NCBI RefSeq assembly: GCF_000013605.1
Contig: NC_007908.1
Coordinates: 4,526,001 to 4,590,000 of the forward strand
Source of the DNA: Rhodoferax ferrireducens T118
Lineage (GTDB): Bacteria; Pseudomonadota; Gammaproteobacteria; Burkholderiales; Burkholderiaceae_C
Length of the DNA stretch: 64,000 nucleotides
Reading direction: 5' to 3'
This document shows positions 1 to 64,000 of the stretch, one piece after another (the stretch's first letter is position 1; each line of letters starts with the position of its first letter). Made by a program: the position numbers and the translations under genes. The notes under the pieces were generated by a model that made no database searches, was not told the origin of the DNA, and saw nothing but the letters and a program-made list of their open reading frames with translations.

Positions 1-698
1 TGCGGGTTCTGCACCGGGTTGTAGTAGCTCGTCCCCTTGAGCATGCCGATCAGCGTTGCGCTCTCCAGCACGTCGAGCTTGTCGGCGGACTTGCCAAAAT
101 AGGTCCGCGCGGCCATCTCGATGCCAAAGGCGTTGTACAGAAAAGGCACGGTGTTGAGGTAGGTCTCCAGAATCTCGCGCTTGGAATACACCGCCTCGAT
201 CTTCAGCGCGGTGATGGCCTCCTTGATCTTGCGGGTAATGCTGTTGGCGCGACCGATTTCTTCGGGGTAAAGATTGCGCGCCAGCTGCTGCGTGATGGTC
301 GAGCCCCCCTGCAAATCACCGCCCAAAGTGCTCAGAGCGGCGCCTGCCAGGCGGCGAAAGTCAATCCCGTGGTGCTGGTAAAACCGGCGGTCTTCGGTGG
401 CGATCAACGCGTCCACCACGCTCGGCGCAATCTCGTCCAAAGTCACCCACTGGCGGTTGATGCGCCTGTACTCGGCCAGCACCGTGCCGTCTTGAGCCAG
501 CAGCACGGAGGGTGCTTCAGCCTTGGCTTTGCGCAGGTCACCGATGCCGGGCGTGAATGGAATCAGCACCAGCACGTAAAGCAGCAGCAGCGCCGGCAGC
601 AGCAAAGCGGCCCGCACAGGATGCCGCCTGGTGGCCCCCAGCAGACGGTGAAACTGCCCGGTGGCGAAGGCGGCGGCGCGTTGCAGGGCTGGGGTCAT
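1..698 (-). CDS. Class A penicillin-binding protein, N-terminal part (runs off window start)
   Basis: The visible 232 residues hold a short cytoplasmic tail, one membrane segment (about residues 20-40, rich in Leu) and a GT51 glycosyltransferase domain. That domain polymerises lipid II into glycan strands outside the inner membrane. The family motifs are present: an EDRRFYQHHGID motif with the catalytic Glu, then GGSTITQQLARNL, then a YLN stretch. The start at 698 is chosen because the next upstream ATG is stopped within nine codons. The transpeptidase domain lies outside the window, so the subclass (PBP1a, 1b or 1c) cannot be decided here. Confidence 0.88.
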   Translation of the reverse strand, partial: MTPALQRAAAFATGQFHRLLGATRRHPVRAALLLPALLLLYVLVLIPFTPGIGDLRKAKAEAPSVLLAQDGTVLAEYRRINRQWVTLDEIAPSVVDALIATEDRRFYQHHGIDFRRLAGAALSTLGGDLQGGSTITQQLARNLYPEEIGRANSITRKIKEAITALKIEAVYSKREILETYLNTVPFLYNAFGIEMAARTYFGKSADKLDVLESATLIGMLKGTSYYNPVQNP

Positions 699-775
699 GG
701 GTGGTGGTGTCGTTTGATCATGGCCGGGCCATTCTAGGCAGCCCGGGCTTTCTTGCCGCGCGCCGCCGGAAAAGA

Positions 776-1696
776 CTAGCGGGAAGTCTGCTGGCGCAAA
801 TACTCGCGTCGTTTCATGTCGAGGTAGGCGGCACTGTCCACTTCATGCAATTGCCGGGGATACAGCTCGGTAGCAGAAAACCAGTTTTGCAGGCGTTTTT
901 CGAACTGCTGCGCAGGCGGCGTGGACAAGGCGCCGAGATAGGCGTCGATCGCGAGGTAATAACGCATGGTGTTGCGCTCCACCACGCCCCGCACGCCGCC
1001 AATATAGTCGACCTGTCCGCTGGACGGCTGGCCCGCGATGGTGAACCCCACCTTGTCGCGCGCGAGGGTTGCCAGATAGGCCTGCATGGCAAGCCGCCCG
1101 GCAAAATTGTAGTCATAGGAATAGGTGATATGCAGGAAGGTCTTGTCGCCTGGAATAGCCACAGCTTCGAGACGGATGCGATAGTCGCTGGTGCCCAGCG
1201 GCCCCGTTTCTGCGCTGAGTCCGACGTCAAAATACTCGGGCGTCGTGGTGGCAACACGGTAGGCAAATTCAAACCGCTGGGCCTGCATGAGCGGCTGGTA
1301 GTTTTTCTTGCCGATGCGCACCACCAGGAGACTGCCGGCCGGGTTGGTCGATGCCTGGCAGAATTTGGTGTTGATGTGAAGAATCAACATGTCGCACCAA
1401 TGGGACGGGTCGTTGAACGCATGGTTGACGGCGGCAAAGGGGTAATCCACCAGCGCGTAAATATCACCCCTTAAATTGCTGGGGGATTCGACCGAATCAA
1501 CATACAGCGGTCGCTTGAATTGATTGTTGCTGAGTTGCTGGCCCAAGGCCATGTACTTGGCCCGCAGCGATGCGGCCGAATTCGTCTCTGGCCCGGCGGC
1601 AGCGGTGTGTGCCACGCACACGCACATCAAGCAGACGCAGAGGACCCGTAACGACCTCATCCAACGCAACAGGTTTCTTTGAACCATCTTGAACAT
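776..1696 (-). CDS. Exported protein of unknown function
   Basis: This is a 306-residue protein with a probable signal peptide: positively charged residues near the N-terminus, then a Leu/Val/Cys-rich core ending in AHTAAAG around residue 34. The mature part has no membrane segment and no motif I can assign. A Cys pair, in CDML and KFCQA, might form a disulfide. The mixed beta-strand pattern and length would fit a START/polyketide-cyclase-like lipid-binding fold, but that is only a guess. It stands alone: the penicillin-binding protein upstream starts about 80 bp away, and the next gene is about 90 bp away. Coding use looks like its neighbours. Confidence 0.7.
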   Translation of the reverse strand: MFKMVQRNLLRWMRSLRVLCVCLMCVCVAHTAAAGPETNSAASLRAKYMALGQQLSNNQFKRPLYVDSVESPSNLRGDIYALVDYPFAAVNHAFNDPSHWCDMLILHINTKFCQASTNPAGSLLVVRIGKKNYQPLMQAQRFEFAYRVATTTPEYFDVGLSAETGPLGTSDYRIRLEAVAIPGDKTFLHITYSYDYNFAGRLAMQAYLATLARDKVGFTIAGQPSSGQVDYIGGVRGVVERNTMRYYLAIDAYLGALSTPPAQQFEKRLQNWFSATELYPRQLHEVDSAAYLDMKRREYLRQQTSR

Positions 1697-1787
1697 CGGT
1701 GCATTGTGTTTGCGAATGATAGTTCGTCTGACAAAAATTTGTGCTCTTCCAGGTAAGCGTTGAAACGACCTGAACTCATGGGCGCGC

Positions 1788-2750
1788 TCAAGGCGGCGCC
1801 GCAGGGGCGTGCCAAGGCCGGGGTGTAAACAGGAACACCTGCGGGTCGCCCGCTACCACGCTGGCCTTGACCCAGCCGAAAAAGGGATAGCCAAAGGTCT
1901 CCACCCGCGTGAAGTTGCTGATGACATGCTGGCTGACCGGATCGCGCAGCGGCTGGTCGATTCTCTGCCAGTGCGAGTCGCCATGCACCAATACAACCGG
2001 CCCGGCAAAAGCCTGGGTTTCCTCGCGCAACTGGGTCAGGAACGCCGCATAACCCGGCTGCGGATGACCTTGGTTGGCGGCGTCAAACCCGGGATTGGCC
2101 TGGATCACGATCAGGATGCCGGCCAGCTGCCTGGCGCGGGCGTGGGCAAAGGCCTGTTCCAGCCAGACCCGGTTGGCCACACTACGCTGTAAAAACTCCG
2201 GCACCGGGCCACCCCCTTTGGTGCTGCCATGAAAGTTGTTCTCGCTGCCGGGCAGGTTCAGGCCGACAAACAAGGCGCCGCCCGCCTCCCAGCGCACGTT
2301 TTCCCGGTAGCTGGCAAAAGCCGGATCACGACTCTGACGCTCCAGGTGCAGCGTGCGCTGCCCCAGCGCCCTGTCCCCCGCAAAGAAAAGTTGACGCAGT
2401 TTTTGCAAGCGTTCCACAGGGTCGTAACCGCCATTGTTTTTGCGATGGCAATCGGTCCACTCGTTGTCGCCCGGCACATACACCAGCGGGGTTTTGGACG
2501 CCTGAAAGACGTCCCGGATGTCGCGCAGCACCGCATCGCTGCACACGCTGCCTCCGCTCTTGATGTCACCGTCATGCACGACAAAGGCCAGCTCTTCGCG
2601 GTCCATGTCGGCCAGCAGTTCAGGCAGATGCTGGCGCTCCCAGTCACTGTAGGGCATGTCCCCGATCAGCCCGAAGGAGACGCCCTGGGCGCTCGCCACT
2701 GCGATGGCTCCGGCCAACAGGCCGAGTAAAAACAGGGATTTGGGTTTCAT
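1788..2750 (-). CDS. Exported calcineurin-like metallophosphoesterase
   Basis: A 320-residue protein with a clear signal peptide (MKPKSLF followed by a hydrophobic core, cleavage near ASAQG). The metallophosphoesterase metal-binding motifs appear in order: GDMPYSD, then VVHDGDIKSGG, then PGDNEWTDCH, then VLVHGDSHWQR near the C-terminus. The family hydrolyses phosphoesters with a two-metal centre, and the substrate is unknown here. The start at 2750 is preferred over an in-frame start at 2855 because it begins directly with the signal peptide and overlaps the upstream TetR stop codon by four bases (ATGA), which suggests co-transcription with the regulator. Confidence 0.8.
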   Translation of the reverse strand: MKPKSLFLLGLLAGAIAVASAQGVSFGLIGDMPYSDWERQHLPELLADMDREELAFVVHDGDIKSGGSVCSDAVLRDIRDVFQASKTPLVYVPGDNEWTDCHRKNNGGYDPVERLQKLRQLFFAGDRALGQRTLHLERQSRDPAFASYRENVRWEAGGALFVGLNLPGSENNFHGSTKGGGPVPEFLQRSVANRVWLEQAFAHARARQLAGILIVIQANPGFDAANQGHPQPGYAAFLTQLREETQAFAGPVVLVHGDSHWQRIDQPLRDPVSQHVISNFTRVETFGYPFFGWVKASVVAGDPQVFLFTPRPWHAPAAPP

Positions 2751-3469
2751 TGCTCGCCACCCTTGATTCCCGCAGCGCCAGCCGCGACACCCACCTCCAG
2801 AGCCGCGGGCCCACCCGGGCGGCGCAAGATTCCGCCTTGCAGCATGGCAATGCACTGTGTCGCAATTTCCTCGGGGCTGTATTCACCGCCGGGTTGGTAC
2901 CAGCGACCGATCCAGCTCAGCGCACCCGCGATCACGAAGGCTGCCATTTTCGGATCGCAGGGCTCGAGCGAACCTTCCGCAATGCCTTCAGTCACCAAAC
3001 GCCGGAACTCCATGTCGATGGCAGACTTGAGCCGGCGCAAGGCCTGGCGGCTTTCCGGCGGCAGCTCATCGTCGCCCACGCGGATCAAACACATGCCGAA
3101 ATCCTGCGTGACGATGCGTGTGTAAACCCGCATGCAGGTGACCAGTTGGTCGATCGCTTGACCGCCCGCGGTACGGGCTTCATCAATGCCTTCGAGCATC
3201 ATCTGCAGGCCCTTGCGCACGCATTCGATCAGGATTTCGTCCTTGTTCTTGACATAGTAGTAAAGCGTGGGCTTGCTGACATTCAGCCGCGCTGCGATGT
3301 CGTCCAGTGAGGTGGCATGGAACCCGCGCTCATTGAACAGCTGCGCCGCCGTCGACAACACGGCGTTGCGCTTGACCTCGCGCTGTTGTTCACGCGCTGA
3401 AGCGGGAATCCAGGGCGACTCCGGTGCCGCATCGGCAGTCCTGGTGGTTGCGGTTCGTTTCTTGGGCAT
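2747..3469 (-). CDS. TetR/AcrR family transcriptional regulator
   Basis: 240 residues. The N-terminal TetR helix-turn-helix lies at about residues 35-80 (AAQLFNERGFHATSLDDIAARL followed by SKPTLYYYVKNKDE). The C-terminal ligand-binding half is all-helical. The gene is divergent from the livG-type transporter operon, with about 115 bp between the starts and a 12-bp perfect palindrome in that gap, so it probably represses that operon and itself and responds to an acyl-CoA or organic acid. The effector is not visible from sequence. The 27-residue N-terminal extension is rich in Thr, Ala and Arg. Confidence 0.88.
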   Translation of the reverse strand: MPKKRTATTRTADAAPESPWIPASAREQQREVKRNAVLSTAAQLFNERGFHATSLDDIAARLNVSKPTLYYYVKNKDEILIECVRKGLQMMLEGIDEARTAGGQAIDQLVTCMRVYTRIVTQDFGMCLIRVGDDELPPESRQALRRLKSAIDMEFRRLVTEGIAEGSLEPCDPKMAAFVIAGALSWIGRWYQPGGEYSPEEIATQCIAMLQGGILRRPGGPAALEVGVAAGAAGIKGGEQ

Positions 3470-3525
3470 GGTGGCGGGCCTTAGGGTAAATCCTGATGCT
3501 GAGGTTAACAGCGGATTCCATAATC

Positions 3526-3537
3526 TACTTGCAAGTA
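3526..3537. promoter_or_regulatory. Palindrome TACTTGCAAGTA, candidate TetR operator
   Basis: This is a 12-bp perfect palindrome in the 115-bp gap between the divergent TetR gene and the ABC transporter operon. TetR proteins bind such short inverted repeats as dimers, and position and symmetry support an operator. Binding by this TetR is inferred. Confidence 0.5.
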
Positions 3538-3584
3538 ATAATTTTACGCATCAGTAACACGTCTTTCGATACGCATAAACCCGC

Positions 3585-4454
3585 ATGAGCCAGCCCATCG
3601 AGACCGAACCTCAAGACGGCCCTGTTAGCGCCACGCCCCTGCTGCGCATTGACGGTCTCACGCTGGCTTTCCGTGGGGTGCGCGCCCTGAGCGACGTGAG
3701 TTTTGACGTGGTGCCCGGCTCCATCACGGCGGTCATAGGACCCAATGGCGCGGGCAAGACTTCGCTGTTCAACACGGTGTCGGGTTTTTACCGGCCCAAC
3801 AGCGGCCAGGTGTACTTCAAAGGCCAGGACATCACCAGGCTGCCGACACCGCAGCGCGCCAAAATGGGGCTGGGTCGCAGCTTTCAGAACATTGCGCTGT
3901 TTCGCGGCATGACCGTGCTCGACAACATCAAGCTCGGCCGCCACGCGCACCTGAAATCCAATGTGCTTGACGCCCTGTTTTATATGGGCCGCGCGCGCCG
4001 CGAAGAGGCCGCGCTGCGCGCCGACATCGAAGAACGAATCATCGACTTCCTCGAGATCGACCACATTCGCCACGCCCCCGTCTCGGCCCTGTCTTACGGC
4101 CTGCAAAAGCGCGTGGAAATGGCCCGTGCCCTGGCCATGCAGCCCGAGATCCTGATGCTCGACGAGCCCGTGGCCGGCATGAACCGCGAAGAAACCGAGG
4201 ACATGGCGCGCTTCATCCTCGACGTGCGCGAGGAATGGGGCATTACCGTGCTGATGGTCGAGCATGACATGGGCATGGTGATGGATTTGTCTGACCATGT
4301 GGTGGTGCTCAACTTCGGTCAGGTCATTGCCCAGGGAACGCCGGCCATGGTGCAGAGTGACCCCGAGGTGATCCGCGCTTACCTCGGCTCGGGCGACGTC
4401 GGCGACCTGCGTCGCAAGCTGCAGGCCGGGGCCATTGCCGAGGGAGTTGTCTGA
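3585..4454 (+). CDS. livG: Branched-chain amino acid-type ABC transporter, ATP-binding protein LivG
   Basis: A 289-residue ABC ATPase of the LivG type. Walker A (GPNGAGKTS) is at about 52-60, the signature region (LSYGLQKRVEMARAL) near 170, and Walker B (ILMLDEPVAGM) near 190, followed by the switch His in VEHDMGMVM. It powers uptake with LivF, LivH and LivM at the inner membrane. Its stop overlaps the livH start (TGATGG at 4452-4457). The downstream acyl-CoA synthetase and enoyl-CoA hydratase suggest that the true substrate is an organic acid rather than leucine; this is inferred from context. Confidence 0.9.
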   Translation: MSQPIETEPQDGPVSATPLLRIDGLTLAFRGVRALSDVSFDVVPGSITAVIGPNGAGKTSLFNTVSGFYRPNSGQVYFKGQDITRLPTPQRAKMGLGRSFQNIALFRGMTVLDNIKLGRHAHLKSNVLDALFYMGRARREEAALRADIEERIIDFLEIDHIRHAPVSALSYGLQKRVEMARALAMQPEILMLDEPVAGMNREETEDMARFILDVREEWGITVLMVEHDMGMVMDLSDHVVVLNFGQVIAQGTPAMVQSDPEVIRAYLGSGDVGDLRRKLQAGAIAEGVV

Positions 4455-5332
4455 TGGATTGGGCCTACCTGTTTGAAATCAGCTTGACCGGCATTGCCAG
4501 CGGCGGCCTGTATGCGCTGGCGGCGCTGGCCTTCGTGATGGTGTACAAGGCCACGCGCGTGGTGAACATCGCCATTGGCGAAATGCTAATGGTCGGCGCT
4601 TACCTGTTCTTTACCTTCGCCGTTACGTTCGCGCTCCCCATTTGGCTGGCCATCCCGGCCGCCGTGCTGGGCGCCGGGCTGCTGGGCGCCGTGATCGAGC
4701 GCACCATGATCCGCCCGCTGCTGGGTGAGCCGCCGATCTCGGTCTTCATGGTCACGGTCGGTCTGGCCTCCGTCCTGGTGGGCCTGGTCGAAATCATCTG
4801 GACGGCGGACCAGCGCCGCCTGCCCGATTTTCTGCCCAACACACCGGTCATGGTGGGTGATGCCTTCCTGGCGCCCAAGGTGTTCTACGGCGCCCTGATT
4901 GCGGTCGTTCTGATCGCCGTGGTGCTGCTGGTGTTCCGCTTCTGGCGTGGCGGCGTCGCCCTGCGCGCCACCGCGTCGGACCCGGCGGCGGCCTACTCCA
5001 TGGGCATCAACGTGCCACGCGTGTTCTCGCTGGCCTGGGTCGTGTCCGCCATGCTCGCCGCCGTCTCCGGCATCATCGTCGGCTCCATCGGCGGCATTTC
5101 GTCCTCCATGGGTGTATTCGGTTTGTCGGTGCTGGTGGTGGTTATTGTCGGCGGCCTCGACAGCGTGCTCGGCGCGCTGGTGGGCGGCTTGCTGATCGGC
5201 TTGGTTGAAGCACTGGCAGGCACCTACCTGGGCGGCGAATACAAGTTGCTGGTCACTTTCATTGTGCTGGTGATCGTGCTCATGATCCAACCCTATGGCC
5301 TGTTTGGCACCCACGAGATTGAGAGGCTCTAG
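4454..5332 (+). CDS. livH: ABC transporter permease LivH
   Basis: A 292-residue, very hydrophobic protein with about eight membrane segments, matching the LivH family in length and in the N-terminal ASGGLYALAALAFVMVYKAT region. It forms half of the membrane channel with LivM. It is translationally coupled to livG. The 90-bp gap that follows holds a G/C-rich hairpin before livM. Confidence 0.9.
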   Translation: MDWAYLFEISLTGIASGGLYALAALAFVMVYKATRVVNIAIGEMLMVGAYLFFTFAVTFALPIWLAIPAAVLGAGLLGAVIERTMIRPLLGEPPISVFMVTVGLASVLVGLVEIIWTADQRRLPDFLPNTPVMVGDAFLAPKVFYGALIAVVLIAVVLLVFRFWRGGVALRATASDPAAAYSMGINVPRVFSLAWVVSAMLAAVSGIIVGSIGGISSSMGVFGLSVLVVVIVGGLDSVLGALVGGLLIGLVEALAGTYLGGEYKLLVTFIVLVIVLMIQPYGLFGTHEIERL

Positions 5333-5371
5333 AACCATGCACCCCCACGTTCATCACTGCGTGTATTCACT

Positions 5372-5407
5372 GCCCCCCAAGGGGGCCCAGGCCTGCCTTG
5401 GGGCGGC
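5372..5407. repeat. G/C-rich intergenic hairpin between livH and livM
   Basis: A CCCCCCAAGG arm is followed about 15 bases later by CCTTGGGGCGG, forming a hairpin with one mismatch. There is no T-run, so it does not look like a simple terminator. It may be an mRNA-stability element or a copy of a small interspersed repeat. Confidence 0.45.
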
Positions 5408-5422
5408 CCGGCGGGAGGCCTG

Positions 5423-6460
5423 ATGCGCATCGGAACCCTCAAGGAGACCTACATCGCCGACGCGGCGCTGTTTGACTCACGCACCCAGCAAACGTGGCTG
5501 GTATTGGGCGCCGCCCTGTTGCTGCTGTTCCCCTTCATGGCCAGTGACTACTGGCTGTACCTGGCCTGCCTGGTCAGCATCAATGTGGCAAGCGCCACCG
5601 GGCTGAACATCCTCACCGGCTACACCGGTCTGGTGAGCCTGGGCCAGGCCGCCTTCATGGGGCTGGGCGCCTACACCGTGGCCATCCTGGAAATCCGCGT
5701 CGGCTCGCCGTTCCTGCTCAACCTGCTCGCGGGCGGCTTCGTCGCCATGGCGGGCGGTCTTGTCGTGGGTATCCCGTCGCTGCGTGTGAAAGGCCTGTAC
5801 CTGGCCATCGCCACCATCGCCGCCTCGTTCATCGCGCATTTCCTGTTTGCAAACACCGCCTTCACGGGTCGTACCGCGGGTCTCACACTGCCCCCGGCCA
5901 GCCTGTTTGGCGTGGTGCTCGACACCTCGTTTCGCCTCTACTGGATCATCGTGCCGGTCACGCTGCTGATGCTGCTGGGCGCGGCCAACCTGTTTCGCAC
6001 CCGCGTGGGACGCGCCTTCATTGCGATCCGTGACCGCGACATTTCGGCCGAAGTGCTGGGTATTGCCCTGTTGCGCTACAAGCTGCTGTCGTTCGGCCTG
6101 TCATCGTTCTATGCGGGCGTGGCCGGTGGCTTGTGGGCCTACTTCTTCCGCGTCGTCACGCCCGAGAGCTTTCCGCTGTCGATGTCCATTTTCTTTCTGG
6201 CGGCCATCATCGTCGGCGGCATGGGCTCCATTCTGGGGGGCATCCTGGGCGCCATCTTCATGACCATGGTGCCGGAGCTGCTCAAGCTGGCCGTGGGCCT
6301 GTTGCCCGGCGGCAGCGAACTGACTGTCTTCCTGTCGCCCGTACGCACCGTCGTGTTCGGGTTATTGATCATTGGATTTCTGGTGTTCGAGCCGCATGGG
6401 CTCGCAGAAGTGTGGCGGCGCATTCGCCGCTTTTTTCACCTGTGGCCGTTCCGCAACTGA
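5423..6460 (+). CDS. livM: ABC transporter permease LivM
   Basis: A 345-residue permease with about nine to ten membrane segments. It carries the LivM-type stretch NILTGYTGLVSLGQAAFMGLGAYT and the cytoplasmic coupling loop around ALLRYKLLSFGLSSFYAGVAG. It pairs with LivH. The C-terminus ends in a basic, aromatic tail (WRRIRRFFHLWPFRN). It is followed 53 bp later by the binding-protein gene in the same operon. Confidence 0.9.
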   Translation: MRIGTLKETYIADAALFDSRTQQTWLVLGAALLLLFPFMASDYWLYLACLVSINVASATGLNILTGYTGLVSLGQAAFMGLGAYTVAILEIRVGSPFLLNLLAGGFVAMAGGLVVGIPSLRVKGLYLAIATIAASFIAHFLFANTAFTGRTAGLTLPPASLFGVVLDTSFRLYWIIVPVTLLMLLGAANLFRTRVGRAFIAIRDRDISAEVLGIALLRYKLLSFGLSSFYAGVAGGLWAYFFRVVTPESFPLSMSIFFLAAIIVGGMGSILGGILGAIFMTMVPELLKLAVGLLPGGSELTVFLSPVRTVVFGLLIIGFLVFEPHGLAEVWRRIRRFFHLWPFRN

Positions 6461-6513
6461 GTGCCTGCGCGCACCGCCCGGCCATGGACAACGCAAGCAA
6501 AAAGGAGACTAGT

Positions 6514-7689
6514 ATGCAGACATCATCGATTTCCCAACGTCGCCGCGCCCTGCTACTGGCAGCCGGCGCCTCCCTCGTCGTTCCTCTGGCGCACGCGCAG
6601 GCCGGCGAGGACATCGTCATCGGCGGCTCCATTCCGATGACCGGCGTGTTCGCCTTTGCCGGCGTCGGCATCAACGCCGGCATTGCCGACTACGTGAAAA
6701 TCGTCAACGACGGCGGCGGCATCAAGGGCCGCAAGCTGCGTTATGTGCCGGAGGACACCGGCTACAAGGTCGATGTGTCCGTAGCGGCCTTCAAGAAGAT
6801 CACCAGCCAGAACAAGGTCAACCTTTATTACGGCGACTCCACCGCGTTTTCCAGAACCATCAACCCCGAACTGGAACGCACCGGCAACATCCTGATGACC
6901 GGCGCCTCCTTTGCCACCGAGCTCAACGACCCGGTGAAATACCCCAACCAATTCCTGGTCGGCCCTGACTACACCGAAATGTTCGGCATCCTGCTGCGCC
7001 ACATCGCCAAGGAAAAGCCGGGTGCCAAGGTCGCTTTTGTCTACTCTGACTCCGAATTCGGCCGCGACCCCATTGACACCAGCGAGGCCCTGGCCAAGAA
7101 GCTGGGCCTCAGCGTGCCGGTCAAGATCATGACCGCGCCCGGCAGCGTCGATGTGTCGACCGAAGTGATCAAGCTGCGCCGCGCCGCGCCCGACTACACC
7201 ATTTTTCACGGCTACATCCTGGCCCCGATCCCGGAGTTCATCACCCAGGGCAAACAAATGGGCATGACCAGCAAGTGGATGGGCACCTTCTGGACCATGG
7301 ACAGCTCCACCGTCATGAAGATGGGCGAAGCCGGCGACGGTTTCATGGGTGTCATGCCCTACCGCTACTACTACGACACCTCGGCCAAGGCGCCCATGCT
7401 GGACAAGATTCGCCAGTTGCATCCCGACTACCAGAGCACCGCCTACATCCAGGGCTTTCTGGCCGCGATGCTGTTCACCGAGGCCGCCAAGCGCACGCTG
7501 GACGCGGGCAAAGAGCTCAACGGCAAGAATTTCAAGGCCGCGCTCAACAGCATCAAGGACTTCGACACCGGCGGCCTCATTGGCGTGCCGATCACCATCA
7601 AGGGCAACTCCATTCCGGTCGGTCGGGTCTACAAGGCCGACATGAAGGCGCAGAAGATGGTGGCCGCGTCCGACTGGATCGCGCTCTGA
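6514..7689 (+). CDS. ABC transporter periplasmic substrate-binding protein (LivK/Peripla_BP_6 type)
   Basis: A 391-residue periplasmic binding protein. The start at 6514 has an AAAGGAG ribosome-binding site 6 bases upstream and begins a signal peptide with a twin-Arg-like SQRRRALLLAAGASLVVPLAHAQ (seen as RRRALLL plus hydrophobic core, cleavage near AHAQA). The mature protein opens with the family-typical IVIGGSIPMTGVFAF segment that contacts ligand carboxyl groups. A longer in-frame reading from 6133 only re-reads livM in another frame and is not real. It delivers substrate to LivHM. Confidence 0.9.
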   Translation: MQTSSISQRRRALLLAAGASLVVPLAHAQAGEDIVIGGSIPMTGVFAFAGVGINAGIADYVKIVNDGGGIKGRKLRYVPEDTGYKVDVSVAAFKKITSQNKVNLYYGDSTAFSRTINPELERTGNILMTGASFATELNDPVKYPNQFLVGPDYTEMFGILLRHIAKEKPGAKVAFVYSDSEFGRDPIDTSEALAKKLGLSVPVKIMTAPGSVDVSTEVIKLRRAAPDYTIFHGYILAPIPEFITQGKQMGMTSKWMGTFWTMDSSTVMKMGEAGDGFMGVMPYRYYYDTSAKAPMLDKIRQLHPDYQSTAYIQGFLAAMLFTEAAKRTLDAGKELNGKNFKAALNSIKDFDTGGLIGVPITIKGNSIPVGRVYKADMKAQKMVAASDWIAL

Positions 7690-7705
7690 GAACGAGTCAC
7701 ACGCG

Positions 7706-8524
<819 letters not shown>

Positions 8525-8526
8525 AC

Positions 8527-10338
<1,812 letters not shown>

Positions 10339-10348
10339 ACGGAACACG

Positions 10349-11152
10349 ATGAGCCCCAGCACTTGGCCACCCGGCCCCGACGCACCGCTTCAGCTGGAGC
10401 GCGACGGTGGCGTGGCCACCCTGCGCTTCAACCGGCCGCACGCCCTCAATGCGGTGGATGTGCCCATGGCGCGGGCACTCCTGAATGCCGTACAAGCGCT
10501 GGCGGCCGACCGCTCGGTGCGCGCCGTCGTTCTCTGCGGTGCCGGGCCGGCGTTCATGGCGGGCGGCGACCTTGCCACCCTGCGCGCCGATCCGCTGCGG
10601 GGCGCGGCCGATCTGCTGGGTCCGCTCAATGCGGCGCTCATGGTGTTGGCGGCGATGGATGCGCCGCTGATTGCGCAGGTGCATGGGGTCGCGGCCGGTG
10701 CCGGCCTGAGTTTGATGCTGCAGGCCGATTTCGTCTTCGCGGCCGAGGGCACGCGCTTCAACCTGGCCTACGTCAACCTGGGCACGAGCTGCGATGTGGG
10801 CGCCTCCTGGGCGCTGCCGCGGCTGGTGGGCCTGCGCCGCGCGCTTGAAATCGCCATGCTGGGCGAGACCCTGAGCAGCGCCGACGCCGAGCGACTGGGC
10901 CTGGTGAACCGGGTGCTGGCCGCCGGCGAACTCGAGGCCGAGGTCAGCGCGTTTGCGCAGCGCCTGGCCCTTGGTCCGACCGTGGCGCTCGGACGTCTGC
11001 GCCGGCTGATGCGCGCCTCATTCGAACGCGATCTGCCAACCCAACTCGCGGCCGAGGCGGCGGCCTTCGCCGAGTGTGCCGGGACCGAGGATTTCAAAGC
11101 GGGGATCGAGGCCTTCTTCACCAAGAAGCCGGCTCAGTTCATGGGCCGCTGA
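10349..11152 (+). CDS. Enoyl-CoA hydratase/isomerase family protein
   Basis: A 267-residue crotonase-fold protein. It contains the oxyanion-hole region AFMAGGDLATL (about 68-78) and HGVAAGAGLSLMLQADFVFA (about 112-131). The first of the two usual catalytic Glu positions does not look like a standard hydratase (LAYVNLGTSCDVGASW), so isomerase or other crotonase chemistry is possible. It starts 10 bp after the acyl-CoA synthetase and closes the operon. It converges on the CoA-transferase gene with only 21 bp between the stops. Confidence 0.85.
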   Translation: MSPSTWPPGPDAPLQLERDGGVATLRFNRPHALNAVDVPMARALLNAVQALAADRSVRAVVLCGAGPAFMAGGDLATLRADPLRGAADLLGPLNAALMVLAAMDAPLIAQVHGVAAGAGLSLMLQADFVFAAEGTRFNLAYVNLGTSCDVGASWALPRLVGLRRALEIAMLGETLSSADAERLGLVNRVLAAGELEAEVSAFAQRLALGPTVALGRLRRLMRASFERDLPTQLAAEAAAFAECAGTEDFKAGIEAFFTKKPAQFMGR

Positions 11153-11173
11153 CGATTCCCCCCGCGCACTGCG

Positions 11174-12454
11174 CTACACCACCCCGGCCGCGCGCAAGGC
11201 AACCATCGCCGCCGCATCCAGCCCCAACTCGGCCAACACCTCCTCGGTGTGTTGCCCCAGGGACGGTGGCGCCCGGCGCAGCACGGGCGGCGTGGCCGTC
11301 AAGCGCAGCGGGCTCGCCACCGTGACGATGTTTGCTATATGTTTTATAGCTGATTGCGCAGTATTGACGGTGGCTACAGCCTGATTGACCACTAAACCAC
11401 GGGCCTGCACCTGGGCGTCGGCAAAAGCCTGGCCGAGGTCGTTGATCGGGCCGCAGGGCACGGCTTTGTCTTCCAGCAGGGCAACCCACTGCGCGGTGGT
11501 GCGCGTTTGGGTGAGCGCCTGCAGCGCCGGGATCAAGGCGTCGCGGTGTTTGACGCGCAAGGTGTTGCTGGCAAAACGGGGGTCGCTTGCCCACTCGGGG
11601 TGCTCGGCGGCCTGACAAAAGCGGGCAAACTGGCCGTCGTTGCCCACCGCCAGCAGCATGGCGCCGTCCAGCGTGGGAAAGGTCTGGTACGGCGCCAGAC
11701 TCGGATGGGTGTTGCCTTGGCGCTGCGGCACGGCGCCGGTGTTCAGGTAGCCCGCCGCCTGGTTGCCCAGCACGGCCATGCCGACATCGAGCAGGGCCAT
11801 GTCGATGTGCTGGCCCTGACCGGTGCGGTGGCGCACTTCGAGTGCCGCCAGAATGGCGCTGGTGGCATAGACGCCGGTGAAGATGTCGATCACCGCCACG
11901 CCGACGCGCATCGGGCCGCCGCCGGGCGTCGCATCGGCCTCCCCCGTGATGCTCATCAGGCCGCTCATGGCCTGGATCATCAGGTCGTAGCCGGCGCGCT
12001 CGGCGTACGGGCCATCCTGGCCAAAGCCGGTGACCGAGCAGTAGATCAGGCGCGGGTTGATGGCGTGCAGGCTCTCGAAATCAAGGCCGTATTGCTTGAG
12101 GCCGCCGACCTTGAAGTTCTCCACCAGGATGTCGCTTTGCAGCGCCAGCTGGCGGATCAGCGCCTGGCCTTCTGGCTTGGCCATGTCGAGCGTGATGGCG
12201 CGTTTGTTGCGGTTGCAGGCGGTGAAATAAGTGGCCTGGGTCGTGTCGTTGCCGTCTGCGTCCTTGAGGAACGGCGGGCCCCAATGGCGGGTGTCGTCGC
12301 CGGCACCTGGGCGCTCGACCTTGATCACGTCAGCGCCCAGGTCGGCCAGCATCTGGGTGCACCAGGGGCCGGCGAGGACGCGGGAGAGATCCAGCACCTT
12401 GAGGTGGGACAGGGCGCCCGCTGGCGCGGTGGCTTGTGGGTCTGCTTGGTTCAT
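11174..12454 (-). CDS. CaiB/BaiF family class III CoA-transferase (possibly glutarate CoA-transferase)
   Basis: About 426 residues from the Met at 12454. The family opening LSHLKVLDLSRVLAGPWCTQMLADLGADVIKVERPGAGDDTR (seen in pieces) and the conserved Asp in GYDLMIQAMSG are present. Class III enzymes move CoA between acids through an aspartyl-CoA intermediate. An in-frame start 28 codons earlier gives only a low-complexity Lys/Asn-rich extension, so 12454 is preferred. The nearby glutaryl-CoA dehydrogenase gene on the same strand suggests a glutarate CoA-transferase role, as known for GcdG/SUGCT; this is inferred from context. Confidence 0.85.
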   Translation of the reverse strand: MNQADPQATAPAGALSHLKVLDLSRVLAGPWCTQMLADLGADVIKVERPGAGDDTRHWGPPFLKDADGNDTTQATYFTACNRNKRAITLDMAKPEGQALIRQLALQSDILVENFKVGGLKQYGLDFESLHAINPRLIYCSVTGFGQDGPYAERAGYDLMIQAMSGLMSITGEADATPGGGPMRVGVAVIDIFTGVYATSAILAALEVRHRTGQGQHIDMALLDVGMAVLGNQAAGYLNTGAVPQRQGNTHPSLAPYQTFPTLDGAMLLAVGNDGQFARFCQAAEHPEWASDPRFASNTLRVKHRDALIPALQALTQTRTTAQWVALLEDKAVPCGPINDLGQAFADAQVQARGLVVNQAVATVNTAQSAIKHIANIVTVASPLRLTATPPVLRRAPPSLGQHTEEVLAELGLDAAAMVALRAAGVV

Positions 12455-12554
12455 GTCTGCTTTCAATTTCGTTTTCAATTCGTTTTCGACTTGTTTGAAT
12501 GCGCTGCGATTGACTGGTGAGGATTTGTTTTTTGCCATTTTTCCCCCACTCTCT

Positions 12555-12890
12555 CACCCCCGCCTCTCTCCCGCCCCGCCGGGCGGGAAAGAGGAGCCAA
12601 CAGCCACATTTGGCCCTGTTTCTTAAGGCGGGAAATGAACGCTCCGTGGCGCGTTGGCCTCAAAGTGGCGGTAACCCATGGACAGACCGATCCAGTCATT
12701 GGAACGCTCGCTGCCACGCCCAAACTGAAAGCCGGCGTAGCCTCTGTATCGGTGATCGGCCCGTTAATGCCATGGCCCCACTTTGAGGTCAGCGCGCCCT
12801 CAAGAATCAAATTTCCCACCATTCAAGAGTTGGCCAAATGTGGCTGTTGGCTCCCCTTTCCGCCCCGGCGGGGGTGGAAAGGGGCGGGGG
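12555..12890. repeat. Long imperfect inverted repeat filling the CoA-transferase/gcdH gap
   Basis: The 540-bp gap between the CoA-transferase and gcdH holds no convincing gene. It carries nested inverted arms. A perfect 23-bp arm at 12593-12615 (GGAGCCAACAGCC...) is repeated in reverse complement at 12832-12854. G/C-rich CCGCC..GGCGGAAAG blocks flank both sides. An inner arm CCTCAAAGTGG...CCATGG at 12658-12680 is mirrored at 12771-12788. This could be a small non-autonomous mobile element or interspersed repeat. No flanking target duplication was recognised. Confidence 0.6.
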
Positions 12891-12991
12891 GATAGGGGGG
12901 GGAATACAAAAGCAACCAAATCAATCTTCCCCACGAGCCAAATCAACACTTTGCCGAGTCAATTGCGCCGTCGCAAGACAAATCAAATCGC

Positions 12992-14188
12992 TCAGTTCGC
13001 AAACGCCGCAATCCCCGTCTGGGCCCGACCCAGAATCAGGGCGTGGATGTCGTGCGTGCCTTCATAGGTGTTGACCACTTCCAGATTCACCAGATGCCGC
13101 GCCACGCCAAACTCGTCCGAAATACCATTGCCGCCCATCATGTCGCGCGCCAGGCGGGCAATGTCGAGCGCCTTGCCGCAGGAGTTGCGTTTCAGAATCG
13201 AGGTGATTTCAACCGACGCCGTGCCTTCGTCCTTCATGCGCCCCAGCCGCAGGCAGCCTTGCAGGCCGAGCGCAATCTCGGTCTGCATGTCAGCCAGTTT
13301 CTTCTGGATCAACTGGTTGGCAGCCAGGGGGCGGCCAAACTGTTTGCGGTCCATCACGTAGCGGTGCGCGCGCAGCCAGCAGTCTTCGGCCGCGCCCAGC
13401 GTGCCCCAGGCAATGCCGTAGCGGGCCGAGTCCAGGCAGGTGAACGGACCTTTGAGGCCGCGCACCTCGGGGAAGGCGTTTTCTTCCGGGCAAAACACGC
13501 CGTCCATCACGATCTCACCGGTGATGCTGGCGCGCAAGCCGACCTTGCCGTGAATAGCGGGGGCACTCAAACCGGCCATGCCTTTGTCCAGCACAAAACC
13601 GCGAATCGGCCCGACCTTGCCGCTCTCGGAAACCTCCTTGGCCCAGACCACAAACACATCGGCAATCGGGCTGTTGGAGATCCACATCTTGGCGCCACTG
13701 AGCTTGTAGCCGCCCGCCACCTTGTGCGCGCGGCTGGCCATGGAGCCGGGGTCGGAGCCGTGGTCAGGCTCGGTCAGTCCAAAGCAGCCAATCCATTCAC
13801 CGGTCGCCAGCTTGGGCAGGTATTTCTGTTTTTGCGCCTCGGTGCCAAAGTCAAAAATCGGCAACATCACGAGCGAGCTTTGCACACTCATCATGGAGCG
13901 GTAGCCGGAGTCAACACGCTCGACTTCACGCGCGATCAGGCCGTAGGCGACGTAGCTCAGGCCCGGGCCGCCGTAGGCCTCGGGAATGGTGGGGCCGAGC
14001 AGGCCGAGTTCGCCCATTTCCCGGAAGACGGCGACATCGGTCTGCTCCTTGCGAAAGGCTTCGATCACGCGCGGCTGCAGCTTGTCCTGGCAGTAGGCGG
14101 CAGCGGCCTCACGCACCATGCGCTCGTCGTCACTGAGTTGGCTGGTCAGCAAAAAGGGGTCTTGCCAGTTGAAGCTTGCGTGGGCCAT
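12992..14188 (-). CDS. gcdH: Glutaryl-CoA dehydrogenase
   Basis: A 398-residue acyl-CoA dehydrogenase of the glutaryl-CoA type, which oxidises and decarboxylates glutaryl-CoA to crotonyl-CoA using FAD and passes electrons to ETF. It has the family features [19 protein letters not shown] (about 128-146), [18 protein letters not shown] (about 160-177), [20 protein letters not shown] and the catalytic-Glu region [22 protein letters not shown] near the C-terminus. The divergent LysR gene lies 249 bp away, as in GcdR-gcdH arrangements. Pathway: lysine, tryptophan and benzoate-type degradation through glutaryl-CoA. Confidence 0.92.
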
Positions 14189-14437
14189 GAGAGGTCTCCT
14201 GATGAAAGTGAAAGGACAGATAACGCATGGTAGCGCCCAGCCGGTTTGAGGGCAAACGATGAATAATCACCAAAGCATGATTATTTGTAATATATAAATA
14301 TTGGAAGCACCATCTACAGTCATCCAATTTATCTACTTTATCAACCTTTAGCCCGCGTATTAAAAGCGCATACAGCTATTACATACATAGCATTAATTTT
14401 CAACACCGATCTGAGAATTGTGTATATTTAGCACATC

Positions 14438-15370
14438 ATGCGCAGAAAAATCCCATCGCTCCAGGCCCTAGCCTGCTTTGAAGCGGCCGCCCGCCAGCAA
14501 AGCTACACGCGTGCCGCACAAGAGCTGGCGCTGACGCAAGGCGCGGTATCGCGGCAGATCACGGCGCTGGAAGAATTCTTGGGGCTTGCCCTGTTTCGCC
14601 GCACCCGTCACGGCGTGCTGCTGACCGAGCGCGGCGCCGATTACTTCGCCCAGGTGGCGCCGCGCCTGCAGGCGCTGGAGCAGGACACGCTGGACGCCAT
14701 GTCGGCCCAGGGCCCGGGCGGCACCCTGCATCTGGCGGCAGTGCCGACCTTTGCCACGCGCTGGCTGATCCCGCGCCTGGCGGACCTGAAACGGCTGCAG
14801 CCCGATCTGACCATCCACATTGAAACCAGCACCCGCCCCTTCATGTTTGCCGACACGGTGTTTGATGCGGCGCTGTATGCCGGCACGCCGGAGCAGGTGA
14901 GCCAGTGGGCGGGCACACGCGCGCTGCGGCTGCTGGCCGAACAGGTGGTGCCGGTTTGCAGCCCGCATTTTCTGGCCGGGCAGAGCAGCTTGAGCCCCGC
15001 GGCCATTGCCGACCTGCCTTTGCTGCAGCAAAGCACCCGCACCGAGGCCTGGCGGCGCTGGTTTGACGCCATGGGCGTGAGTGCGCCGCTGGCCTTGTCG
15101 GGGCCGCGCTTTGAGTTGTTTTCCATGACCGCTGCCGCCGCCGCGCACGGCCTGGGTCTGGCGCTGGTACCCCGCTTGCTGATTGAACCCGAACTGGCCC
15201 GCGGCGAACTGGTGGTGGCCTGTGAGCGCGTGCTACCCAGTGAGCGCGCTTACTACCTGGTCACGCCGCAGGCGCCCGACGAGCGGCCGGTCATCAATGG
15301 ATTTGTGCGCTGGCTGCAGAAAGCTGCGGCCCAGACTGCGGAAACGCCTGATGTTGAGACCGCCAGTTAG
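14438..15370 (+). CDS. LysR family transcriptional regulator (GcdR-like by position)
   Basis: A 310-residue LysR-type regulator with the N-terminal winged helix (residues 5-65: ALACFEAAARQQSYTRAAQEL, then TQGAVSRQITALEEFLG) and a periplasmic-binding-like effector domain of the GcvA/GcdR subgroup (ATRWLIPRLADL). It is divergent from gcdH across an AT-rich 249-bp gap, the usual arrangement for an activator of that gene. No specific T-N11-A site is claimed. The effector is probably glutarate, by analogy with GcdR. Confidence 0.88.
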   Translation: MRRKIPSLQALACFEAAARQQSYTRAAQELALTQGAVSRQITALEEFLGLALFRRTRHGVLLTERGADYFAQVAPRLQALEQDTLDAMSAQGPGGTLHLAAVPTFATRWLIPRLADLKRLQPDLTIHIETSTRPFMFADTVFDAALYAGTPEQVSQWAGTRALRLLAEQVVPVCSPHFLAGQSSLSPAAIADLPLLQQSTRTEAWRRWFDAMGVSAPLALSGPRFELFSMTAAAAAHGLGLALVPRLLIEPELARGELVVACERVLPSERAYYLVTPQAPDERPVINGFVRWLQKAAAQTAETPDVETAS

Positions 15371-15574
15371 CAGGCGGCGACATCACAAGACGCGAAGACT
15401 TTTTGCAGTGAGCGGGTTTCCGGCAGGACGCAGGCATTGCCGTTTAAAGCACTGACCTGGTTGGCCCGTCAGTGCAGTTAGCGCGGATAATTCCGGGAGT
15501 CACTTTGGGCGCCGTCCATGGGTAAACCAAGCCATCCAACGGCTTTGCCAGAGCATTCAAACAGAGGAAAAAGG

Positions 15575-16105
15575 ATGAGCAGAATTCTTGTCGCTTACTC
15601 GACCACCGACGGCCATACGCTGCGCATTTGCGAGCGCTTGCAGCAAGTCATGGCGCAACAGGGGCACGCCGCGACAGTGGTGCCGCTGGCCCAGGCCGAC
15701 GCGCTGGACTTGCCCGGTTTTGACAAGATCGTCATCGGTGCCAGCATCCGCTACGGCAAACACCAGCCCTCGGTCAAGCAATTCATAGAGCGCCACCAAG
15801 CGCTGCTGGAGAGCAAGGGCAACGCGTTTTTCACGGTCAACATCGTGGCCCGCAAGCCGGAGAAAAATCAGCCTGACACCAATCCCTACCTGATCAAATT
15901 CCTGCGCACCCTCAGCTGGCAACCCAAATTGCTGGGTGTGTTTGCAGGCAAGCTGGACTACCCCCGCTATCGCTTTGTTGACCGCTTCATGATTCGCCTG
16001 ATCATGCTCATGACGAACGGGCCCACCGACCCCAAGGCGGTGATTGAGTTCACCGACTGGCAGCAGGTAGAGGCCTTTGGCCAGCGGGTCTGTGACATGC
16101 CCTGA
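15575..16105 (+). CDS. hemG: Flavodoxin-like protoporphyrinogen IX dehydrogenase (HemG type)
   Basis: 176 residues, close to the 181 of E. coli HemG. The FMN-binding P-loop is near the N-terminus (ILVAYSTTDGHTLRICERL, residues 4-22), and the HemG-like motif GASIRYGKHQPSVKQFIERH (about 55-74) follows. The enzyme oxidises protoporphyrinogen IX with quinone as acceptor, which suits a cell making many c-type hemes. The start at 15575 follows AGAGGAAAAAGG and matches the family N-terminus; an upstream in-frame start adds a non-conserved stretch. A strong terminator follows at 16132. Confidence 0.82.
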   Translation: MSRILVAYSTTDGHTLRICERLQQVMAQQGHAATVVPLAQADALDLPGFDKIVIGASIRYGKHQPSVKQFIERHQALLESKGNAFFTVNIVARKPEKNQPDTNPYLIKFLRTLSWQPKLLGVFAGKLDYPRYRFVDRFMIRLIMLMTNGPTDPKAVIEFTDWQQVEAFGQRVCDMP

Positions 16106-16131
16106 GGCTTCGCGCAGCTAGCAAAAACAAA

Positions 16132-16166
16132 ACGCCGGGCATCTTGATGATGCCCGGCGTTTTTTT
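16132..16166 (+). terminator. Intrinsic terminator after the hemG-type gene
   Basis: A perfect 12-bp stem (ACGCCGGGCATC at 16132-16143 with its complement at 16149-16160) has a 5-base loop and is followed by seven T. It is the strongest terminator in the window and ends plus-strand transcription before the opposing cytochrome cluster. Confidence 0.92.
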
Positions 16167-16224
16167 ATGACTCTCGGTGGCGGGGACCCCGTCCCTGAAA
16201 CACCCGGAGCCACTAGGGCGCTCT

Positions 16225-16252
16225 ACAGTGCGCGGCCAAAGCCACGCACTGT
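16225..16252 (-). terminator. Stem-loop just past the nonaheme/cytochrome b gene
   Basis: ACAGTGCG at 16225-16232 pairs with CGCACTGT at 16245-16252, with an extra GGC/GCC pair inside. It lies 12 bases beyond the stop of the minus-strand cytochrome gene. There is no U-run, so it may protect the mRNA 3' end rather than terminate by itself. Confidence 0.45.
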
Positions 16253-16263
16253 GCGCGCCGGTT

Positions 16264-18252
16264 TCAATGGCTGGAGAAGAACCCGATACCGACCAGTGTC
16301 AACAAGGTCAGGCCAATCGTGATCAGGACAAAGCCCAGCAACTTGGATGCCGCCAGCTTGGTCGGCGACGGCGCGTCCACCAGGTACTTCTCAAGTTCGC
16401 CACTGTCGAGCAGGCGCTTGTATTCCACGCCATGGTCATGCTTGAACTCTTCGAGTGAGAAGGTGCCGGTAAACATCACCACTTCCAGCGGGAACTTGTC
16501 AGGGCGGAAGTGGTTGTTGAAGAAGTGCACTGTGAACAGGAACACCACTGCAAGGAAGGCTTCTTCACCGTGGAAGATCGCCGCCACGTTAAACACCCAG
16601 CCCGGCAGGAAGGCACCAAAGAAGCCTGGCAGCCACATGATCAGGCCACTCACACCGATGATCGTGACGCCCCAGAACGGTGCCCAGTAATCGAACTTCT
16701 CCCAGTAGGTCCAGCGATCAAACACCGGGCGCGGGCCTTGGCCGAAGAACCACTTGAACATGGCGAGCATGTCTTTGCCATCCTGCAGGTTCGGCACCAT
16801 GGAGTTGGGGCCGAAGAACTTGAAGTTCTTCCAGTCGCGTGCAATGCGCACGGTGATGTAGATCAGGTGCCAGAAGAACACACCGGCAAAAATGACTGCC
16901 GCCACGCGGTGAATGATGCCTGCGGTGTGGGGTCCGCCCAGCGCACTCATGACCACCGGTGCCCAAGCCACATGCGAGTAGAACAGCGGCATACCGGTGA
17001 GGGTCAGCACCATCAAGCTCAGGGCAAAGGTCAAGTGGGCGATGCGCCAGGTGCGGCTAAAGCGCTGGACATGCTTGCCCTTAAATTGCACAGGCACCGA
17101 GTCAGGCTTGATGTGCGGCTGGCCAGCGCGTTGTTTGCGCTCCTTGTACTCGCGGAAGAACCACAGCGCTGTGTGCAACCAGAAGAAGCCAAAGGTACCT
17201 ACCAACAGCTGCACCATGATCTGCCAGGCGACCCAGATCTGCGGGTAGCGGGCAAAATCATGGCCATTGCCGTGCGGCTGGTAGCTGGCAAAGCCGGCTG
17301 GCACATCGGGCAAACCCTTCTTGGCGTTGTGACAGGTGGCGCAGGTCTTCATCCGGTTGGTCGGATAAACCATGGACTCCGGATCATTGACCCGCCGTAT
17401 CTCGTGGCTACCGTGGCAGTTGTAGCACTTGGCCGTGTAGTCGTAGCCGAGCGTACTGATTTGACCGTGGAAGGTGTCCTTGTAGGAATCGAGATTCTCC
17501 ACATGACAGTTGCCGCAATGGGATGAGACCGTCAGCTTGAAAGAGGTGCTGGCCGTGGCGCTGATGTCATGGGCAGTGTGGCAATCAGAACAAACGGCGG
17601 CTTGAGCGAGCAGCTTCTTGCTGATCTCCTTGCCATGCACGGAGCCAAGATAAGCCTCCAATTGGTCTGTGTGGCAGCTTTCACCGCAGACGGACGGGAT
17701 GCTCAAGCGCCATTGGTTGTATTGCGGAGAGTTCTTGACCGGCACATTGAAACTGTGCGTGTCGTGGCAGCTGTCGCACGCAGCATTCGGCTTGGTTTTG
17801 TCGTCCGCATTGGGGCGAGCGTGGAACGACTTGCGGTACGCCTCGATGTTTTTGGCAACGACGCCGAGCCGCGGCTGCTCGCTCTCCTTGCCGCGTTTGA
17901 CCGTCTGTTGCCACAACTCTTCGTGGCAACCGGCGCAGTCCACCTTTTTCAGAGGGAGCGCAGGGTCTTTGACGTGCGCGTTGCCTTTATCAGCGTTGTC
18001 AGCAATGTCGGTGTGGCAAGCCACGCATTGCATGTTGGCATGAACACCCTCACTAAACTTGTCGGGCGCCACGCTGCGCAGCGCACGCGCTTTGCCTTCA
18101 GCCCCCGGGACTTCAAGTTTGCCCTTCTTGCCATCGTGGCAAGTTAAACAGGTCGCGTTGTCCAGTGTCGGCTGGGCGCTGGCTGGTAAAGCCAGTAGCC
18201 CACTCGCAAGACAAACCAAGAATGCCCACAGGGCAGAACGCGCTAGTCGCAT
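16264..18252 (-). CDS. Nonaheme c-type cytochrome fused to a membrane cytochrome b domain (CbcL-like quinol oxidoreductase)
   Basis: 662 residues from the Met at 18252, which begins a signal peptide (cleavage near LPASAQP). The periplasmic part, about residues 35-330, has eight CXXCH sites and one CXXXCH (CGESCH), nine c-hemes in all. The C-terminal third has about five to six membrane segments with His residues typical of hydrogenase/formate dehydrogenase-type diheme cytochrome b (RIAHLTF, IIHRVAA, FWHLIY, FTVHFF). This architecture matches Geobacter CbcL, an inner-membrane menaquinol oxidase feeding low-potential extracellular acceptors. A longer in-frame start exists at 18339 but would put residues before the signal peptide. 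A candidate FNR-like box lies about 75 bp upstream. Confidence 0.85.
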   Translation of the reverse strand: MRLARSALWAFLVCLASGLLALPASAQPTLDNATCLTCHDGKKGKLEVPGAEGKARALRSVAPDKFSEGVHANMQCVACHTDIADNADKGNAHVKDPALPLKKVDCAGCHEELWQQTVKRGKESEQPRLGVVAKNIEAYRKSFHARPNADDKTKPNAACDSCHDTHSFNVPVKNSPQYNQWRLSIPSVCGESCHTDQLEAYLGSVHGKEISKKLLAQAAVCSDCHTAHDISATASTSFKLTVSSHCGNCHVENLDSYKDTFHGQISTLGYDYTAKCYNCHGSHEIRRVNDPESMVYPTNRMKTCATCHNAKKGLPDVPAGFASYQPHGNGHDFARYPQIWVAWQIMVQLLVGTFGFFWLHTALWFFREYKERKQRAGQPHIKPDSVPVQFKGKHVQRFSRTWRIAHLTFALSLMVLTLTGMPLFYSHVAWAPVVMSALGGPHTAGIIHRVAAVIFAGVFFWHLIYITVRIARDWKNFKFFGPNSMVPNLQDGKDMLAMFKWFFGQGPRPVFDRWTYWEKFDYWAPFWGVTIIGVSGLIMWLPGFFGAFLPGWVFNVAAIFHGEEAFLAVVFLFTVHFFNNHFRPDKFPLEVVMFTGTFSLEEFKHDHGVEYKRLLDSGELEKYLVDAPSPTKLAASKLLGFVLITIGLTLLTLVGIGFFSSH

Positions 18253-18325
18253 GTCAAAACCTTCCAAGATAAGTTGGGCGAGTGTACCTGCAACATGTCG
18301 GTTTCTTACACAGACTGACTGAGCC

Positions 18326-18339
18326 ATGACTTGGATCAA
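18326..18339 (-). promoter_or_regulatory. FNR/CRP-like box upstream of the CbcL-like gene
   Basis: On the minus strand this reads TTGATCCAAGTCAT. The first half matches the FNR half-site TTGAT, and GTCAT is close to ATCAA/GTCAA. Thirteen of fourteen bases recur upstream of the cytochrome gene at 34104-34448. Anaerobic control is inferred. Confidence 0.4.
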
Positions 18340-18505
18340 AAAACGGCATGCCGACCACCACAGATACGCGCCCTATCGCTGGCACTGGCGCTGGTGTTGG
18401 TTCCAGCTAAAAAAATGAAAGTGCGCGGCTGAAATATCCGAAGTTTGCTATCGGAGTCGCCACTCGTTGCGCGACGAAGTGGCACGGCTAGGCGAGTCGA
18501 TTTGC

Positions 18506-18754
18506 CTACAAATTAAACAGCGGAGTCAGCACGCCGCGAACGACCGTCGCTGCGACGTACACGAAAATGACAGCCGGAACAGCGGCAACAGAGGCCTTGA
18601 CCATGAACCAGAAAATGGTCATGAAACGCATGTCCAAGTCGGTCACCGTAACAGACAAGGAGCGGTCAGAATCTTCCGGCAGGGCACCACAATGGGGACA
18701 ACTGGCCGCCGTGTCGCTGATCTTGGCTTTACATTCATAGCAGTCTATTAGCAC
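18506..18754 (-). CDS. Small zinc-ribbon membrane protein
   Basis: 82 residues starting at GTG (18754), with AAAGGAAA as ribosome-binding site. The N-terminal zinc ribbon has CYEC and CPHC pairs (residues 5-23). After an acidic linker there are one or two hydrophobic segments in the last 45 residues (FMTIFWFMVKASVAAVPAV, then VYVAATVVRGVLTPLF). It lies directly downstream of the NapC-like gene and may be part of that transcript. I recognise no named family. It could sense metal or redox, or help assemble the membrane cytochromes. Confidence 0.65.
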   Translation of the reverse strand: MLIDCYECKAKISDTAASCPHCGALPEDSDRSLSVTVTDLDMRFMTIFWFMVKASVAAVPAVIFVYVAATVVRGVLTPLFNL

Positions 18755-18806
18755 GATATTTCCTTTCGTTAAGGCCAGCGGTCTTCAGGCCGCGCCTTGC
18801 ACGCTA

Positions 18807-19403
18807 TTACTTGGCAACGGCAGCCGCCTGGATTTCCTGGGGACCCGGACCATCTGGCTCTGAGTGGGCAATGCCAAAATGGCAGTCGACACAGGTAATA
18901 TTTTCGGTGCGTAGCCGCTCGTGGCGCGCCTTCGCTTTGGCCGATTGCTTGTCGGGGTCCATCTTGGCGGTTGTATGGCAATGGCGGCATTCACGTGAAT
19001 CATTTTCTTTCATGTAAACCCACACCTTCTTGGCCAACTCATAACGCTTGGCTTCGAATTTTTCTTTCGTGTCGATTGAATGCGTAACGAAGTGGCCCCA
19101 GTAGTCTCTCCAGAGACTGAACTTGGCCAGGTAGTTGGGAATGTAGCCGTGCGGAACGTGGCAGTCGTTACAGGTGGCACGCATCCCGGTGCGGTTGGTG
19201 TCATGGATGGTGCCCTTGTGCTCCTGCGCCAACTGGCCCATCTCGTGGCAGGAGGTAGCGCAGAACTTCTCGGAGTTGGCATACACCATGAATGATGCAA
19301 CGGAACCAAAAAAAACCACACCGAGAAGCAAACCAAAAATAAGCACGCCAATGGTTCCGGGACGTGAACCCCAACTGCGGAAACTGCTAAAAAATTTGGA
19401 CAT
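18807..19403 (-). CDS. NapC/NirT family tetraheme cytochrome c, copy 1
   Basis: 198 residues: an uncleaved N-terminal membrane anchor (about 17-42) followed by a periplasmic tetraheme domain. Heme sites: CATSCH (CX3CH, residues 48-53), CNDCH, CRHCH and CVDCH. NapC/CymA proteins oxidise quinol at the membrane and pass electrons to periplasmic partners, here probably the MtrA homologue and soluble monoheme cytochromes. The wider first heme site is shared with copy 2, so it is not a sequencing error. The C-terminus GPGPQEIQAAA parallels copy 2. Ribosome-binding sequence is AGGAG-like upstream of 19403. Confidence 0.9.
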   Translation of the reverse strand: MSKFFSSFRSWGSRPGTIGVLIFGLLLGVVFFGSVASFMVYANSEKFCATSCHEMGQLAQEHKGTIHDTNRTGMRATCNDCHVPHGYIPNYLAKFSLWRDYWGHFVTHSIDTKEKFEAKRYELAKKVWVYMKENDSRECRHCHTTAKMDPDKQSAKAKARHERLRTENITCVDCHFGIAHSEPDGPGPQEIQAAAVAK

Positions 19404-19472
19404 CTGACCCTACTCCTCTGATACGCGCGATGCTGATGCAACTGCGTGGAAATCGTCGTTATATTGCTTGCT

Positions 19473-20093
19473 TTAGAAAATGGCGCTTCTGGGGATGAAG
19501 CTCTTGTCAACTTCAATTTCCTGTGGTCCCGGGCCCTCGGGCACAGTGTGAGCAATACCGTAATGGCAGTCAATACAGGTCATCTTTTCCTTCTTGGCCC
19601 TGGCATGGCGGGCTTGTGCCACTGGTGTCTGCTTTGTCGGATCCATCTTGGCTTCGTTATGGCAAAAGCGGCATTCGCGCGAGTCGTTGCCTTTCATGTA
19701 AGTCCAAACGCGCGTTGCCATCATCGGGCGCGCGGCGTTGAACTTGTCTTTGGTGTCCACTGCATGCGTGACGTGGTGACTCCACAAGTCATTGAGCGCA
19801 CCCATTTTGGCAATGTACAAAGGAACCGGGGAGTGCGGCACGTGGCAGTCTGAGCAGATGGCGCGCACACCCGTGCGGTTTTTGTCGTGAATCGTGTCGC
19901 GATACTCAAGGGTATTGTTGTCAGCCATTTCGTGGCAATTGGTGGCACAAAAGGCCTCCGTGCCGGTATAGATCATGCTGGTACCAAAGAGGCTCAACCC
20001 GACTATGCCCATGGCAAACCCGACAAATAGCACCACAATGGCCCTTTTGCGCGAGACCATTCTTCGCACCTTTGCGATTACTCTGTTAGGCAT
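19473..20093 (-). CDS. NapC/NirT family tetraheme cytochrome c, copy 2
   Basis: 206 residues from the Met at 20093, with GAGGAGT upstream; an earlier in-frame start at 20159 adds 22 residues ahead of the membrane anchor and is less likely. The anchor spans about residues 18-42. Hemes: CATNCH (CX3CH, residues 49-54), CSDCH, CRFCH and CIDCH. It is a diverged paralogue of copy 1: both share NRTG.RA.C.DCHVPH, MK.NDSREC..CH..AKMDP and GPGPQEI. The tandem pair suggests two quinol dehydrogenases with different partners or potentials. Confidence 0.9.
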   Translation of the reverse strand: MPNRVIAKVRRMVSRKRAIVVLFVGFAMGIVGLSLFGTSMIYTGTEAFCATNCHEMADNNTLEYRDTIHDKNRTGVRAICSDCHVPHSPVPLYIAKMGALNDLWSHHVTHAVDTKDKFNAARPMMATRVWTYMKGNDSRECRFCHNEAKMDPTKQTPVAQARHARAKKEKMTCIDCHYGIAHTVPEGPGPQEIEVDKSFIPRSAIF

Positions 20094-20229
20094 GTAGCAC
20101 TCCTCAAGGAAAACACGTATCAGCGTCGCTGATGACCCACGAACAACCGCAAGAGACAACGCTCAACCGGACTCAGCCCCCGCACCGGGGCATTCAAGAC
20201 CCCGGGGGAGCCCTCAACTGGTCAGACTA

Positions 20230-20559
20230 TTAAAGCGACAAAATCCATTGCACCAGATTCTTTTGCTCGGCAACATCGCTTGATTTGACTTTGGAATGTT
20301 CTTCTTTGACACCGTCGATCTCGATCATCGGACCCGTGGTGATATGCGTAAGCAGCTTGGCTTCGGCATCGGCCTTGCCCTTGTACTTCTTGGCGACTTC
20401 CTTGTACGCCGGGCCGTCCTTCTTTTTGTCGACGGAGTGGCATTTGGTGCAGTTGCTCTTCTTCAGCAGCGCTTGCGCTGCATCTGCGTCGGGTGCGGCG
20501 TAAGCAAACGAAGCAGTCATCAAACCGCCGGCCAGAAATAATGTTGTCAGAAGCTTCAT
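20230..20559 (-). CDS. Periplasmic monoheme class I cytochrome c, copy A
   Basis: 109 residues with a signal peptide (cleavage near AYAAPD). It has one CTKCH heme site (about 37-41) and ends in the amphipathic NLVQWILSL helix typical of small class I cytochromes. Where c551-type proteins carry the axial Met, about 21 residues before the end, this protein has His (KEEHSKV). A Met does occur in GPMIEIDG, so ligation is uncertain. It belongs to a three-member set with the genes at 33330 and 34104. Likely role: soluble carrier between inner-membrane quinol dehydrogenases and MtrA. Confidence 0.88.
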   Translation of the reverse strand: MKLLTTLFLAGGLMTASFAYAAPDADAAQALLKKSNCTKCHSVDKKKDGPAYKEVAKKYKGKADAEAKLLTHITTGPMIEIDGVKEEHSKVKSSDVAEQKNLVQWILSL

Positions 20560-20716
20560 TTTGATAATCCTTCAAAGAAAAAAACGACGTGGTAATTTGC
20601 CACCCAAATGACTCTATGGCTTCGAGCGGCACAGCGGCCAAGAGCCCAAACTTGAGGTCGGATTCAATTCGTCCATTCGAAATTGCAGACCTCTTCCAGA
20701 ACTAATTTTGCTAATC

Positions 20717-20730
20717 TTGACTCAAATCGG
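20717..20730. promoter_or_regulatory. Weak FNR-like box upstream of monoheme cytochrome copy A
   Basis: TTGACTCAAATCGG fits TTGAT-N4-ATCAA at about eight of ten positions. It lies about 160 bp before the start codon, in the 257-bp gap that otherwise shows nothing. It is listed because similar boxes recur in the cluster; on its own it would not be convincing. Confidence 0.22.
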
Positions 20731-20816
20731 ACCAGGTGGCAAGTAGCCGCAACATGCCCATCATCTGCCTGTTCATTTCTGATTGAGATTGGCTACAAAT
20801 AAAGACAGGTGCCCTG

Positions 20817-21230
20817 CTATTTCTTTTTGATGTAGAGCTCCGCGTTCTTAACTGCGTCCTTGTTCGGCTGCTTGGCAATAACCTGCTGTCTCAGTCCTTC
20901 GTAAACTGCCGCGTCGATGATGTTGTGACTCACCAACCAAGCCTTGCTGCCGTAAGGTCGGCCAGCGATGATCTTGGCAGCTTGCGCGTCGCTGATGCCA
21001 GGGAGCTTTTTCAGTTCCGCAGCGCTGGCGCTGTTGATGTCAACCAGTTTGATTTTGGGCGCGACCTTGGGTTTGGCATCAGCGCCGCTCTTGACGCTTT
21101 TGGTGGTCGCCTGCGCTTTGCTGGCGGCTTGCTGCGGCGCGACAGCTTTGGTGTCTGCAGCCGTGCATACGCTGGCGGACAACAGCAGAGTGAGGGAGAT
21201 GAGGGTGGTTTTGGCGATGCTGAATTTCAT
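20817..21230 (-). CDS. Exported helix-hairpin-helix (ComEA-like) protein
   Basis: 137 residues: a signal peptide (cleavage near CTAADT), an Ala/Lys/Gln-rich linker to about residue 60, then a ComEA-type helix-hairpin-helix domain (VDINSASAAELKKLPGISDA, then AAKIIAGRPYGSKAWL). The C-terminal tail is Lys-rich (AELYIKKK). Such domains bind DNA without sequence specificity. Competence ComEA binds incoming DNA in the periplasm, but no other competence gene is nearby. Here it sits between a decaheme lipoprotein and a periplasmic cytochrome, on the same strand. A role within this locus is unknown. Confidence 0.8.
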   Translation of the reverse strand: MKFSIAKTTLISLTLLLSASVCTAADTKAVAPQQAASKAQATTKSVKSGADAKPKVAPKIKLVDINSASAAELKKLPGISDAQAAKIIAGRPYGSKAWLVSHNIIDAAVYEGLRQQVIAKQPNKDAVKNAELYIKKK

Positions 21231-21281
21231 GAAAATCGTTCCTTGATTTATCTTGGTGCTTGCTAGTGTATTGGAGAAAAC

Positions 21282-21317
21282 TTAAAAAACCCCGGAGGCA
21301 TTGCTGCCTCCGGGGTT
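21282..21317 (-). terminator. Intrinsic terminator after decaheme lipoprotein gene 21343-24000
   Basis: A perfect 13-bp stem (AACCCCGGAGGCA at 21288-21300 with its complement at 21305-21317) has the loop TTGC. On the minus strand it is followed by a run of U. It separates the decaheme gene from the helix-hairpin-helix gene, so the latter needs its own promoter or read-through. Confidence 0.9.
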
Positions 21318-21342
21318 CTTGGTAAGTGCAGCGTGGGGCTGC

Positions 21343-24000
21343 TTAGTTCATGTGAACAACCTTGATGTCGGCCACCTTGCCGGTACCATGGCAGACCGTG
21401 CAGGATTCGACTTTGGCGAAGCCCTGTGAGCGGTCGGTGGTCTTGCTAACAGAAACGGCTGAAACCAAGCCGTAAATGGTGCCGCCGTTGAGTTGCATGT
21501 GCGCGACCGCTGTCTTGCTGTCGTGGCAACCGAAGCAGGACGATGTCACCGGTGATGTCACCAGATTGCCAAGCGGTAAAGTACCTGTAGTGGAATAGTT
21601 CGCCTGTCCTGCGCCCAATGTGGTAACCCATGGTGAGAGTCCGATCGAAGGAGCCGACGTAGGATTGCTCATGTCGGTCTTTGCCTCAGTGGTCCACAAC
21701 AGGTTAGGCAACGCCGCAGCATTGGCCGAGGCACTGAAGTCATAGCTACCAGCCACGTGGCACTGTTCACACTTGTTCAGCACACCAGGATAAGTAACTT
21801 CCTGGAAGCCGTTCGGGTTCGCGGCGGTTGCTTCGTAGGTGAACGCTTGTTCCCGCTTGCCTGACGCGTGGATGGAGTGAATCAGGTTCTTGCCGCTGAC
21901 TGACCAGCCACCGCCAAAATTATTCGCCGCCCCGGTATGGCCGGTCGAATTGTTGGGGGTGTGGCACATTACGCAGCCAGCGCCGTTGTTACGGGCACCG
22001 CTGTGGAAGGACGGAGCGACACCCAATTGGCCGTGGCAGCTATTGCACTTATCACCATCGACCACGGCGCGACGAGCGGTGTAACCGGTTGCAGTCATCA
22101 TGGCGAACTTGGGCTCGCGCAGGCGGATGCCCTTCGGATAGGCTGCATTGTTCAACTGAACAAAACCGTTGTAGTTGATGCCCAGGCCGGCCGTAACCAT
22201 CTTGGCGTTGTCCGGAATGATCTTGTTCACCACCACGGTGTACCAGCCATCTGCAGCGGGAGCACCTTGCGTTGCCACGATGTCGCTGACATGCACGGAT
22301 TGGCTTGCATTCCAGTCGACCACTGTGCTGCCATCCGCTGGTTGACCATCCTGCGGTACACCGTAGGCCAAATAGATGTCCGGTGTGCCGTCAACACCGG
22401 TAATCAAATTACCCGTGGTATTCAAAGTCACTGGCGCACCGTCTTTCAGGACACGGTAAACGACAGTGGCTTTTTTGGCGCCTGCGGCACCGGCAACCGT
22501 GACCGATTTGATTTCAAGACCAATCTTGTAGACACCGGCTGGCAGATTCAGTTGCGAAGCCAGCGGGATCGACGGACCTTGGCCCGACGGGAAACCGGGG
22601 GTGGGCACGTTATCTGCAGTGTTCAACGGATAACCACCACGGCCATTCGCGCCGGTCGGATCAACCGTCACGTGGTAGACCGAAGCGATCGAACTTGCGT
22701 CGTGGCAAAGTGCACACAGCTTGTCGTCAGCCTTGGCACCGCCAATGTGGTTGGCACCCGTGGCAAAGTTGACATTGTCATGGCACGAGCCGCACGCAAC
22801 CAGATTCGGGACATTCTTCCAGTTGTCGCCTTGCGCCGTCTTGTTCTTGGCCGTAGCGGAACCATCATGGCACTTGACGCAGTTGGTGATCGGTTGTGGG
22901 TAGCCGATTTCGTTGAACAGGACGTTGGCGTAGTTGTAGCCGGTCTTGGTCAACTCTTTGCCCTTATGAAGTGCGTGCACGAACATCGGGAAATTACCGA
23001 CTGCCTTGTCGTTGATCCGGTACGTGCTGCCAGAATAGCCGGTAGATGTGGTGGCTGCTTCAGCGTTGCTGTACTTGCGCTGGTCACTGTGGCAGACCAC
23101 GCAATACCGGGTGTCAACACGACCACCGCCATGAAACGCCAGCTTGCTGTGGCATTGGTTGCATGAGGCAATCGCCACAATTTCGCGCTGCGTGTCGGTG
23201 TCAGTGACGACCTTGCCGGAGGCAGGGATGAAGTCATAAATGACGTTCAGCGGGTTCTTCATGGCAACCCCTGGGGTCACCTGAACGGCATCGGCCGTGT
23301 TGGTGCCGGTTCCAGGCGCATTGCCCGAAAGCTGCAGCACCAGACGGTGGGTCAGAGTCGGATCGTAGGTCAAGTCGCCCAGGTCGGCGGCCTTGTTGGC
23401 GCCGGTCAGGGTGAGCGCCGCAACCACATCCTTGGCCTTGGTGATATCTCGGTAGAAGGTGTATTTGTAGCTACCGTCACCGTTGTCTACCAGCGTGCCG
23501 GTGTTGTCGGTGGTGGGTTTGCTGGCGGTGATAGCGGCGGTTGATGTCTCTACGGTGGTCACGTTGTAGCTGACCCACTTGCTGGGGCTGCCGTTGGCCG
23601 CTGGTACCAATTTGGCCAATGCGAACGCCAGGTTGGGATAACTTGCGAACTTTGCAGTAGCGCTCTTGGAGGTGCTACCCAGACCGATGACGGGGGCGCC
23701 AGTGGCATCAGTCACCTTGAAGCTGACGACCGGCGGGCTGGCGATGGTAACGCCAGTGACGACACCGGTAAAATTGGCATCCGCCCACTGTGCAGGCGTA
23801 AGGGCTGCGACACTGACTGTGGGAACGGCAGGTGTGCCAGCGGGGCCAGTCGCCCCGGCAGGTCCGGTCGCGCCGGCCGGGCCAGCAGCGCCATCGCTAC
23901 CACCGCAACCAGCAATGGCAGCCGCGAGCAAGCCCGCCGCAGCGAACTTGAGCCAATGCGGCCCCGCTCTTTTTTGACTTGAAAGTTCAGAATATTTCAC
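21343..24000 (-). CDS. OmcA/MtrC-family decaheme lipoprotein with collagen-like N-terminal repeat, copy 1
   Basis: 885 residues starting at GTG (24000) with AAGGAG upstream. A lipoprotein signal ends at Cys32 (AAAIAGC), so it is probably an outer-membrane surface lipoprotein. Directly after the anchor come Gly-X-Y triplets (GPAGATGPAGATGPAG). Ten CXXCH sites follow in two groups of five, each after a beta-rich domain, the OmcA/MtrC layout: CNQCH, CVVCH, CVKCH, CGSCH, CALCH, then CNSCH, CVMCH, CEQCH, CFGCH, CTVCH. The family passes electrons from the MtrAB pore to minerals or soluble acceptors. It is a paralogue of the gene at 24312, with a related leader. Confidence 0.92.
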   Translation of the reverse strand: MKYSELSSQKRAGPHWLKFAAAGLLAAAIAGCGGSDGAAGPAGATGPAGATGPAGTPAVPTVSVAALTPAQWADANFTGVVTGVTIASPPVVSFKVTDATGAPVIGLGSTSKSATAKFASYPNLAFALAKLVPAANGSPSKWVSYNVTTVETSTAAITASKPTTDNTGTLVDNGDGSYKYTFYRDITKAKDVVAALTLTGANKAADLGDLTYDPTLTHRLVLQLSGNAPGTGTNTADAVQVTPGVAMKNPLNVIYDFIPASGKVVTDTDTQREIVAIASCNQCHSKLAFHGGGRVDTRYCVVCHSDQRKYSNAEAATTSTGYSGSTYRINDKAVGNFPMFVHALHKGKELTKTGYNYANVLFNEIGYPQPITNCVKCHDGSATAKNKTAQGDNWKNVPNLVACGSCHDNVNFATGANHIGGAKADDKLCALCHDASSIASVYHVTVDPTGANGRGGYPLNTADNVPTPGFPSGQGPSIPLASQLNLPAGVYKIGLEIKSVTVAGAAGAKKATVVYRVLKDGAPVTLNTTGNLITGVDGTPDIYLAYGVPQDGQPADGSTVVDWNASQSVHVSDIVATQGAPAADGWYTVVVNKIIPDNAKMVTAGLGINYNGFVQLNNAAYPKGIRLREPKFAMMTATGYTARRAVVDGDKCNSCHGQLGVAPSFHSGARNNGAGCVMCHTPNNSTGHTGAANNFGGGWSVSGKNLIHSIHASGKREQAFTYEATAANPNGFQEVTYPGVLNKCEQCHVAGSYDFSASANAAALPNLLWTTEAKTDMSNPTSAPSIGLSPWVTTLGAGQANYSTTGTLPLGNLVTSPVTSSCFGCHDSKTAVAHMQLNGGTIYGLVSAVSVSKTTDRSQGFAKVESCTVCHGTGKVADIKVVHMN

Positions 24001-24112
24001 TGAGAACTCCTTAACGTTGATACAAACTTCATTCCGTGTTTACACATCTTTACGTGCGTATGCGTTTGTACTACTTTAGAAAGAGTTTGGCGCAGTGAAC
24101 AAAGTGAGTTAT

Positions 24113-24126
24113 TTGCGCTAGGTCAA
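24113..24126 (-). promoter_or_regulatory. FNR/CRP-like box upstream of decaheme gene copy 1
   Basis: The minus strand reads TTGACCTAGCGCAA, eight of ten bases of a TTGAT-N4-ATCAA site, about 113 bp before the GTG start. The decaheme paralogue has a box in the corresponding place. The rest of the 311-bp gap 24001-24311 holds this leader, a small GGGTCG/CGACCC hairpin at 24181-24197 and the terminator of the next gene; no gene is seen. Confidence 0.38.
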
Positions 24127-24204
24127 GCGCAACATATATCACTTCATCCTTATTTGTATTGTTTCCGAATGAATTGGCAAGGGTCGTTTTTGCGACCCAG
24201 CCAG

Positions 24205-24241
24205 GCAAAAAATAACCCGGGTACGTCGCCGTATCCGGGTT
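24205..24241 (-). terminator. Intrinsic terminator after decaheme gene 24312-27122
   Basis: AACCCGGGTAC at 24214-24224 pairs with GTATCCGGGTT at 24231-24241 (one G-U pair), with a six-base loop. On the minus strand it is followed by six U. It ends the decaheme transcript before the next decaheme gene. Confidence 0.85.
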
Positions 24242-24311
24242 GTTTTCTTGAGTCCGACTGTCGGGGCACTTTGCTCAGTACCCCAACTCGGCCTGTCTCA
24301 GAATGCGTGGA

Positions 24312-27122
24312 TCATTTGTGAACGACCGCGGCATCAAACTCCTTGCCAGCACTGTGACACACGGCGCACGATTCACCCGCCGTGTTTGCTGCAGTGCGTA
24401 GCACCAGGATCTGACCGCCGTTCAGGGTCATGTGGGCCTGGGCTGTGGCCGCGTCATGGCAGCTGACGCAGGCGGCAGTGAACGGGGTCGTCACCTTGTC
24501 GTACACATTCGGCTGTTTGAGAGCGTTCACCGCGTCGGTCGTGGTCGTGTTCGCCGCAGCAATGTTTGCCTCAAATGAACTCACCAGCGTGTTGGCCGGA
24601 ACCGTGCTGTAAGTACCGGCTTTGTGGCAGGACTCGCAGTTGTTCAGAATGCCCGGGAAGCCGATTTCGTTGCCGTCGATCAATGTGATCGCGCCGCTTT
24701 GTGTACCAGCAGTCAAGTTTACCGAGGCCCCGCGATTGCGTGCAATGGCGATCGGGTTGGTACGGTCCTTGCCAGCATGGATACCGTGAATCATGTCCTT
24801 GAAGTTATTGGAGACCTGCGGGAATCCCAAAGCGCCGTTCACCGCGGTCTTGACAACACCCCAAGCCGTCAGGATGGCATCTTCTGCAGTCGTGAACTTC
24901 CAGTTGGCAAGCGTGACGTCTGGTATACCCCGGCCGCTGGTGACCAAGCCAGGGTTGTGGCAAACGAGACAGACCACAATGCCTTCAGAGCCAAGACCGA
25001 TGTTGCGGTTGCCGCCGTGTCCTTCAAACACCTCGTGACAGTTGCCGCACTTGTTAGGCTCCACCACAGAACGGCGTGCTGCGTCGGTACCCACCATCTT
25101 CACGACCGACAGGGTGTGGCGAGCGGCTGCAGGCGCAACCTGGGTGAAATAACCTTGCAGTGCCACCGTACGAAGTACCGCACCGGTGGGGAAGACATTG
25201 GCAGTACCAACGATGGTTGCGGTGTAGTACCCGCTGGTGTCAGGACCGGCCAAGGTGCCCACAGTGGTGGCCTTGGCTGTGTCCAGCAAGCTGGCGATCG
25301 ACACGCTGACTGGCTGGGCGTTACTTTGGCCATTGCCCAGGTTGTTGTAGTCGATCGGCGTGGTGACACCATCCTGCGTCTTTGCATAGGCCAGCAAGAA
25401 GCCTGGCGCACCGGTGAAGCCCGTCAACGGATTGGCCATGCCTGCGGCTGGGGCCAAGAAGGTAACTGGCGTTCCGTCGGCGGTAATCTTGAACACGACC
25501 GTGACGCTGGTCGCAGTGGCGGCGGCGGACTTGATTTCGTATTTGAAATTCTTCAGTCCGACCGGAACGGTCGGGTTATGCGGCGATGCATTTTCGGCAG
25601 CGTGGTAGGTCGGAATGGTTACTGCATCATGGCACAACACGCATTGGGCGTTATTGGCCTTGGCACCACCAACGTGACCGGTCTGTGTGGTTCCAATTGC
25701 GACTTTGGCTGCAAGATCCTTGGCCTTGTCAGCCAGTGTTGCCCCGGTGCCAGTGGCAAAGTTGATGCCGTCATGGCAGGCGCCGCAAGCGAGAAGGCTG
25801 GGCACGCTCTTCCAGTTGTCGCCATTGGCAGTCTTGATCGCCGCGGTCGCAGAACCGTCGTGGCAGGTCGTGCAATTATTGACATTCTGCGGGAAGGTGA
25901 CTTCATTGAACAGCATGGCGCCGCCATTGGCGTTGTAGTTGTAGCCTTGCTTGACCAGTCCGTTACCCATGTGCAGTTTATGCAGGAAGTTGGGCAGGTT
26001 ACCGACAGCCCGGCCATTGACAACCGCTTGCTCGGCACGTTTCTGCTGCGTTGTACCCGTTATGCCACCAGTCAAGGTGAAGCCGCTGGCAGGCGCCTCC
26101 ATGCTGAACGAGTATCTGATCTGGTCAGTGTGGCAGGTCACGCAATAGTTGGGATCCTTGCGGCTGCCATGCGCCAGAACTTGGCCCTGGTGGCAGGAAC
26201 TGCAGGAATCGATTTTGACGATGTCGCGCGAGGCGGTCACCGCCGCGCCATCGGGCCGGAAGTTGTACACGGCGTTTGCGGTGTTGACCATATTGACTGA
26301 AGCGGGTGCTCCGGTGCTGTTGGCGGTCGGATTGTTGCTGCCCGTGCCAGGAGCGGCACCGCCGAGTTGAATCCCCAGACGATGAGTCAGGGTCGGGTCA
26401 TAGCTCAGGTCGCCCAGGTCAGCTTTCTTGGAAAGACCATCAGCCGTGTCCGTTAGGCCGGCGACGAGGTCCTTGACCTTGGTGACGTCGCGGAAGAAGG
26501 TGTATTGGTAGCTGCCGTCACCGTTATCGACCAGGGTGCCCTGTGTGTCGGTGGTTGGGTAGGTGCCGCACCAGGTGGCTGCGGCAGTGGCCGTCTTGTT
26601 GCACGAAGCAGTGGCGGCAATGGTGCCTCCCTGCTCTGCGACGGTGACGGGCCTGATAACGTTGTAGCTGACCCATTTGCTGGGGTCGCCATTGGTGCCG
26701 GGCACCAGTTTGGCCAAGGTGAAGCCCAGATTGGTCAGTCCCTTGACGGTGGCGGTTGAACTTTGGGAGTAGTTGGCAAGGCCCACGATCGCTTTACCAG
26801 CCGCATCCTTGACGGTGAACTTGACAACCGGGGCGCTGTTGATGGTGACGCTGGTCACCGTGACCTGGGGCGCAAGCGATTGCCAGGCGGCTGCAGCTGC
26901 AGGCGTTGCCGCAGTGGTGTTGCTACCGACATTCACCAGGGCAGTGAGGTCCACGCCAGGGGCACCAGGAGCACCAGGGGCGCCAGGGGCACCAGTTGCA
27001 CCGGGGGCACCATCGCTGCCACCACCGCAACCTGCAATGGCGACGGCTAGCAAGCTCGCTGACGCGAACTTGAGCCAGGTCGACCGTAGTCGACTTCTAC
27101 TAGACAAATCAGGGTATTTCAC
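24312..27122 (-). CDS. OmcA/MtrC-family decaheme lipoprotein with collagen-like N-terminal repeat, copy 2
   Basis: 936 residues from GTG at 27122, with AAGGAG nearby. A longer ATG reading from 27158 adds 12 residues, but the GTG aligns exactly with the paralogue (MKYPDLSS against MKYSELSS). Lipobox VAIAGC with Cys32, then a collagen-like GAPGATGAPGAPGAPGAPG stretch. Ten CXXCH sites: CSSCH, CVTCH, CTTCH, CGACH, CVLCH, CGNCH, CLVCH, CESCH, CVSCH, CAVCH. It lies directly downstream of the mtrA-mtrB pair and so is the best candidate for the MtrC-like terminal cytochrome of that conduit, though a 434-bp gap and its own leader separate them. Confidence 0.92.
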   Translation of the reverse strand: MKYPDLSSRSRLRSTWLKFASASLLAVAIAGCGGGSDGAPGATGAPGAPGAPGAPGVDLTALVNVGSNTTAATPAAAAAWQSLAPQVTVTSVTINSAPVVKFTVKDAAGKAIVGLANYSQSSTATVKGLTNLGFTLAKLVPGTNGDPSKWVSYNVIRPVTVAEQGGTIAATASCNKTATAAATWCGTYPTTDTQGTLVDNGDGSYQYTFFRDVTKVKDLVAGLTDTADGLSKKADLGDLSYDPTLTHRLGIQLGGAAPGTGSNNPTANSTGAPASVNMVNTANAVYNFRPDGAAVTASRDIVKIDSCSSCHQGQVLAHGSRKDPNYCVTCHTDQIRYSFSMEAPASGFTLTGGITGTTQQKRAEQAVVNGRAVGNLPNFLHKLHMGNGLVKQGYNYNANGGAMLFNEVTFPQNVNNCTTCHDGSATAAIKTANGDNWKSVPSLLACGACHDGINFATGTGATLADKAKDLAAKVAIGTTQTGHVGGAKANNAQCVLCHDAVTIPTYHAAENASPHNPTVPVGLKNFKYEIKSAAATATSVTVVFKITADGTPVTFLAPAAGMANPLTGFTGAPGFLLAYAKTQDGVTTPIDYNNLGNGQSNAQPVSVSIASLLDTAKATTVGTLAGPDTSGYYTATIVGTANVFPTGAVLRTVALQGYFTQVAPAAARHTLSVVKMVGTDAARRSVVEPNKCGNCHEVFEGHGGNRNIGLGSEGIVVCLVCHNPGLVTSGRGIPDVTLANWKFTTAEDAILTAWGVVKTAVNGALGFPQVSNNFKDMIHGIHAGKDRTNPIAIARNRGASVNLTAGTQSGAITLIDGNEIGFPGILNNCESCHKAGTYSTVPANTLVSSFEANIAAANTTTTDAVNALKQPNVYDKVTTPFTAACVSCHDAATAQAHMTLNGGQILVLRTAANTAGESCAVCHSAGKEFDAAVVHK

Positions 27123-27234
27123 TGAGGACTCCTTAACGTTAATGCCACATTGACACATGCTTTATAAAACTTTACATGTGGAAGCGTTTGTACCATTGCA
27201 CGTGCCGTTCGTCTATCAAGGAGTGATGGGATGT

Positions 27235-27248
27235 TTGTCTTAGATCAA
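27235..27248 (-). promoter_or_regulatory. FNR/CRP-like box upstream of decaheme gene copy 2
   Basis: The minus strand reads TTGATCTAAGACAA: a perfect TTGAT half and a partial second half. It is about 113 bp before the GTG start, the same spacing as in the paralogue at 24113-24126. The matching placement supports a real regulatory site. Confidence 0.42.
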
Positions 27249-27542
27249 GCGCAATGCTGTTACAACTTGGCACATTCGACTAAGCGCTGCAGTCGTGTAC
27301 TACTGAACCAGCAGTTAGGGCGCCTGTCAGAATTTTTGCGTGTGAGGCATGACATTTCCGCAATGGAGTTTTTATGCCTCGCAACCTCAACAAGTTCGCA
27401 GTCAGCGGCAAAGCGGCCTTGCTAGATTGGCCAGAGGCTTGTCCTGATACCCAGCAATGGACAGGCGATTCTTGCTGTGCCAAATGACGAAAGGCACATG
27501 TTCCCGGGTGGCCAGGCGCGGATCCCCCGGGGAAAATTCTAA

Positions 27543-27556
27543 CCCGCTCAAGCGGG
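27543..27556 (-). terminator. Short hairpin after the mtrB-type gene
   Basis: CCCGCT and AGCGGG form a 6-bp stem immediately after the stop codon. On the minus strand UUAGAAUUUU follows. It is a weak intrinsic terminator at best. Confidence 0.5.
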
Positions 27557-29677
27557 CTACTTCAACAGATAGATATAAGTGACGCCGATAAAACTGACGG
27601 TTTGGTTCGGATTTTGTGTCACCGTTGTGCCGTCTGAATATGCGAACTGCGCGCCGTTATTGTCCCAAGCCCAGTCATTCACGCTAACGCGCTGGTGCAC
27701 CAGATCAACACGTACCGAAGAGCCTTTCTCTAGCTCGTACTTGCCGAACAATTTCAGCGCGGTCTGGCGATAGACCACATCTGGCAAACCCCCGCTGCTC
27801 ACGAGCGTTTGCTTGTAGACACTTTTGTCATCTACGTAGGACAGGTTGCCACCGACCAGGAGCTTGCTGGCAAGTTTGCCAGTGAAGCCAAGACCAACAC
27901 CGGTGTTCGTGTTGTCAAAAGCAATCACGTAACCAGCAGGGTGCGACTGATTCAAAGTTTGCAGGCCCTGGGACACATAGCCGTTCAAGGCCCATTTGTC
28001 AGACAACGCGTAGCCCCAATCAACGCTGAATTGATTCATGCGGGTATCGTGCAAACCGTAAGTGCTGGGCGTACTGAACTTGTCTTTACCTTCTTCAGCG
28101 CTGAACTGAAGGCTCAACTTCTCGCTGGGCTGCCAGTCGGCAAACAACTTGATCTTGTCGCGCTGGCGATCGGCCAGTGTCGGCATGAAGATGGCGCTGG
28201 ACAGGCTGGTGGCGGGGTCGGCAACCTCGGTGACTCCTGTCGCACTGCTGCTGCCCTGCAACCAGTTTGAGCCGTCACGTTTGCTGCTGGACACACTGAT
28301 CGCACCGCTCAAGTCATTTGTCAACCGGCGGCGCAGCTCTGCACGCACGCCCGTCTCCGTCGTCTCCTGGCGCAGTGGGATGAAGCCCGACACCGCACTG
28401 GTCGCGGTGAAGGCGCCGCGATCAATGGATTCGTAGTCTGCACCCAGGGTGCCGCGATAGTCACTGGTGAATTGCCAGCTGGCCTGCAGCTTGCCCTTGA
28501 TCTTCTTGCTGGAAAGATCGCGGTTGGTGGCGGACACGGCAGTTGCACCCGCACCAGCGACGTTGTAGTTGGCAAGCGGCGTCTGGTCGTCCTTGTCTTC
28601 ATAGCGCAGATCGGCCAGCAACGAGAGCTTGGGTATCGGGCGCGAGGTAATACCAATTTTGGCCATCGTCGTATTCACCTGAGCACCAAGATTCGCGACG
28701 CCTGCAGGGCCAATCAGACCGGCGCCGGCAAAGTCAGCGTTCTGTGTGGCTTGGGCGTAACCCAGCTTAAATGAGCCGTGTGTGGTGCCGGTGAAGTCGT
28801 AGCTGCCACTCAGGTCGAGTTGATGCGCCTGGTTGTCTGGCGCCAGAGCCAGTGAATTCAGCACTGGCGTGGTGGTGCTGGCGAAGCCACCCAAATTCGG
28901 CTGAAGCGCGGCGTTGTCATTGCGGTAGAACGAGCCATAGTAGCCGACGCTGAAACGCAGCTTTTCCAACGCATAACTCAAGCGGGCTTCGACCTGACTG
29001 TGGTTGGCGTTGATGGGCTCGGGCAGCATCAGCACGCCAGAACCCAGCGCGGTGTTGCACGACCCCGTGATCAGGGGGGAGCAGATCTGGCCGAGACCGA
29101 ACAGCCGCGCACCCTCTTTATTTTCGGTCTTCAGATCGACTGCAAATTGAAGCCTTGGCGAGATGATCTTGGTGAACCCGAGCCCCAGGCTGGTTCGCTT
29201 GGTCTTCAAGTCAAGTTCGGCCCCCGTACCTTGAGGCACAACGACCACCTGCGGTGTCGTCGAACCGGCGCCAAGCAGGCCGGTATTAACCCTATTTGGA
29301 TCGTAGTGAACCAACTCACCATAGTCGGCGGTGAACTTCCAGCTACCCGGATTCTTCCAGACCAAGCCCAGCTCACGCGTGTCGCCCAGCAGGTTCGAAC
29401 CCGTAAATTGGACCCAGCTAGAGGTCTCTGGTTTGCGCAGGCTGTAGTCGATGTCCAGCATGCCGACGGCGCTTTGATCGCGCAAACCGTTGTATTGGCG
29501 AAACAGCGCCCGGTCGGCGTTGGAGCCGTCGACCGCGCCGAGGCCAACACTTATCGTGGTTTGTGCGGCGCTGGCAGCGTCATCCTCGGCCTGGGCCTGA
29601 ACGGGGGCGAAAGCGGCACACACTGCCAAGGCAAGCGCGGTGCGCTGAAAGCGAAATGATGTAACGATACTGGTCAT
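27557..29677 (-). CDS. mtrB: MtrB/PioB family outer-membrane beta-barrel protein
   Basis: 706 residues: a signal peptide (cleavage near VQAQAED), then a long run of alternating amphipathic strands ending in an aromatic-hydrophobic strand (FIGVTYIYLLK), as in large porins. The N-terminal GLGAVDGSNADRALFRQYNGL segment is typical of decaheme-associated MtrB/PioB proteins, and the length matches MtrB (about 700). The barrel sheaths MtrA and lets its heme chain cross the outer membrane. The N-terminal CXXC seen in Shewanella MtrB is not apparent. It begins 16 bp after the mtrA-type gene, so the two are almost certainly co-transcribed. Confidence 0.9.
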   Translation of the reverse strand: MTSIVTSFRFQRTALALAVCAAFAPVQAQAEDDAASAAQTTISVGLGAVDGSNADRALFRQYNGLRDQSAVGMLDIDYSLRKPETSSWVQFTGSNLLGDTRELGLVWKNPGSWKFTADYGELVHYDPNRVNTGLLGAGSTTPQVVVVPQGTGAELDLKTKRTSLGLGFTKIISPRLQFAVDLKTENKEGARLFGLGQICSPLITGSCNTALGSGVLMLPEPINANHSQVEARLSYALEKLRFSVGYYGSFYRNDNAALQPNLGGFASTTTPVLNSLALAPDNQAHQLDLSGSYDFTGTTHGSFKLGYAQATQNADFAGAGLIGPAGVANLGAQVNTTMAKIGITSRPIPKLSLLADLRYEDKDDQTPLANYNVAGAGATAVSATNRDLSSKKIKGKLQASWQFTSDYRGTLGADYESIDRGAFTATSAVSGFIPLRQETTETGVRAELRRRLTNDLSGAISVSSSKRDGSNWLQGSSSATGVTEVADPATSLSSAIFMPTLADRQRDKIKLFADWQPSEKLSLQFSAEEGKDKFSTPSTYGLHDTRMNQFSVDWGYALSDKWALNGYVSQGLQTLNQSHPAGYVIAFDNTNTGVGLGFTGKLASKLLVGGNLSYVDDKSVYKQTLVSSGGLPDVVYRQTALKLFGKYELEKGSSVRVDLVHQRVSVNDWAWDNNGAQFAYSDGTTVTQNPNQTVSFIGVTYIYLLK

Positions 29678-29693
29678 GATTGCTCTCCGTACA

Positions 29694-30617
29694 TCAGCGC
29701 ATCAAGAGCTGTGGGGTCGGGTTGGTGGTCGACGGATTATTGGAACCGTGAACCTGCGTGTGGCAGTTCAGGCAGCTACGGCCCTGCCAGATGGTGACAG
29801 AGTTCTGGCTGCGAGTGGCGCTCGTGAGCTGGCCAGGAATCGGGCCATCGCCGGTTTGGGCGTGCGGCGTGTGGCATTGCTGGCACAGCAAGGGCGGACG
29901 GGCCTTGAGCATGGACGCAACGGTTGTACCGTGAGCATTGTGGCAGTTGGAGCAGTCTTCGGTGACGGGTTCATGCGAATGCACGAACGGGCCGCGCTTT
30001 TCGGCGTGGCAGGTGTAGCAGGTGTCGTTGATACTGTCGCGCTTGACCAGCTTGGGGCCGGCCGATCCATGCGGGTTATGACAATCCGAGCAGCTCATTT
30101 TGCCCTCTGGCACCGGGTGGTGCGAAGGCCGGTTCATCTGTGTGCGTTGCTCCTTGTGGCAGGTGTAGCAGACATCGGTTTGGGTGGCCTTGGACAGCAC
30201 CTTGTCGCTGTTGGCATGGATCTTGTGGCAGGAATTGCAGGCAACGTCAGCGGCATCGTGCTGGCTGCCGCCCCACAACGCGCGCTTGGCGTCCTTGTTG
30301 TGGCAGGTCAGGCAGGCCGCGTTGCGCTCGCTCGCAGGCGTGGTCGACTTCTTGGTGAACATCCGGTCGGGATGGGGCCGCTCGGCGACGCCGGCTGGCT
30401 TCTTGGCATGGGTCGGACTCGGGCCGTGGCAGCTGATGCAATCCGGCGCGCGTTTGTCAGCGGTGAAGCCGTGCGCGGACCTGCTCATGTCTGGCAGGTC
30501 TTCTTCGTCGTGACAGGTCACGCACAACGCCGCCCCGACGGGCTCGGCGCTCCAGGCTGAACCGAGCAACCCGAACAAACTGAGGCCAACGACGGCCATT
30601 AAACGCTTAATTCGCAT
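29694..30617 (-). CDS. mtrA: MtrA/DmsE family decaheme periplasmic cytochrome c
   Basis: 307 residues from the Met at 30617, preceded by AAGGGG; a GTG 33 bases earlier is possible. The signal peptide ends near SAWSAEP. There are ten CXXCH sites in a compact protein, as in MtrA (about 33 kDa): CVTCH, CISCH, CLTCH, CNSCH, CYTCH, CSDCH, CYTCH, CSNCH, CQQCH and CLNCH. MtrA forms the heme wire threading MtrB from periplasm to surface. CHNPHGS and CHNAHGT repeats show the internal pentaheme duplication. Its position just ahead of mtrB supports the assignment. Confidence 0.92.
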   Translation of the reverse strand: MRIKRLMAVVGLSLFGLLGSAWSAEPVGAALCVTCHDEEDLPDMSRSAHGFTADKRAPDCISCHGPSPTHAKKPAGVAERPHPDRMFTKKSTTPASERNAACLTCHNKDAKRALWGGSQHDAADVACNSCHKIHANSDKVLSKATQTDVCYTCHKEQRTQMNRPSHHPVPEGKMSCSDCHNPHGSAGPKLVKRDSINDTCYTCHAEKRGPFVHSHEPVTEDCSNCHNAHGTTVASMLKARPPLLCQQCHTPHAQTGDGPIPGQLTSATRSQNSVTIWQGRSCLNCHTQVHGSNNPSTTNPTPQLLMR

Positions 30618-30676
30618 CCCAAACCCCTTCAAAAACTTGCTCTGACTCACGACACTGCGCCGAAGGTCCTAACGAT

Positions 30677-30715
30677 CAAAACAGCAGGAGAAGCTTGTGA
30701 CAAGCCTCTCCTGCT
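30677..30715 (-). terminator. Intrinsic terminator after decaheme gene 30721-33201
   Basis: AGCAGGAGA at 30683-30691 pairs with TCTCCTGCT at 30707-30715. An inner GCTTG/CAAGC stem and a three-base loop complete the hairpin. GUUUUGA follows on the minus strand. It lies six bases past the decaheme stop, so mtrA-mtrB is expected to have its own promoter or depend on read-through. Confidence 0.75.
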
Positions 30716-30720
30716 CATGG

Positions 30721-33201
30721 CTATTTCTGACCGTGGACGGTGTCCACGCTCTTGACGCCGCCGCTCGCATGGCAATCGTCGCAGGACTCGCGCGGCATGG
30801 CAACGGCTGCTTGCGACTTGTCGCCGAACGTTGCACCACCAAATTTGGTGACGTGCGCGATGGCCGCGTTAGAGTCGTGACAGGACGTGCAGGTGGCCGC
30901 CTTGGGCGAGATAACCTTCCAGAGGTTCGGATCTGTCACGCCGGCGTCCTTCTGAACGACAGCACCCAGCGTGCCCATATCGGTCTTGTAGGAGTTGTTC
31001 ACGTGGCAGGCGTTGCAGTTGAGCGTAGCGTCTGGATAGGCAACCTCAGCGGCATAGTTTTCAACATCAGTCGCAAACGTCAGGGTGCCATCGCAAGCAG
31101 CTTTGGCAATGTCGCTGGTATTGGCGGGGTTGCAGAATGCTCCGACCACCTTGTTGCCATGCGTGAACGGATAAATGCGCTTGGAGTTGCCATGGATGCC
31201 GTGGATCATGCGCTTGAACTGGTAGGACTCATTGAGCGCCATGCCATTGGTCATGATGGTTGAGGACATCCGGTTCGCGTCATGGCAGACCACACAGGCT
31301 TCAACGGTGTTGCGGGCACCTCCGTGGAAGGCATTGGCGAGCGTATTCGATCCGGAAGTGGTCCCCAGCGCGCCGTGGCAAACGTTGCACTTGTCATTGG
31401 AGACAACGGTGCGGCGCGGCAGCAAGGCACCCGTCAGCGCGAGTTCCTTGTAGGCGTGCTGCACCACCGTGTTCACCAGCACCGTTGGCACCACCTCGGG
31501 CCGAGGATTGGTCCCGGACGTCGCTGCCAGCATGTGTTCCTTGACCTGCCCAATACTGACGACGCGGGCCGTGCCTTTCGCAACCGCAGTGGCGGTGTCG
31601 TCGGGGACGGGAATGCTCACCGTATAGTGGTTGCTGCCGTCATTGGTGCCCTGGTACGCGTAGGCATTGGCGCTACTGCCGCCATTGTTGTAGGCCGAGA
31701 ACTCGGTCGTGCCATCTGACTGGCCAACCATATTCTGGAAGGCGAGATAGAAGCGGAGGTTGCCGAACTTGGTCGTGTTGGCACAAGCGATGGCGGGGGC
31801 AGTGCCGGTGCATTCCGACGTCACCAGGTTGTACGCAGCATTACCATTCGTGGGATCTGAGAGGAAGTACTCGACGGTCACGCTACGGGTTTTGTGGTCA
31901 GCCGTATCGTTAAAGGCGACGCTCTCAATGTTCATCTTGTACTTGGCGGCATTCACCTCGACCTGGTTAAAGTGCACGCTTTCTGCAGAGACAACCGAGC
32001 CCGCGCTATGACAATTGGCGCACTGCTGGTTCGTTAACGCGTTGGCTTGCGCCCCGGCCCCGACGAGGGTACCGGCAATGAGCTTATGGCTGATTTCCCA
32101 AGCCGATCCCACATTGCTGACGTGACAGGTCAGGCATGCCTCCTTGCTCGGCTTCGTCTTCCAGTTGTCACCCTGCGGGGTCTTGGGGTTGGCACCGGAA
32201 TGGCACACCGTGCAGTTGCGCAGGTCTTGCGGAAAACCGACATCGGCGTAGCTGTTCATGCTGTTTTGGTAGCCCCAGATTGTGTAGTCCTCGCCCGCGG
32301 CCATTAGCCGCTTGCCAGCGTGGATCTTGTGGACCATGGTGGCCAGATTCAGGACGTTGCCACTGTTGGCGTCGGTGGTGCCGGGGTTGTGGCACATCAC
32401 GCAGAACTGCGTGTCGACGCGTCCGCCACCATGCAAGGCCAGCTTGCCGTGGCAATTGTTACAGGACGCGACGTCTGTCATCTTGCGGGTTTTGGCCGGG
32501 TCAGTCACCGGGACAGACTTGCCATCGGCACCGATGGTGAAGTCGAAGTAAGGGTTGACCAGAACCGTCTCACCCTTGGCATTCTTGTAGCTCAGCTGGA
32601 TGGCGACGCGATGCGTCAACGCGGGCTCGAAGACCACCCCATTGGTCTGGGCGACGTCCTTGATGTCGGTCTTGAAGGTGTAGGTGTAATAGCCGTCGGC
32701 GTTGTAAACCAACTGGGCTGCCAGCAGTGCAGCGTCGGTTTGCTTGCCGTCGGTTGTGGCCTGCATGGCTGTAGCGAGCACAGGCGCACCGGGCGTCCCC
32801 GGGCCGACCCCAGCTGTTGCAGTCTCTTTGCGATAGATGTAATTCACCCACTGGTCCGGGTTGCCATTGGCACCGGGCACAAGCTTGGCAATGGCAAAGC
32901 TCACGTTGGTGATGACCAAACCGGTTTTGACCGCGCCGTCAGAAAACACCGTGAAGTTGACCTTGGGCGGGCTGTTGACTGTGACGACCGGTACACCGGC
33001 TGCCTGCACCGCAGTGAAGGGCGCAGCGGAATTTATCGCCGTGTCGTTGGCCGCTAATGCGCTCGCCGTTGCGATGGCGCTATTGACCGCGGCTGAAGAC
33101 GGCGGCTGCACATTGCCCCCATCACCGCCACCACCACCGCAACCGGCCATGGCAACCACCACCGAGCAAGCCATGCCCCATCGTACTAATAATTGTTTCA
33201 T
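30721..33201 (-). CDS. OmcA/MtrC-family decaheme lipoprotein, copy 3
   Basis: 826 residues. The lipobox is VAMAGC with Cys21, followed by a Gly-rich stretch (GGGGGDGG) but no collagen-like triplets, unlike the other two copies. Ten CXXCH sites: CNNCH, CVMCH, CTVCH, CLTCH, CANCH, CNVCH, CVVCH, CNACH, CTSCH, CDDCH. It is expected on the outer-membrane surface. It lies just ahead of mtrA-mtrB on the same strand, behind a terminator. It is more diverged from the 21343 and 24312 copies than they are from each other, judged by the N-terminus and by an insert around SECTGTAPAIACANTTKF. Confidence 0.92.
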   Translation of the reverse strand: MKQLLVRWGMACSVVVAMAGCGGGGGDGGNVQPPSSAAVNSAIATASALAANDTAINSAAPFTAVQAAGVPVVTVNSPPKVNFTVFSDGAVKTGLVITNVSFAIAKLVPGANGNPDQWVNYIYRKETATAGVGPGTPGAPVLATAMQATTDGKQTDAALLAAQLVYNADGYYTYTFKTDIKDVAQTNGVVFEPALTHRVAIQLSYKNAKGETVLVNPYFDFTIGADGKSVPVTDPAKTRKMTDVASCNNCHGKLALHGGGRVDTQFCVMCHNPGTTDANSGNVLNLATMVHKIHAGKRLMAAGEDYTIWGYQNSMNSYADVGFPQDLRNCTVCHSGANPKTPQGDNWKTKPSKEACLTCHVSNVGSAWEISHKLIAGTLVGAGAQANALTNQQCANCHSAGSVVSAESVHFNQVEVNAAKYKMNIESVAFNDTADHKTRSVTVEYFLSDPTNGNAAYNLVTSECTGTAPAIACANTTKFGNLRFYLAFQNMVGQSDGTTEFSAYNNGGSSANAYAYQGTNDGSNHYTVSIPVPDDTATAVAKGTARVVSIGQVKEHMLAATSGTNPRPEVVPTVLVNTVVQHAYKELALTGALLPRRTVVSNDKCNVCHGALGTTSGSNTLANAFHGGARNTVEACVVCHDANRMSSTIMTNGMALNESYQFKRMIHGIHGNSKRIYPFTHGNKVVGAFCNPANTSDIAKAACDGTLTFATDVENYAAEVAYPDATLNCNACHVNNSYKTDMGTLGAVVQKDAGVTDPNLWKVISPKAATCTSCHDSNAAIAHVTKFGGATFGDKSQAAVAMPRESCDDCHASGGVKSVDTVHGQK

Positions 33202-33329
33202 TTTTTCTCCGTCGGTTGCCCTATAAACGGTATCGCACGACCCGTTGGAAGCTGTTTAAACGGCACTGCCGCTTCTCTGCGATTCAATCTCGCCAAACAT
33301 TCTTGTATTTTTGTAAAGTGGGGCAGATG

Positions 33330-33938
33330 TTACTGCGAAAGAATCCAATCAGACAGATTCTTCAGTTCTTTCTGATCCTTGGTATCGATGATCTTGTGCT
33401 CTTCCTCGCTACCGTCGTCAAGCTTGATCTTGGGTGCGGTCGTAATATTCGTGATGACTTTTTCTTGACCATCAGCCTTGCCCCTGTACTTGGCTGCAAT
33501 CTTTTGCAGGGATGGACCTGTTTTGCTTTTATCAACCGAATGGCACTTGTTGCAACTATTTCGCTTGAACAATGCTTGTGCCGCATCGGCATCCGCAGGT
33601 ACAGCAGTAGGTACAGCAGTAGGTACAGCAGTAGGTACAGCAGTAGGTACAGCAGTAGGTACAGCAGTAGGTACAGCAGTAGGTACAGCAGTAGGTACAG
33701 CAGTAGGTACAGCAGTGGGTACAGCGGCGGTGACTTTGGCGGCGGTTGTTGCGGCAGCGGCATCGGCGGCTTTGGCGGCGGTCTTTGCGGCGGCATCATT
33801 TGCCGTCACTGCGTTAGCACTCACGGCAACGGGCGAAGATGCAGGCCTCTCACTGCTGCCAACATTGCTATCGCTGCAGCCCGCTGCTGAAGCCAACACC
33901 AGCCAGACTGCGGCCGATTGAACCGACAAGTGCTTCAT
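33330..33938 (-). CDS. Monoheme cytochrome c lipoprotein on a TAVP-repeat linker, copy B
   Basis: 202 residues in three parts. A lipoprotein signal ends at Cys21 (ASAAGC). A low-complexity Ala/Thr/Val/Pro linker to about residue 110 contains ten AVP units in a row, encoded by a 12-bp tandem repeat. A class I cytochrome c domain follows, with one CNKCH, nearly the same as copy C (34104). The axial-Met position is His (EEEHKII). The design suggests a membrane-tethered heme domain on an extended arm reaching across the periplasm, or out from the surface. No Met follows the heme site. Confidence 0.88.
   Translation of the reverse strand: MKHLSVQSAAVWLVLASAAGCSDSNVGSSERPASSPVAVSANAVTANDAAAKTAAKAADAAAATTAAKVTAAVPTAVPTAVPTAVPTAVPTAVPTAVPTAVPTAVPTAVPTAVPADADAAQALFKRNSCNKCHSVDKSKTGPSLQKIAAKYRGKADGQEKVITNITTAPKIKLDDGSEEEHKIIDTKDQKELKNLSDWILSQ
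33598..33729. repeat. 12-bp tandem repeat (GGTACAGCAGTA), nine exact units plus two variants
   Basis: Nine identical 12-bp units run from 33598 to 33705. A tenth unit has one change and an eleventh is degenerate. The array is in frame inside the lipoprotein cytochrome gene and encodes TAVP. Because 12 is a multiple of 3, gain or loss of units changes linker length without breaking the frame. Confidence 0.95.
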
Positions 33939-33967
33939 TTTTTCTCCATCATGTTCCCGTAAAACGA

Positions 33968-34002
33968 CATAACGCTAACCGCTGTAAGCGATTAGCGTTA
34001 TG
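33968..34002 (-). terminator. Strong intercistronic hairpin between two monoheme cytochrome genes
   Basis: CATAACGCTAA at 33968-33978 pairs with TTAGCGTTATG at 33992-34002. A further CGCT/AGCG pair inside gives about 15 bp with one mismatch and a three-base loop. On the minus strand it follows gene 34104 and precedes gene 33330. The U-tract is poor (GUCGUUUUACG), so partial termination or mRNA stabilisation is likely. Confidence 0.6.
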
Positions 34003-34103
34003 GATCCGTCTTCTTCAGTAGTGATTGATTTTTTCCGGATCAACCCCTGCCGTCGAAAGATTTACTCGTCCGATGATCGACCCGATCACGGGACCAAGAA
34101 GGG

Positions 34104-34448
34104 TTACTGCGAGAGAATCCAGTCGGCCACATTCTTGAGCGCGGCTGGGTCTTTGGAGTCAATGATCTTGTGCTCTTCTTCAGAGCCATCGTCAAGCTTG
34201 ACCTTGGGTCCCGTCGTTATGTTCTTGATGACTTTTTCCTGGCCGTCCGCTTTGCCTTTGTACTTGGCCGCGATCTTCTTCAAAGACGGACCTTTTTTGG
34301 TTTTATCAACTGAATGGCACTTGGTGCAATCATTCTTCTTGAAAAGTGCTTGCGCGGCGTCGGCGTCAACGGCGGCATGAGCCGGGGCCACACTGGCAAA
34401 TGCCAACATAAGCGACGCACTGACGATGGTGAGAGTGGATTTAAACAT
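34104..34448 (-). CDS. Periplasmic monoheme class I cytochrome c, copy C
   Basis: 114 residues with a signal peptide (cleavage near APAHAAVD) and one CTKCH. The fold signature is class I: GPSLKKIAAKYKGK after the heme, and a NVADWILSQ C-terminal helix. There is no Met at all after the heme site. His in EEEHKII sits where the axial Met normally is, so bis-His, low-potential ligation is predicted. Apart from the anchor and linker it is the close twin of the 33330 protein, pointing to recent duplication. It is the first gene of the minus-strand cluster and has an FNR-like box about 110 bp upstream. Confidence 0.9.
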   Translation of the reverse strand: MFKSTLTIVSASLMLAFASVAPAHAAVDADAAQALFKKNDCTKCHSVDKTKKGPSLKKIAAKYKGKADGQEKVIKNITTGPKVKLDDGSEEEHKIIDSKDPAALKNVADWILSQ

Positions 34449-34557
34449 TCAAAAGCTCCTAAAAAAATAACACGAGACTTGACGGGTGAATTTGAGCATT
34501 CGGCCGCTCATCATGTCAAGGGACAGAATTGAAATTTGACCACCGATCCGCCGGAAC

Positions 34558-34571
34558 ATGACTTGCATCAA
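34558..34571 (-). promoter_or_regulatory. FNR/CRP-like box upstream of monoheme cytochrome copy C
   Basis: The minus strand reads TTGATGCAAGTCAT: a perfect TTGAT half, and the whole box differs by one base from the one upstream of the CbcL-like gene 16 kb away. It lies about 110 bp before the ATG. Confidence 0.45.
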
Positions 34572-34693
34572 ATCAAACTGGATCAGACCAGCGCATGTGT
34601 AAGCATGGGTAAGACCTGGGCGACCCAAGAAGCTGCGAAAAGACGTCAACGGCGAGCCGCTGATACCCGAAACCTTGCGTGGACACACGCCTA

Positions 34694-35566
34694 TTACTCT
34701 GACTGATCAATCTTGTGCACAAACGCCAGCGCAATGCGGGGCGACACGTTGAGCAGGCTGGCGATGTCGTCAATGTCGTCGGGCAGGGCTGCATTGTCCC
34801 AGCCGAGCATGGTGTGCCGGGCCAGCCGCACGGCCAGCAGAACGTTGCGCACGCTCGGGTGGTCGGGATGCTTGCCGTCACTGATGTGCACCAGCAGTTC
34901 GGGCAGGCGCCAGTCTTGCATCAGCGCTTGCCGCAAATCGTCCAGCTCTATATTGAGCACACTACGCTGGATGCTGGCAGAACGCAGCGTCGGGTCGACG
35001 CGCTGCGCCTCGCTCATCTTGAGCGCCAGGGCGGGCGCATGACACCAGAGCAACATTTCGGCAAAGTCATGCAAAAACGCTGCCAGCTGGATGGCGCCGG
35101 CGTCCAGGTCAGCGCGATGCACTGCAAAACCCAATGCAAAAAGCCTGGCGCGTTCGGCGCGTTTCAGCAGATCAAGCAAACCTTCAAGCGCCAGCGGCTG
35201 ATCTTGCAGCCGATCTTCAACCGTGGGTTGCGCGCCAAAGTGCTGAAAAAATGGCGAAATGCCCATCATCACCAGCGCGCTGGTGATGGTTTCGGTGCCG
35301 GTGGCTGCGTCTGGCCGACGCTTGGAGCCCACATGCGCCAGTAGCTTGAGTGTCATCAGCGGGTCATTCTGTATGACCGAGCTCAACATGCTCGCATCCA
35401 CATCATCCTCACGGGCGCGTAACGCTTCCAGAGCCTCGGCGGTCTCGGCCAGTACCGGTATCTCGGCGCTACGGAAGTAGCTCAGCCAAGCCGCAAGCCC
35501 GGACAGCGGATCCGTCAGGTGCACATGAGGCGCCGACATAACGGCAGGTTGGAGTAAGTTGGCCAC
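34694..35566 (-). CDS. HDOD domain protein
   Basis: 290 residues. The HDOD domain (a signalling domain related to HD phosphohydrolases) covers about 20-215, seen in SVIQNDPLMTLKLLAHVGS, TSALVMMGISPFFQHFG and LAAFLHDFAEMLLWCHAPAL. The HD metal motif is only partly kept (HDFAE). HDOD proteins act in signalling in many bacteria, often without catalysis. It lies between the cytochrome cluster and hupE, on the cytochrome strand, and starts 114 bp from the end of hupE. No partner is evident. Confidence 0.85.
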   Translation of the reverse strand: MANLLQPAVMSAPHVHLTDPLSGLAAWLSYFRSAEIPVLAETAEALEALRAREDDVDASMLSSVIQNDPLMTLKLLAHVGSKRRPDAATGTETITSALVMMGISPFFQHFGAQPTVEDRLQDQPLALEGLLDLLKRAERARLFALGFAVHRADLDAGAIQLAAFLHDFAEMLLWCHAPALALKMSEAQRVDPTLRSASIQRSVLNIELDDLRQALMQDWRLPELLVHISDGKHPDHPSVRNVLLAVRLARHTMLGWDNAALPDDIDDIASLLNVSPRIALAFVHKIDQSE

Positions 35567-35641
35567 AGCGATCCTTGTGTTGCTAGCCGGGCAAGTATCT
35601 TAGGGCCTGCGCAACAGGTCAAGGCCCGCCTTACTCTCCTG

Positions 35642-35669
35642 AAAAAAGAGGTTTAAGACACCTCTTTTT
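35642..35669 (-). terminator. Intrinsic terminator after hupE
   Basis: AAAAAGAGGT at 35643-35652 and ACCTCTTTTT at 35660-35669 form a 10-bp stem with a seven-base loop. U-rich on both strands, so it can act in either direction. It lies 11 bp past the hupE stop. Confidence 0.85.
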
Positions 35670-35680
35670 GCCTCTACGGA

Positions 35681-36283
35681 TCACAATTGGCTGAACAAAT
35701 ACAGACCAGCACCCCCCAACAGGGTTCCCATCGCGGTGATGACCCAGTCGGCTGTGCTGGCGAGATAGCGGCGAACGCCCAAACCAGCCGCCGCACCGCC
35801 CAAGTGGAGTGTGGCGGTGGTTAACAGAAAGCCAGCGGCGTAGCCGGCAAAGCCGGTATCCGGGGTTTCAGCACCGTGCGCCAGACCGTGCATTGATGAC
35901 GCCAAGGCGATCAATCCCAAGCCAAGCGCGAGCGGCATTTTTTGACGCGAGGCGACCAGCATGACACCGAACAGCACCACACTCAAGGAAATCAGCTGTT
36001 CAAGCCAGGACATGGTCAAGCCCATGGCGCCAAGCGCTGCACCAATTACCAGGGCAAGCAGAAACGTGGCAGGCCCCCACCAGACCCTGCTGGCAGGCAG
36101 GGCGGACACCGACCACATGCCCACTGCCACCATGGCCAGCAGATGGTCCAGTCCGAAGGGGTGAACCAGCCCCTCGAAGACACCCGTGGTGCCATGCCCT
36201 GTGTGGGCCTGCGCCAGACCAGCAACCAGCGCCAAGCTGCCAACGCTGACATTGCGCAGCAATCTATGGGACAAGAATTTCAT
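35681..36283 (-). CDS. hupE: HupE/UreJ family nickel permease
   Basis: 200 residues, with a signal-like N-terminus (LAQAHTGHG) and about six membrane segments. The HupE motif HPFGLDHLLAMVAVG follows residue 40, with Ni-binding His and Asp. A second His motif SSMHGLAHGAE lies near 130. HupE imports Ni(II) for [NiFe] hydrogenase assembly, which fits its place divergent from the hydrogenase operon. A -24/-12 promoter candidate sits 42 bp upstream of the start. Confidence 0.9.
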   Translation of the reverse strand: MKFLSHRLLRNVSVGSLALVAGLAQAHTGHGTTGVFEGLVHPFGLDHLLAMVAVGMWSVSALPASRVWWGPATFLLALVIGAALGAMGLTMSWLEQLISLSVVLFGVMLVASRQKMPLALGLGLIALASSMHGLAHGAETPDTGFAGYAAGFLLTTATLHLGGAAAGLGVRRYLASTADWVITAMGTLLGGAGLYLFSQL

Positions 36284-36324
36284 GGGATGCTCCTAAATAT
36301 GATTATGGAAAGACAAGATTTTCA

Positions 36325-36340
36325 TACAAGATTCGTGCCT
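36325..36340 (-). promoter_or_regulatory. Candidate sigma-54 promoter for hupE
   Basis: The minus strand reads AGGCACGAATCTTGTA: GG at -24, ten bases, then GT instead of GC at -12. It otherwise fits the TGGCACG-N4-TTGC consensus. The expected transcript start is about 30 bp before hupE. Confidence 0.5.
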
Positions 36341-36517
36341 GGTTCGGCTCGCGCGCCAACACCAATGAAACAGAATCGTCATGACGGCGTGGTGGTCAAT
36401 TTGGTCACGGAAATACTGGTTAGCAGGCTGCATATTTGCTAACCATCCGTACGCTGAAATTGCGTTTTTTAGCTCGGGTAAACCCTTAAATTTTGACCTG
36501 AAAATCGCAGTTTCAGC

Positions 36518-36533
36518 TTGGCCCGTAAATTGC
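36518..36533 (+). promoter_or_regulatory. Sigma-54 promoter for the hydrogenase operon
   Basis: TTGGCCCGTAAATTGC has the invariant GG-N10-GC spacing of -24/-12 promoters. The predicted transcript start near 36545 gives a 43-base leader to hybO. The operon ends in hoxA, an NtrC-family sigma-54 activator, which supports the site. Confidence 0.75.
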
Positions 36534-36587
36534 CTATGTCGTAGCGATCAGGTCCAGACTCGACCTGGCGTTATGAGGAGACAAGAC

Positions 36588-37769
36588 ATGGGCGATATGA
36601 ATGAGCTATTTGACTTGGGGTCCGATGCGTTCCATGGCGTCGAGCAACGCCTGGGTATGTCAAGGCGTGACTATCTGCAATTTTGCACCACGCTAGCGGT
36701 CACCATGGGACTGCCAAAAGGCGCCGAAGCTGCGGTGGCCAAGGCAATAGAAACCAGCCAGCGTCCATCGGTGATCTGGCTGCACTTTCAGGAGTGCACG
36801 GGCTGCTCGGAGTCGCTGTTGCGGGCTGAACATCCAACGCTGGAAAAGCTGATTCTGGACGTCATCTCGCTCGACTACCACGAGACTTTGATGGCCGCCG
36901 CCGGGCACCAGGCCGAGGCCGCCCGCAAAGACGCGATGAAGACCCACAAAGGCAAATATGTGCTGGTGGTTGAAGGCGCCATTCCGGTCAAGGACAACGG
37001 CATTTTCTGCAAGATCGGGGACCACACCGCGATTGATCTGGTCAAAGAATGTGCCGCTGATGCGGCGGCGGTGATCGCCATTGGCTCTTGTGCCTCCTGG
37101 GGAGGTATGCCGTCTACCGGCCCCAATCCGACCGGCGCCTCCAGTGTGGCCGAGGTGCTGGGCAAGTCTGTGGTCACCATCCCTGGTTGCCCGCCCAACC
37201 CCTATAACTTTCTCGCCACCGTGGTGCACTTTCTGACCTTTGGCAAGCTACCTGACGTCGACAAATTGGGGCGCCCCAAATTTGCCTACTCGCGCCTGAT
37301 TCATGAAAACTGTGAACGCCGCGCGCACTTCGATGCCGGGCGCTTTGCGATGGAGTTTGGTGATGCGGGCCATCGTCAGGGCTACTGCCTCTACAAGCTG
37401 GGCTGCAAAGGGCCGGAAACCTATGCCAATTGCTCAACCATAGGATTTGGCGACGCGGGCGAAAACAACTGGCCGGTCGGCTGTGGCCACCCCTGCATCG
37501 GTTGCAGTGAAAAAGGCGTGGGCTTTACCAAGCCGATTCATCAGGTCGCCACAGTGATCAATATCGTGCCACCGCAACAGTATCCGCGCATTGTGGAAGA
37601 ACAAGGCAAGGGTGCGTCCTTTGCCTCTGCTGCTGCGCTCGCTGCGTTGGCCGGCGCCGCGGCTGGCGCTGCCGTGATGTTGACGCGCAATCTGGGCTTG
37701 TCGCACGCGGCATCCGAGGCCGAGCGCGCCAAAGCTGAAGGCAAGTCCAAAGACCAGGCTCAGGTGTAA
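36588..37769 (+). CDS. hybO: [NiFe] hydrogenase small subunit (HybO type)
   Basis: 393 residues from ATG 36588, eight bases after GAGGAG. The Tat signal has Arg26-Arg27 (MSRRDYLQF). The proximal-cluster Cys pair is ECTGCSES (Cys70, Cys73), and CASWGG and GCPPNPY follow. A C-terminal membrane helix (ALAALAGAAAGAAVML) anchors the periplasmic enzyme. Both positions that carry extra Cys in oxygen-tolerant enzymes are Gly here, as in E. coli hydrogenase 2. The subunit carries three Fe-S clusters from the active site to HybA. The gene order that follows matches the hyb operon. Confidence 0.93.
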   Translation: MGDMNELFDLGSDAFHGVEQRLGMSRRDYLQFCTTLAVTMGLPKGAEAAVAKAIETSQRPSVIWLHFQECTGCSESLLRAEHPTLEKLILDVISLDYHETLMAAAGHQAEAARKDAMKTHKGKYVLVVEGAIPVKDNGIFCKIGDHTAIDLVKECAADAAAVIAIGSCASWGGMPSTGPNPTGASSVAEVLGKSVVTIPGCPPNPYNFLATVVHFLTFGKLPDVDKLGRPKFAYSRLIHENCERRAHFDAGRFAMEFGDAGHRQGYCLYKLGCKGPETYANCSTIGFGDAGENNWPVGCGHPCIGCSEKGVGFTKPIHQVATVINIVPPQQYPRIVEEQGKGASFASAAALAALAGAAAGAAVMLTRNLGLSHAASEAERAKAEGKSKDQAQV

Positions 37770-37771
37770 TC

Positions 37772-38767
37772 ATGGACACTCGTCGTCACTTCTTGAAAGG
37801 GGTTGTTGCGGGTGGCGCAGCGATCACCTCAGCCGCAGTTGCGCCACCAGCTTGCGCGCGCGAGACCCATAGTCGCCCGGCCGAGGCGCTGGGCCTGTTG
37901 TATGACGCGACGCTGTGCATCGGCTGCAAGGCCTGCGTGGCCGCCTGCAAAGAGGCCAATAACAATCCGCCGGAGTTCTCGACCGAAGATCGTCTCTGGG
38001 ACACGCCACTGGACACGTCGGGCTACACCTTCAACATCATCAAGATGTACCGCAACGGCACGATGCAGACCAAAGATGCCGAGGTGAATGGCTTTGCCTT
38101 CATGAAGACATCGTGCATGCATTGCGCCGACCCCTCCTGCGTGTCTGCTTGTCCGGTGTCGGCCATGACGAAAGACCCGGCAACCGGCATTGTGGCCTAC
38201 GACCCCGGCGCCTGTGTCGGCTGCCGTTATTGTGTGGTGGCTTGCCCGTTTGGTATTCCCAAATACCAATACGACTCGCCCACCGGCAAGATTGGCAAAT
38301 GTGAGTTGTGTCGTCATCGCTACGCTGACGGTCACTACTCCGCCTGCGCCGAAGTATGCCCAACCGGTGCCACGCTCTATGGCCGCAGTGCCGATCTGCT
38401 GCTTGAAGCCAAACGACGTATTGCACTCAAGCCCGGCAGCGTCACACGTTACCCGAGAGGCAAGATTGGCGGCCCGGATCAGAGCTATGAAGGTCCGGTC
38501 GGCAACTATCTCCAGCACGTGTATGGCGAGAAAGAATTCGGCGGCACGCAGGTGCTCAAACTCTCCGCGGTAACTTTTGCCAAGGTCGGCATGCCCGACT
38601 TGCCACCCAAGTCGTCGGCGGCCACGTCGGAGACCCTCCAGCATTCACTTTACGGTGGATTGGTGATGCCGGTGGTCGTGTTGGGCGCATTGAGCTTCAT
38701 TGCCAAACGCAACGTACATGACGAGGACGATGAGTCAGGCACTGACAAAGACAAAGGGGAGAAGTGA
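37772..38767 (+). CDS. hybA: Hydrogenase-2 Fe-S subunit HybA
   Basis: 331 residues. The Tat signal is TRRHFLKG (Arg4-Arg5). Sixteen-Cys ferredoxin-like pattern for four [4Fe-4S] clusters: CIGCKACVAACKEAN, CMHCADPSCVSACP, CVGCRYCVVACPFG and CELCRHRYADGHYSACAEVCP. A C-terminal membrane helix (GLVMPVVVLGALSFI) is followed by an acidic tail. It links HybO to the membrane subunit HybB. It starts two bases after the hybO stop. Confidence 0.93.
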   Translation: MDTRRHFLKGVVAGGAAITSAAVAPPACARETHSRPAEALGLLYDATLCIGCKACVAACKEANNNPPEFSTEDRLWDTPLDTSGYTFNIIKMYRNGTMQTKDAEVNGFAFMKTSCMHCADPSCVSACPVSAMTKDPATGIVAYDPGACVGCRYCVVACPFGIPKYQYDSPTGKIGKCELCRHRYADGHYSACAEVCPTGATLYGRSADLLLEAKRRIALKPGSVTRYPRGKIGGPDQSYEGPVGNYLQHVYGEKEFGGTQVLKLSAVTFAKVGMPDLPPKSSAATSETLQHSLYGGLVMPVVVLGALSFIAKRNVHDEDDESGTDKDKGEK

Positions 38768-38769
38768 TC

Positions 38770-39936
38770 ATGACGACTCATCAACATGCGGCGCCCACAC
38801 CGGTCGGCGGCAGTCTGGTCAATGCGGCAACGCTGGTCTGTGGTGTTCTCATTGCCATCATGGCTGCCATTCTTCTGGTGCGCTTCATATTTGGCCTGGG
38901 GATGGTGGCCAATATCAACGACGGTTACTCCTGGGGCATCTGGGTCGTGGTCGATGTGATGATCGGCTCGGCGCTGGCCTGCGGCGGCTTCTCGGTCGCC
39001 TTGCTGGTCTATATTTTCAACAAAGGTGAATACCACCCGCTGGTGCGTCCGGCTCTGCTGGCCAGTCTTTTTGGCTACACACTCGCGGGCGCGGGCATCT
39101 TCGTGGACCTTGGGCGCTGGTGGAACTTCTGGCACATCTTCTGGCCGGGCTATGCCAATCCCAGTTCCGTGATGTTTGAGGTGGCGGTTTGCGTCACGGC
39201 CTACATCCTGGTGATGTGGATTGAGTTTTCACCCGTGTTTCTGGAAAAAATGGGCAGACGGGATGTGAAGAAGAAACTCAACAAGTGGCTGTTCTTCTTT
39301 ATTGCGCTGGGCGTGTTGTTGCCCATGATGCATCAGTCCTCGCTGGGCACCATGCTGGTGGTGATGGGTGGGCAGGTGAATCCGTTGTGGCAAACGCCCG
39401 CGGTGCCCTTGATCTACCTTCTCACCGCCATCGTGATTGGATATGGCGTGGTGCTGTTCGAGTCCTGTGTCGCGGCAGCCGGTTACCGCCGGACGATAGA
39501 GATGCGTCTGCTCAACCCGTTGTCCAAAATCATGCTGGGTGTGCTGGCGGTTTATCTGGTGGTGCGCTTTGGCGACCTGCTGATTCGGGGCGCGCTGGGT
39601 GAGGCTTTTCATCCGGACTGGGTCGCCATCTCGTTCTGGATTGAGAACATCGCCTTTGTCGCGCCCTTCTTCCTGATTGGCAGCACGCAGGCTCGGCGCA
39701 ACCCGGCCAATCTGTTTCTGGCAGGCATTGCCATCATGATCGGTGGCATCTTGCTGCGCCTCAATGGCTTCCTGATTGGCTATGGGCATTTCACCGGCTC
39801 GGGCTGGACCTACTTCCCCTCGCTGGCCGAAGTCATGGTCACTGTCGGCATCTTCGCCATCGAGGTGCTCGGGTACATCATCATCACCCGCCGCTTCCCG
39901 GTGTTGCCGCGGGAACATGCGCAGGTCGCTTCTTAA
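38770..39936 (+). CDS. hybB: Hydrogenase-2 membrane subunit HybB (NrfD-like)
   Basis: 388 residues with about ten membrane segments, of the HybB/NrfD/PsrC type; it passes electrons between HybA and the quinone pool without hemes. The typical NINDGYSWGIWVVVDVMIG segment is near residue 50. ATG 38770 is preferred over a GTG two codons earlier that overlaps the hybA stop. Through this subunit, hydrogen-derived electrons could reach the NapC-like and CbcL-like quinol oxidoreductases of the neighbouring cluster. Confidence 0.92.
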   Translation: MTTHQHAAPTPVGGSLVNAATLVCGVLIAIMAAILLVRFIFGLGMVANINDGYSWGIWVVVDVMIGSALACGGFSVALLVYIFNKGEYHPLVRPALLASLFGYTLAGAGIFVDLGRWWNFWHIFWPGYANPSSVMFEVAVCVTAYILVMWIEFSPVFLEKMGRRDVKKKLNKWLFFFIALGVLLPMMHQSSLGTMLVVMGGQVNPLWQTPAVPLIYLLTAIVIGYGVVLFESCVAAAGYRRTIEMRLLNPLSKIMLGVLAVYLVVRFGDLLIRGALGEAFHPDWVAISFWIENIAFVAPFFLIGSTQARRNPANLFLAGIAIMIGGILLRLNGFLIGYGHFTGSGWTYFPSLAEVMVTVGIFAIEVLGYIIITRRFPVLPREHAQVAS

Positions 39937-39959
39937 ATAAAACAAGGACGGAGACAAAA

Positions 39960-41666
39960 ATGTCACAACGTATCACCATTGATCCGATCACCCGCATTGA
40001 AGGCCATTTGCGCATCGATGTCGACATCGATGGCGGCAAGGTCAACAAAGCCTGGTCGTCCGGCCAGATGTGGCGCGGGGTGGAACTGATCTTGCTGGGA
40101 CGCGATCCGCGCGACGCCTGGGCCATCACGCAGCGCATCTGCGGGGTCTGCACCACGGTGCACGCCATTACCTCAGTGCGGGCGGTGGAAAACGCGTTGA
40201 AAATGGAAATTCCACTCAATGCGCAGTACATCCGCAACCTGATTATCCTGGCGCACTCGGTGCATGACAGCATCGTTCACTTCTACCACCTGTCGGCACT
40301 CGACTGGGTCGATGTGACCTCGGCGCTCAAGGCAGACCCGGACAAAACCGCCATTTTGGGTGAAAGCCTCTCCAGCTGGCACCTCAACAGCAAGCATGAG
40401 ATGCGGCGCGTGCACGAGCGGCTCCAGCATTTTGTCAATGGCGGGCAGCTCGGCATCTTCACCAACGGCTACTGGGGCCACCCGGCCATGAAGTTGTCAC
40501 CCGAGGTCAACCTGCTGGCGGTGGCGCACTATCTGCAGGCGCTCGAAGTGCAACGCAAGGCCAACAAGATCGTGTCCATTCTGGGCTCCAAGACACCGCA
40601 CATCCAGAATGTGGCGGTGGGCGGTGTGGCCAATCCGCTGGCGACGGATTCACAAGCGGTGTTGACAGTGGAACGCCTGATGGCCATCAAGGGCTGGATC
40701 GATGAACTGGCTGATTTTGTCAAGAATGTCTACCTGATCGACGTCGCTGCCGTGGGCGCTTTCTACCCGGAATGGACTGCCATAGGCAAAGGCGTCACCA
40801 ACTATTTGTCGGTGCCCGATATTCCGCTCGATGCCAAGGGAACGCAGTTTGCCTTCCCCGGCGGTTTCATTGAGGGCGGCGACCTGGCCAAGCGCAAGCC
40901 CATCTCGTCGTTCAACGACGAGTACTGGATCAAGGGTGTCGAAGAGTCCGTCAAGCACTCCTGGTACAACTATGACAAAGCGGGTGCTTTGCATCCCTAC
41001 AAGGGCGAGACCACACCCAACTACACCGACTTCAAGGATGATGCCAAGTATTCGTGGATGAAGTCGCCCACCTTCTACGGCAAGGTCGCCCAGGTCGGCC
41101 CGCTGGCCCGCGTGCTCAATGGACTGGCGGCCGGTCATGAAGCCACCACCAAATACGCCACGGCCACACTTGACACGGTCTCTGCATTGGCCAAGACCAA
41201 GATTGGCCTCGACGCCATGCACTCCACCATCGGTCGTCATGCGGCGCGCGCTATCTCTTGCTGCGTCAATGTGGATCTGCTGGCCGACCAATGGACCGCC
41301 TTGCTGACCAATATGGGCAAGGGTGATCTGGCCACTTTCAACAAGCCGGTATTTCCCAAGGGCGAGGTCATGGGCGTGGGCTTTCATGAGGCGCCGCGCG
41401 GCGCCCTGTCGCACTGGGTGGTCATTGACAACGGCAAGATCAAGAATTACCAGTGCGTGGTGCCTTCCACCTGGAACGCCTGTCCCAGAAACGAGAAGGA
41501 TGAGCCGGGTCCCTACGAAGCCTCCTTGCTCCATACGCCCATCGCCGACCCGGAAAAACCCTTGGAAGTGCTGCGCACCATTCACTCCTTTGACCCCTGC
41601 ATTGCCTGCGCCATCCATTTGACCGACACTGTGAGCGGCACGGCCATCTCGGTCAAGGCGGTCTAG
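39960..41666 (+). CDS. hybC: [NiFe] hydrogenase large subunit (HybC type)
   Basis: 568 residues. The four Ni-binding Cys are in RICGVC (Cys61, Cys64) and DPCIACAIH (Cys547, Cys550). The 15 residues after His553 form the C-terminal peptide removed by the HybD protease once nickel is in place. No signal peptide: it is exported with the Tat-bearing small subunit. N-terminal ITIDPITRIEGHLRIDVDID is typical of the family. Confidence 0.95.
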   Translation: MSQRITIDPITRIEGHLRIDVDIDGGKVNKAWSSGQMWRGVELILLGRDPRDAWAITQRICGVCTTVHAITSVRAVENALKMEIPLNAQYIRNLIILAHSVHDSIVHFYHLSALDWVDVTSALKADPDKTAILGESLSSWHLNSKHEMRRVHERLQHFVNGGQLGIFTNGYWGHPAMKLSPEVNLLAVAHYLQALEVQRKANKIVSILGSKTPHIQNVAVGGVANPLATDSQAVLTVERLMAIKGWIDELADFVKNVYLIDVAAVGAFYPEWTAIGKGVTNYLSVPDIPLDAKGTQFAFPGGFIEGGDLAKRKPISSFNDEYWIKGVEESVKHSWYNYDKAGALHPYKGETTPNYTDFKDDAKYSWMKSPTFYGKVAQVGPLARVLNGLAAGHEATTKYATATLDTVSALAKTKIGLDAMHSTIGRHAARAISCCVNVDLLADQWTALLTNMGKGDLATFNKPVFPKGEVMGVGFHEAPRGALSHWVVIDNGKIKNYQCVVPSTWNACPRNEKDEPGPYEASLLHTPIADPEKPLEVLRTIHSFDPCIACAIHLTDTVSGTAISVKAV

Positions 41667-41694
41667 CAGCGGCGTACCATCCAAGGGTCAACGA

Positions 41695-42219
41695 ATGGCT
41701 GACTCTTTTCATTCGGGGCCTCACTTTATGCATGCAGTTGTACTGGGTATCGGCAACACGATCCTGACCGATGAGGCGGCAGGCGTGCGCGCGGTGGAGG
41801 CGCTGGAGCTGGCCTTCAAGATGCCCGCGGAGGTGCAGCTTATCGACGGCGGCACCTCCGGCATGGAGATGATCGAAGACCTGTCCAACCTCGATTTCCT
41901 GATCGTGATCGATGTCGTCAGGACCGGTGCCGCGGCAGGGACGGTTGTCAAAATATCGGGCGATCAGATTCCGGTTTTTTTCCGCAGCAAGCTCTCGCCC
42001 CATCAAATTGGTCTGCCCGATGTGCTGGCCAGTCTGGAACTGCTAGACACCATGCCGAAAGAAATTGTGGTGTTGGGCGTTGAGCCGATTTCACTGGAAC
42101 TGGGCATGGAGATGACGCCGACCATTGCGGAAACAATTCCGCAATTGGTCGAGATGGCCGTTGCTGAACTGGTTTTGCGCGGCTATGCGCTTGAGCCCCT
42201 GACGGCACAGGTCGCTTGA
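41695..42219 (+). CDS. hybD: Hydrogenase maturation protease HybD
   Basis: 174 residues. The HycI/HybD fold is seen in VLGIGNTILTDEAAGVRAVEAL, with the Ni-sensing Glu/Asp residues in DEAAG and the Asp in VIDVVRTG. It cuts the C-terminal peptide from HybC. Two starts are possible: 41695 has AAGGG upstream; 41728 would align better with the E. coli protein N-terminus. Confidence 0.9.
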   Translation: MADSFHSGPHFMHAVVLGIGNTILTDEAAGVRAVEALELAFKMPAEVQLIDGGTSGMEMIEDLSNLDFLIVIDVVRTGAAAGTVVKISGDQIPVFFRSKLSPHQIGLPDVLASLELLDTMPKEIVVLGVEPISLELGMEMTPTIAETIPQLVEMAVAELVLRGYALEPLTAQVA

Positions 42220-42220
42220 G

Positions 42221-42475
42221 ATGTGCCTGGCCGCACCTTCCCGCGTGATCGAGGTTCGTGCTGGCACAGCCGTCACGGAGTGTTTTGGCTTGAGGCGCGA
42301 GGTCAGCCTGCTGTTGCTGGATGAAGAAATTGCGGTCGGCGACTACCTGCTGATTCAGGCCGGTGGTTTTGCGTTTGAGCGGATCGACTCGGCGCGAGCG
42401 CAGGAATCCCTGGCATTGATGCAGGAGCTGATGGCAGAGCACGATGACGCCAGGCGCTGGGGTGAATCCGCATGA
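42221..42475 (+). CDS. hybG: HypC/HybG family hydrogenase chaperone, copy 1
   Basis: 84 residues starting with the obligatory Met-Cys (MCLAAPSRVIEV), whose Cys2 binds the Fe(CN)2CO unit with HypD. It lies inside the structural operon, one base after hybD, so a HybC-specific chaperone (HybG role) is likely, while the second copy sits with hypD and hypE. Its stop overlaps the hybE start (ATGA). The split of roles is inferred. Confidence 0.85.
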   Translation: MCLAAPSRVIEVRAGTAVTECFGLRREVSLLLLDEEIAVGDYLLIQAGGFAFERIDSARAQESLALMQELMAEHDDARRWGESA

Positions 42476-42969
42476 GCCCCAACATTCACATTGTCAGTCC
42501 GGCTGACGCGGTTGAAGCGGCTTTTTCCCGCATCCAGCAGGAATGCATGGTCGACGTGCCCATTCTCAATCCGGCGCTGTCCGTCGAGGCCATTGATTTC
42601 CAGCGCTGGCAGGGGCATTGGCTGGGCATGGTGGTGACGCCCTGGTGCATGAGCCTGTTGCTGCTGCCCGGCAGCATTGACAACTGGGTCTCCACGGGTG
42701 AAAACAAACGTCGCTTTGTCAGGTTCCCTGCGGGTGATTTTGCGTTTCTGGGCGGCCATGAAACGGAGCTGGGTGAGTACCAGAGCTGCTCGCTGTTTTC
42801 GCCCATGGGCAAGTTCTCAAGCCAGTCGGAGGCGACCATGACGGCGCGCGCCTCCTTGGTCGGCCTGTTGACGGTGCCGCAGCCGCCCCAGGCGGTTAAC
42901 AAAAAAGATAGGGCTGCTGGGCAGACCCCGGTGTCCCGCCGAAACTTTTTTGCTTTTCGAAAACAGTAA
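42472..42969 (+). CDS. hybE: Hydrogenase assembly chaperone HybE
   Basis: 165 residues of the HybE/HupJ-type family: NPALSVEAIDFQRWQGHWLGMVVTPWCMSLLLLPG is the core, followed by FPAGDFAFLGGHETELGEYQSCSLFSPM. In E. coli HybE binds the small subunit precursor and holds it until the Tat signal is ready for export. It is translationally coupled to the gene before it. The C-terminal tail after about residue 140 is variable and basic. Confidence 0.87.
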   Translation: MSPNIHIVSPADAVEAAFSRIQQECMVDVPILNPALSVEAIDFQRWQGHWLGMVVTPWCMSLLLLPGSIDNWVSTGENKRRFVRFPAGDFAFLGGHETELGEYQSCSLFSPMGKFSSQSEATMTARASLVGLLTVPQPPQAVNKKDRAAGQTPVSRRNFFAFRKQ

Positions 42970-42979
42970 GCTGCCCGCT

Positions 42980-43321
42980 ATGCACGAAATGTCGCTCGCC
43001 GAAGGGGTGCTGCAACTGATAGAGGATGCAGCGCGCAAAGATCACTTTGCCAAAGTCACCACCGTCTGGCTTGAAATTGGTCAGCTCTCGGGTGTAGAGC
43101 CCGAAGCCATGGTATTTTGTTTTGATGCGGTGACGCGGGACAGCGTCGCCCAAGGTGCGCGGCTGGAAATCATGACATTGCCCGGCACTGCTTGGTGCAT
43201 GGCCTGCGCAGAAACAGTGCCGATGGCGGAAGTGTTTGGCCAGTGCCCGCAATGTGGCGGCTACCAACTGCAGGTCACCGGGGGCACTGAAATGCGGGTC
43301 AAAGAACTTGAAGTAGAGTAA
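42980..43321 (+). CDS. hypA: Nickel insertion protein HypA
   Basis: 113 residues starting MHEMSLAEG, the family N-terminus with Ni-binding His2. The zinc ribbon has CMAC and CPQC pairs (about 74-94). It delivers nickel to the large subunit with HypB. An in-frame GTG/ATG upstream is ignored because His2 must follow the start. In the E. coli hyb operon the HypA paralogue HybF holds this place. Confidence 0.92.
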
Positions 43322-43341
43322 CAACAAATAGGAGACTGGCT

Positions 43342-44280
43342 ATGTGTGTCACTTGTGGCTGCGGTGTGGGTGAAGTCAAGATTAAGGGTGAACAGGCGCA
43401 TACGCACGACCATGTGCATCCGGATGGCAGCAGCCACAGTCATGATCATCCCCACGATCACGCGCATACGCACGACCATGCTGACAGCGATGCCCACCTA
43501 CATTCGCACGACGAAACCCCGGCACACGCGCACGCCCCAGGCGTCACGCCCAAACGCATGGTGCAGATTGAGCAGGACATCCTGGCCAAGAACAACGCTT
43601 ACGCGCAAGCCAACCGGCAAAACTTGGCTGAGCGCGGCATTTTTGCGCTGAACCTGGTGTCCAGCCCCGGCTCCGGCAAGACCACGCTGCTGTGCAAGAC
43701 CATTGCCCTGTTGGGCCAGCAAGCCGTGGCCGTGATTGAGGGCGACCAGCAAACCAGTCAGGACGCTGACCGCATTCGCGCCACCGGTGCCCAGGCGATC
43801 CAGATCAACACCGGCAAGGGCTGTCATCTGGATGCCCACATGGTCGGGCACGCGATGGAACAGCTCAAGCTGGAGGATGAATCCCTGCTGATGATTGAAA
43901 ACGTGGGCAACCTGGTGTGCCCCGCCGCCTTTGACTTGGGCGAGGCGCACAAGGTGGTGATCTTGTCGGTCACCGAGGGTGAAGACAAACCGATCAAGTA
44001 CCCCGACATGTTCCGTGCCGCCAGCCTGATGCTGCTCAACAAGATCGACCTGCTGCCGCATCTGAATTACGACGTGGATGCGGCCATCGGCTTCGCGCGC
44101 CGGGTCAATCCTGGCATTCATGTCATTGAGCTCTCGGCCACCAGTGGCGAAGGCATGGACGAGTGGCTGGCCTTTCTGCGTGATGGCGTGTCCCAGGCCA
44201 GCGCCGACCGGCAGCAAACAGTGGACGGTCTGAAGGCGCGTATTGCCCATCTGGAAGCGCGCTTGCAGGCGCAGGCTTGA
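43342..44280 (+). CDS. hypB: Nickel-binding GTPase HypB
   Basis: 312 residues. The N-terminal high-affinity Ni motif CVTCGCG (residues 2-8) is followed by a His/Asp-rich stretch to about residue 70 with some twenty His, a nickel store. The GTPase domain has the P-loop [11 protein letters not shown] (about 114-124), metal-site Cys and His in [10 protein letters not shown], and NKIDL. It works with HypA in nickel insertion. Its TGA stop overlaps the TTG start of hypF. Confidence 0.93.
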
Positions 44281-46646
44281 CGACTGCGTTGCCACTCGTT
44301 GCGCGTCACATCCGGGTCAGCGGCATTGTTCAAGGGGTCGGATTCCGGCCTTTTGTCTGGCGCCTGGCGCAGGAACTCAAGCTCACCGGCTGGGTGCGCA
44401 ATGACGCCCAGGGCGTCGAGATGGCTGCCCAGGGCGCTGAGCCCCAAGTTGCCGAACTGTTGCAACGTCTGCGCACGGATGCGCCGCCGTTGGCGCGAGT
44501 TGATGCGGTGCAGGCGCGTGAGGCTTTGGTAGAAGACTGGGCCGGTTTCTCCATCATCGACAGCATCCAGGGCCGCGCCGTCACGGCCATTGGCCCGGAT
44601 GTTGCCGTCTGCGCCGATTGCCTGAACGAGCTGTTTGACCCCACGAACAGGCGCTGGCGCCATGCTTTCATCACCTGCACGCATTGCGGCCCCCGCTTCA
44701 CGGTGACCCGCGCCTTGCCTTACGACCGGCCGCAGACCAGCATGGCAGCGTTCCCGCTGTGCCCGGCCTGTGGCGCTGAATACAGGGCAGCGGCGGATCG
44801 GCGTTTTCATGCCGAGACCACCTGTTGCCCGCAATGCGGCCCCACGCTGGCGTTGCTGGATGCGCAGCACCAGACGATTCAAGGCGATCCGATTGAACGC
44901 ACCTTGCACCTGCTGCAAAACGGGAAAATCGTGGCCATCAAGGGGCTGGGCGGTTTTCACCTGGCTTGTGATGCGCGCAACCCGGAGGCGGTGGCGCGGC
45001 TTCGGTTCACCAAGAACCGCGAAGAAAAACCCTTTGCCGTGATGCTGGCCAACGTCGCCAGCCTGGCGCCTTATGCGCAGGTATCGGATGCAGAGCGTGC
45101 TCTGCTGGAAAGCCGTGAGCGCCCCATCGTGCTGCTGCGCGCGCGGCCAGGTGGCGATGCCGCCTTGTGTGGTGTGGCGCCGGGCCTGCTGTGGCTGGGT
45201 GTGATGCTGCCCACGACGCCGATCCACTTCTTGCTGTTGCATGAGGCCGCCGGCCGACCTGCGGGCAGCGCCTGGACCAACAAGCCGCAGGCCATGGTGC
45301 TGGTGATGACCAGCGCCAACCCGGGTGGTGAGCCCATCGTGCGCGATATGGCAGAGGCGCGCACGCGTCTGGTTGGCATTGCCGACGCCTATCTGGACCA
45401 CGACCGCGACATCGTGGCGCGCTGCGACGACAGCGTGGTGCGCCCGCTGGGACCGGGAGCGCAGTTCATCCGGCGCAGCCGGGGTTACGCGCCTGTCGCC
45501 ATTCGCTTGCCACACGCGGGGCCATCCGGGCTTTCCCGGCCTTGCGTGCTGGCGTTTGGCGCCCACCTCAAAAACACGGTGTGCGTGACCCGTGGCGATG
45601 AAGCTTTTTTGTCGCCTCACATTGGCGACCTGGACAACGCCGCAAGCTGTGACTTCCTGAACGAGACGGTGCAGCGCCTGTGCGATCTGATCGACGTCAA
45701 GCCGGCGGTCGTCGCGCACGACCTGCACCCCGACGACTACAGCACACGCGCTGCCCTTGAATTTGCCGATCGCCATGGGCTGCCCACGCTGGCTGTGCAG
45801 CATCACCACGCCCACATTGCCGCCGTGTGTGCCGAGCACGGCTGGCAGGGCCCCGTGTTGGGGCTGGCGCTCGATGGTGTGGGCCTGGGGACCGACGGCA
45901 GCGCCTGGGGTGGTGAATTGCTCAAGGTCGATGGGGCGCATTTCGAGCGCCTGGGCCACCTGTCGCCCTTGGCCATGCCGGGTGGCGACAGGTGCGCGCG
46001 TGAGCCCTGGCGCATGGCGGCTTCGGTGCTGCATGAGTTGGGCCGCAACGCCGACATCGTGGAGCGTTTTCAGGAGCCCGGCGCAGATACCGTGGCCGCC
46101 ATGCTGCAGCGCCAGTTCAACAGCCCGCGCACGTCGAGCATGGGCCGCGTGTTTGATGCAGCAGCGGGTTTGCTGGGCCTCTGCTCTTATATGAAATATG
46201 AGGCTCAAGCCCCCGTGTTGCTTGAACAGTGTGCTACTCTTTTTATAGATAACCAGGGCTGGCCTGCCGCCATGGCTGAGGGCTGGACGCTCAGTGACCG
46301 GGGCCAACTCAATCTGCTGCCCGTTCTGGCATCACTCCTGGGTGCCAGCGACGTCAACCAGGCCGCCGCCCGCTTTCACGCGACCCTGGTGGCCGCCCTG
46401 ACCGACTGGGTGCTGCAAGCCTCAGCCGCCACCGGATTGCGCACCCTGGCGTGGGGTGGTGGCTGCTTTCTCAACACCCTGCTATCGTCAGGTCTGCGGC
46501 AAAATCTGGAACAAGGCGGCATCACCGTGCTGGCACCGGTTCACACGTCGCCGGGCGATGGCAGCATCGCGCTCGGGCAGGCCTGGATCGCCTTGAATTC
46601 TTTGGAGACTAAAGATGTGTCTTGCACTACCGGTCAAAGTGATTGA
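44277..46646 (+). CDS. hypF: Carbamoyltransferase HypF
   Basis: 789 residues with the full HypF architecture: acylphosphatase domain ([20 protein letters not shown]), two zinc fingers (CADC..CTHC and CPAC..CPQC), a YrdC-like domain (about 200-380) and a Kae1-like C-terminal domain with [16 protein letters not shown]. It turns carbamoyl phosphate into the thiocarbamate on HypE that becomes cyanide. The probable start is TTG (44277), inside the TGA of hypB. The 3' end runs 32 bases into hypC. Confidence 0.92.
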
Positions 46647-46857
46647 AGTCGGCTGCGGCCCGGCGGGCGACTGGGCCATCGTTGATTTGGGAGGCGTCAA
46701 AAAGGAGATCTCGCTGGCGCTGCTGGACGATGTTCAGGTGGGCGACTATGTGATTTTGCATGTGGGTTATGCGCTGTCAAAACTGGACCCGCAAGAGGCC
46801 GAGCGCACGCTGGCGCTGTTTTCTGAAATGGCTGAATCAGTTGCCGCGGCCTCATGA
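46615..46857 (+). CDS. hypC: Hydrogenase chaperone HypC, copy 2
   Basis: 80 residues beginning [12 protein letters not shown], with Cys2 for Fe(CN)2CO delivery. It overlaps the end of hypF by 32 bp in another frame and the hypD start by four bases (ATGA). With HypD it assembles the iron ligands. It differs clearly from copy 1, suggesting separate client preferences. Confidence 0.92.
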   Translation: MCLALPVKVIEVGCGPAGDWAIVDLGGVKKEISLALLDDVQVGDYVILHVGYALSKLDPQEAERTLALFSEMAESVAAAS

Positions 46858-47984
46858 AATACATCGACGAATTCCGTGACGGCGAGGTCGCCAAAACCTT
46901 GGCCCTCAAGATCGCCCGGCTGGCGCAGCCTGAGCGCAGCTACAGCTTCATGGAATTTTGTGGCGGCCACACCCACGCCATTTCCCGCTACGGCCTGTCC
47001 GACTTGCTGCCGCCCAACGTGCGCATGGTGCACGGCCCCGGCTGCCCGGTGTGTGTGCTGCCGATCGGCCGCATTGACATGGCGATCGACCTGGCACTGA
47101 AGCAAGGCGTGATCCTGTGCACCTATGGCGACACCTTGCGCGTGCCGGCCTCTGAAGGCCTGTCGCTGATGAAGGCCAAGGCGCGCGGTGGCGACATTCG
47201 CATGGTCTATTCCACGCTCGATGCCTTGCAGATTGCGCGCGACAACCCCGAGCGCGAGGTGGTGTTTTTTGCCATCGGGTTTGAGACCACCACACCGCCA
47301 ACGGCGCTGGCTATTTTGCAGGCACACCAGGAACAATTGAGCAATTTCAGCGTGCTGTGCTGCCATGTGCTGACACCCGCGGCGATCAGCCAGATTCTGG
47401 AGTCGCCCGAAGTACGGCAGTGGGGCACGGTGCCGATTGACGGCTTCATCGGCCCGGCGCATGTGTCAACCGTGATTGGCAGTCGGCCGTATGAATTTTT
47501 TGCCGAGGAATACCGCAAACCGGTGGTGATTGCCGGCTTTGAGCCGCTGGACGTGATGCAGGCGATTCTGATGCTGGTCAAGCAGGTCAACGAAGGGCGT
47601 GCCGAGGTTGAAAACGAGTTCGCACGCGCGGTCAGCCGCGACGGCAACCAGAAGGCGCAGGACCGGGTCGCCGAGGTGTTCGAGTTGCGCCGCGAATTCG
47701 AGTGGCGCGGGCTCGCCGTGGTGCCTTATTCCGCTTTGATGATCCGTGAGAAATACGGCAGCTTCGATGCCGAGCGCCGCTTCAAGATGGATTACCAATC
47801 GGTGCCCGACAACAAGGCCTGTGAATGCGGGGCCATTCTGCGCGGCGTCAAGCGACCGCAAGACTGCAAGATTTTCGGCACCGTCTGCACGCCGGAGAAC
47901 CCGGTGGGCTCGTGCATGGTCAGCAGCGAAGGTGCCTGCGCGGCGCATTACAGTTACGGGCGTTACAAGGACATGACCCCATGA
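46854..47984 (+). CDS. hypD: Fe-S maturation protein HypD
   Basis: 376 residues. It carries the family motifs CGGHTHAI (about 38-45), GPGCPVCVLP (about 62-71), GFETTTPPTAL near 143 and C-terminal Cys for the [4Fe-4S] cluster (KACECG, PVGSCMVSSEGACAAHY). HypD is the scaffold on which Fe(CN)2CO is built with HypC. Its stop overlaps the hypE start. Confidence 0.94.
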   Translation: MKYIDEFRDGEVAKTLALKIARLAQPERSYSFMEFCGGHTHAISRYGLSDLLPPNVRMVHGPGCPVCVLPIGRIDMAIDLALKQGVILCTYGDTLRVPASEGLSLMKAKARGGDIRMVYSTLDALQIARDNPEREVVFFAIGFETTTPPTALAILQAHQEQLSNFSVLCCHVLTPAAISQILESPEVRQWGTVPIDGFIGPAHVSTVIGSRPYEFFAEEYRKPVVIAGFEPLDVMQAILMLVKQVNEGRAEVENEFARAVSRDGNQKAQDRVAEVFELRREFEWRGLAVVPYSALMIREKYGSFDAERRFKMDYQSVPDNKACECGAILRGVKRPQDCKIFGTVCTPENPVGSCMVSSEGACAAHYSYGRYKDMTP

Positions 47985-49045
47985 GTGAAGTCAAACGCGG
48001 CTACGTGCGTCCGCTCGATCTGAAACATGGCCGGGTGGACATGACGCATGGCTCGGGCGGGCGCGCCATGGTGCAACTGATCTCTGAGCTGTTCACCCGC
48101 CATCTGGGCAACGCCTACCTGGGCCAGGGCAATGATGGGGCCGTGTTGCCCGCCGCGGTTTTGAACGGCAAGCCTGCGCGACTGGTGATGTCCACCGATT
48201 GCCATGTGGTCTCCCCCCTGTTCTTCCCCGGTGGCGACATTGGCTGCCTGTCGGTGCATGGCACGCTCAATGATGTGGCGGTGATGGGCGCCACGCCCCT
48301 CTATCTGGCCGCCGGTTTTATTCTGGAGGAAGGTTTTGCGCTGGCTGAGCTGGCGTGCATCGTTGAATCCATGGCACGCGCCGCCCATGCTGCAGGGGTG
48401 CCCGTGGTCACGGGTGACACCAAGGTGGTGGAACGCGGCAAAGGTGATGGCATTTTCATCACCACCACCGGCGTCGGCGTCTTGCCCGATGGGCTGGAAC
48501 TGGGCGGAGCCCGGGTGCGGCCGGGCGATGTGGTGCTGGTGTCCGGGTCCATGGGCGACCACGGCGTGGCCATCATGAGCCAGCGCGAAAACCTGAGCTT
48601 TGAGGCCAGCATTGAATCCGACACCGCCGCGCTGCATGGCCTGATCGCCCAGCTGCTGGCCACCGGTGCCGACATCCGCTGCCTGCGCGACCCCACCCGA
48701 GGCGGCCTGGCTTCGACCTTGAACGAAATTGCGGGGCAATCCGGTGTGGGCATGATGCTGCATGAGAAAGCCATTCCGATCAAACCGGTGGTGGCTGCGG
48801 CCTGTGAATTCCTCGGCCTGGACCCGCTCTATGTGGCCAACGAAGGCAAGCTGATTGTGATTTGCGCGGCTGCCGATGCGCCGCGCCTGCTGGCCACCCT
48901 GCGCGCGCATCCGCTGGGCGTGGACGCCGCCGTGATTGGCGAGGTGATGGCCGACGAGCATCATTTTGTCCAGCTCACCACCGCCTTTGGCGGCCGGCGC
49001 ATTGTGGATTGGCTGGCCGGTGACCAACTGCCGCGCATCTGCTAA
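47981..49045 (+). CDS. hypE: Carbamoyl dehydratase HypE
   Basis: 354 residues from ATG 47981, four bases into the hypD stop. It ends in PRIC, the C-terminal Cys354 that carries the thiocarbamate and becomes thiocyanate. N-terminal motif MTHGSGGRAM and ATP-binding GNDGAVL follow. A longer in-frame reading through hypD is not used. The next gene, hypX, starts eight bases after the stop. Confidence 0.94.
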   Translation: MSEVKRGYVRPLDLKHGRVDMTHGSGGRAMVQLISELFTRHLGNAYLGQGNDGAVLPAAVLNGKPARLVMSTDCHVVSPLFFPGGDIGCLSVHGTLNDVAVMGATPLYLAAGFILEEGFALAELACIVESMARAAHAAGVPVVTGDTKVVERGKGDGIFITTTGVGVLPDGLELGGARVRPGDVVLVSGSMGDHGVAIMSQRENLSFEASIESDTAALHGLIAQLLATGADIRCLRDPTRGGLASTLNEIAGQSGVGMMLHEKAIPIKPVVAAACEFLGLDPLYVANEGKLIVICAAADAPRLLATLRAHPLGVDAAVIGEVMADEHHFVQLTTAFGGRRIVDWLAGDQLPRIC

Positions 49046-49052
49046 AAAAACC

Positions 49053-50750
49053 ATGCGCATCCTGCTGCTCACCCATGCCTTTAACAGCCTGAGCCAGCGG
49101 CTCGGCGCTGAACTGCGCCAGCGCGGGCACGAGGTGTCGGTTGAGTTTGACATCAGCGACTCGGTGACCGAGGAAGCTTGTGCCTTGTTTGCACCCGAGC
49201 TGATCGTGGCGCCCTACCTGCGCCGCGCCATTCCTGAGTCCGTCTGGTCGCACTGTCTGTGCCTGATTGTTCACCCCGGCGTGCCGGGCGACCGGGGACC
49301 CTCGGCGCTGGACTGGGCAATCGACGCGGGACGACAGGAATGGGGCGTGACCGTGTTGCAGGCCGAGGCTGAAATGGACAGCGGGCCGGTTTGGGCCTGC
49401 GCCAACTTCTGCCTGCGCGCCGCCAAGAAAGCCAGCGTCTATCGCCATGAAGTCACGCAAGCGGCCACTCAGGCCGTGTTGCAGGCCGTGGAGCGCTTGG
49501 CCAGCGGCAGCTTTGTGCCGCAGCGCCCAGTCAACAGCCGCTGGCGACCCCTGATGAAACAGACTGAGCGCACGATTGACTGGCAGCTTGACGACAGCGC
49601 CACCGTGCTGCGCAAGATCAATACGGCGGACGGCGTGCCCGGTGTGGCCGACGCGCTGTTTGGCCAGGCTTGTCATCTGTTTGATGCTGCTGTGGAAGCC
49701 ACCTTGCGCGGCACGCCGGGTGAGGTGATCGCGCAGCGCGAAACCGCCCTGTTGCGGGCCACCGTTGATGGTGCGGTCTGGATCGGCCATGTCAAACGCC
49801 CCGGCAGCATCAAGCTGCCCGCCACGCTGGCGTTTGCCCCTGAATTGACCGCCGTTCCATATTCGCCGCTGCCAGGCTGGTGGCGTGTCCAAATCCCCAC
49901 CTGGCAAGACATTGCCTACGAAGAAGCTGAGCAAGTGGGCTACTTGCACTTTGAGTTCTATAACGGCGCCATGTCCACCGGGCAATGTGAGCGCCTGCGT
50001 TCTGCCCTGGCCTGGGCCAAGCAGCGGCCAACGCGCGTGCTGGTGCTCATGGGCGGACAAGACTTCTGGTCCAACGGCGTCCACTTGAACGTGATCGAAG
50101 CGGCAAGTTTGATGGGTGGCTCAGCCGCTGACGAGTCCTGGCGCAACATCAACGCCATGAACGACCTGGCACTCGAACTCATCACCACCGAGCATCAGAT
50201 CACCGTGGCCGCCGTGGGCGGCAACACCGGCGCCGGCGGCTGCTTTCTGGCCCGGGCAGCCGACTTGGTGTGGGCGCGTGAGGCGGTCATGCTGAACCCG
50301 CATTACAAAAACATGGGTAATCTGTATGGCTCTGAATACTGGACGTATTCTCTGCCACGCCGGCTGGGCCTGGAGGCGGCGCGCGCCATCATGCACAACC
50401 GCCAGCCTTTGATGGCGCAGCAGGCGCTGCAGATGGGCTTCACCGATGACTGCCTGCCTGGCGACGTGCCCGCGTTTCGCGCAGAGGTCGCCCGTTATGC
50501 ATCAAAACTGGCTGCAGCCCCCGATCTGCAAGCACAGATAGCTACTAAAAACGAAGCAAGAGCGCGCGACGAAGCGACCAAACCACTGGCCGCCTACCGC
50601 GCCGAGGAGATGACACACATGCACCGCAACTTCTACGGGTTCGACCCCAGCTACCACGTGGCGCGACACCATTTTGTTTACAAGTCGCCGGCCTCATGGA
50701 CACCCCGGCACCTGGCCGTGCATCGCGAACTGGGCTGGAAGCGGCCATGA
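49053..50750 (+). CDS. hypX: HypX/HoxX, CO-ligand synthesis protein for [NiFe] hydrogenase
   Basis: 565 residues with two parts. The N-terminal half is a formyl-tetrahydrofolate-binding hydrolase/transferase domain (HPGVPGDRGPSALDWAI, about 70-86). The C-terminal half is a crotonase-like domain (LVLMGGQDFWSNGVHLN, near 330, and VGGNTGAGGCFLARAADLVWA). HypX makes the active-site CO from formyl-THF through formyl-CoA and is typical of hydrogenases matured in the presence of oxygen. It is coupled to hoxA by an ATGA overlap. Confidence 0.93.
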   Translation: MRILLLTHAFNSLSQRLGAELRQRGHEVSVEFDISDSVTEEACALFAPELIVAPYLRRAIPESVWSHCLCLIVHPGVPGDRGPSALDWAIDAGRQEWGVTVLQAEAEMDSGPVWACANFCLRAAKKASVYRHEVTQAATQAVLQAVERLASGSFVPQRPVNSRWRPLMKQTERTIDWQLDDSATVLRKINTADGVPGVADALFGQACHLFDAAVEATLRGTPGEVIAQRETALLRATVDGAVWIGHVKRPGSIKLPATLAFAPELTAVPYSPLPGWWRVQIPTWQDIAYEEAEQVGYLHFEFYNGAMSTGQCERLRSALAWAKQRPTRVLVLMGGQDFWSNGVHLNVIEAASLMGGSAADESWRNINAMNDLALELITTEHQITVAAVGGNTGAGGCFLARAADLVWAREAVMLNPHYKNMGNLYGSEYWTYSLPRRLGLEAARAIMHNRQPLMAQQALQMGFTDDCLPGDVPAFRAEVARYASKLAAAPDLQAQIATKNEARARDEATKPLAAYRAEEMTHMHRNFYGFDPSYHVARHHFVYKSPASWTPRHLAVHRELGWKRP

Positions 50751-52174
50751 GCGGGCGCGCACCCCTGGCGGTGTTGGTGGTGGATGACGAACAGCGCTCG
50801 CTGGAGACGCTCAAACGCACGCTGGATGACCATTTCACCGTGTTCACGGCCTCGTCGGCTGAACAAGGCAACGCCGTGATGGCGCAGGAGTTGGTGCAGA
50901 TTGTGCTGTCGGACCAGCGCATGCCCGGCACCTCGGGTGTGGCATTTTTGCGCGGCGTGCGCGCCCAGTGGCCCAACACCGTGCGGCTCATCTTGTCGGG
51001 TTACACCGAAGCCGAAGACATCATCACCGGCATCAACGAGGCCGGCATCTGGCAATATCTGCTCAAACCCTGGCACCCGGACCAATTGCTGCTGACGCTG
51101 CAAAGTGCCGGCGAGCTGTGGCGCTTGCAGCAGGAAAACCAGCGCCTGACGCTGGAGCTGCGCGCCAGCCCCGAAAACCTGGCCCTGCGCGTCTTCAGCC
51201 TGCGCCAAAAAGCCAAAGCGCTAGCGGGCTTCGACAAGTTGATCCGCGCCGACAGCAGCCCGCTCAATGAAGTCTGTGCGCTGGCCGAGCGGGTGGCTGG
51301 CCACGACCTGTCGGTGCTGATCACCGGTGAATCGGGCACTGGCAAAGAGCTGCTGGCACGCGCCATCCACTACGCCAGCGCCCGCGCCGAACAGCCTTTT
51401 GTGGTGGAAAACTGCGGCGCCATGCCCGACACCTTGCTGGAGAGTGAGCTCTTTGGCCACAAGCGCGGCGCCTTTACCGGCGCCACCGACACCCACATCG
51501 GCCTGTTTCAGCAGGCCGATGGCGGCACGCTGTTTCTGGATGAAATCGGCGAAACGTCGCCCGCCTTCCAGGTCAAGCTGCTGCGGGCGCTGCAAGAGGG
51601 AGAAATCCGCCCGGTCGGCAGCCCACGCTCGGTCGGCGTCGATGTGCGCCTGATCGCCGCCACCAACCGCGATCTGGAAGCCGATGTGGCGAGTGGGCGC
51701 TTTCGTGAAGACCTGTACTACCGCGTGGCCGGCATCACGCTGTACCTGCCGGCGCTGCGCGAACGTGCGCAGGACATCGAGCCGATCGTGACCGATATGC
51801 TCAAAAAGTCACCCCTGGTCGGGCGAAGAATGTCGCGTGAAGCCCTGAACCTGCTGACCCGCCACGCCTGGCCCGGCAACGTGCGTGAACTGCAAAACGA
51901 GATTCGCCGGGCGCTGGCGCTGGGCGACGGCCCCGTGCTGGGCGCTGAACTGCTGTCACCGCGCGTGCGCCAGACCGCCGCCCTGCCCGATCCGGTGTCT
52001 GACGCCGTTGAAGAAGAATCAGGGCAGCTCAAACACCATCTGGATCGTATGGAGGCCCAACTGATCCGGGATGCCATGCTGCGTCACAAGGGCAATAAAA
52101 CCCACGCCGCTGACGAACTCGGTTTGACGCGGGTTGGGCTGCGGATGAAGATGATGCGGCTCGGGCTCGGGTGA
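50747..52174 (+). CDS. hoxA: Sigma-54-dependent response regulator HoxA/HupR type
   Basis: 475 residues: receiver domain (about 8-125; phospho-acceptor Asp in LSDQRMPG, Lys in LLKPW), AAA+ sigma-54 interaction domain (Walker [20 protein letters not shown] loop, Walker [12 protein letters not shown]) and a C-terminal Fis-type helix-turn-helix ([19 protein letters not shown]). It would activate the -24/-12 promoters at hybO and hupE. No sensor kinase (HoxJ) or regulatory hydrogenase is in the window. In Ralstonia, HoxA is active unphosphorylated, so this could run without a local partner. Confidence 0.92.
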
Positions 52175-52200
52175 GTGGCGCTTGGGGCACAGGCAACTGG

Positions 52201-52851
52201 CTACAGCCCCTTCTCCACCATAGCCAGCAGTCGCTGCCCAATCTGCTGCATCTGCGGGCCGACGACGCTGCCCAGCGGGCCGTCGATGACCAGCATGGCC
52301 AGGCCGTGCACGGCCGACCAGGCGAGAAATTCAGCTCCCGGGCGGCGCTCGGGCGGCATCACGCCGGCCTGCACCAGTTGGTCCAATGCGGCGCCCAGCA
52401 GTTCGAACGGGTTCAGGCCGCCGGGGCCGGCCTTGGCCGGGTCCGGCGTGCCTGGCTGCAAATCACCTGCGGCCGCGAAAGCGGTGCGGAACAAGCCGGT
52501 CTCGGTCTGGGCAAAACGCAGGTAGCCGGTGCCAACGGCGCGCAGGCTGGCGCGGGCAAAGTCAGCTGGTGGCAGGTCGTGCGGCAAGGCGGCCAGCTCA
52601 TCCTCCATCGCCTTGGCCACAGCCGACAGGGCGGCGGCGCGCACCGCCTGCAGCAGGGCCTGCTGGCTGGCGAAGTGGCGGTAGGCCGCGTTGGGTGCCA
52701 CACCGGCGCGCCGGGTCGCTTCGCGCAGCACCACCGCAGCGGGCCCGCCGGCGCGCGCCAGTTCGATGCCCGCCTCCAGCAGAACGCGCCGCAGGTCGCC
52801 GTGACGGTAGGTCTTGCGTGGCGGTGGGGTCATGGTTGATACGGCCGTCAT
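52201..52851 (-). CDS. TetR/AcrR family regulator of the RND operon
   Basis: 216 residues. The helix-turn-helix lies at about 15-65 (GDLRRVLLEAGIELARAGG, then LREATRRAGVAPNAAYRHFASQQALL). The C-terminal half fits the WHG-type TetR ligand domain (FLAWSAVHGLAMLVIDGPLG). It overlaps the stop of the efflux pump gene by four bases (ATGA) and so closes the efflux operon. Feedback control of the promoter at 58745-58772 is inferred. Confidence 0.88.
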   Translation of the reverse strand: MTAVSTMTPPPRKTYRHGDLRRVLLEAGIELARAGGPAAVVLREATRRAGVAPNAAYRHFASQQALLQAVRAAALSAVAKAMEDELAALPHDLPPADFARASLRAVGTGYLRFAQTETGLFRTAFAAAGDLQPGTPDPAKAGPGGLNPFELLGAALDQLVQAGVMPPERRPGAEFLAWSAVHGLAMLVIDGPLGSVVGPQMQQIGQRLLAMVEKGL

Positions 52852-55800
52852 GGTCTTGCTGCTTGTGGACTGGGGCCAGCATGTTCGCGCCGGAACAGGT
52901 GGCCCAGGCCCTGCACCGCATCGTCGACGTAGGTGAACACCACCGGGATCACCAGCAGGCTGAGAAAGGTGGAGGTGATCAGCCCGCCGATGACCACAAT
53001 CGCCATCGGCGCGCGGAAGCTCGGGTCAGTGCCGAAGCCGATCGCAATGGGCAACATGCCCGCACCCATGGCGATGGTGGTCATCACGATCGGGCGGGCA
53101 CGCTTGTGGCAGGCGTCCAGCAAGGCGTCCCAGCGGTTCAGGCCATGCTCACGGCGCGCCATGATCGCGTACTCGACCAGCAAGATCGAATTCTTGGTCG
53201 CGATGCCCATCAGCATGATCATGCCAATCATCGACGGCATGGTCAGGTCGGTGCGGGTGATGAACAGGGCCAGGATCGCGCCCGGTATCGACAGCGCCAG
53301 TGCCACCAGGATCGTGACCGGCTGCACCCAGGCATGGAACAGCAGCACCAGCACGATGTAGATGCACAGCACGCCGGTGAGCATGGCCAGGCCGAAGCTT
53401 GAGAACAGCTCACCCATCGCCTCGGCGTCACCGACCGCAGTCTTGCTGATGCCGGCGGGCAGTTTGGCCAGGCTCGGCAATGCGTCCGCCTCGGCCTGCA
53501 CCTTGCCCAGTGGCTGGCCGTTGAGCTCGATCTCGAAGTTGACATTGCGCAGCCGGTCGTAGCGGTCGATCTGCGCCGGGCCGCTGTCAATCGTCAGCGT
53601 GGCCACATTGCCCAAGGCCACCGGCCCACGCGCGCCGGGGATCGCCAGCCTCTCCAACAGTGGCAGATCCTGCCGGGCGACGTCCGGCAGGCGCACCACC
53701 ACCGGGATCTGACGCTGCGAGAAGTTGAGCTTGGCCAGGCCCTGGTCATAGTCGCCCGCAGTCGCGATGCGCAGCGTGTCGGCAATCGCCGCCGAGGTCA
53801 CACCCAGGTCGGCGGCGCGCGCGTTGTCGGGCCGCACCACGAGCTCGGGCCGCTGCAGGCTGGAGCTGGAGGTCACCGCGCCGATGCCGGGAATGCCGCG
53901 CAACTCCTTTTCGACCCGTGCGGCGTGCGCATTCAGCGCCTCGCCGTCCTCGCCGGCGAGGACGAGCATGAACTTCTCCGACGATCCGCCGAAGCCGACG
54001 TTCAGCCTCGCCCCGGGCACTGCTTCGAGCGCGCGACGCAAATCACTTTCGATCGCCTGCTTGCTGGTGCCGCGGCGTTCGGAGCGCGGTGTGAGGTTGA
54101 TCGTCAGTGTGGCCTTGCGTGCCTCAGCCGCGCCGGCCGACAGGAACGGGTCGGTGCCGGCCTTGCCACCACCGACCGCGGTGTAGACCATCTTCACATG
54201 CGGATTCTTCTGTACGATCACGCGCGCCTGCTCGGCCACTGCCAACGTCTGCCTGAACGTACTGCCGGGCGTCAGCGTGATGTAGACCTGGGTCTGCGAC
54301 AAGTCGTCGGGCGGAATGAAACCACCGGCGATTTTTCCCAGGAACAGCGGCGTACACGAACCCAGCGCGAACACCACGGTGGCGATCAGCGTCCACAAGC
54401 GGTGCTTCAGGCACCAGGCCGCGAGCCGCAGATACCACTTCATCCAGACCGGCTCGGCATGCGGCTTCTTCGGGGCTTTCAGGATGTAGGCGGCCATCAT
54501 CGGCGTCAGCATGCGCGCCACCACCAGCGAGAAGAACACCGCGATCGCCGCGGTCCAGCCGAACTGCACAAAAAACTTGCCCGCCACGCCCGCCATGAAG
54601 GCCGTGGGCAGGAATACCGCGATCAGCGTGAAGGTGGTCGCAATCACCGCCAGACCGATCTCGTCAGCCGCCTCCAGCGCCGCCTGAAAGGGCGACTTGC
54701 CCTGACCGAGGTGGCGCATGATGTTCTCGATCTCGACGATGGCGTCGTCGACCAGGATGCCCACCACCAGAGACAGCGAGAGCAGCGTGACGACGTTGAC
54801 GCTGAAACCCAGCCAGTGCATCACCGCGAAAGTCGGGATGATCGACAGCGGCAGCGCCACGGCCGAGATGAAGGTGGCGCGCCACTCGCGCAGGAAAAGC
54901 CAGACCACGATCACCGCCAGGATGGCGCCTTCGATCATCAGCGCCAGCGAGCCGTTGTAGTTCTCGATCACCGGATCGACGAAGTTGAAGGCCTCGGTGA
55001 TGGTCACGTCGGGGTGCTCGGTCTTGAGCTTGTCGAGTGCGATATGCACACCGTTGGCCACCTCGACCTCGCTGGCTCCGCGCGAACGCGTGATCTCGAA
55101 GCCGACCACTGTCTGGCCATTGAGCAGCGCAGTTGAGCGTTGCTCGGCCACAGTGTCGCTGACGCTGGCCACCTGGTCGAGGCGGATGCGCCGGCCGTCG
55201 CTCAGCGAGATTTCGAGGGCGCCCAGCTCCTGTGCCGAATGCACCGTGGCGATGGTGCGCACCGACTGTTCGGCGCCCCCCAGGTCGGCACGCCCACCGG
55301 AGGCGTCCTGCTGGATGTCGCGCAGGCGCCGCGAGATATCCGCCGCGGTGGCGTTCAGCGCGAGCAGGCGCGCCGGGTCAAGCTCGACCCGTACCTCGCG
55401 CTGAACGCCACCGACGCGGCTCACCGCACCGACGCCGCGCACCGCGAGCATCGCCTTGCTGACCTGATGATCAACGAACCAGGAGAGTGCCTCGTCATCC
55501 ATGCGCGACGACGACACGGTGTAGGTCAGCACCGGCATGCCGGCGAAGTCCATCTTGGTGATGGCCGGGTCGCGCAGATCGGCCGGCAGGTCCGAGCGGA
55601 TGCGCTGCACCGCGTCACGCACGTCGTCCATCGCCTCCTGGGTCGGTTTTTCGAGGCGGAACTCGGCCGTCACGGTGGCCATGCCGTCCTGCACCTTGGT
55701 GTACAGGTGCTTGAGACCCTGAATGGAGGCCAGCGAGTTCTCGATCTTGCGCGCCACCTCGGTTTCCATCTGCGCCGGTGCCGCGCCCGGCAGCGAAGCG

Positions 55801-55943
55801 CTGACGATCACGGTGGGCAGATCGATGTCGGGGAACTGCTGGATCTTCATCGCGCGAAAGCTCATCAGACCCACCAGCGTGAGCATGATGAACAAGAGCA
55901 CGGATGGGACGGGTTTGCGGATCGACCAGGCGGAAACGTTCAT
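52848..55943 (-). CDS. RND (HAE1-type) efflux transporter, inner-membrane pump
   Basis: 1031 residues, the usual length of AcrB-type pumps, with twelve expected membrane segments. N-terminal IRKPVPSVLLFIMLTLVGLMSFRAM is the first. The proton-relay Asp pair is in VVGILVDDAIVEIENIMRH (about 395-413). The porter domain carries FGWTAAIAVFFSLVVARMLTPMMAAY later. It pumps organic compounds out, energised by protons, with the fusion protein and outer-membrane factor encoded upstream. Confidence 0.93.
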   Translation of the reverse strand: MNVSAWSIRKPVPSVLLFIMLTLVGLMSFRAMKIQQFPDIDLPTVIVSASLPGAAPAQMETEVARKIENSLASIQGLKHLYTKVQDGMATVTAEFRLEKPTQEAMDDVRDAVQRIRSDLPADLRDPAITKMDFAGMPVLTYTVSSSRMDDEALSWFVDHQVSKAMLAVRGVGAVSRVGGVQREVRVELDPARLLALNATAADISRRLRDIQQDASGGRADLGGAEQSVRTIATVHSAQELGALEISLSDGRRIRLDQVASVSDTVAEQRSTALLNGQTVVGFEITRSRGASEVEVANGVHIALDKLKTEHPDVTITEAFNFVDPVIENYNGSLALMIEGAILAVIVVWLFLREWRATFISAVALPLSIIPTFAVMHWLGFSVNVVTLLSLSLVVGILVDDAIVEIENIMRHLGQGKSPFQAALEAADEIGLAVIATTFTLIAVFLPTAFMAGVAGKFFVQFGWTAAIAVFFSLVVARMLTPMMAAYILKAPKKPHAEPVWMKWYLRLAAWCLKHRLWTLIATVVFALGSCTPLFLGKIAGGFIPPDDLSQTQVYITLTPGSTFRQTLAVAEQARVIVQKNPHVKMVYTAVGGGKAGTDPFLSAGAAEARKATLTINLTPRSERRGTSKQAIESDLRRALEAVPGARLNVGFGGSSEKFMLVLAGEDGEALNAHAARVEKELRGIPGIGAVTSSSSLQRPELVVRPDNARAADLGVTSAAIADTLRIATAGDYDQGLAKLNFSQRQIPVVVRLPDVARQDLPLLERLAIPGARGPVALGNVATLTIDSGPAQIDRYDRLRNVNFEIELNGQPLGKVQAEADALPSLAKLPAGISKTAVGDAEAMGELFSSFGLAMLTGVLCIYIVLVLLFHAWVQPVTILVALALSIPGAILALFITRTDLTMPSMIGMIMLMGIATKNSILLVEYAIMARREHGLNRWDALLDACHKRARPIVMTTIAMGAGMLPIAIGFGTDPSFRAPMAIVVIGGLITSTFLSLLVIPVVFTYVDDAVQGLGHLFRREHAGPSPQAARP

Positions 55944-55956
55944 CGCGCGCTCCCAC

Positions 55957-57108
55957 TCACTTGGCTGACACGCCGCTGGCGTTCGACGCGGTCTTCACCG
56001 GCGTGGCCGTCTCGACCACCCGCACCGTGTCGCCGTCGGACAGGAAACCGCCGCCGCCGGCAACGACGCGTGCTTTCGGATCGAGACCGCCGGTGATCTC
56101 GACGCGGTCGCCGGCGCGGCGTCCGATCGACACCTTGGTCTGCGCGACCTTCGAATCGGGGCCGATGCGCAGCACGTAGCTGAAGCCGTCGCGCAGCAGC
56201 ACCGCCGTCTGCGGCAGCGTGAGCGCCTCGGCGCTGCCGAGCGTGAACTCGCCACGCGCGAACATGCCGACCTTGGCCGCGCCGGGCGCCGGCAGGTCGA
56301 CATAGACGATCCCGTTGCGGGTGGCCGCATCGACCGTCGGTGCGACCATGCGCACGGTGCCCTTGATGGGAACACCGCCGGCCGGCGTGATCGTGGCGAC
56401 CATGCCGGACCTGAGCGATGCCAAGTCGACGGCCGGGATCTCAGCGCGCCACTCGATCCGGCCCTGGCGAATCATGCGAAAGAGCTCCTGCCCGGCCGGC
56501 AACACCGCGCCCACGGTGGCGCTGCGCGCCGAAATCACGCCGCTGTCGGGCGCCAGCACCTGGGTTTGGGCCAGGCGCAGCTGCTGCGTTGTGGCCATGG
56601 CGCGCTGGGCATCGACCCGGGCCTGCGCGGTGCGCTCGGCGGTGAGGTACTGGCTGATCTGCTGCGCACTCAAGGCGCCGGTGGTTTGCAGTTCGCGTGC
56701 GCGCTGGGCGTTGGCGGCCGCCTCGGCCAGCGTGGCCTCGGCTTCGGCCATGCCTGCGCGCATCTGGGCCAGGTCGGCCTGAATCGTGTCGGGAGCGAAC
56801 GTGGCCAACACCTGGCCGCGTTTCACCACGTCGCCCACGTTGACCCGCACCTCGGCCAGCCGCAGGCCGTTGGCCTCGGTGCCGATGCTGGCTTCCTGCC
56901 AGGCGGCCAGGTTGCCGTTGGCGCTGATTTTCCGCGGCAGCGTTGTGCTTTGCGGCTGGGTGGCGTTGACCGTCAGTGCGGGCTTGTCCGCGGTCGCGGG
57001 CTTTTTGGCGTCGGACGCTCGCTCGGTGAGGGCAAACGAGGCCACGCCAAGCAGGCTGGCCAGCGCGACCGCAAGTGCGATCCATCGAGGTTTGAAGTAG
57101 TTTTTCAT
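55957..57108 (-). CDS. RND efflux periplasmic adaptor (membrane fusion) protein
   Basis: 383 residues: an N-terminal membrane anchor or signal (WIALAVALASLLGVASFAL), a lipoyl/barrel-sandwich half (NGNLAAWQEASIGTEANGLRLAEVRVNVGDVVKRGQVLATF), a long alpha-helical hairpin (about 125-185, Ala/Gln-rich) and a beta-barrel part. It bridges pump and outer-membrane channel. It ends 13 bp before the pump gene. Confidence 0.92.
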   Translation of the reverse strand: MKNYFKPRWIALAVALASLLGVASFALTERASDAKKPATADKPALTVNATQPQSTTLPRKISANGNLAAWQEASIGTEANGLRLAEVRVNVGDVVKRGQVLATFAPDTIQADLAQMRAGMAEAEATLAEAAANAQRARELQTTGALSAQQISQYLTAERTAQARVDAQRAMATTQQLRLAQTQVLAPDSGVISARSATVGAVLPAGQELFRMIRQGRIEWRAEIPAVDLASLRSGMVATITPAGGVPIKGTVRMVAPTVDAATRNGIVYVDLPAPGAAKVGMFARGEFTLGSAEALTLPQTAVLLRDGFSYVLRIGPDSKVAQTKVSIGRRAGDRVEITGGLDPKARVVAGGGGFLSDGDTVRVVETATPVKTASNASGVSAK

Positions 57109-57145
57109 GGTCGTTCCTGAATGGCAAATGGAGATTCGATTGGGG

Positions 57146-58603
57146 TCAGTTCCGGGTGGCGGTCACTGCTGCGCTCTGCGCGTCGGCAATCCAGCCCCCG
57201 CCAAGAGCCCGGTAGAGGGAGATCCAAGCCATCACGCGTTCGCGCTGCAATTCGATCAACGCACTCTGCGCCTGCACGGCGCTGCGGCGCGCATCCTCGA
57301 GTTCGAACAGGCTGGCCAGGCCGCTCCTGAAGCGTTCGTCGGCGGCGCGGTAAGACGCGGCGAAGCCCTCGGTCGCCACCAGAGCGTCGCTGCCGCGCGC
57401 GGCCGTGCTGTGCAGCGCGACCAGGGCTTCCTCGACTTCGCGAACCGCCACGCGCAGCCGGCTCGCGTAGATGACGCCGGCCTCCACGTAGCGCGCGCGC
57501 GCCGCCTCCACGTTGGCACGACGCGCCCCGCCGTCGAACAAGGGCATGACCACCGACACCGGGCCCAGGCTCCAGACCGGGCCGTCGAGCGTGTCCGCAG
57601 CGCTTGAGAAACGCGCCGCGCCTATGGCGCCGTTCAAGACAATGCGCGGGTAGCGCTGCGCCTGCGACTGGCTCAGGTCGGCGCTGGCGGCCAGCACCTC
57701 ACGCGCGGCACTGAACAGGTCGGGGCGTTGCGCCAGCACGTCGGCCGGAATGCTGGCGACCACGATCTGCGCGGGCTGTGGCAAGCGCGCGCTGGCCGGC
57801 GCGAGTTGACTGCGCAAGGCTGGCTCGGCCACGCCCGTGAGGGCCACCATCGATTTGACGCCCAGGTCGCACAGCGCGCGCTGCTGAGTGAGCAGGTTTC
57901 TGCCCTGGGCGGCGCTGGCTCGCGCCAGCGCAACGCTGGCGGTGGCTTGCAAGCCCGCCTTTGCCGCCAGTTCGGTCAGGCGCGCGGTGTCGGCGCGCGA
58001 GTTGGCGTCGATTTGCGTTTGCACGAGTTGGGCCTCGCAGGCGCGCAGGCTGACGTAGGCGCCGGCCACCTCGGCCGCCACCGAGACGCGGGCGTCGTGC
58101 CAGGAAGCCTGAGCGCCGGCCAGCCGGGCCTGCGCTGCGTCACGCGCCGCCGCGTTGGCGCCGAAGAGGTCGACCTCCCATGCCGCCTGGAGGCCGACGG
58201 ACGTGGTGTTGCCCAATGGCAGGCTCAAGTCCTGGCGACCACGAACCGCGCTGGCATTGGCATTGAGTGTCGGGCCGAGGGCGGCGGCGGCAGACACGCG
58301 CGCCGCGCGCGCCTGCGCGATGCGCGACTGCGCCGAAGCGAGCGTGGGGCTCACCGCTTGTGCCGCGTCGATGAGTTGCGTCAGCAGCGGATCGTCGAAC
58401 TGTTGCCACCAGCGGGCCAGGTCAGTGAGTTGGCCGCCGTGTGGCAGCGGGGCCTGCCATTGCGACGGTGCGGCCGTGGCTGCCGGTGCATTTGACACAG
58501 CGTCGCCGGGCGTGGGCAAGCCGGCGCAGGCGCCGAGCATCACCACGGCCAGTGTCGCTAGCGTGAACCGCGCGATGTTGTGGCCTTCGAAGGGTCCAGT
58601 CAT
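57146..58603 (-). CDS. RND outer-membrane factor lipoprotein (NodT/OprM family)
   Basis: 485 residues, first gene of the operon. The lipobox is VMLGAC (Cys26). The two OEP repeats follow with long Ala/Gln-rich helices (LAASAQSRIAQARAARVSAA-like regions) and end in LIELQRERVMAWISLYRALGGGW. It forms the trimeric outer-membrane duct. The start at 58603 lies about 140 bp below a candidate promoter with an embedded palindrome. Confidence 0.92.
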   Translation of the reverse strand: MTGPFEGHNIARFTLATLAVVMLGACAGLPTPGDAVSNAPAATAAPSQWQAPLPHGGQLTDLARWWQQFDDPLLTQLIDAAQAVSPTLASAQSRIAQARAARVSAAAALGPTLNANASAVRGRQDLSLPLGNTTSVGLQAAWEVDLFGANAAARDAAQARLAGAQASWHDARVSVAAEVAGAYVSLRACEAQLVQTQIDANSRADTARLTELAAKAGLQATASVALARASAAQGRNLLTQQRALCDLGVKSMVALTGVAEPALRSQLAPASARLPQPAQIVVASIPADVLAQRPDLFSAAREVLAASADLSQSQAQRYPRIVLNGAIGAARFSSAADTLDGPVWSLGPVSVVMPLFDGGARRANVEAARARYVEAGVIYASRLRVAVREVEEALVALHSTAARGSDALVATEGFAASYRAADERFRSGLASLFELEDARRSAVQAQSALIELQRERVMAWISLYRALGGGWIADAQSAAVTATRN

Positions 58604-58742
58604 GATGGCTCTCAGTGCTATCTGGTCAACGATTTGTGCAGGTCAGGATCCTCGGGGCTCAGACCGGGACGCGCAGTGGAACGGGCAAGGTGAAGGTGGC
58701 GCTGACACAGGTCATGATGAAGTTCCCTTAAAAATTGAGTTG

Positions 58743-58765
58743 GGAACATACAACCCTGATGTTCC
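58743..58765. promoter_or_regulatory. Operator-like palindrome inside the RND promoter
   Basis: GGAACAT and ATGTTCC are separated by nine bases. The outer bases also match (TTGAGTTG against CAAATCAA). It lies between and over the predicted -35 and -10, as expected for a TetR repressor site. The likely binder is the TetR protein encoded at the operon end. Confidence 0.6.
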
Positions 58766-58772
58766 AAATCAA
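58745..58772 (-). promoter_or_regulatory. Predicted sigma-70 promoter of the RND operon
   Basis: On the minus strand, TTGATT, 16 bases, then TATGTT. Each element matches its consensus at four of six positions. It lies about 140 bp upstream of the outer-membrane factor gene and is overlapped by the GGAACAT palindrome. Confidence 0.5.
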
Positions 58773-59072
58773 CTTGGCTTGGCCGCATGCCTGGCGCAGC
58801 CCAGTACTTCATGTGGACGCCATCCACAAGTAAACTATAGCATGGCTGACGGACCGTGGCTAGATCAAAGTGATGGGCCTGCTCTTCGCATGGATCAGAC
58901 GGTCGATGGTCGGCCAGGACTTCGAGATGGGGCTTGCAAATCTATGTCGATTGCGGAGAATCAACTTCAGCCGTTTCATACCCGGCAAACGTGAAGGCGT
59001 CAACAACCCTGGCACGTCGTCCACGCTCCTCTGGAGCTGACACCATGCTGGCTGCAACCCCTGGAGACACCC

Positions 59073-59696
59073 ATGGAAAAAATCGATTGGAAAAAGGAAC
59101 TCAAGCACCTGTACCAGGCCTCCGCCCGAGAGGTGATGCAAGTAGAGGTCCCAGCCATGAACTACCTGATGGTGGACGGCCAGGGCGACCCGAACACCTC
59201 GCAGGAATACGCCGATGCGGTCGCTGCCCTGTTTGCAACGGCCTACAGCCTCAAGTTCATGGTCAAGAAAGGGGCGCTCGCCATCGACTACGGTGTGATG
59301 CCGCTGGAAGGCTTGTGGTGGGCGAAGGACATGAGCAAGTTCAGCCCCGACGACAAAAGCAACTGGCTGTGGACAGCGATGATCGCGCAGCCGCCTTTCA
59401 TCACGCGGGAGATGGTGGACACCGCCATCGCCGCAGTGGCCAAGAAGAAGAACCCGGCGGCCATTTCCAGGCTGCGCTTTGAGGCTTACACCGAAGGCCG
59501 TTGCGCGCAGATCATGCACATTGGCCCCTTCAGCGAAGAGGGGCCTGCGATAGAAAAGTTGCATCATTTCATCCAGGCCAGCGGGCACAAGCGGCACGGC
59601 AAGCACCACGAGATCTACCTGAGCGACATCAGCAAAGCCGCTCCGGCGAAATGGAAGACCCTCATTCGCCAGCCTATGTCGCCATCCGAACGATGA
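59073..59696 (+). CDS. GyrI-like small-molecule-binding domain protein
   Basis: 207 residues of the GyrI-like domain family (SHS2-fold effector-binding modules, related to regulator ligand domains). Typical features: VMQVEVPAMNYLMVDGQGDPNTSQEYADAVAALF near the N-terminus and RCAQIMHIGPFSEEGPAIEKLHHFI near the C-terminus. No DNA-binding domain. It may bind or hydrolyse small cationic or cyclopropane-type compounds as some family members do. It is preceded by GGAGACACCC. Neighbouring RND pump and stress-type genes fit a xenobiotic response. Confidence 0.85.
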   Translation: MEKIDWKKELKHLYQASAREVMQVEVPAMNYLMVDGQGDPNTSQEYADAVAALFATAYSLKFMVKKGALAIDYGVMPLEGLWWAKDMSKFSPDDKSNWLWTAMIAQPPFITREMVDTAIAAVAKKKNPAAISRLRFEAYTEGRCAQIMHIGPFSEEGPAIEKLHHFIQASGHKRHGKHHEIYLSDISKAAPAKWKTLIRQPMSPSER

Positions 59697-59935
59697 GACG
59701 CAGCAACTTGGCGGCGGGGGGAGTCACGGTGCGGATCCAGTGCATCAAGTCATCGAGATCGTGCCGGATGACCTGCGGACGCAAGGGCCCCCCTGACGCG
59801 GCGCACCTTGTTATTGCTACTTAAAGAATAGCGCATGGCCCAATATCGACGGTGGCTAGAGATCAAAATTACTTATATTCCGGGCAGCAATCACACGGCA
59901 ATTGTTGATATGGCAGTCGTGTTATTGACGGGATG

Positions 59936-59964
59936 TGGACATCACCCATTGCCTTTGCTATTAT
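59936..59964 (+). promoter_or_regulatory. Predicted sigma-70 promoter (extended -10)
   Basis: TGGACA, 17 bases, then TATTAT, with TG one base before the -10. It reads toward the truncated gene and the VOC/GFA genes. A perfect palindrome begins at the last base of the -10. Confidence 0.6.
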
Positions 59965-59984
59965 TTGTGGACAGTGTCCACAAA
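59964..59984. promoter_or_regulatory. Perfect 21-base palindrome, operator candidate
   Basis: TTTGTGGACA, a central G, then TGTCCACAAA. It overlaps the -10 and the transcript start of the predicted promoter, a classic repressor position. A degenerate relative sits at 58812-58828. The regulator is unknown; the TetR at 52201 is one candidate. The rest of the 328-bp gap 59697-60024 shows no gene. Confidence 0.65.
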
Positions 59985-60024
59985 ATCTTCCGAGGACATA
60001 GGCGGTTCGTCAAAAGGGCATTCG

Positions 60025-60225
60025 ATGGAGAAACCGATGGCTGAACTCACGATGACGAGTTTCCTGACCCTTGACGGCGTCATGCAGGCCCCTGGTGGTC
60101 CGAACGAAGACACGAGCGGCACCGGCGTGGTGATCAGCGGCTGCCAGCGCGCCGGCCGCCCGGCCTACGGCTCGTTCGAAGTGGACGAACAACCGCGGTT
60201 CCGGGATGGAGGTGCCCACCCTTGA
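60025..60225 (+). pseudogene. Truncated dihydrofolate reductase-family (RibD C-terminal domain) gene remnant
   Basis: About 66 codons remain. Residues MAELTMTSFLTLDGVMQAPG and the following GPNEDTSG are the conserved N-terminus of small RibD/DHFR-fold proteins, normally about 180-200 residues. After that the frame continues in unrelated sequence (CQRAGRPAYGSFEVDEQPRF) and stops. A good ribosome-binding site (GGAG) precedes the Met at 60037, and a promoter with operator lies upstream, so this was once a regulated gene. A deletion probably removed its middle and end. Confidence 0.6.
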
Positions 60226-60281
60226 TCCAGGAATTGAGCCCCCTCGTTTCATACCAGGCCAGCGTGAAGGAGTAACAGCCT

Positions 60282-60764
60282 ATGCAAAAAATCACCCCCT
60301 TTTTGTGGTTCGACAGCCAGGCCGAAGAGGCAATGAATTTCTATGTTTCGATTTTCAGGAACTCGAAAGTTTTGACTGTCAATCGTTATGGTGAGGCAGG
60401 GCCGGGTCCCAGGGGCACGGTCATGACCGCCAGTTTTCTGCTCGACGGGCAGGAGTTTGTCGCACTCAACGGCGGGCCGCAATACAAGTTCACGCCGGCC
60501 ATCTCGTTTGTCGTGAACTGCGAAACGCAGGCAGAAGTCGATGACTTGTGGGACAAGCTCTCAGCCGGTGGCAGAGAAGACCAATGTGCCTGGTTGCAGG
60601 ACAAGTTCGGTGTCTCCTGGCAGATCGTTCCCAGGGTGCTGATCGAGCTGTTGAATGACCCCGATCCGGCCAAGGCCCAGCGTGTCATGGCGGCCATGAT
60701 GAAAATGAAAAAGATCGACATCGCCGCTTTGCAGCGCGCCGCTGCGCAAGGAGAGAACACATGA
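60282..60764 (+). CDS. VOC/PhnB-like glyoxalase-fold protein
   Basis: 160 residues. PhnB-type vicinal oxygen chelate protein: it starts [24 protein letters not shown], has [16 protein letters not shown] and ends its domain with [16 protein letters not shown]. Such small proteins are often encoded with stress or detoxification genes; the true substrate is unknown. Its stop overlaps the next start (ATGA). Confidence 0.88.
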
Positions 60765-61108
60765 TTTACAAAGGTAGCTGCCACTGCGGAAAAATCGCAT
60801 TTGAAGTGGACGGCGAACTCACCGGGGCGATGGCGTGCAACTGCTCGATCTGCTCGCGCAAAGGCGCGCTCATGTGGTTCGTGCCGCGCGACCAGCTGCG
60901 CTTGCTCACAGCGGAAGAAGACATGAGGACCTACACCTTCAATCAACATGTTATCAAGCACCACTTCTGCCCGACCTGTGGCATACATCCGTATGGCGAA
61001 GGTGTTGACCCCAAAGGCAACCGCATGGCCGCCGTCAACATTCGCTGCCTCGAAGACCTTGACCTGGCCTCTGTCCCGGTCACCAACTTCGACGGTCGTG
61101 CCAGGTGA
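60761..61108 (+). CDS. GFA family zinc protein
   Basis: 115 residues. Zinc-binding motifs of the glutathione-dependent formaldehyde-activating (GFA) family: [12 protein letters not shown] (Cys7, Cys9), [10 protein letters not shown] (about 27-36) and [13 protein letters not shown] (about 69-81). The enzyme activity of most family members is not established. It is translationally coupled to the VOC gene before it. Confidence 0.87.
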
Positions 61109-61165
61109 AGACCGTATGGAGATAAGGGAGATCGATCAATATCAACCACTGAAAAGGAGATAGTC

Positions 61166-61579
61166 ATGCAAGTTCAGCCCTACTTATTCTTTGAAGGCCG
61201 CTGCGAAGAGGCGCTTGAGTTTTACCGCACCACCCTGGGCGCCAAGGTCACGATGCTGATGCGCTTCAAGGAAAACCCGGAGCCGCAGCCTCCCGGCATG
61301 TTCCCGCCCGGCTCGGACGACAAAGTGATGCACGCGAGCTTTACCATTGGCGAAACAACGCTGATGGCCTCGGATGGCCGGGCCACTGGTAGCCCGGTGT
61401 TTCAAGGCTTTTCGCTGTCGCTGTCGGCCCCGACCGACGCCGAGGCCAAGCGGCTGTTCAGCGCCCTGGGCGATGGCGGGCAGGTGCAAATGCCGCTGGG
61501 CAAGACGTTTTTTGCCTCGTCCTTCGGCATGGTGGCTGACCGCTTCGGCGTGTCATGGATGATCATCGTGGCGCCTTGA
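61166..61579 (+). CDS. VOC/PhnB-like protein, second copy
   Basis: 137 residues. PhnB-type fold: MQVQPYLFFEGRCEEALEFYRTTLGAKVTMLMRF, then HASFTIGETTLMASDG, then FGMVADRFGVSWMIIV. It is similar in plan to the 60282 protein but of a different subgroup (longer loop EPQPPGMFPPGSDDK). It is preceded by AAAAGGAG and ends the plus-strand group. Confidence 0.88.
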   Translation: MQVQPYLFFEGRCEEALEFYRTTLGAKVTMLMRFKENPEPQPPGMFPPGSDDKVMHASFTIGETTLMASDGRATGSPVFQGFSLSLSAPTDAEAKRLFSALGDGGQVQMPLGKTFFASSFGMVADRFGVSWMIIVAP

Positions 61580-61591
61580 AGCGCGGCTCAT

Positions 61592-61615
61592 AAAAAACGC
61601 GCCCGAAGGCGCGTT
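61592..61615 (-). terminator. Intrinsic terminator after gap
   Basis: AACGCGCC (61596-61603) pairs with GGCGCGTT (61608-61615) around a CGAA loop. A run of U follows on the minus strand. It lies between convergent genes and mainly serves gap. Confidence 0.85.
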
Positions 61616-61641
61616 AGTCATTTATTGGCAGCGAAGACCGC

Positions 61642-64000
<2,359 letters not shown>

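What the first reader, a model, noticed from the sequence alone, without database searches (positions are those of the whole stretch)
16264..34448. Complete quinone-to-surface electron conduit with three decaheme lipoproteins
The sequence shows, on one strand: a nonaheme/cytochrome b quinol oxidoreductase, two NapC-type tetraheme proteins, three monoheme carriers, MtrA, MtrB and three OmcA/MtrC-type lipoproteins with ten CXXCH each. Together they encode more than 60 c-type hemes. Shewanella-type (CymA/Mtr) and Geobacter-type (CbcL-like) inner-membrane entry points occurring together is unusual and suggests electron exit at more than one redox potential.
Basis: partly seen in the sequence, partly recalled or inferred. 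Interest (0 to 1): 0.8.

Follow-up and report, generated by a model that had tools for sequence, protein, structure and literature searches.

The report
Iron-breathing wire and its quinone
The region encodes an already described set of heme proteins through which a soil bacterium can pass electrons out of the cell; what looks new is that many related bacteria keep the gene for the unusual electron carrier rhodoquinone beside such genes, which suggests what may feed the wire.

Summary
In detail: one strand (16264-34448) encodes an MtrH/MtoC/CbcL-type nonaheme cytochrome b, two NapC-type tetrahemes, three MtoD-like monohemes, MtrA, MtrB and three OmcA/MtrC decahemes, with exactly 60 c-heme motifs (57 CXXCH, 3 CX3CH), plus a secreted helix-hairpin-helix gene that was missed. 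The genome fits Rhodoferax ferrireducens T118, and this cluster, its CX3CH motifs and the idea of several acceptors are already in print (Zhong & Shi 2018, PMC6295460). What I did not find in print concerns the quinol. T118 shows neither menaquinone marker tested, but encodes RquA, which makes rhodoquinone. Among 299 family genomes 14 of 20 with rquA also have mtrB, against 11 of 279 without; in 9 of the 20 rquA lies within 10 kb of mtrB or mtrH (0.12 expected) and in 4 more of napC. In T118 itself it is 0.74 Mb away, and fumarate-reductase genes share half of the linked sites. The two 'CymAs' are a tandem pair that travels with its own monoheme. Best reading: an outward Mtr conduit fed by ubiquinol and/or rhodoquinol; untested.

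The parts
34104..34448 (-). mono1: MtoD-like monoheme c, predicted secreted
   Evidence: 1 CXXCH; best PDB hit 4xxl, the MtoD structure, 5.7e-33; a monoheme gene lies within 1.5 kb of mtrH in 49 of 80 named loci
33330..33938 (-). mono2: predicted lipoprotein monoheme c on an (AVPT)n linker; repeat DNA at 33597-33725
   Evidence: one relative (L058) has a lipobox-like start and a Pro/Ala-rich linker without this repeat
30721..33201 (-). mtrC1: OmcA/MtrC-type decaheme, predicted lipoprotein
   Evidence: 10 CXXCH; TIGR03507 731 bits vs 209; PDB MtrF, OmcA, UndA, MtrC hits
29694..30617 (-). mtrA decaheme (probable start 30617; open frame to 30650)
   Evidence: 10 CXXCH; TIGR03508 315 bits vs 192; PDB 6r2q_A 4.3e-71
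27557..29677 (-). mtrB outer-membrane barrel, the only match in the genome
   Evidence: PF11854 574.7 bits; TIGR03509 709 bits vs 240; single hit in genome
24312..27158 (-). mtrC2: decaheme lipoprotein with a collagen-like Gly-X-Y run after the lipobox
   Evidence: 10 CXXCH; PF22113 156 bits
21343..24000 (-). mtrC3: decaheme lipoprotein with a collagen-like run
   Evidence: 10 CXXCH; TIGR03507 793 bits vs 209
20817..21230 (-). secreted helix-hairpin-helix protein (HHH_3; weak ComEA and PsbU matches), neighbour of mtrC2/3-type decahemes in relatives
20230..20559 (-). mono3: MtoD-like monoheme c that travels with the NapC pair
   Evidence: upstream of tetA in 11 of 12 pair loci, the twelfth at a contig edge
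19473..20093 (-). tetA: NapC/NirT tetraheme (CX3CH + 3 CXXCH)
   Evidence: PF03264 213.9 bits; clade of 17 rows at 100/99
18807..19403 (-). tetB: NapC/NirT tetraheme (CX3CH + 3 CXXCH), directly after tetA
   Evidence: PF03264 212.6 bits; clade of 15 rows at 100/99
16264..18252 (-). mtrH (MtrH/MtoC/CbcL family): 9-heme part plus membrane cytochrome b part
   Evidence: 8 CXXCH + 1 CX3CH; PF14522, PF22113; PF01292 only 25.2 bits, below its 30.1 cut-off; no PDB relative at E 0.01; named MtrH in PMC6295460
15518..16105 (+). neighbour: flavodoxin-type gene (hemG); not part of the conduit
   Evidence: PF12724; hemG in the vicinity of mtrCAB of T118 noted in PMC8805035

Best explanation
This is the published Mtr-type electron conduit of Rhodoferax ferrireducens T118, working mainly outward. 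Quinol in the inner membrane is oxidised by two kinds of gate: a tandem NapC pair (tetA/tetB, probably acting together) and the 9-heme/cytochrome-b protein MtrH. MtoD-like monoheme carriers take the electrons across the periplasm to a single MtrA/MtrB pore, and three OmcA/MtrC lipoproteins, two of them with collagen-like runs, spread them outside. My addition is that the quinol is not menaquinol: the pool is ubiquinone plus rhodoquinone made by RquA. Rhodoquinol, about 160 mV lower than ubiquinol, probably supplies at least one gate. Shown: the genes, the absence of two menaquinone markers, the presence of RquA, and the linkage of rquA to such gates in relatives. Inferred: complex formation, direction, and which quinol each gate uses.
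For: Gene content and families; PDB relatives for MtrA, MtrB, mtrC1 and the monohemes; T118 passes electrons to Fe(III) and electrodes. T118: MenD best 62 bits vs cut-off 244, while 7 of 14 control genomes pass it; futalosine family PF02621 none, 4 of 14 controls positive; UbiE 400 vs 378 and RquA 318.6 vs 175 bits; no FrdC. Family, 299 genomes: rquA over cut-off in 20, mtrB in 25, both in 14; Fisher p = 3.6e-13; by genus 11 of 15 vs 7 of 126, p = 4.8e-9. rquA within 10 kb of mtrB or mtrH in 9 of 20 rquA genomes (0.12 expected), and of napC alone in 4 more; together 13 genomes, 14 of 21 copies, 0.21 expected. Examples: mono1-mtrH-mtrC1-mtrA-mtrB-rquA (G091, G133), rquA-mono3-napC-mtrA-mtrB (G034), mtrH-rquA 11 bp apart in Rhodoferax lacus (L068). 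13 of 80 named mtrH loci carry rquA in the fetched 10 kb. PMC6529003 states that R. ferrireducens produces rhodoquinone. The ~160 mV shift is from PMC13386864.
Against: In T118 itself rquA is 0.74 Mb from the cluster, and 7 of 20 rquA genomes show no linkage. 11 of 25 mtrB genomes have no rquA over the cut-off (one of them, G166, has a fragment at a contig edge). Four of the 13 linked genomes are linked only through napC, a gene type with other uses: rquA also goes with NapC in general (14 of 20 vs 32 of 279, p = 1.2e-8). In 7 of the 14 linked copies frd fumarate-reductase genes are also within 10 kb. The tests ignore kinship of the genomes. No expression, quinone or mutant data were available. 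T118 was reported not to reduce solid Fe(III) minerals (PMC8552755 passage), so the role of its surface decahemes is unproven.
Confidence: 0.6

Rival explanations
1. The rquA link is a by-product of fumarate respiration: rquA and frdABCD form one unit that happens to sit in the same anaerobic island, and the Mtr gates use ubiquinol only.
For: frdABCD lies between mtrH and rquA in L050, L051, L052, L054, L055, L061, L067, L122 and G251; frd genes are within 10 kb in 7 of the 14 heme-linked copies of the 299-genome draw. PMC13386864 couples RQ to fumarate reduction.
Against: The other 7 of 14 linked copies have no frd gene within 10 kb in the stretches read. Four named loci (L068, L076, L077, L081) have mtrH and rquA 11-85 bp apart without frd in the stretch held; L076 and L077 are short contigs. 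T118 keeps rquA but has no FrdC; other kinds of fumarate reductase were not searched.
Confidence: 0.3
2. Inward route: as in Mto systems the set takes electrons from Fe(II) or Mn(II) and reduces quinone, MtrH or NapC acting as quinone reductase.
For: The monohemes are MtoD-like. Relatives include Ramlibacter lithotrophicus (L071, strain RBP-1; strain RBP-2 expresses mtrCAB on Mn(II) in coculture, PMC8805035). Rhodoferax MIZ03 oxidises Fe(II).
Against: T118 passes electrons to Fe(III) and electrodes and is not autotrophic. ImoA of an Fe(II) oxidiser oxidised quinol in vivo. PMC6295460 found no feature that tells direction.
Confidence: 0.15
3. One reading: NapC-type and CbcL-type gates work at different acceptor potentials, as CbcL and ImcH do in Geobacter.
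For: Two gate types in one cluster; Zhong & Shi propose different acceptors for T118. A ubiquinone plus rhodoquinone pool would supply two donor potentials.
Against: In Geobacter the split is CbcL versus ImcH; no ImcH-type gene is in this cluster. Each gate occurs in genomes without the other: 6 of 16 mtrH genomes have no NapC hit (G007, G017, G050 among them), 36 of 46 NapC genomes no mtrH, so both need not serve one division of labour.
Confidence: 0.35
4. The two NapC proteins are alternative gates for different quinols (Zhong & Shi), not a pair.
For: They are only 53% identical (55.5%), and both keep the Lys and Asp that align with Lys and Asp of NrfH; that these form the quinol site is recalled.
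Against: In 12 of 12 loci with the CX3CH tetA a tetB follows directly (one tetB cut by a contig end); the split predates Rhodoferax, Ramlibacter and a Rhodocyclales MAG.
Confidence: 0.25

Closest known systems
mtr cluster of Rhodoferax ferrireducens T118 (Zhong & Shi 2018, citing Shi et al. 2012)
   Same: By description the same organism and cluster: two cymA homologs with CX3CH, mtrH, mtrABC and other c-cytochromes
   Different: Its text holds no 'rhodoquin' and 'menaquin' only in references; the tandem pair and its travel with mono3 were not in the passages and two sections that I read
MtrCAB-CymA of Shewanella
   Same: MtrA, MtrB and MtrC/OmcA homologs; NapC/NirT entry
   Different: Entry heme I is CX3CH and the gene is a tandem pair; neither menaquinone marker found; MtrH and MtoD-like carriers are in the cluster
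Mto pathway of Sideroxydans lithotrophicus ES-1 (MtoA, MtoB, ImoA, MtoD, PmcA)
   Same: MtoD-like monohemes, NapC/NirT entry, MtrA/B homologs
   Different: Three MtrC/OmcA decahemes, CX3CH pair and MtrH here; host reduces Fe(III)
CbcL of Geobacter
   Same: Nonaheme part plus b-type cytochrome part
   Different: 35.7% identity per PMC6295460; encoded here with Mtr parts
RquA of Rhodospirillum rubrum
   Same: T118 has a protein over the curated RquA cut-off
   Different: In many relatives the gene lies inside or beside mtr, mtrH or napC gene sets

Membership tests
MtrCAB conduit | decaheme MtrA | tested here: met
   10 CXXCH, TIGR03508 315 vs 192 bits, 6r2q_A 4.3e-71
MtrCAB conduit | MtrB/PioB barrel beside mtrA | tested here: met
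   TIGR03509 709 vs 240 bits, 6r2q_B 4.3e-12
MtrCAB conduit | decaheme lipoprotein of the OmcA/MtrC family | tested here: met
   10 CXXCH each; TIGR03507 over cut-off for the two of three scanned; lipobox patterns
MtrCAB conduit | surface location and an assembled complex that conducts electrons | not testable with these tools
   needs biochemistry
CymA | NapC/NirT tetraheme domain | tested here: met
   PF03264 213 and 214 bits; but below the TIGR02161 cut-off, 188 and 193 vs 311
CymA | heme I motif with CXXCH spacing | tested here: not met
   CX3CH-X-M in both, as in both members of all 12 pair loci; in none of 14 NapC genes without a tandem partner
CymA | menaquinone as cofactor | tested here: not met
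   no MenD over cut-off and no futalosine family in the genome; other men genes not searched, and quinones not measured
CbcL/MtrH/MtoC | multiheme N-terminal half plus membrane cytochrome b | tested here: inconclusive
   9 heme motifs; cytochrome b part only weakly matched, PF01292 25.2 vs 30.1 and TIGR01583 29.8 vs 115.9; helices not predicted here; published as MtrH
MtoD | class I monoheme with bis-His ligation | tested here: inconclusive
   best PDB hit 4xxl for mono1 and mono3 (mono2 not searched); the distal His is kept in the alignment, but ligation is not shown and most mono3-type rows also keep a Met
RquA rhodoquinone synthase | NF038261 equivalog over cut-off | tested here: met
   318.6 vs 175 bits in T118
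RquA rhodoquinone synthase | makes rhodoquinone in T118 | not testable with these tools
   PMC6529003 says so, citing a 1984 and a 2003 paper that I did not see

The most novel reading that the evidence does not exclude
In the Burkholderiales family of T118, Mtr-type extracellular respiration runs on rhodoquinol in place of menaquinol. rquA is a recurrent part of mtr, mtrH and napC gene sets, in several different arrangements, and the CX3CH NapC pair and/or MtrH are rhodoquinol dehydrogenases. A ubiquinone plus rhodoquinone pool would then be what lets one conduit work at two potentials.
Probability: 0.45. Interest if true: 0.75.

Novelty: new variant of a known kind. Interest (0 to 1): 0.5.

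Why it matters
The cluster itself is known. What feeds it is not addressed in what I read: T118 shows neither menaquinone marker tested, and menaquinone is the quinol that CymA is described as needing. If rhodoquinol is the donor, a quinone coupled so far to fumarate reduction gains a second role, the lower limit of acceptor potential for these iron and electrode respirers is set by one small enzyme, and rquA becomes a simple handle on microbial current. It is testable in T118 with one deletion and a quinone profile.

Tried and rejected
FNR-like sites (TTGATNNNNATCAA, one mismatch) do not mark the cluster or the rquA locus: 2 in the window against 0.94 by chance, neither in the cluster, and 1 in the rquA region against 0.29, not near rquA. 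Sigma-70-like sites: 3 against 6.8 in shuffles, uninformative. Terminator-like sites: 26 against 20.9 in all; four long stems (at 34002, 30715, 21320 and 16163) suggest breaks within the array, but this is weak.

Rejected: separate outer-membrane exits per potential, since one MtrB match serves the genome. Rejected: 'CymA' as a strict name. Considered: the helix-hairpin-helix gene as DNA binding (ComEA-like, 25 bits) or PsbU-like (23 bits); both far below cut-off, left open. An HhH gene after a Group-4 type mtrC was already seen in two genomes by Baker et al.. tetA found no PDB relative at E 0.001, tetB only NrfH, mtrH none. Not used: structure prediction, covariance models, phage and plasmid collections.

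Papers, what I saw: PMC6295460 found passages and sections 9 and 11; PMC2755013 found passages and section 10; PMC8552755 part 1 of 3 and found passages; PMC8805035, PMC13390432, PMC9600427, PMC4412085, PMC6529003, PMC5953543, PMC11707229, PMC9814641 and PMC13386864 found passages only. Searches behind 'not found in print': rhodoquinol + extracellular electron transfer, 0 papers; rhodoquinone + extracellular electron transfer, 3 papers, seen only in the listing and by title off topic; word finds in PMC6295460, PMC8805035, PMC11707229 and PMC13386864. The library lacks most subscription papers. Shi et al. 2012 was not read, only cited through PMC6295460.
Full report
What is there. The window is G000:C2:4526001-4590000 of a two-contig genome of 4,969,784 bases; contig 2 has 4,712,337 bases. 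From recall these sizes are those of Rhodoferax ferrireducens T118; no call names the genome. The published description of T118 fits in detail: two cymA homologs with CX3CH motifs, mtrH and mtrABC in one cluster, and hemG near mtrCAB (here 15518-16105). From 34448 down to 16264 on the minus strand lie mono1, mono2 (lipoprotein), mtrC1, mtrA, mtrB, mtrC2, mtrC3, a helix-hairpin-helix gene, mono3, tetA, tetB and mtrH. The c-heme motifs are 57 CXXCH and 3 CX3CH, 60 in all. Family matches are far over curated cut-offs for MtrA, MtrB and the two decahemes scanned. PDB relatives are the MtrCAB complex 6r2q, MtrF, OmcA, UndA and MtoD 4xxl. MtrB has one match in the genome, so the three decahemes of the cluster, and a fourth elsewhere, have one pore between them.

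What is already known. Zhong & Shi 2018 (PMC6295460; passages and sections 9 and 11 seen) state that R. ferrireducens has two cymA genes and mtrH in a cluster with mtrABC and other c-cytochromes, report the CX3CH motifs, and suggest that the gates may serve different acceptors. Modular travel of mtr accessory genes, mtoC and mtoD near mtrCAB, and an HhH gene after a Group-4 mtrC in two genomes are in Baker et al. 2022.

Modules in relatives. I searched 299 genomes drawn from the family. mtrH was found in 16 (E 1e-30), mtrC3-type decahemes in 9 (1e-60), NapC-type in 46 (1e-20), the HhH protein in 13 (1e-8) and MtrB in 25 (1e-20). The collection of named genomes gave 80 mtrH loci, the best of 584 relatives in a capped list and many cut by contig ends. 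The core mono1 / mtrC1 / mtrA / mtrB / mtrH recurs. In the same-genus genome G121 mtrB and mtrH are neighbours, while T118 has mtrC2, mtrC3, HhH, mono3, tetA and tetB between them. In G251 an mtrC3-HhH part sits there, and mono3-tetA-tetB lies about 7.5 kb beyond mono1 on the other strand. tetA with CX3CH was seen in 12 loci (T118, G251 and ten named); tetB follows directly in 12 of 12 (one cut off) and mono3 precedes in 11 of 12 (one at a contig edge). A tree of 49 NapC rows (37 from loci, 12 of the proteins) puts all 35 CX3CH rows together (100/99), with 15 tetB rows one clade (100/99) and 17 tetA rows another (100/99). Three further CX3CH proteins, labelled A by my pattern, branch outside both, so label A needs two changes; their neighbours are unknown. 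The 14 NapC rows without a partner form the other side. Both members keep the Lys and Asp that align with those of NrfH; their role in quinol binding is recalled. I read the two 'CymAs' as an old, jointly kept pair with its own carrier, not two independent gates.

The quinone question. CymA is described as menaquinone-specific (title of a reference). In T118 MenD has no match over its cut-off (62 vs 244 bits; 7 of 14 control genomes pass) and the futalosine family has none (4 of 14 controls positive). I tested 7 of the 31 methyltransferase matches against NCBIfam, picked by eye: one is RquA (318.6 vs 175 bits), one is UbiE (400 vs 378), one is an RquA-like paralogue below cut-off (115.7), and four passed no cut-off shown. 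PMC6529003 calls R. ferrireducens a rhodoquinone producer and lists rquA among gene groups shared with it, on older citations that I did not see. RQ lies about 160 mV below UQ; UQ is given as +100 mV and MK as -80 mV, so RQ near -60 mV is my inference. FrdC, a subunit of the classical fumarate reductase, has no match in T118 (E. coli control positive); other fumarate reductases were not searched, and T118 grows by fumarate dismutation.

rquA goes with the conduit. rquA is over its cut-off in 20 of 299 genomes and mtrB is in 25; 14 have both, against 11 of the 279 genomes without rquA (p = 3.6e-13). By genus it is 11 of 15 against 7 of 126 (p = 4.8e-9), with 10 genera having both in one genome. 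These tests ignore deeper kinship, and rquA also goes with NapC (14 of 20 vs 32 of 279, p = 1.2e-8) and with mtrH (11 of 20 vs 5 of 279, p = 1.8e-11). By position, 9 of the 20 genomes have rquA within 10 kb of mtrB or mtrH (G017, G034, G050, G091, G133, G143, G199, G227, G251; 0.12 expected for random places) and 4 more within 10 kb of napC only (G121, G173, G210, G211); together 13 genomes and 14 of 21 copies, 0.21 expected. Arrangements differ: after mtrB in G091, G133, G143, G227 and G199; before mono3-napC-mtrA-mtrB in G034; after mtrH in G050, L068 (Rhodoferax lacus), L076, L077 and L081; beside mono3-napC without mtr in the stretch read in G210, G121 and a second copy of G199. That argues for repeated association. 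13 of 80 named mtrH loci carry rquA; six of these I scanned against the RquA family, five pass and one, cut by the end of its stretch, does not (146 vs 175); the other seven rest on similarity to the T118 protein. Against: T118 (0.74 Mb apart), G007, G061 (separate contig), G026, G126, G153 and G228 are unlinked, and 11 of 25 mtrB genomes lack rquA over the cut-off. frd genes lie within 10 kb in 7 of the 14 linked copies and not in the other 7. In T118 rquA converges on lpxC, as in L051, where mtrH-frdABCD-rquA-lpxC are in a row. T118 therefore looks like a rearranged descendant of such a layout; this is inference.

Mechanism. Best reading: outward flow from ubiquinol and/or rhodoquinol through MtrH and the NapC pair, to MtoD-like carriers, to MtrAB and the decahemes. 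The three monohemes keep the His aligned with the distal ligand of MtoD; most mono3-type rows also keep a Met, so ligation is open. I give 0.6 to the whole reading, higher for the conduit alone, and 0.45 to rhodoquinol as the true donor. Direction cannot be told from sequence, and relatives include metal oxidisers. T118 is reported to reduce dissolved but not solid Fe(III).

Verdict. The cluster is real and already known. The new and testable part is the rhodoquinone connection and the jointly kept CX3CH NapC pair.

Noticed in passing
L048:15252-18089 (G000:C2:1845251-1848088): A fourth OmcA/MtrC-type decaheme lipoprotein with a collagen-like run (945 aa), no mtrA/mtrB or HhH match in the 40 kb read, between a histidine kinase/LytTR regulator-like pair and a phosphoenolpyruvate carboxylase-like gene on the other strand (names from reading the frames, not from a family search).
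   Followed up: partly
20817-21230: Helix-hairpin-helix gene: 9 of 9 family genomes with an mtrC3-type hit have it beside such a decaheme, and 11 of 13 HhH genomes have a decaheme next to it; the orphan decaheme of T118 lacks it.
   Followed up: partly
33597-33725: 12-bp repeat, 10.8 copies, 99% matches, giving an (AVPT)n linker in a lipoprotein monoheme; a relative (L058) has a different Pro/Ala-rich linker. A possible tether for a carrier heme.
   Followed up: partly
24312-27158 and 21343-24000: Collagen-like Gly-X-Y runs of at least 5 triplets near the N-terminus: 6 of 7 mtrC2-type, 9 of 17 mtrC3-type rows (the orphan counted twice, some N-termini incomplete), 0 of 16 mtrC1-type.
   Followed up: partly
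18506-18754: Small open frame between tetB and mtrH whose reading suggests a zinc-ribbon-like start and a membrane segment; not tested in relatives.
   Followed up: no
36381-39936 (+) and 35681-36283 (-): NiFe hydrogenase small subunit, Fe-S protein and NrfD genes on the other strand, and a HupE/UreJ gene, upstream of the cluster.
   Followed up: no
G000:C2:2370240-2370872: RquA-like paralogue, 116 bits against a cut-off of 175; similar below-cut-off matches occur in several relatives.
   Followed up: no
protein P0105: NapC sequence that reads as tetA-type at the N-terminus and tetB-type at the C-terminus: recombination between the tandem genes, or an assembly artefact.
   Followed up: no
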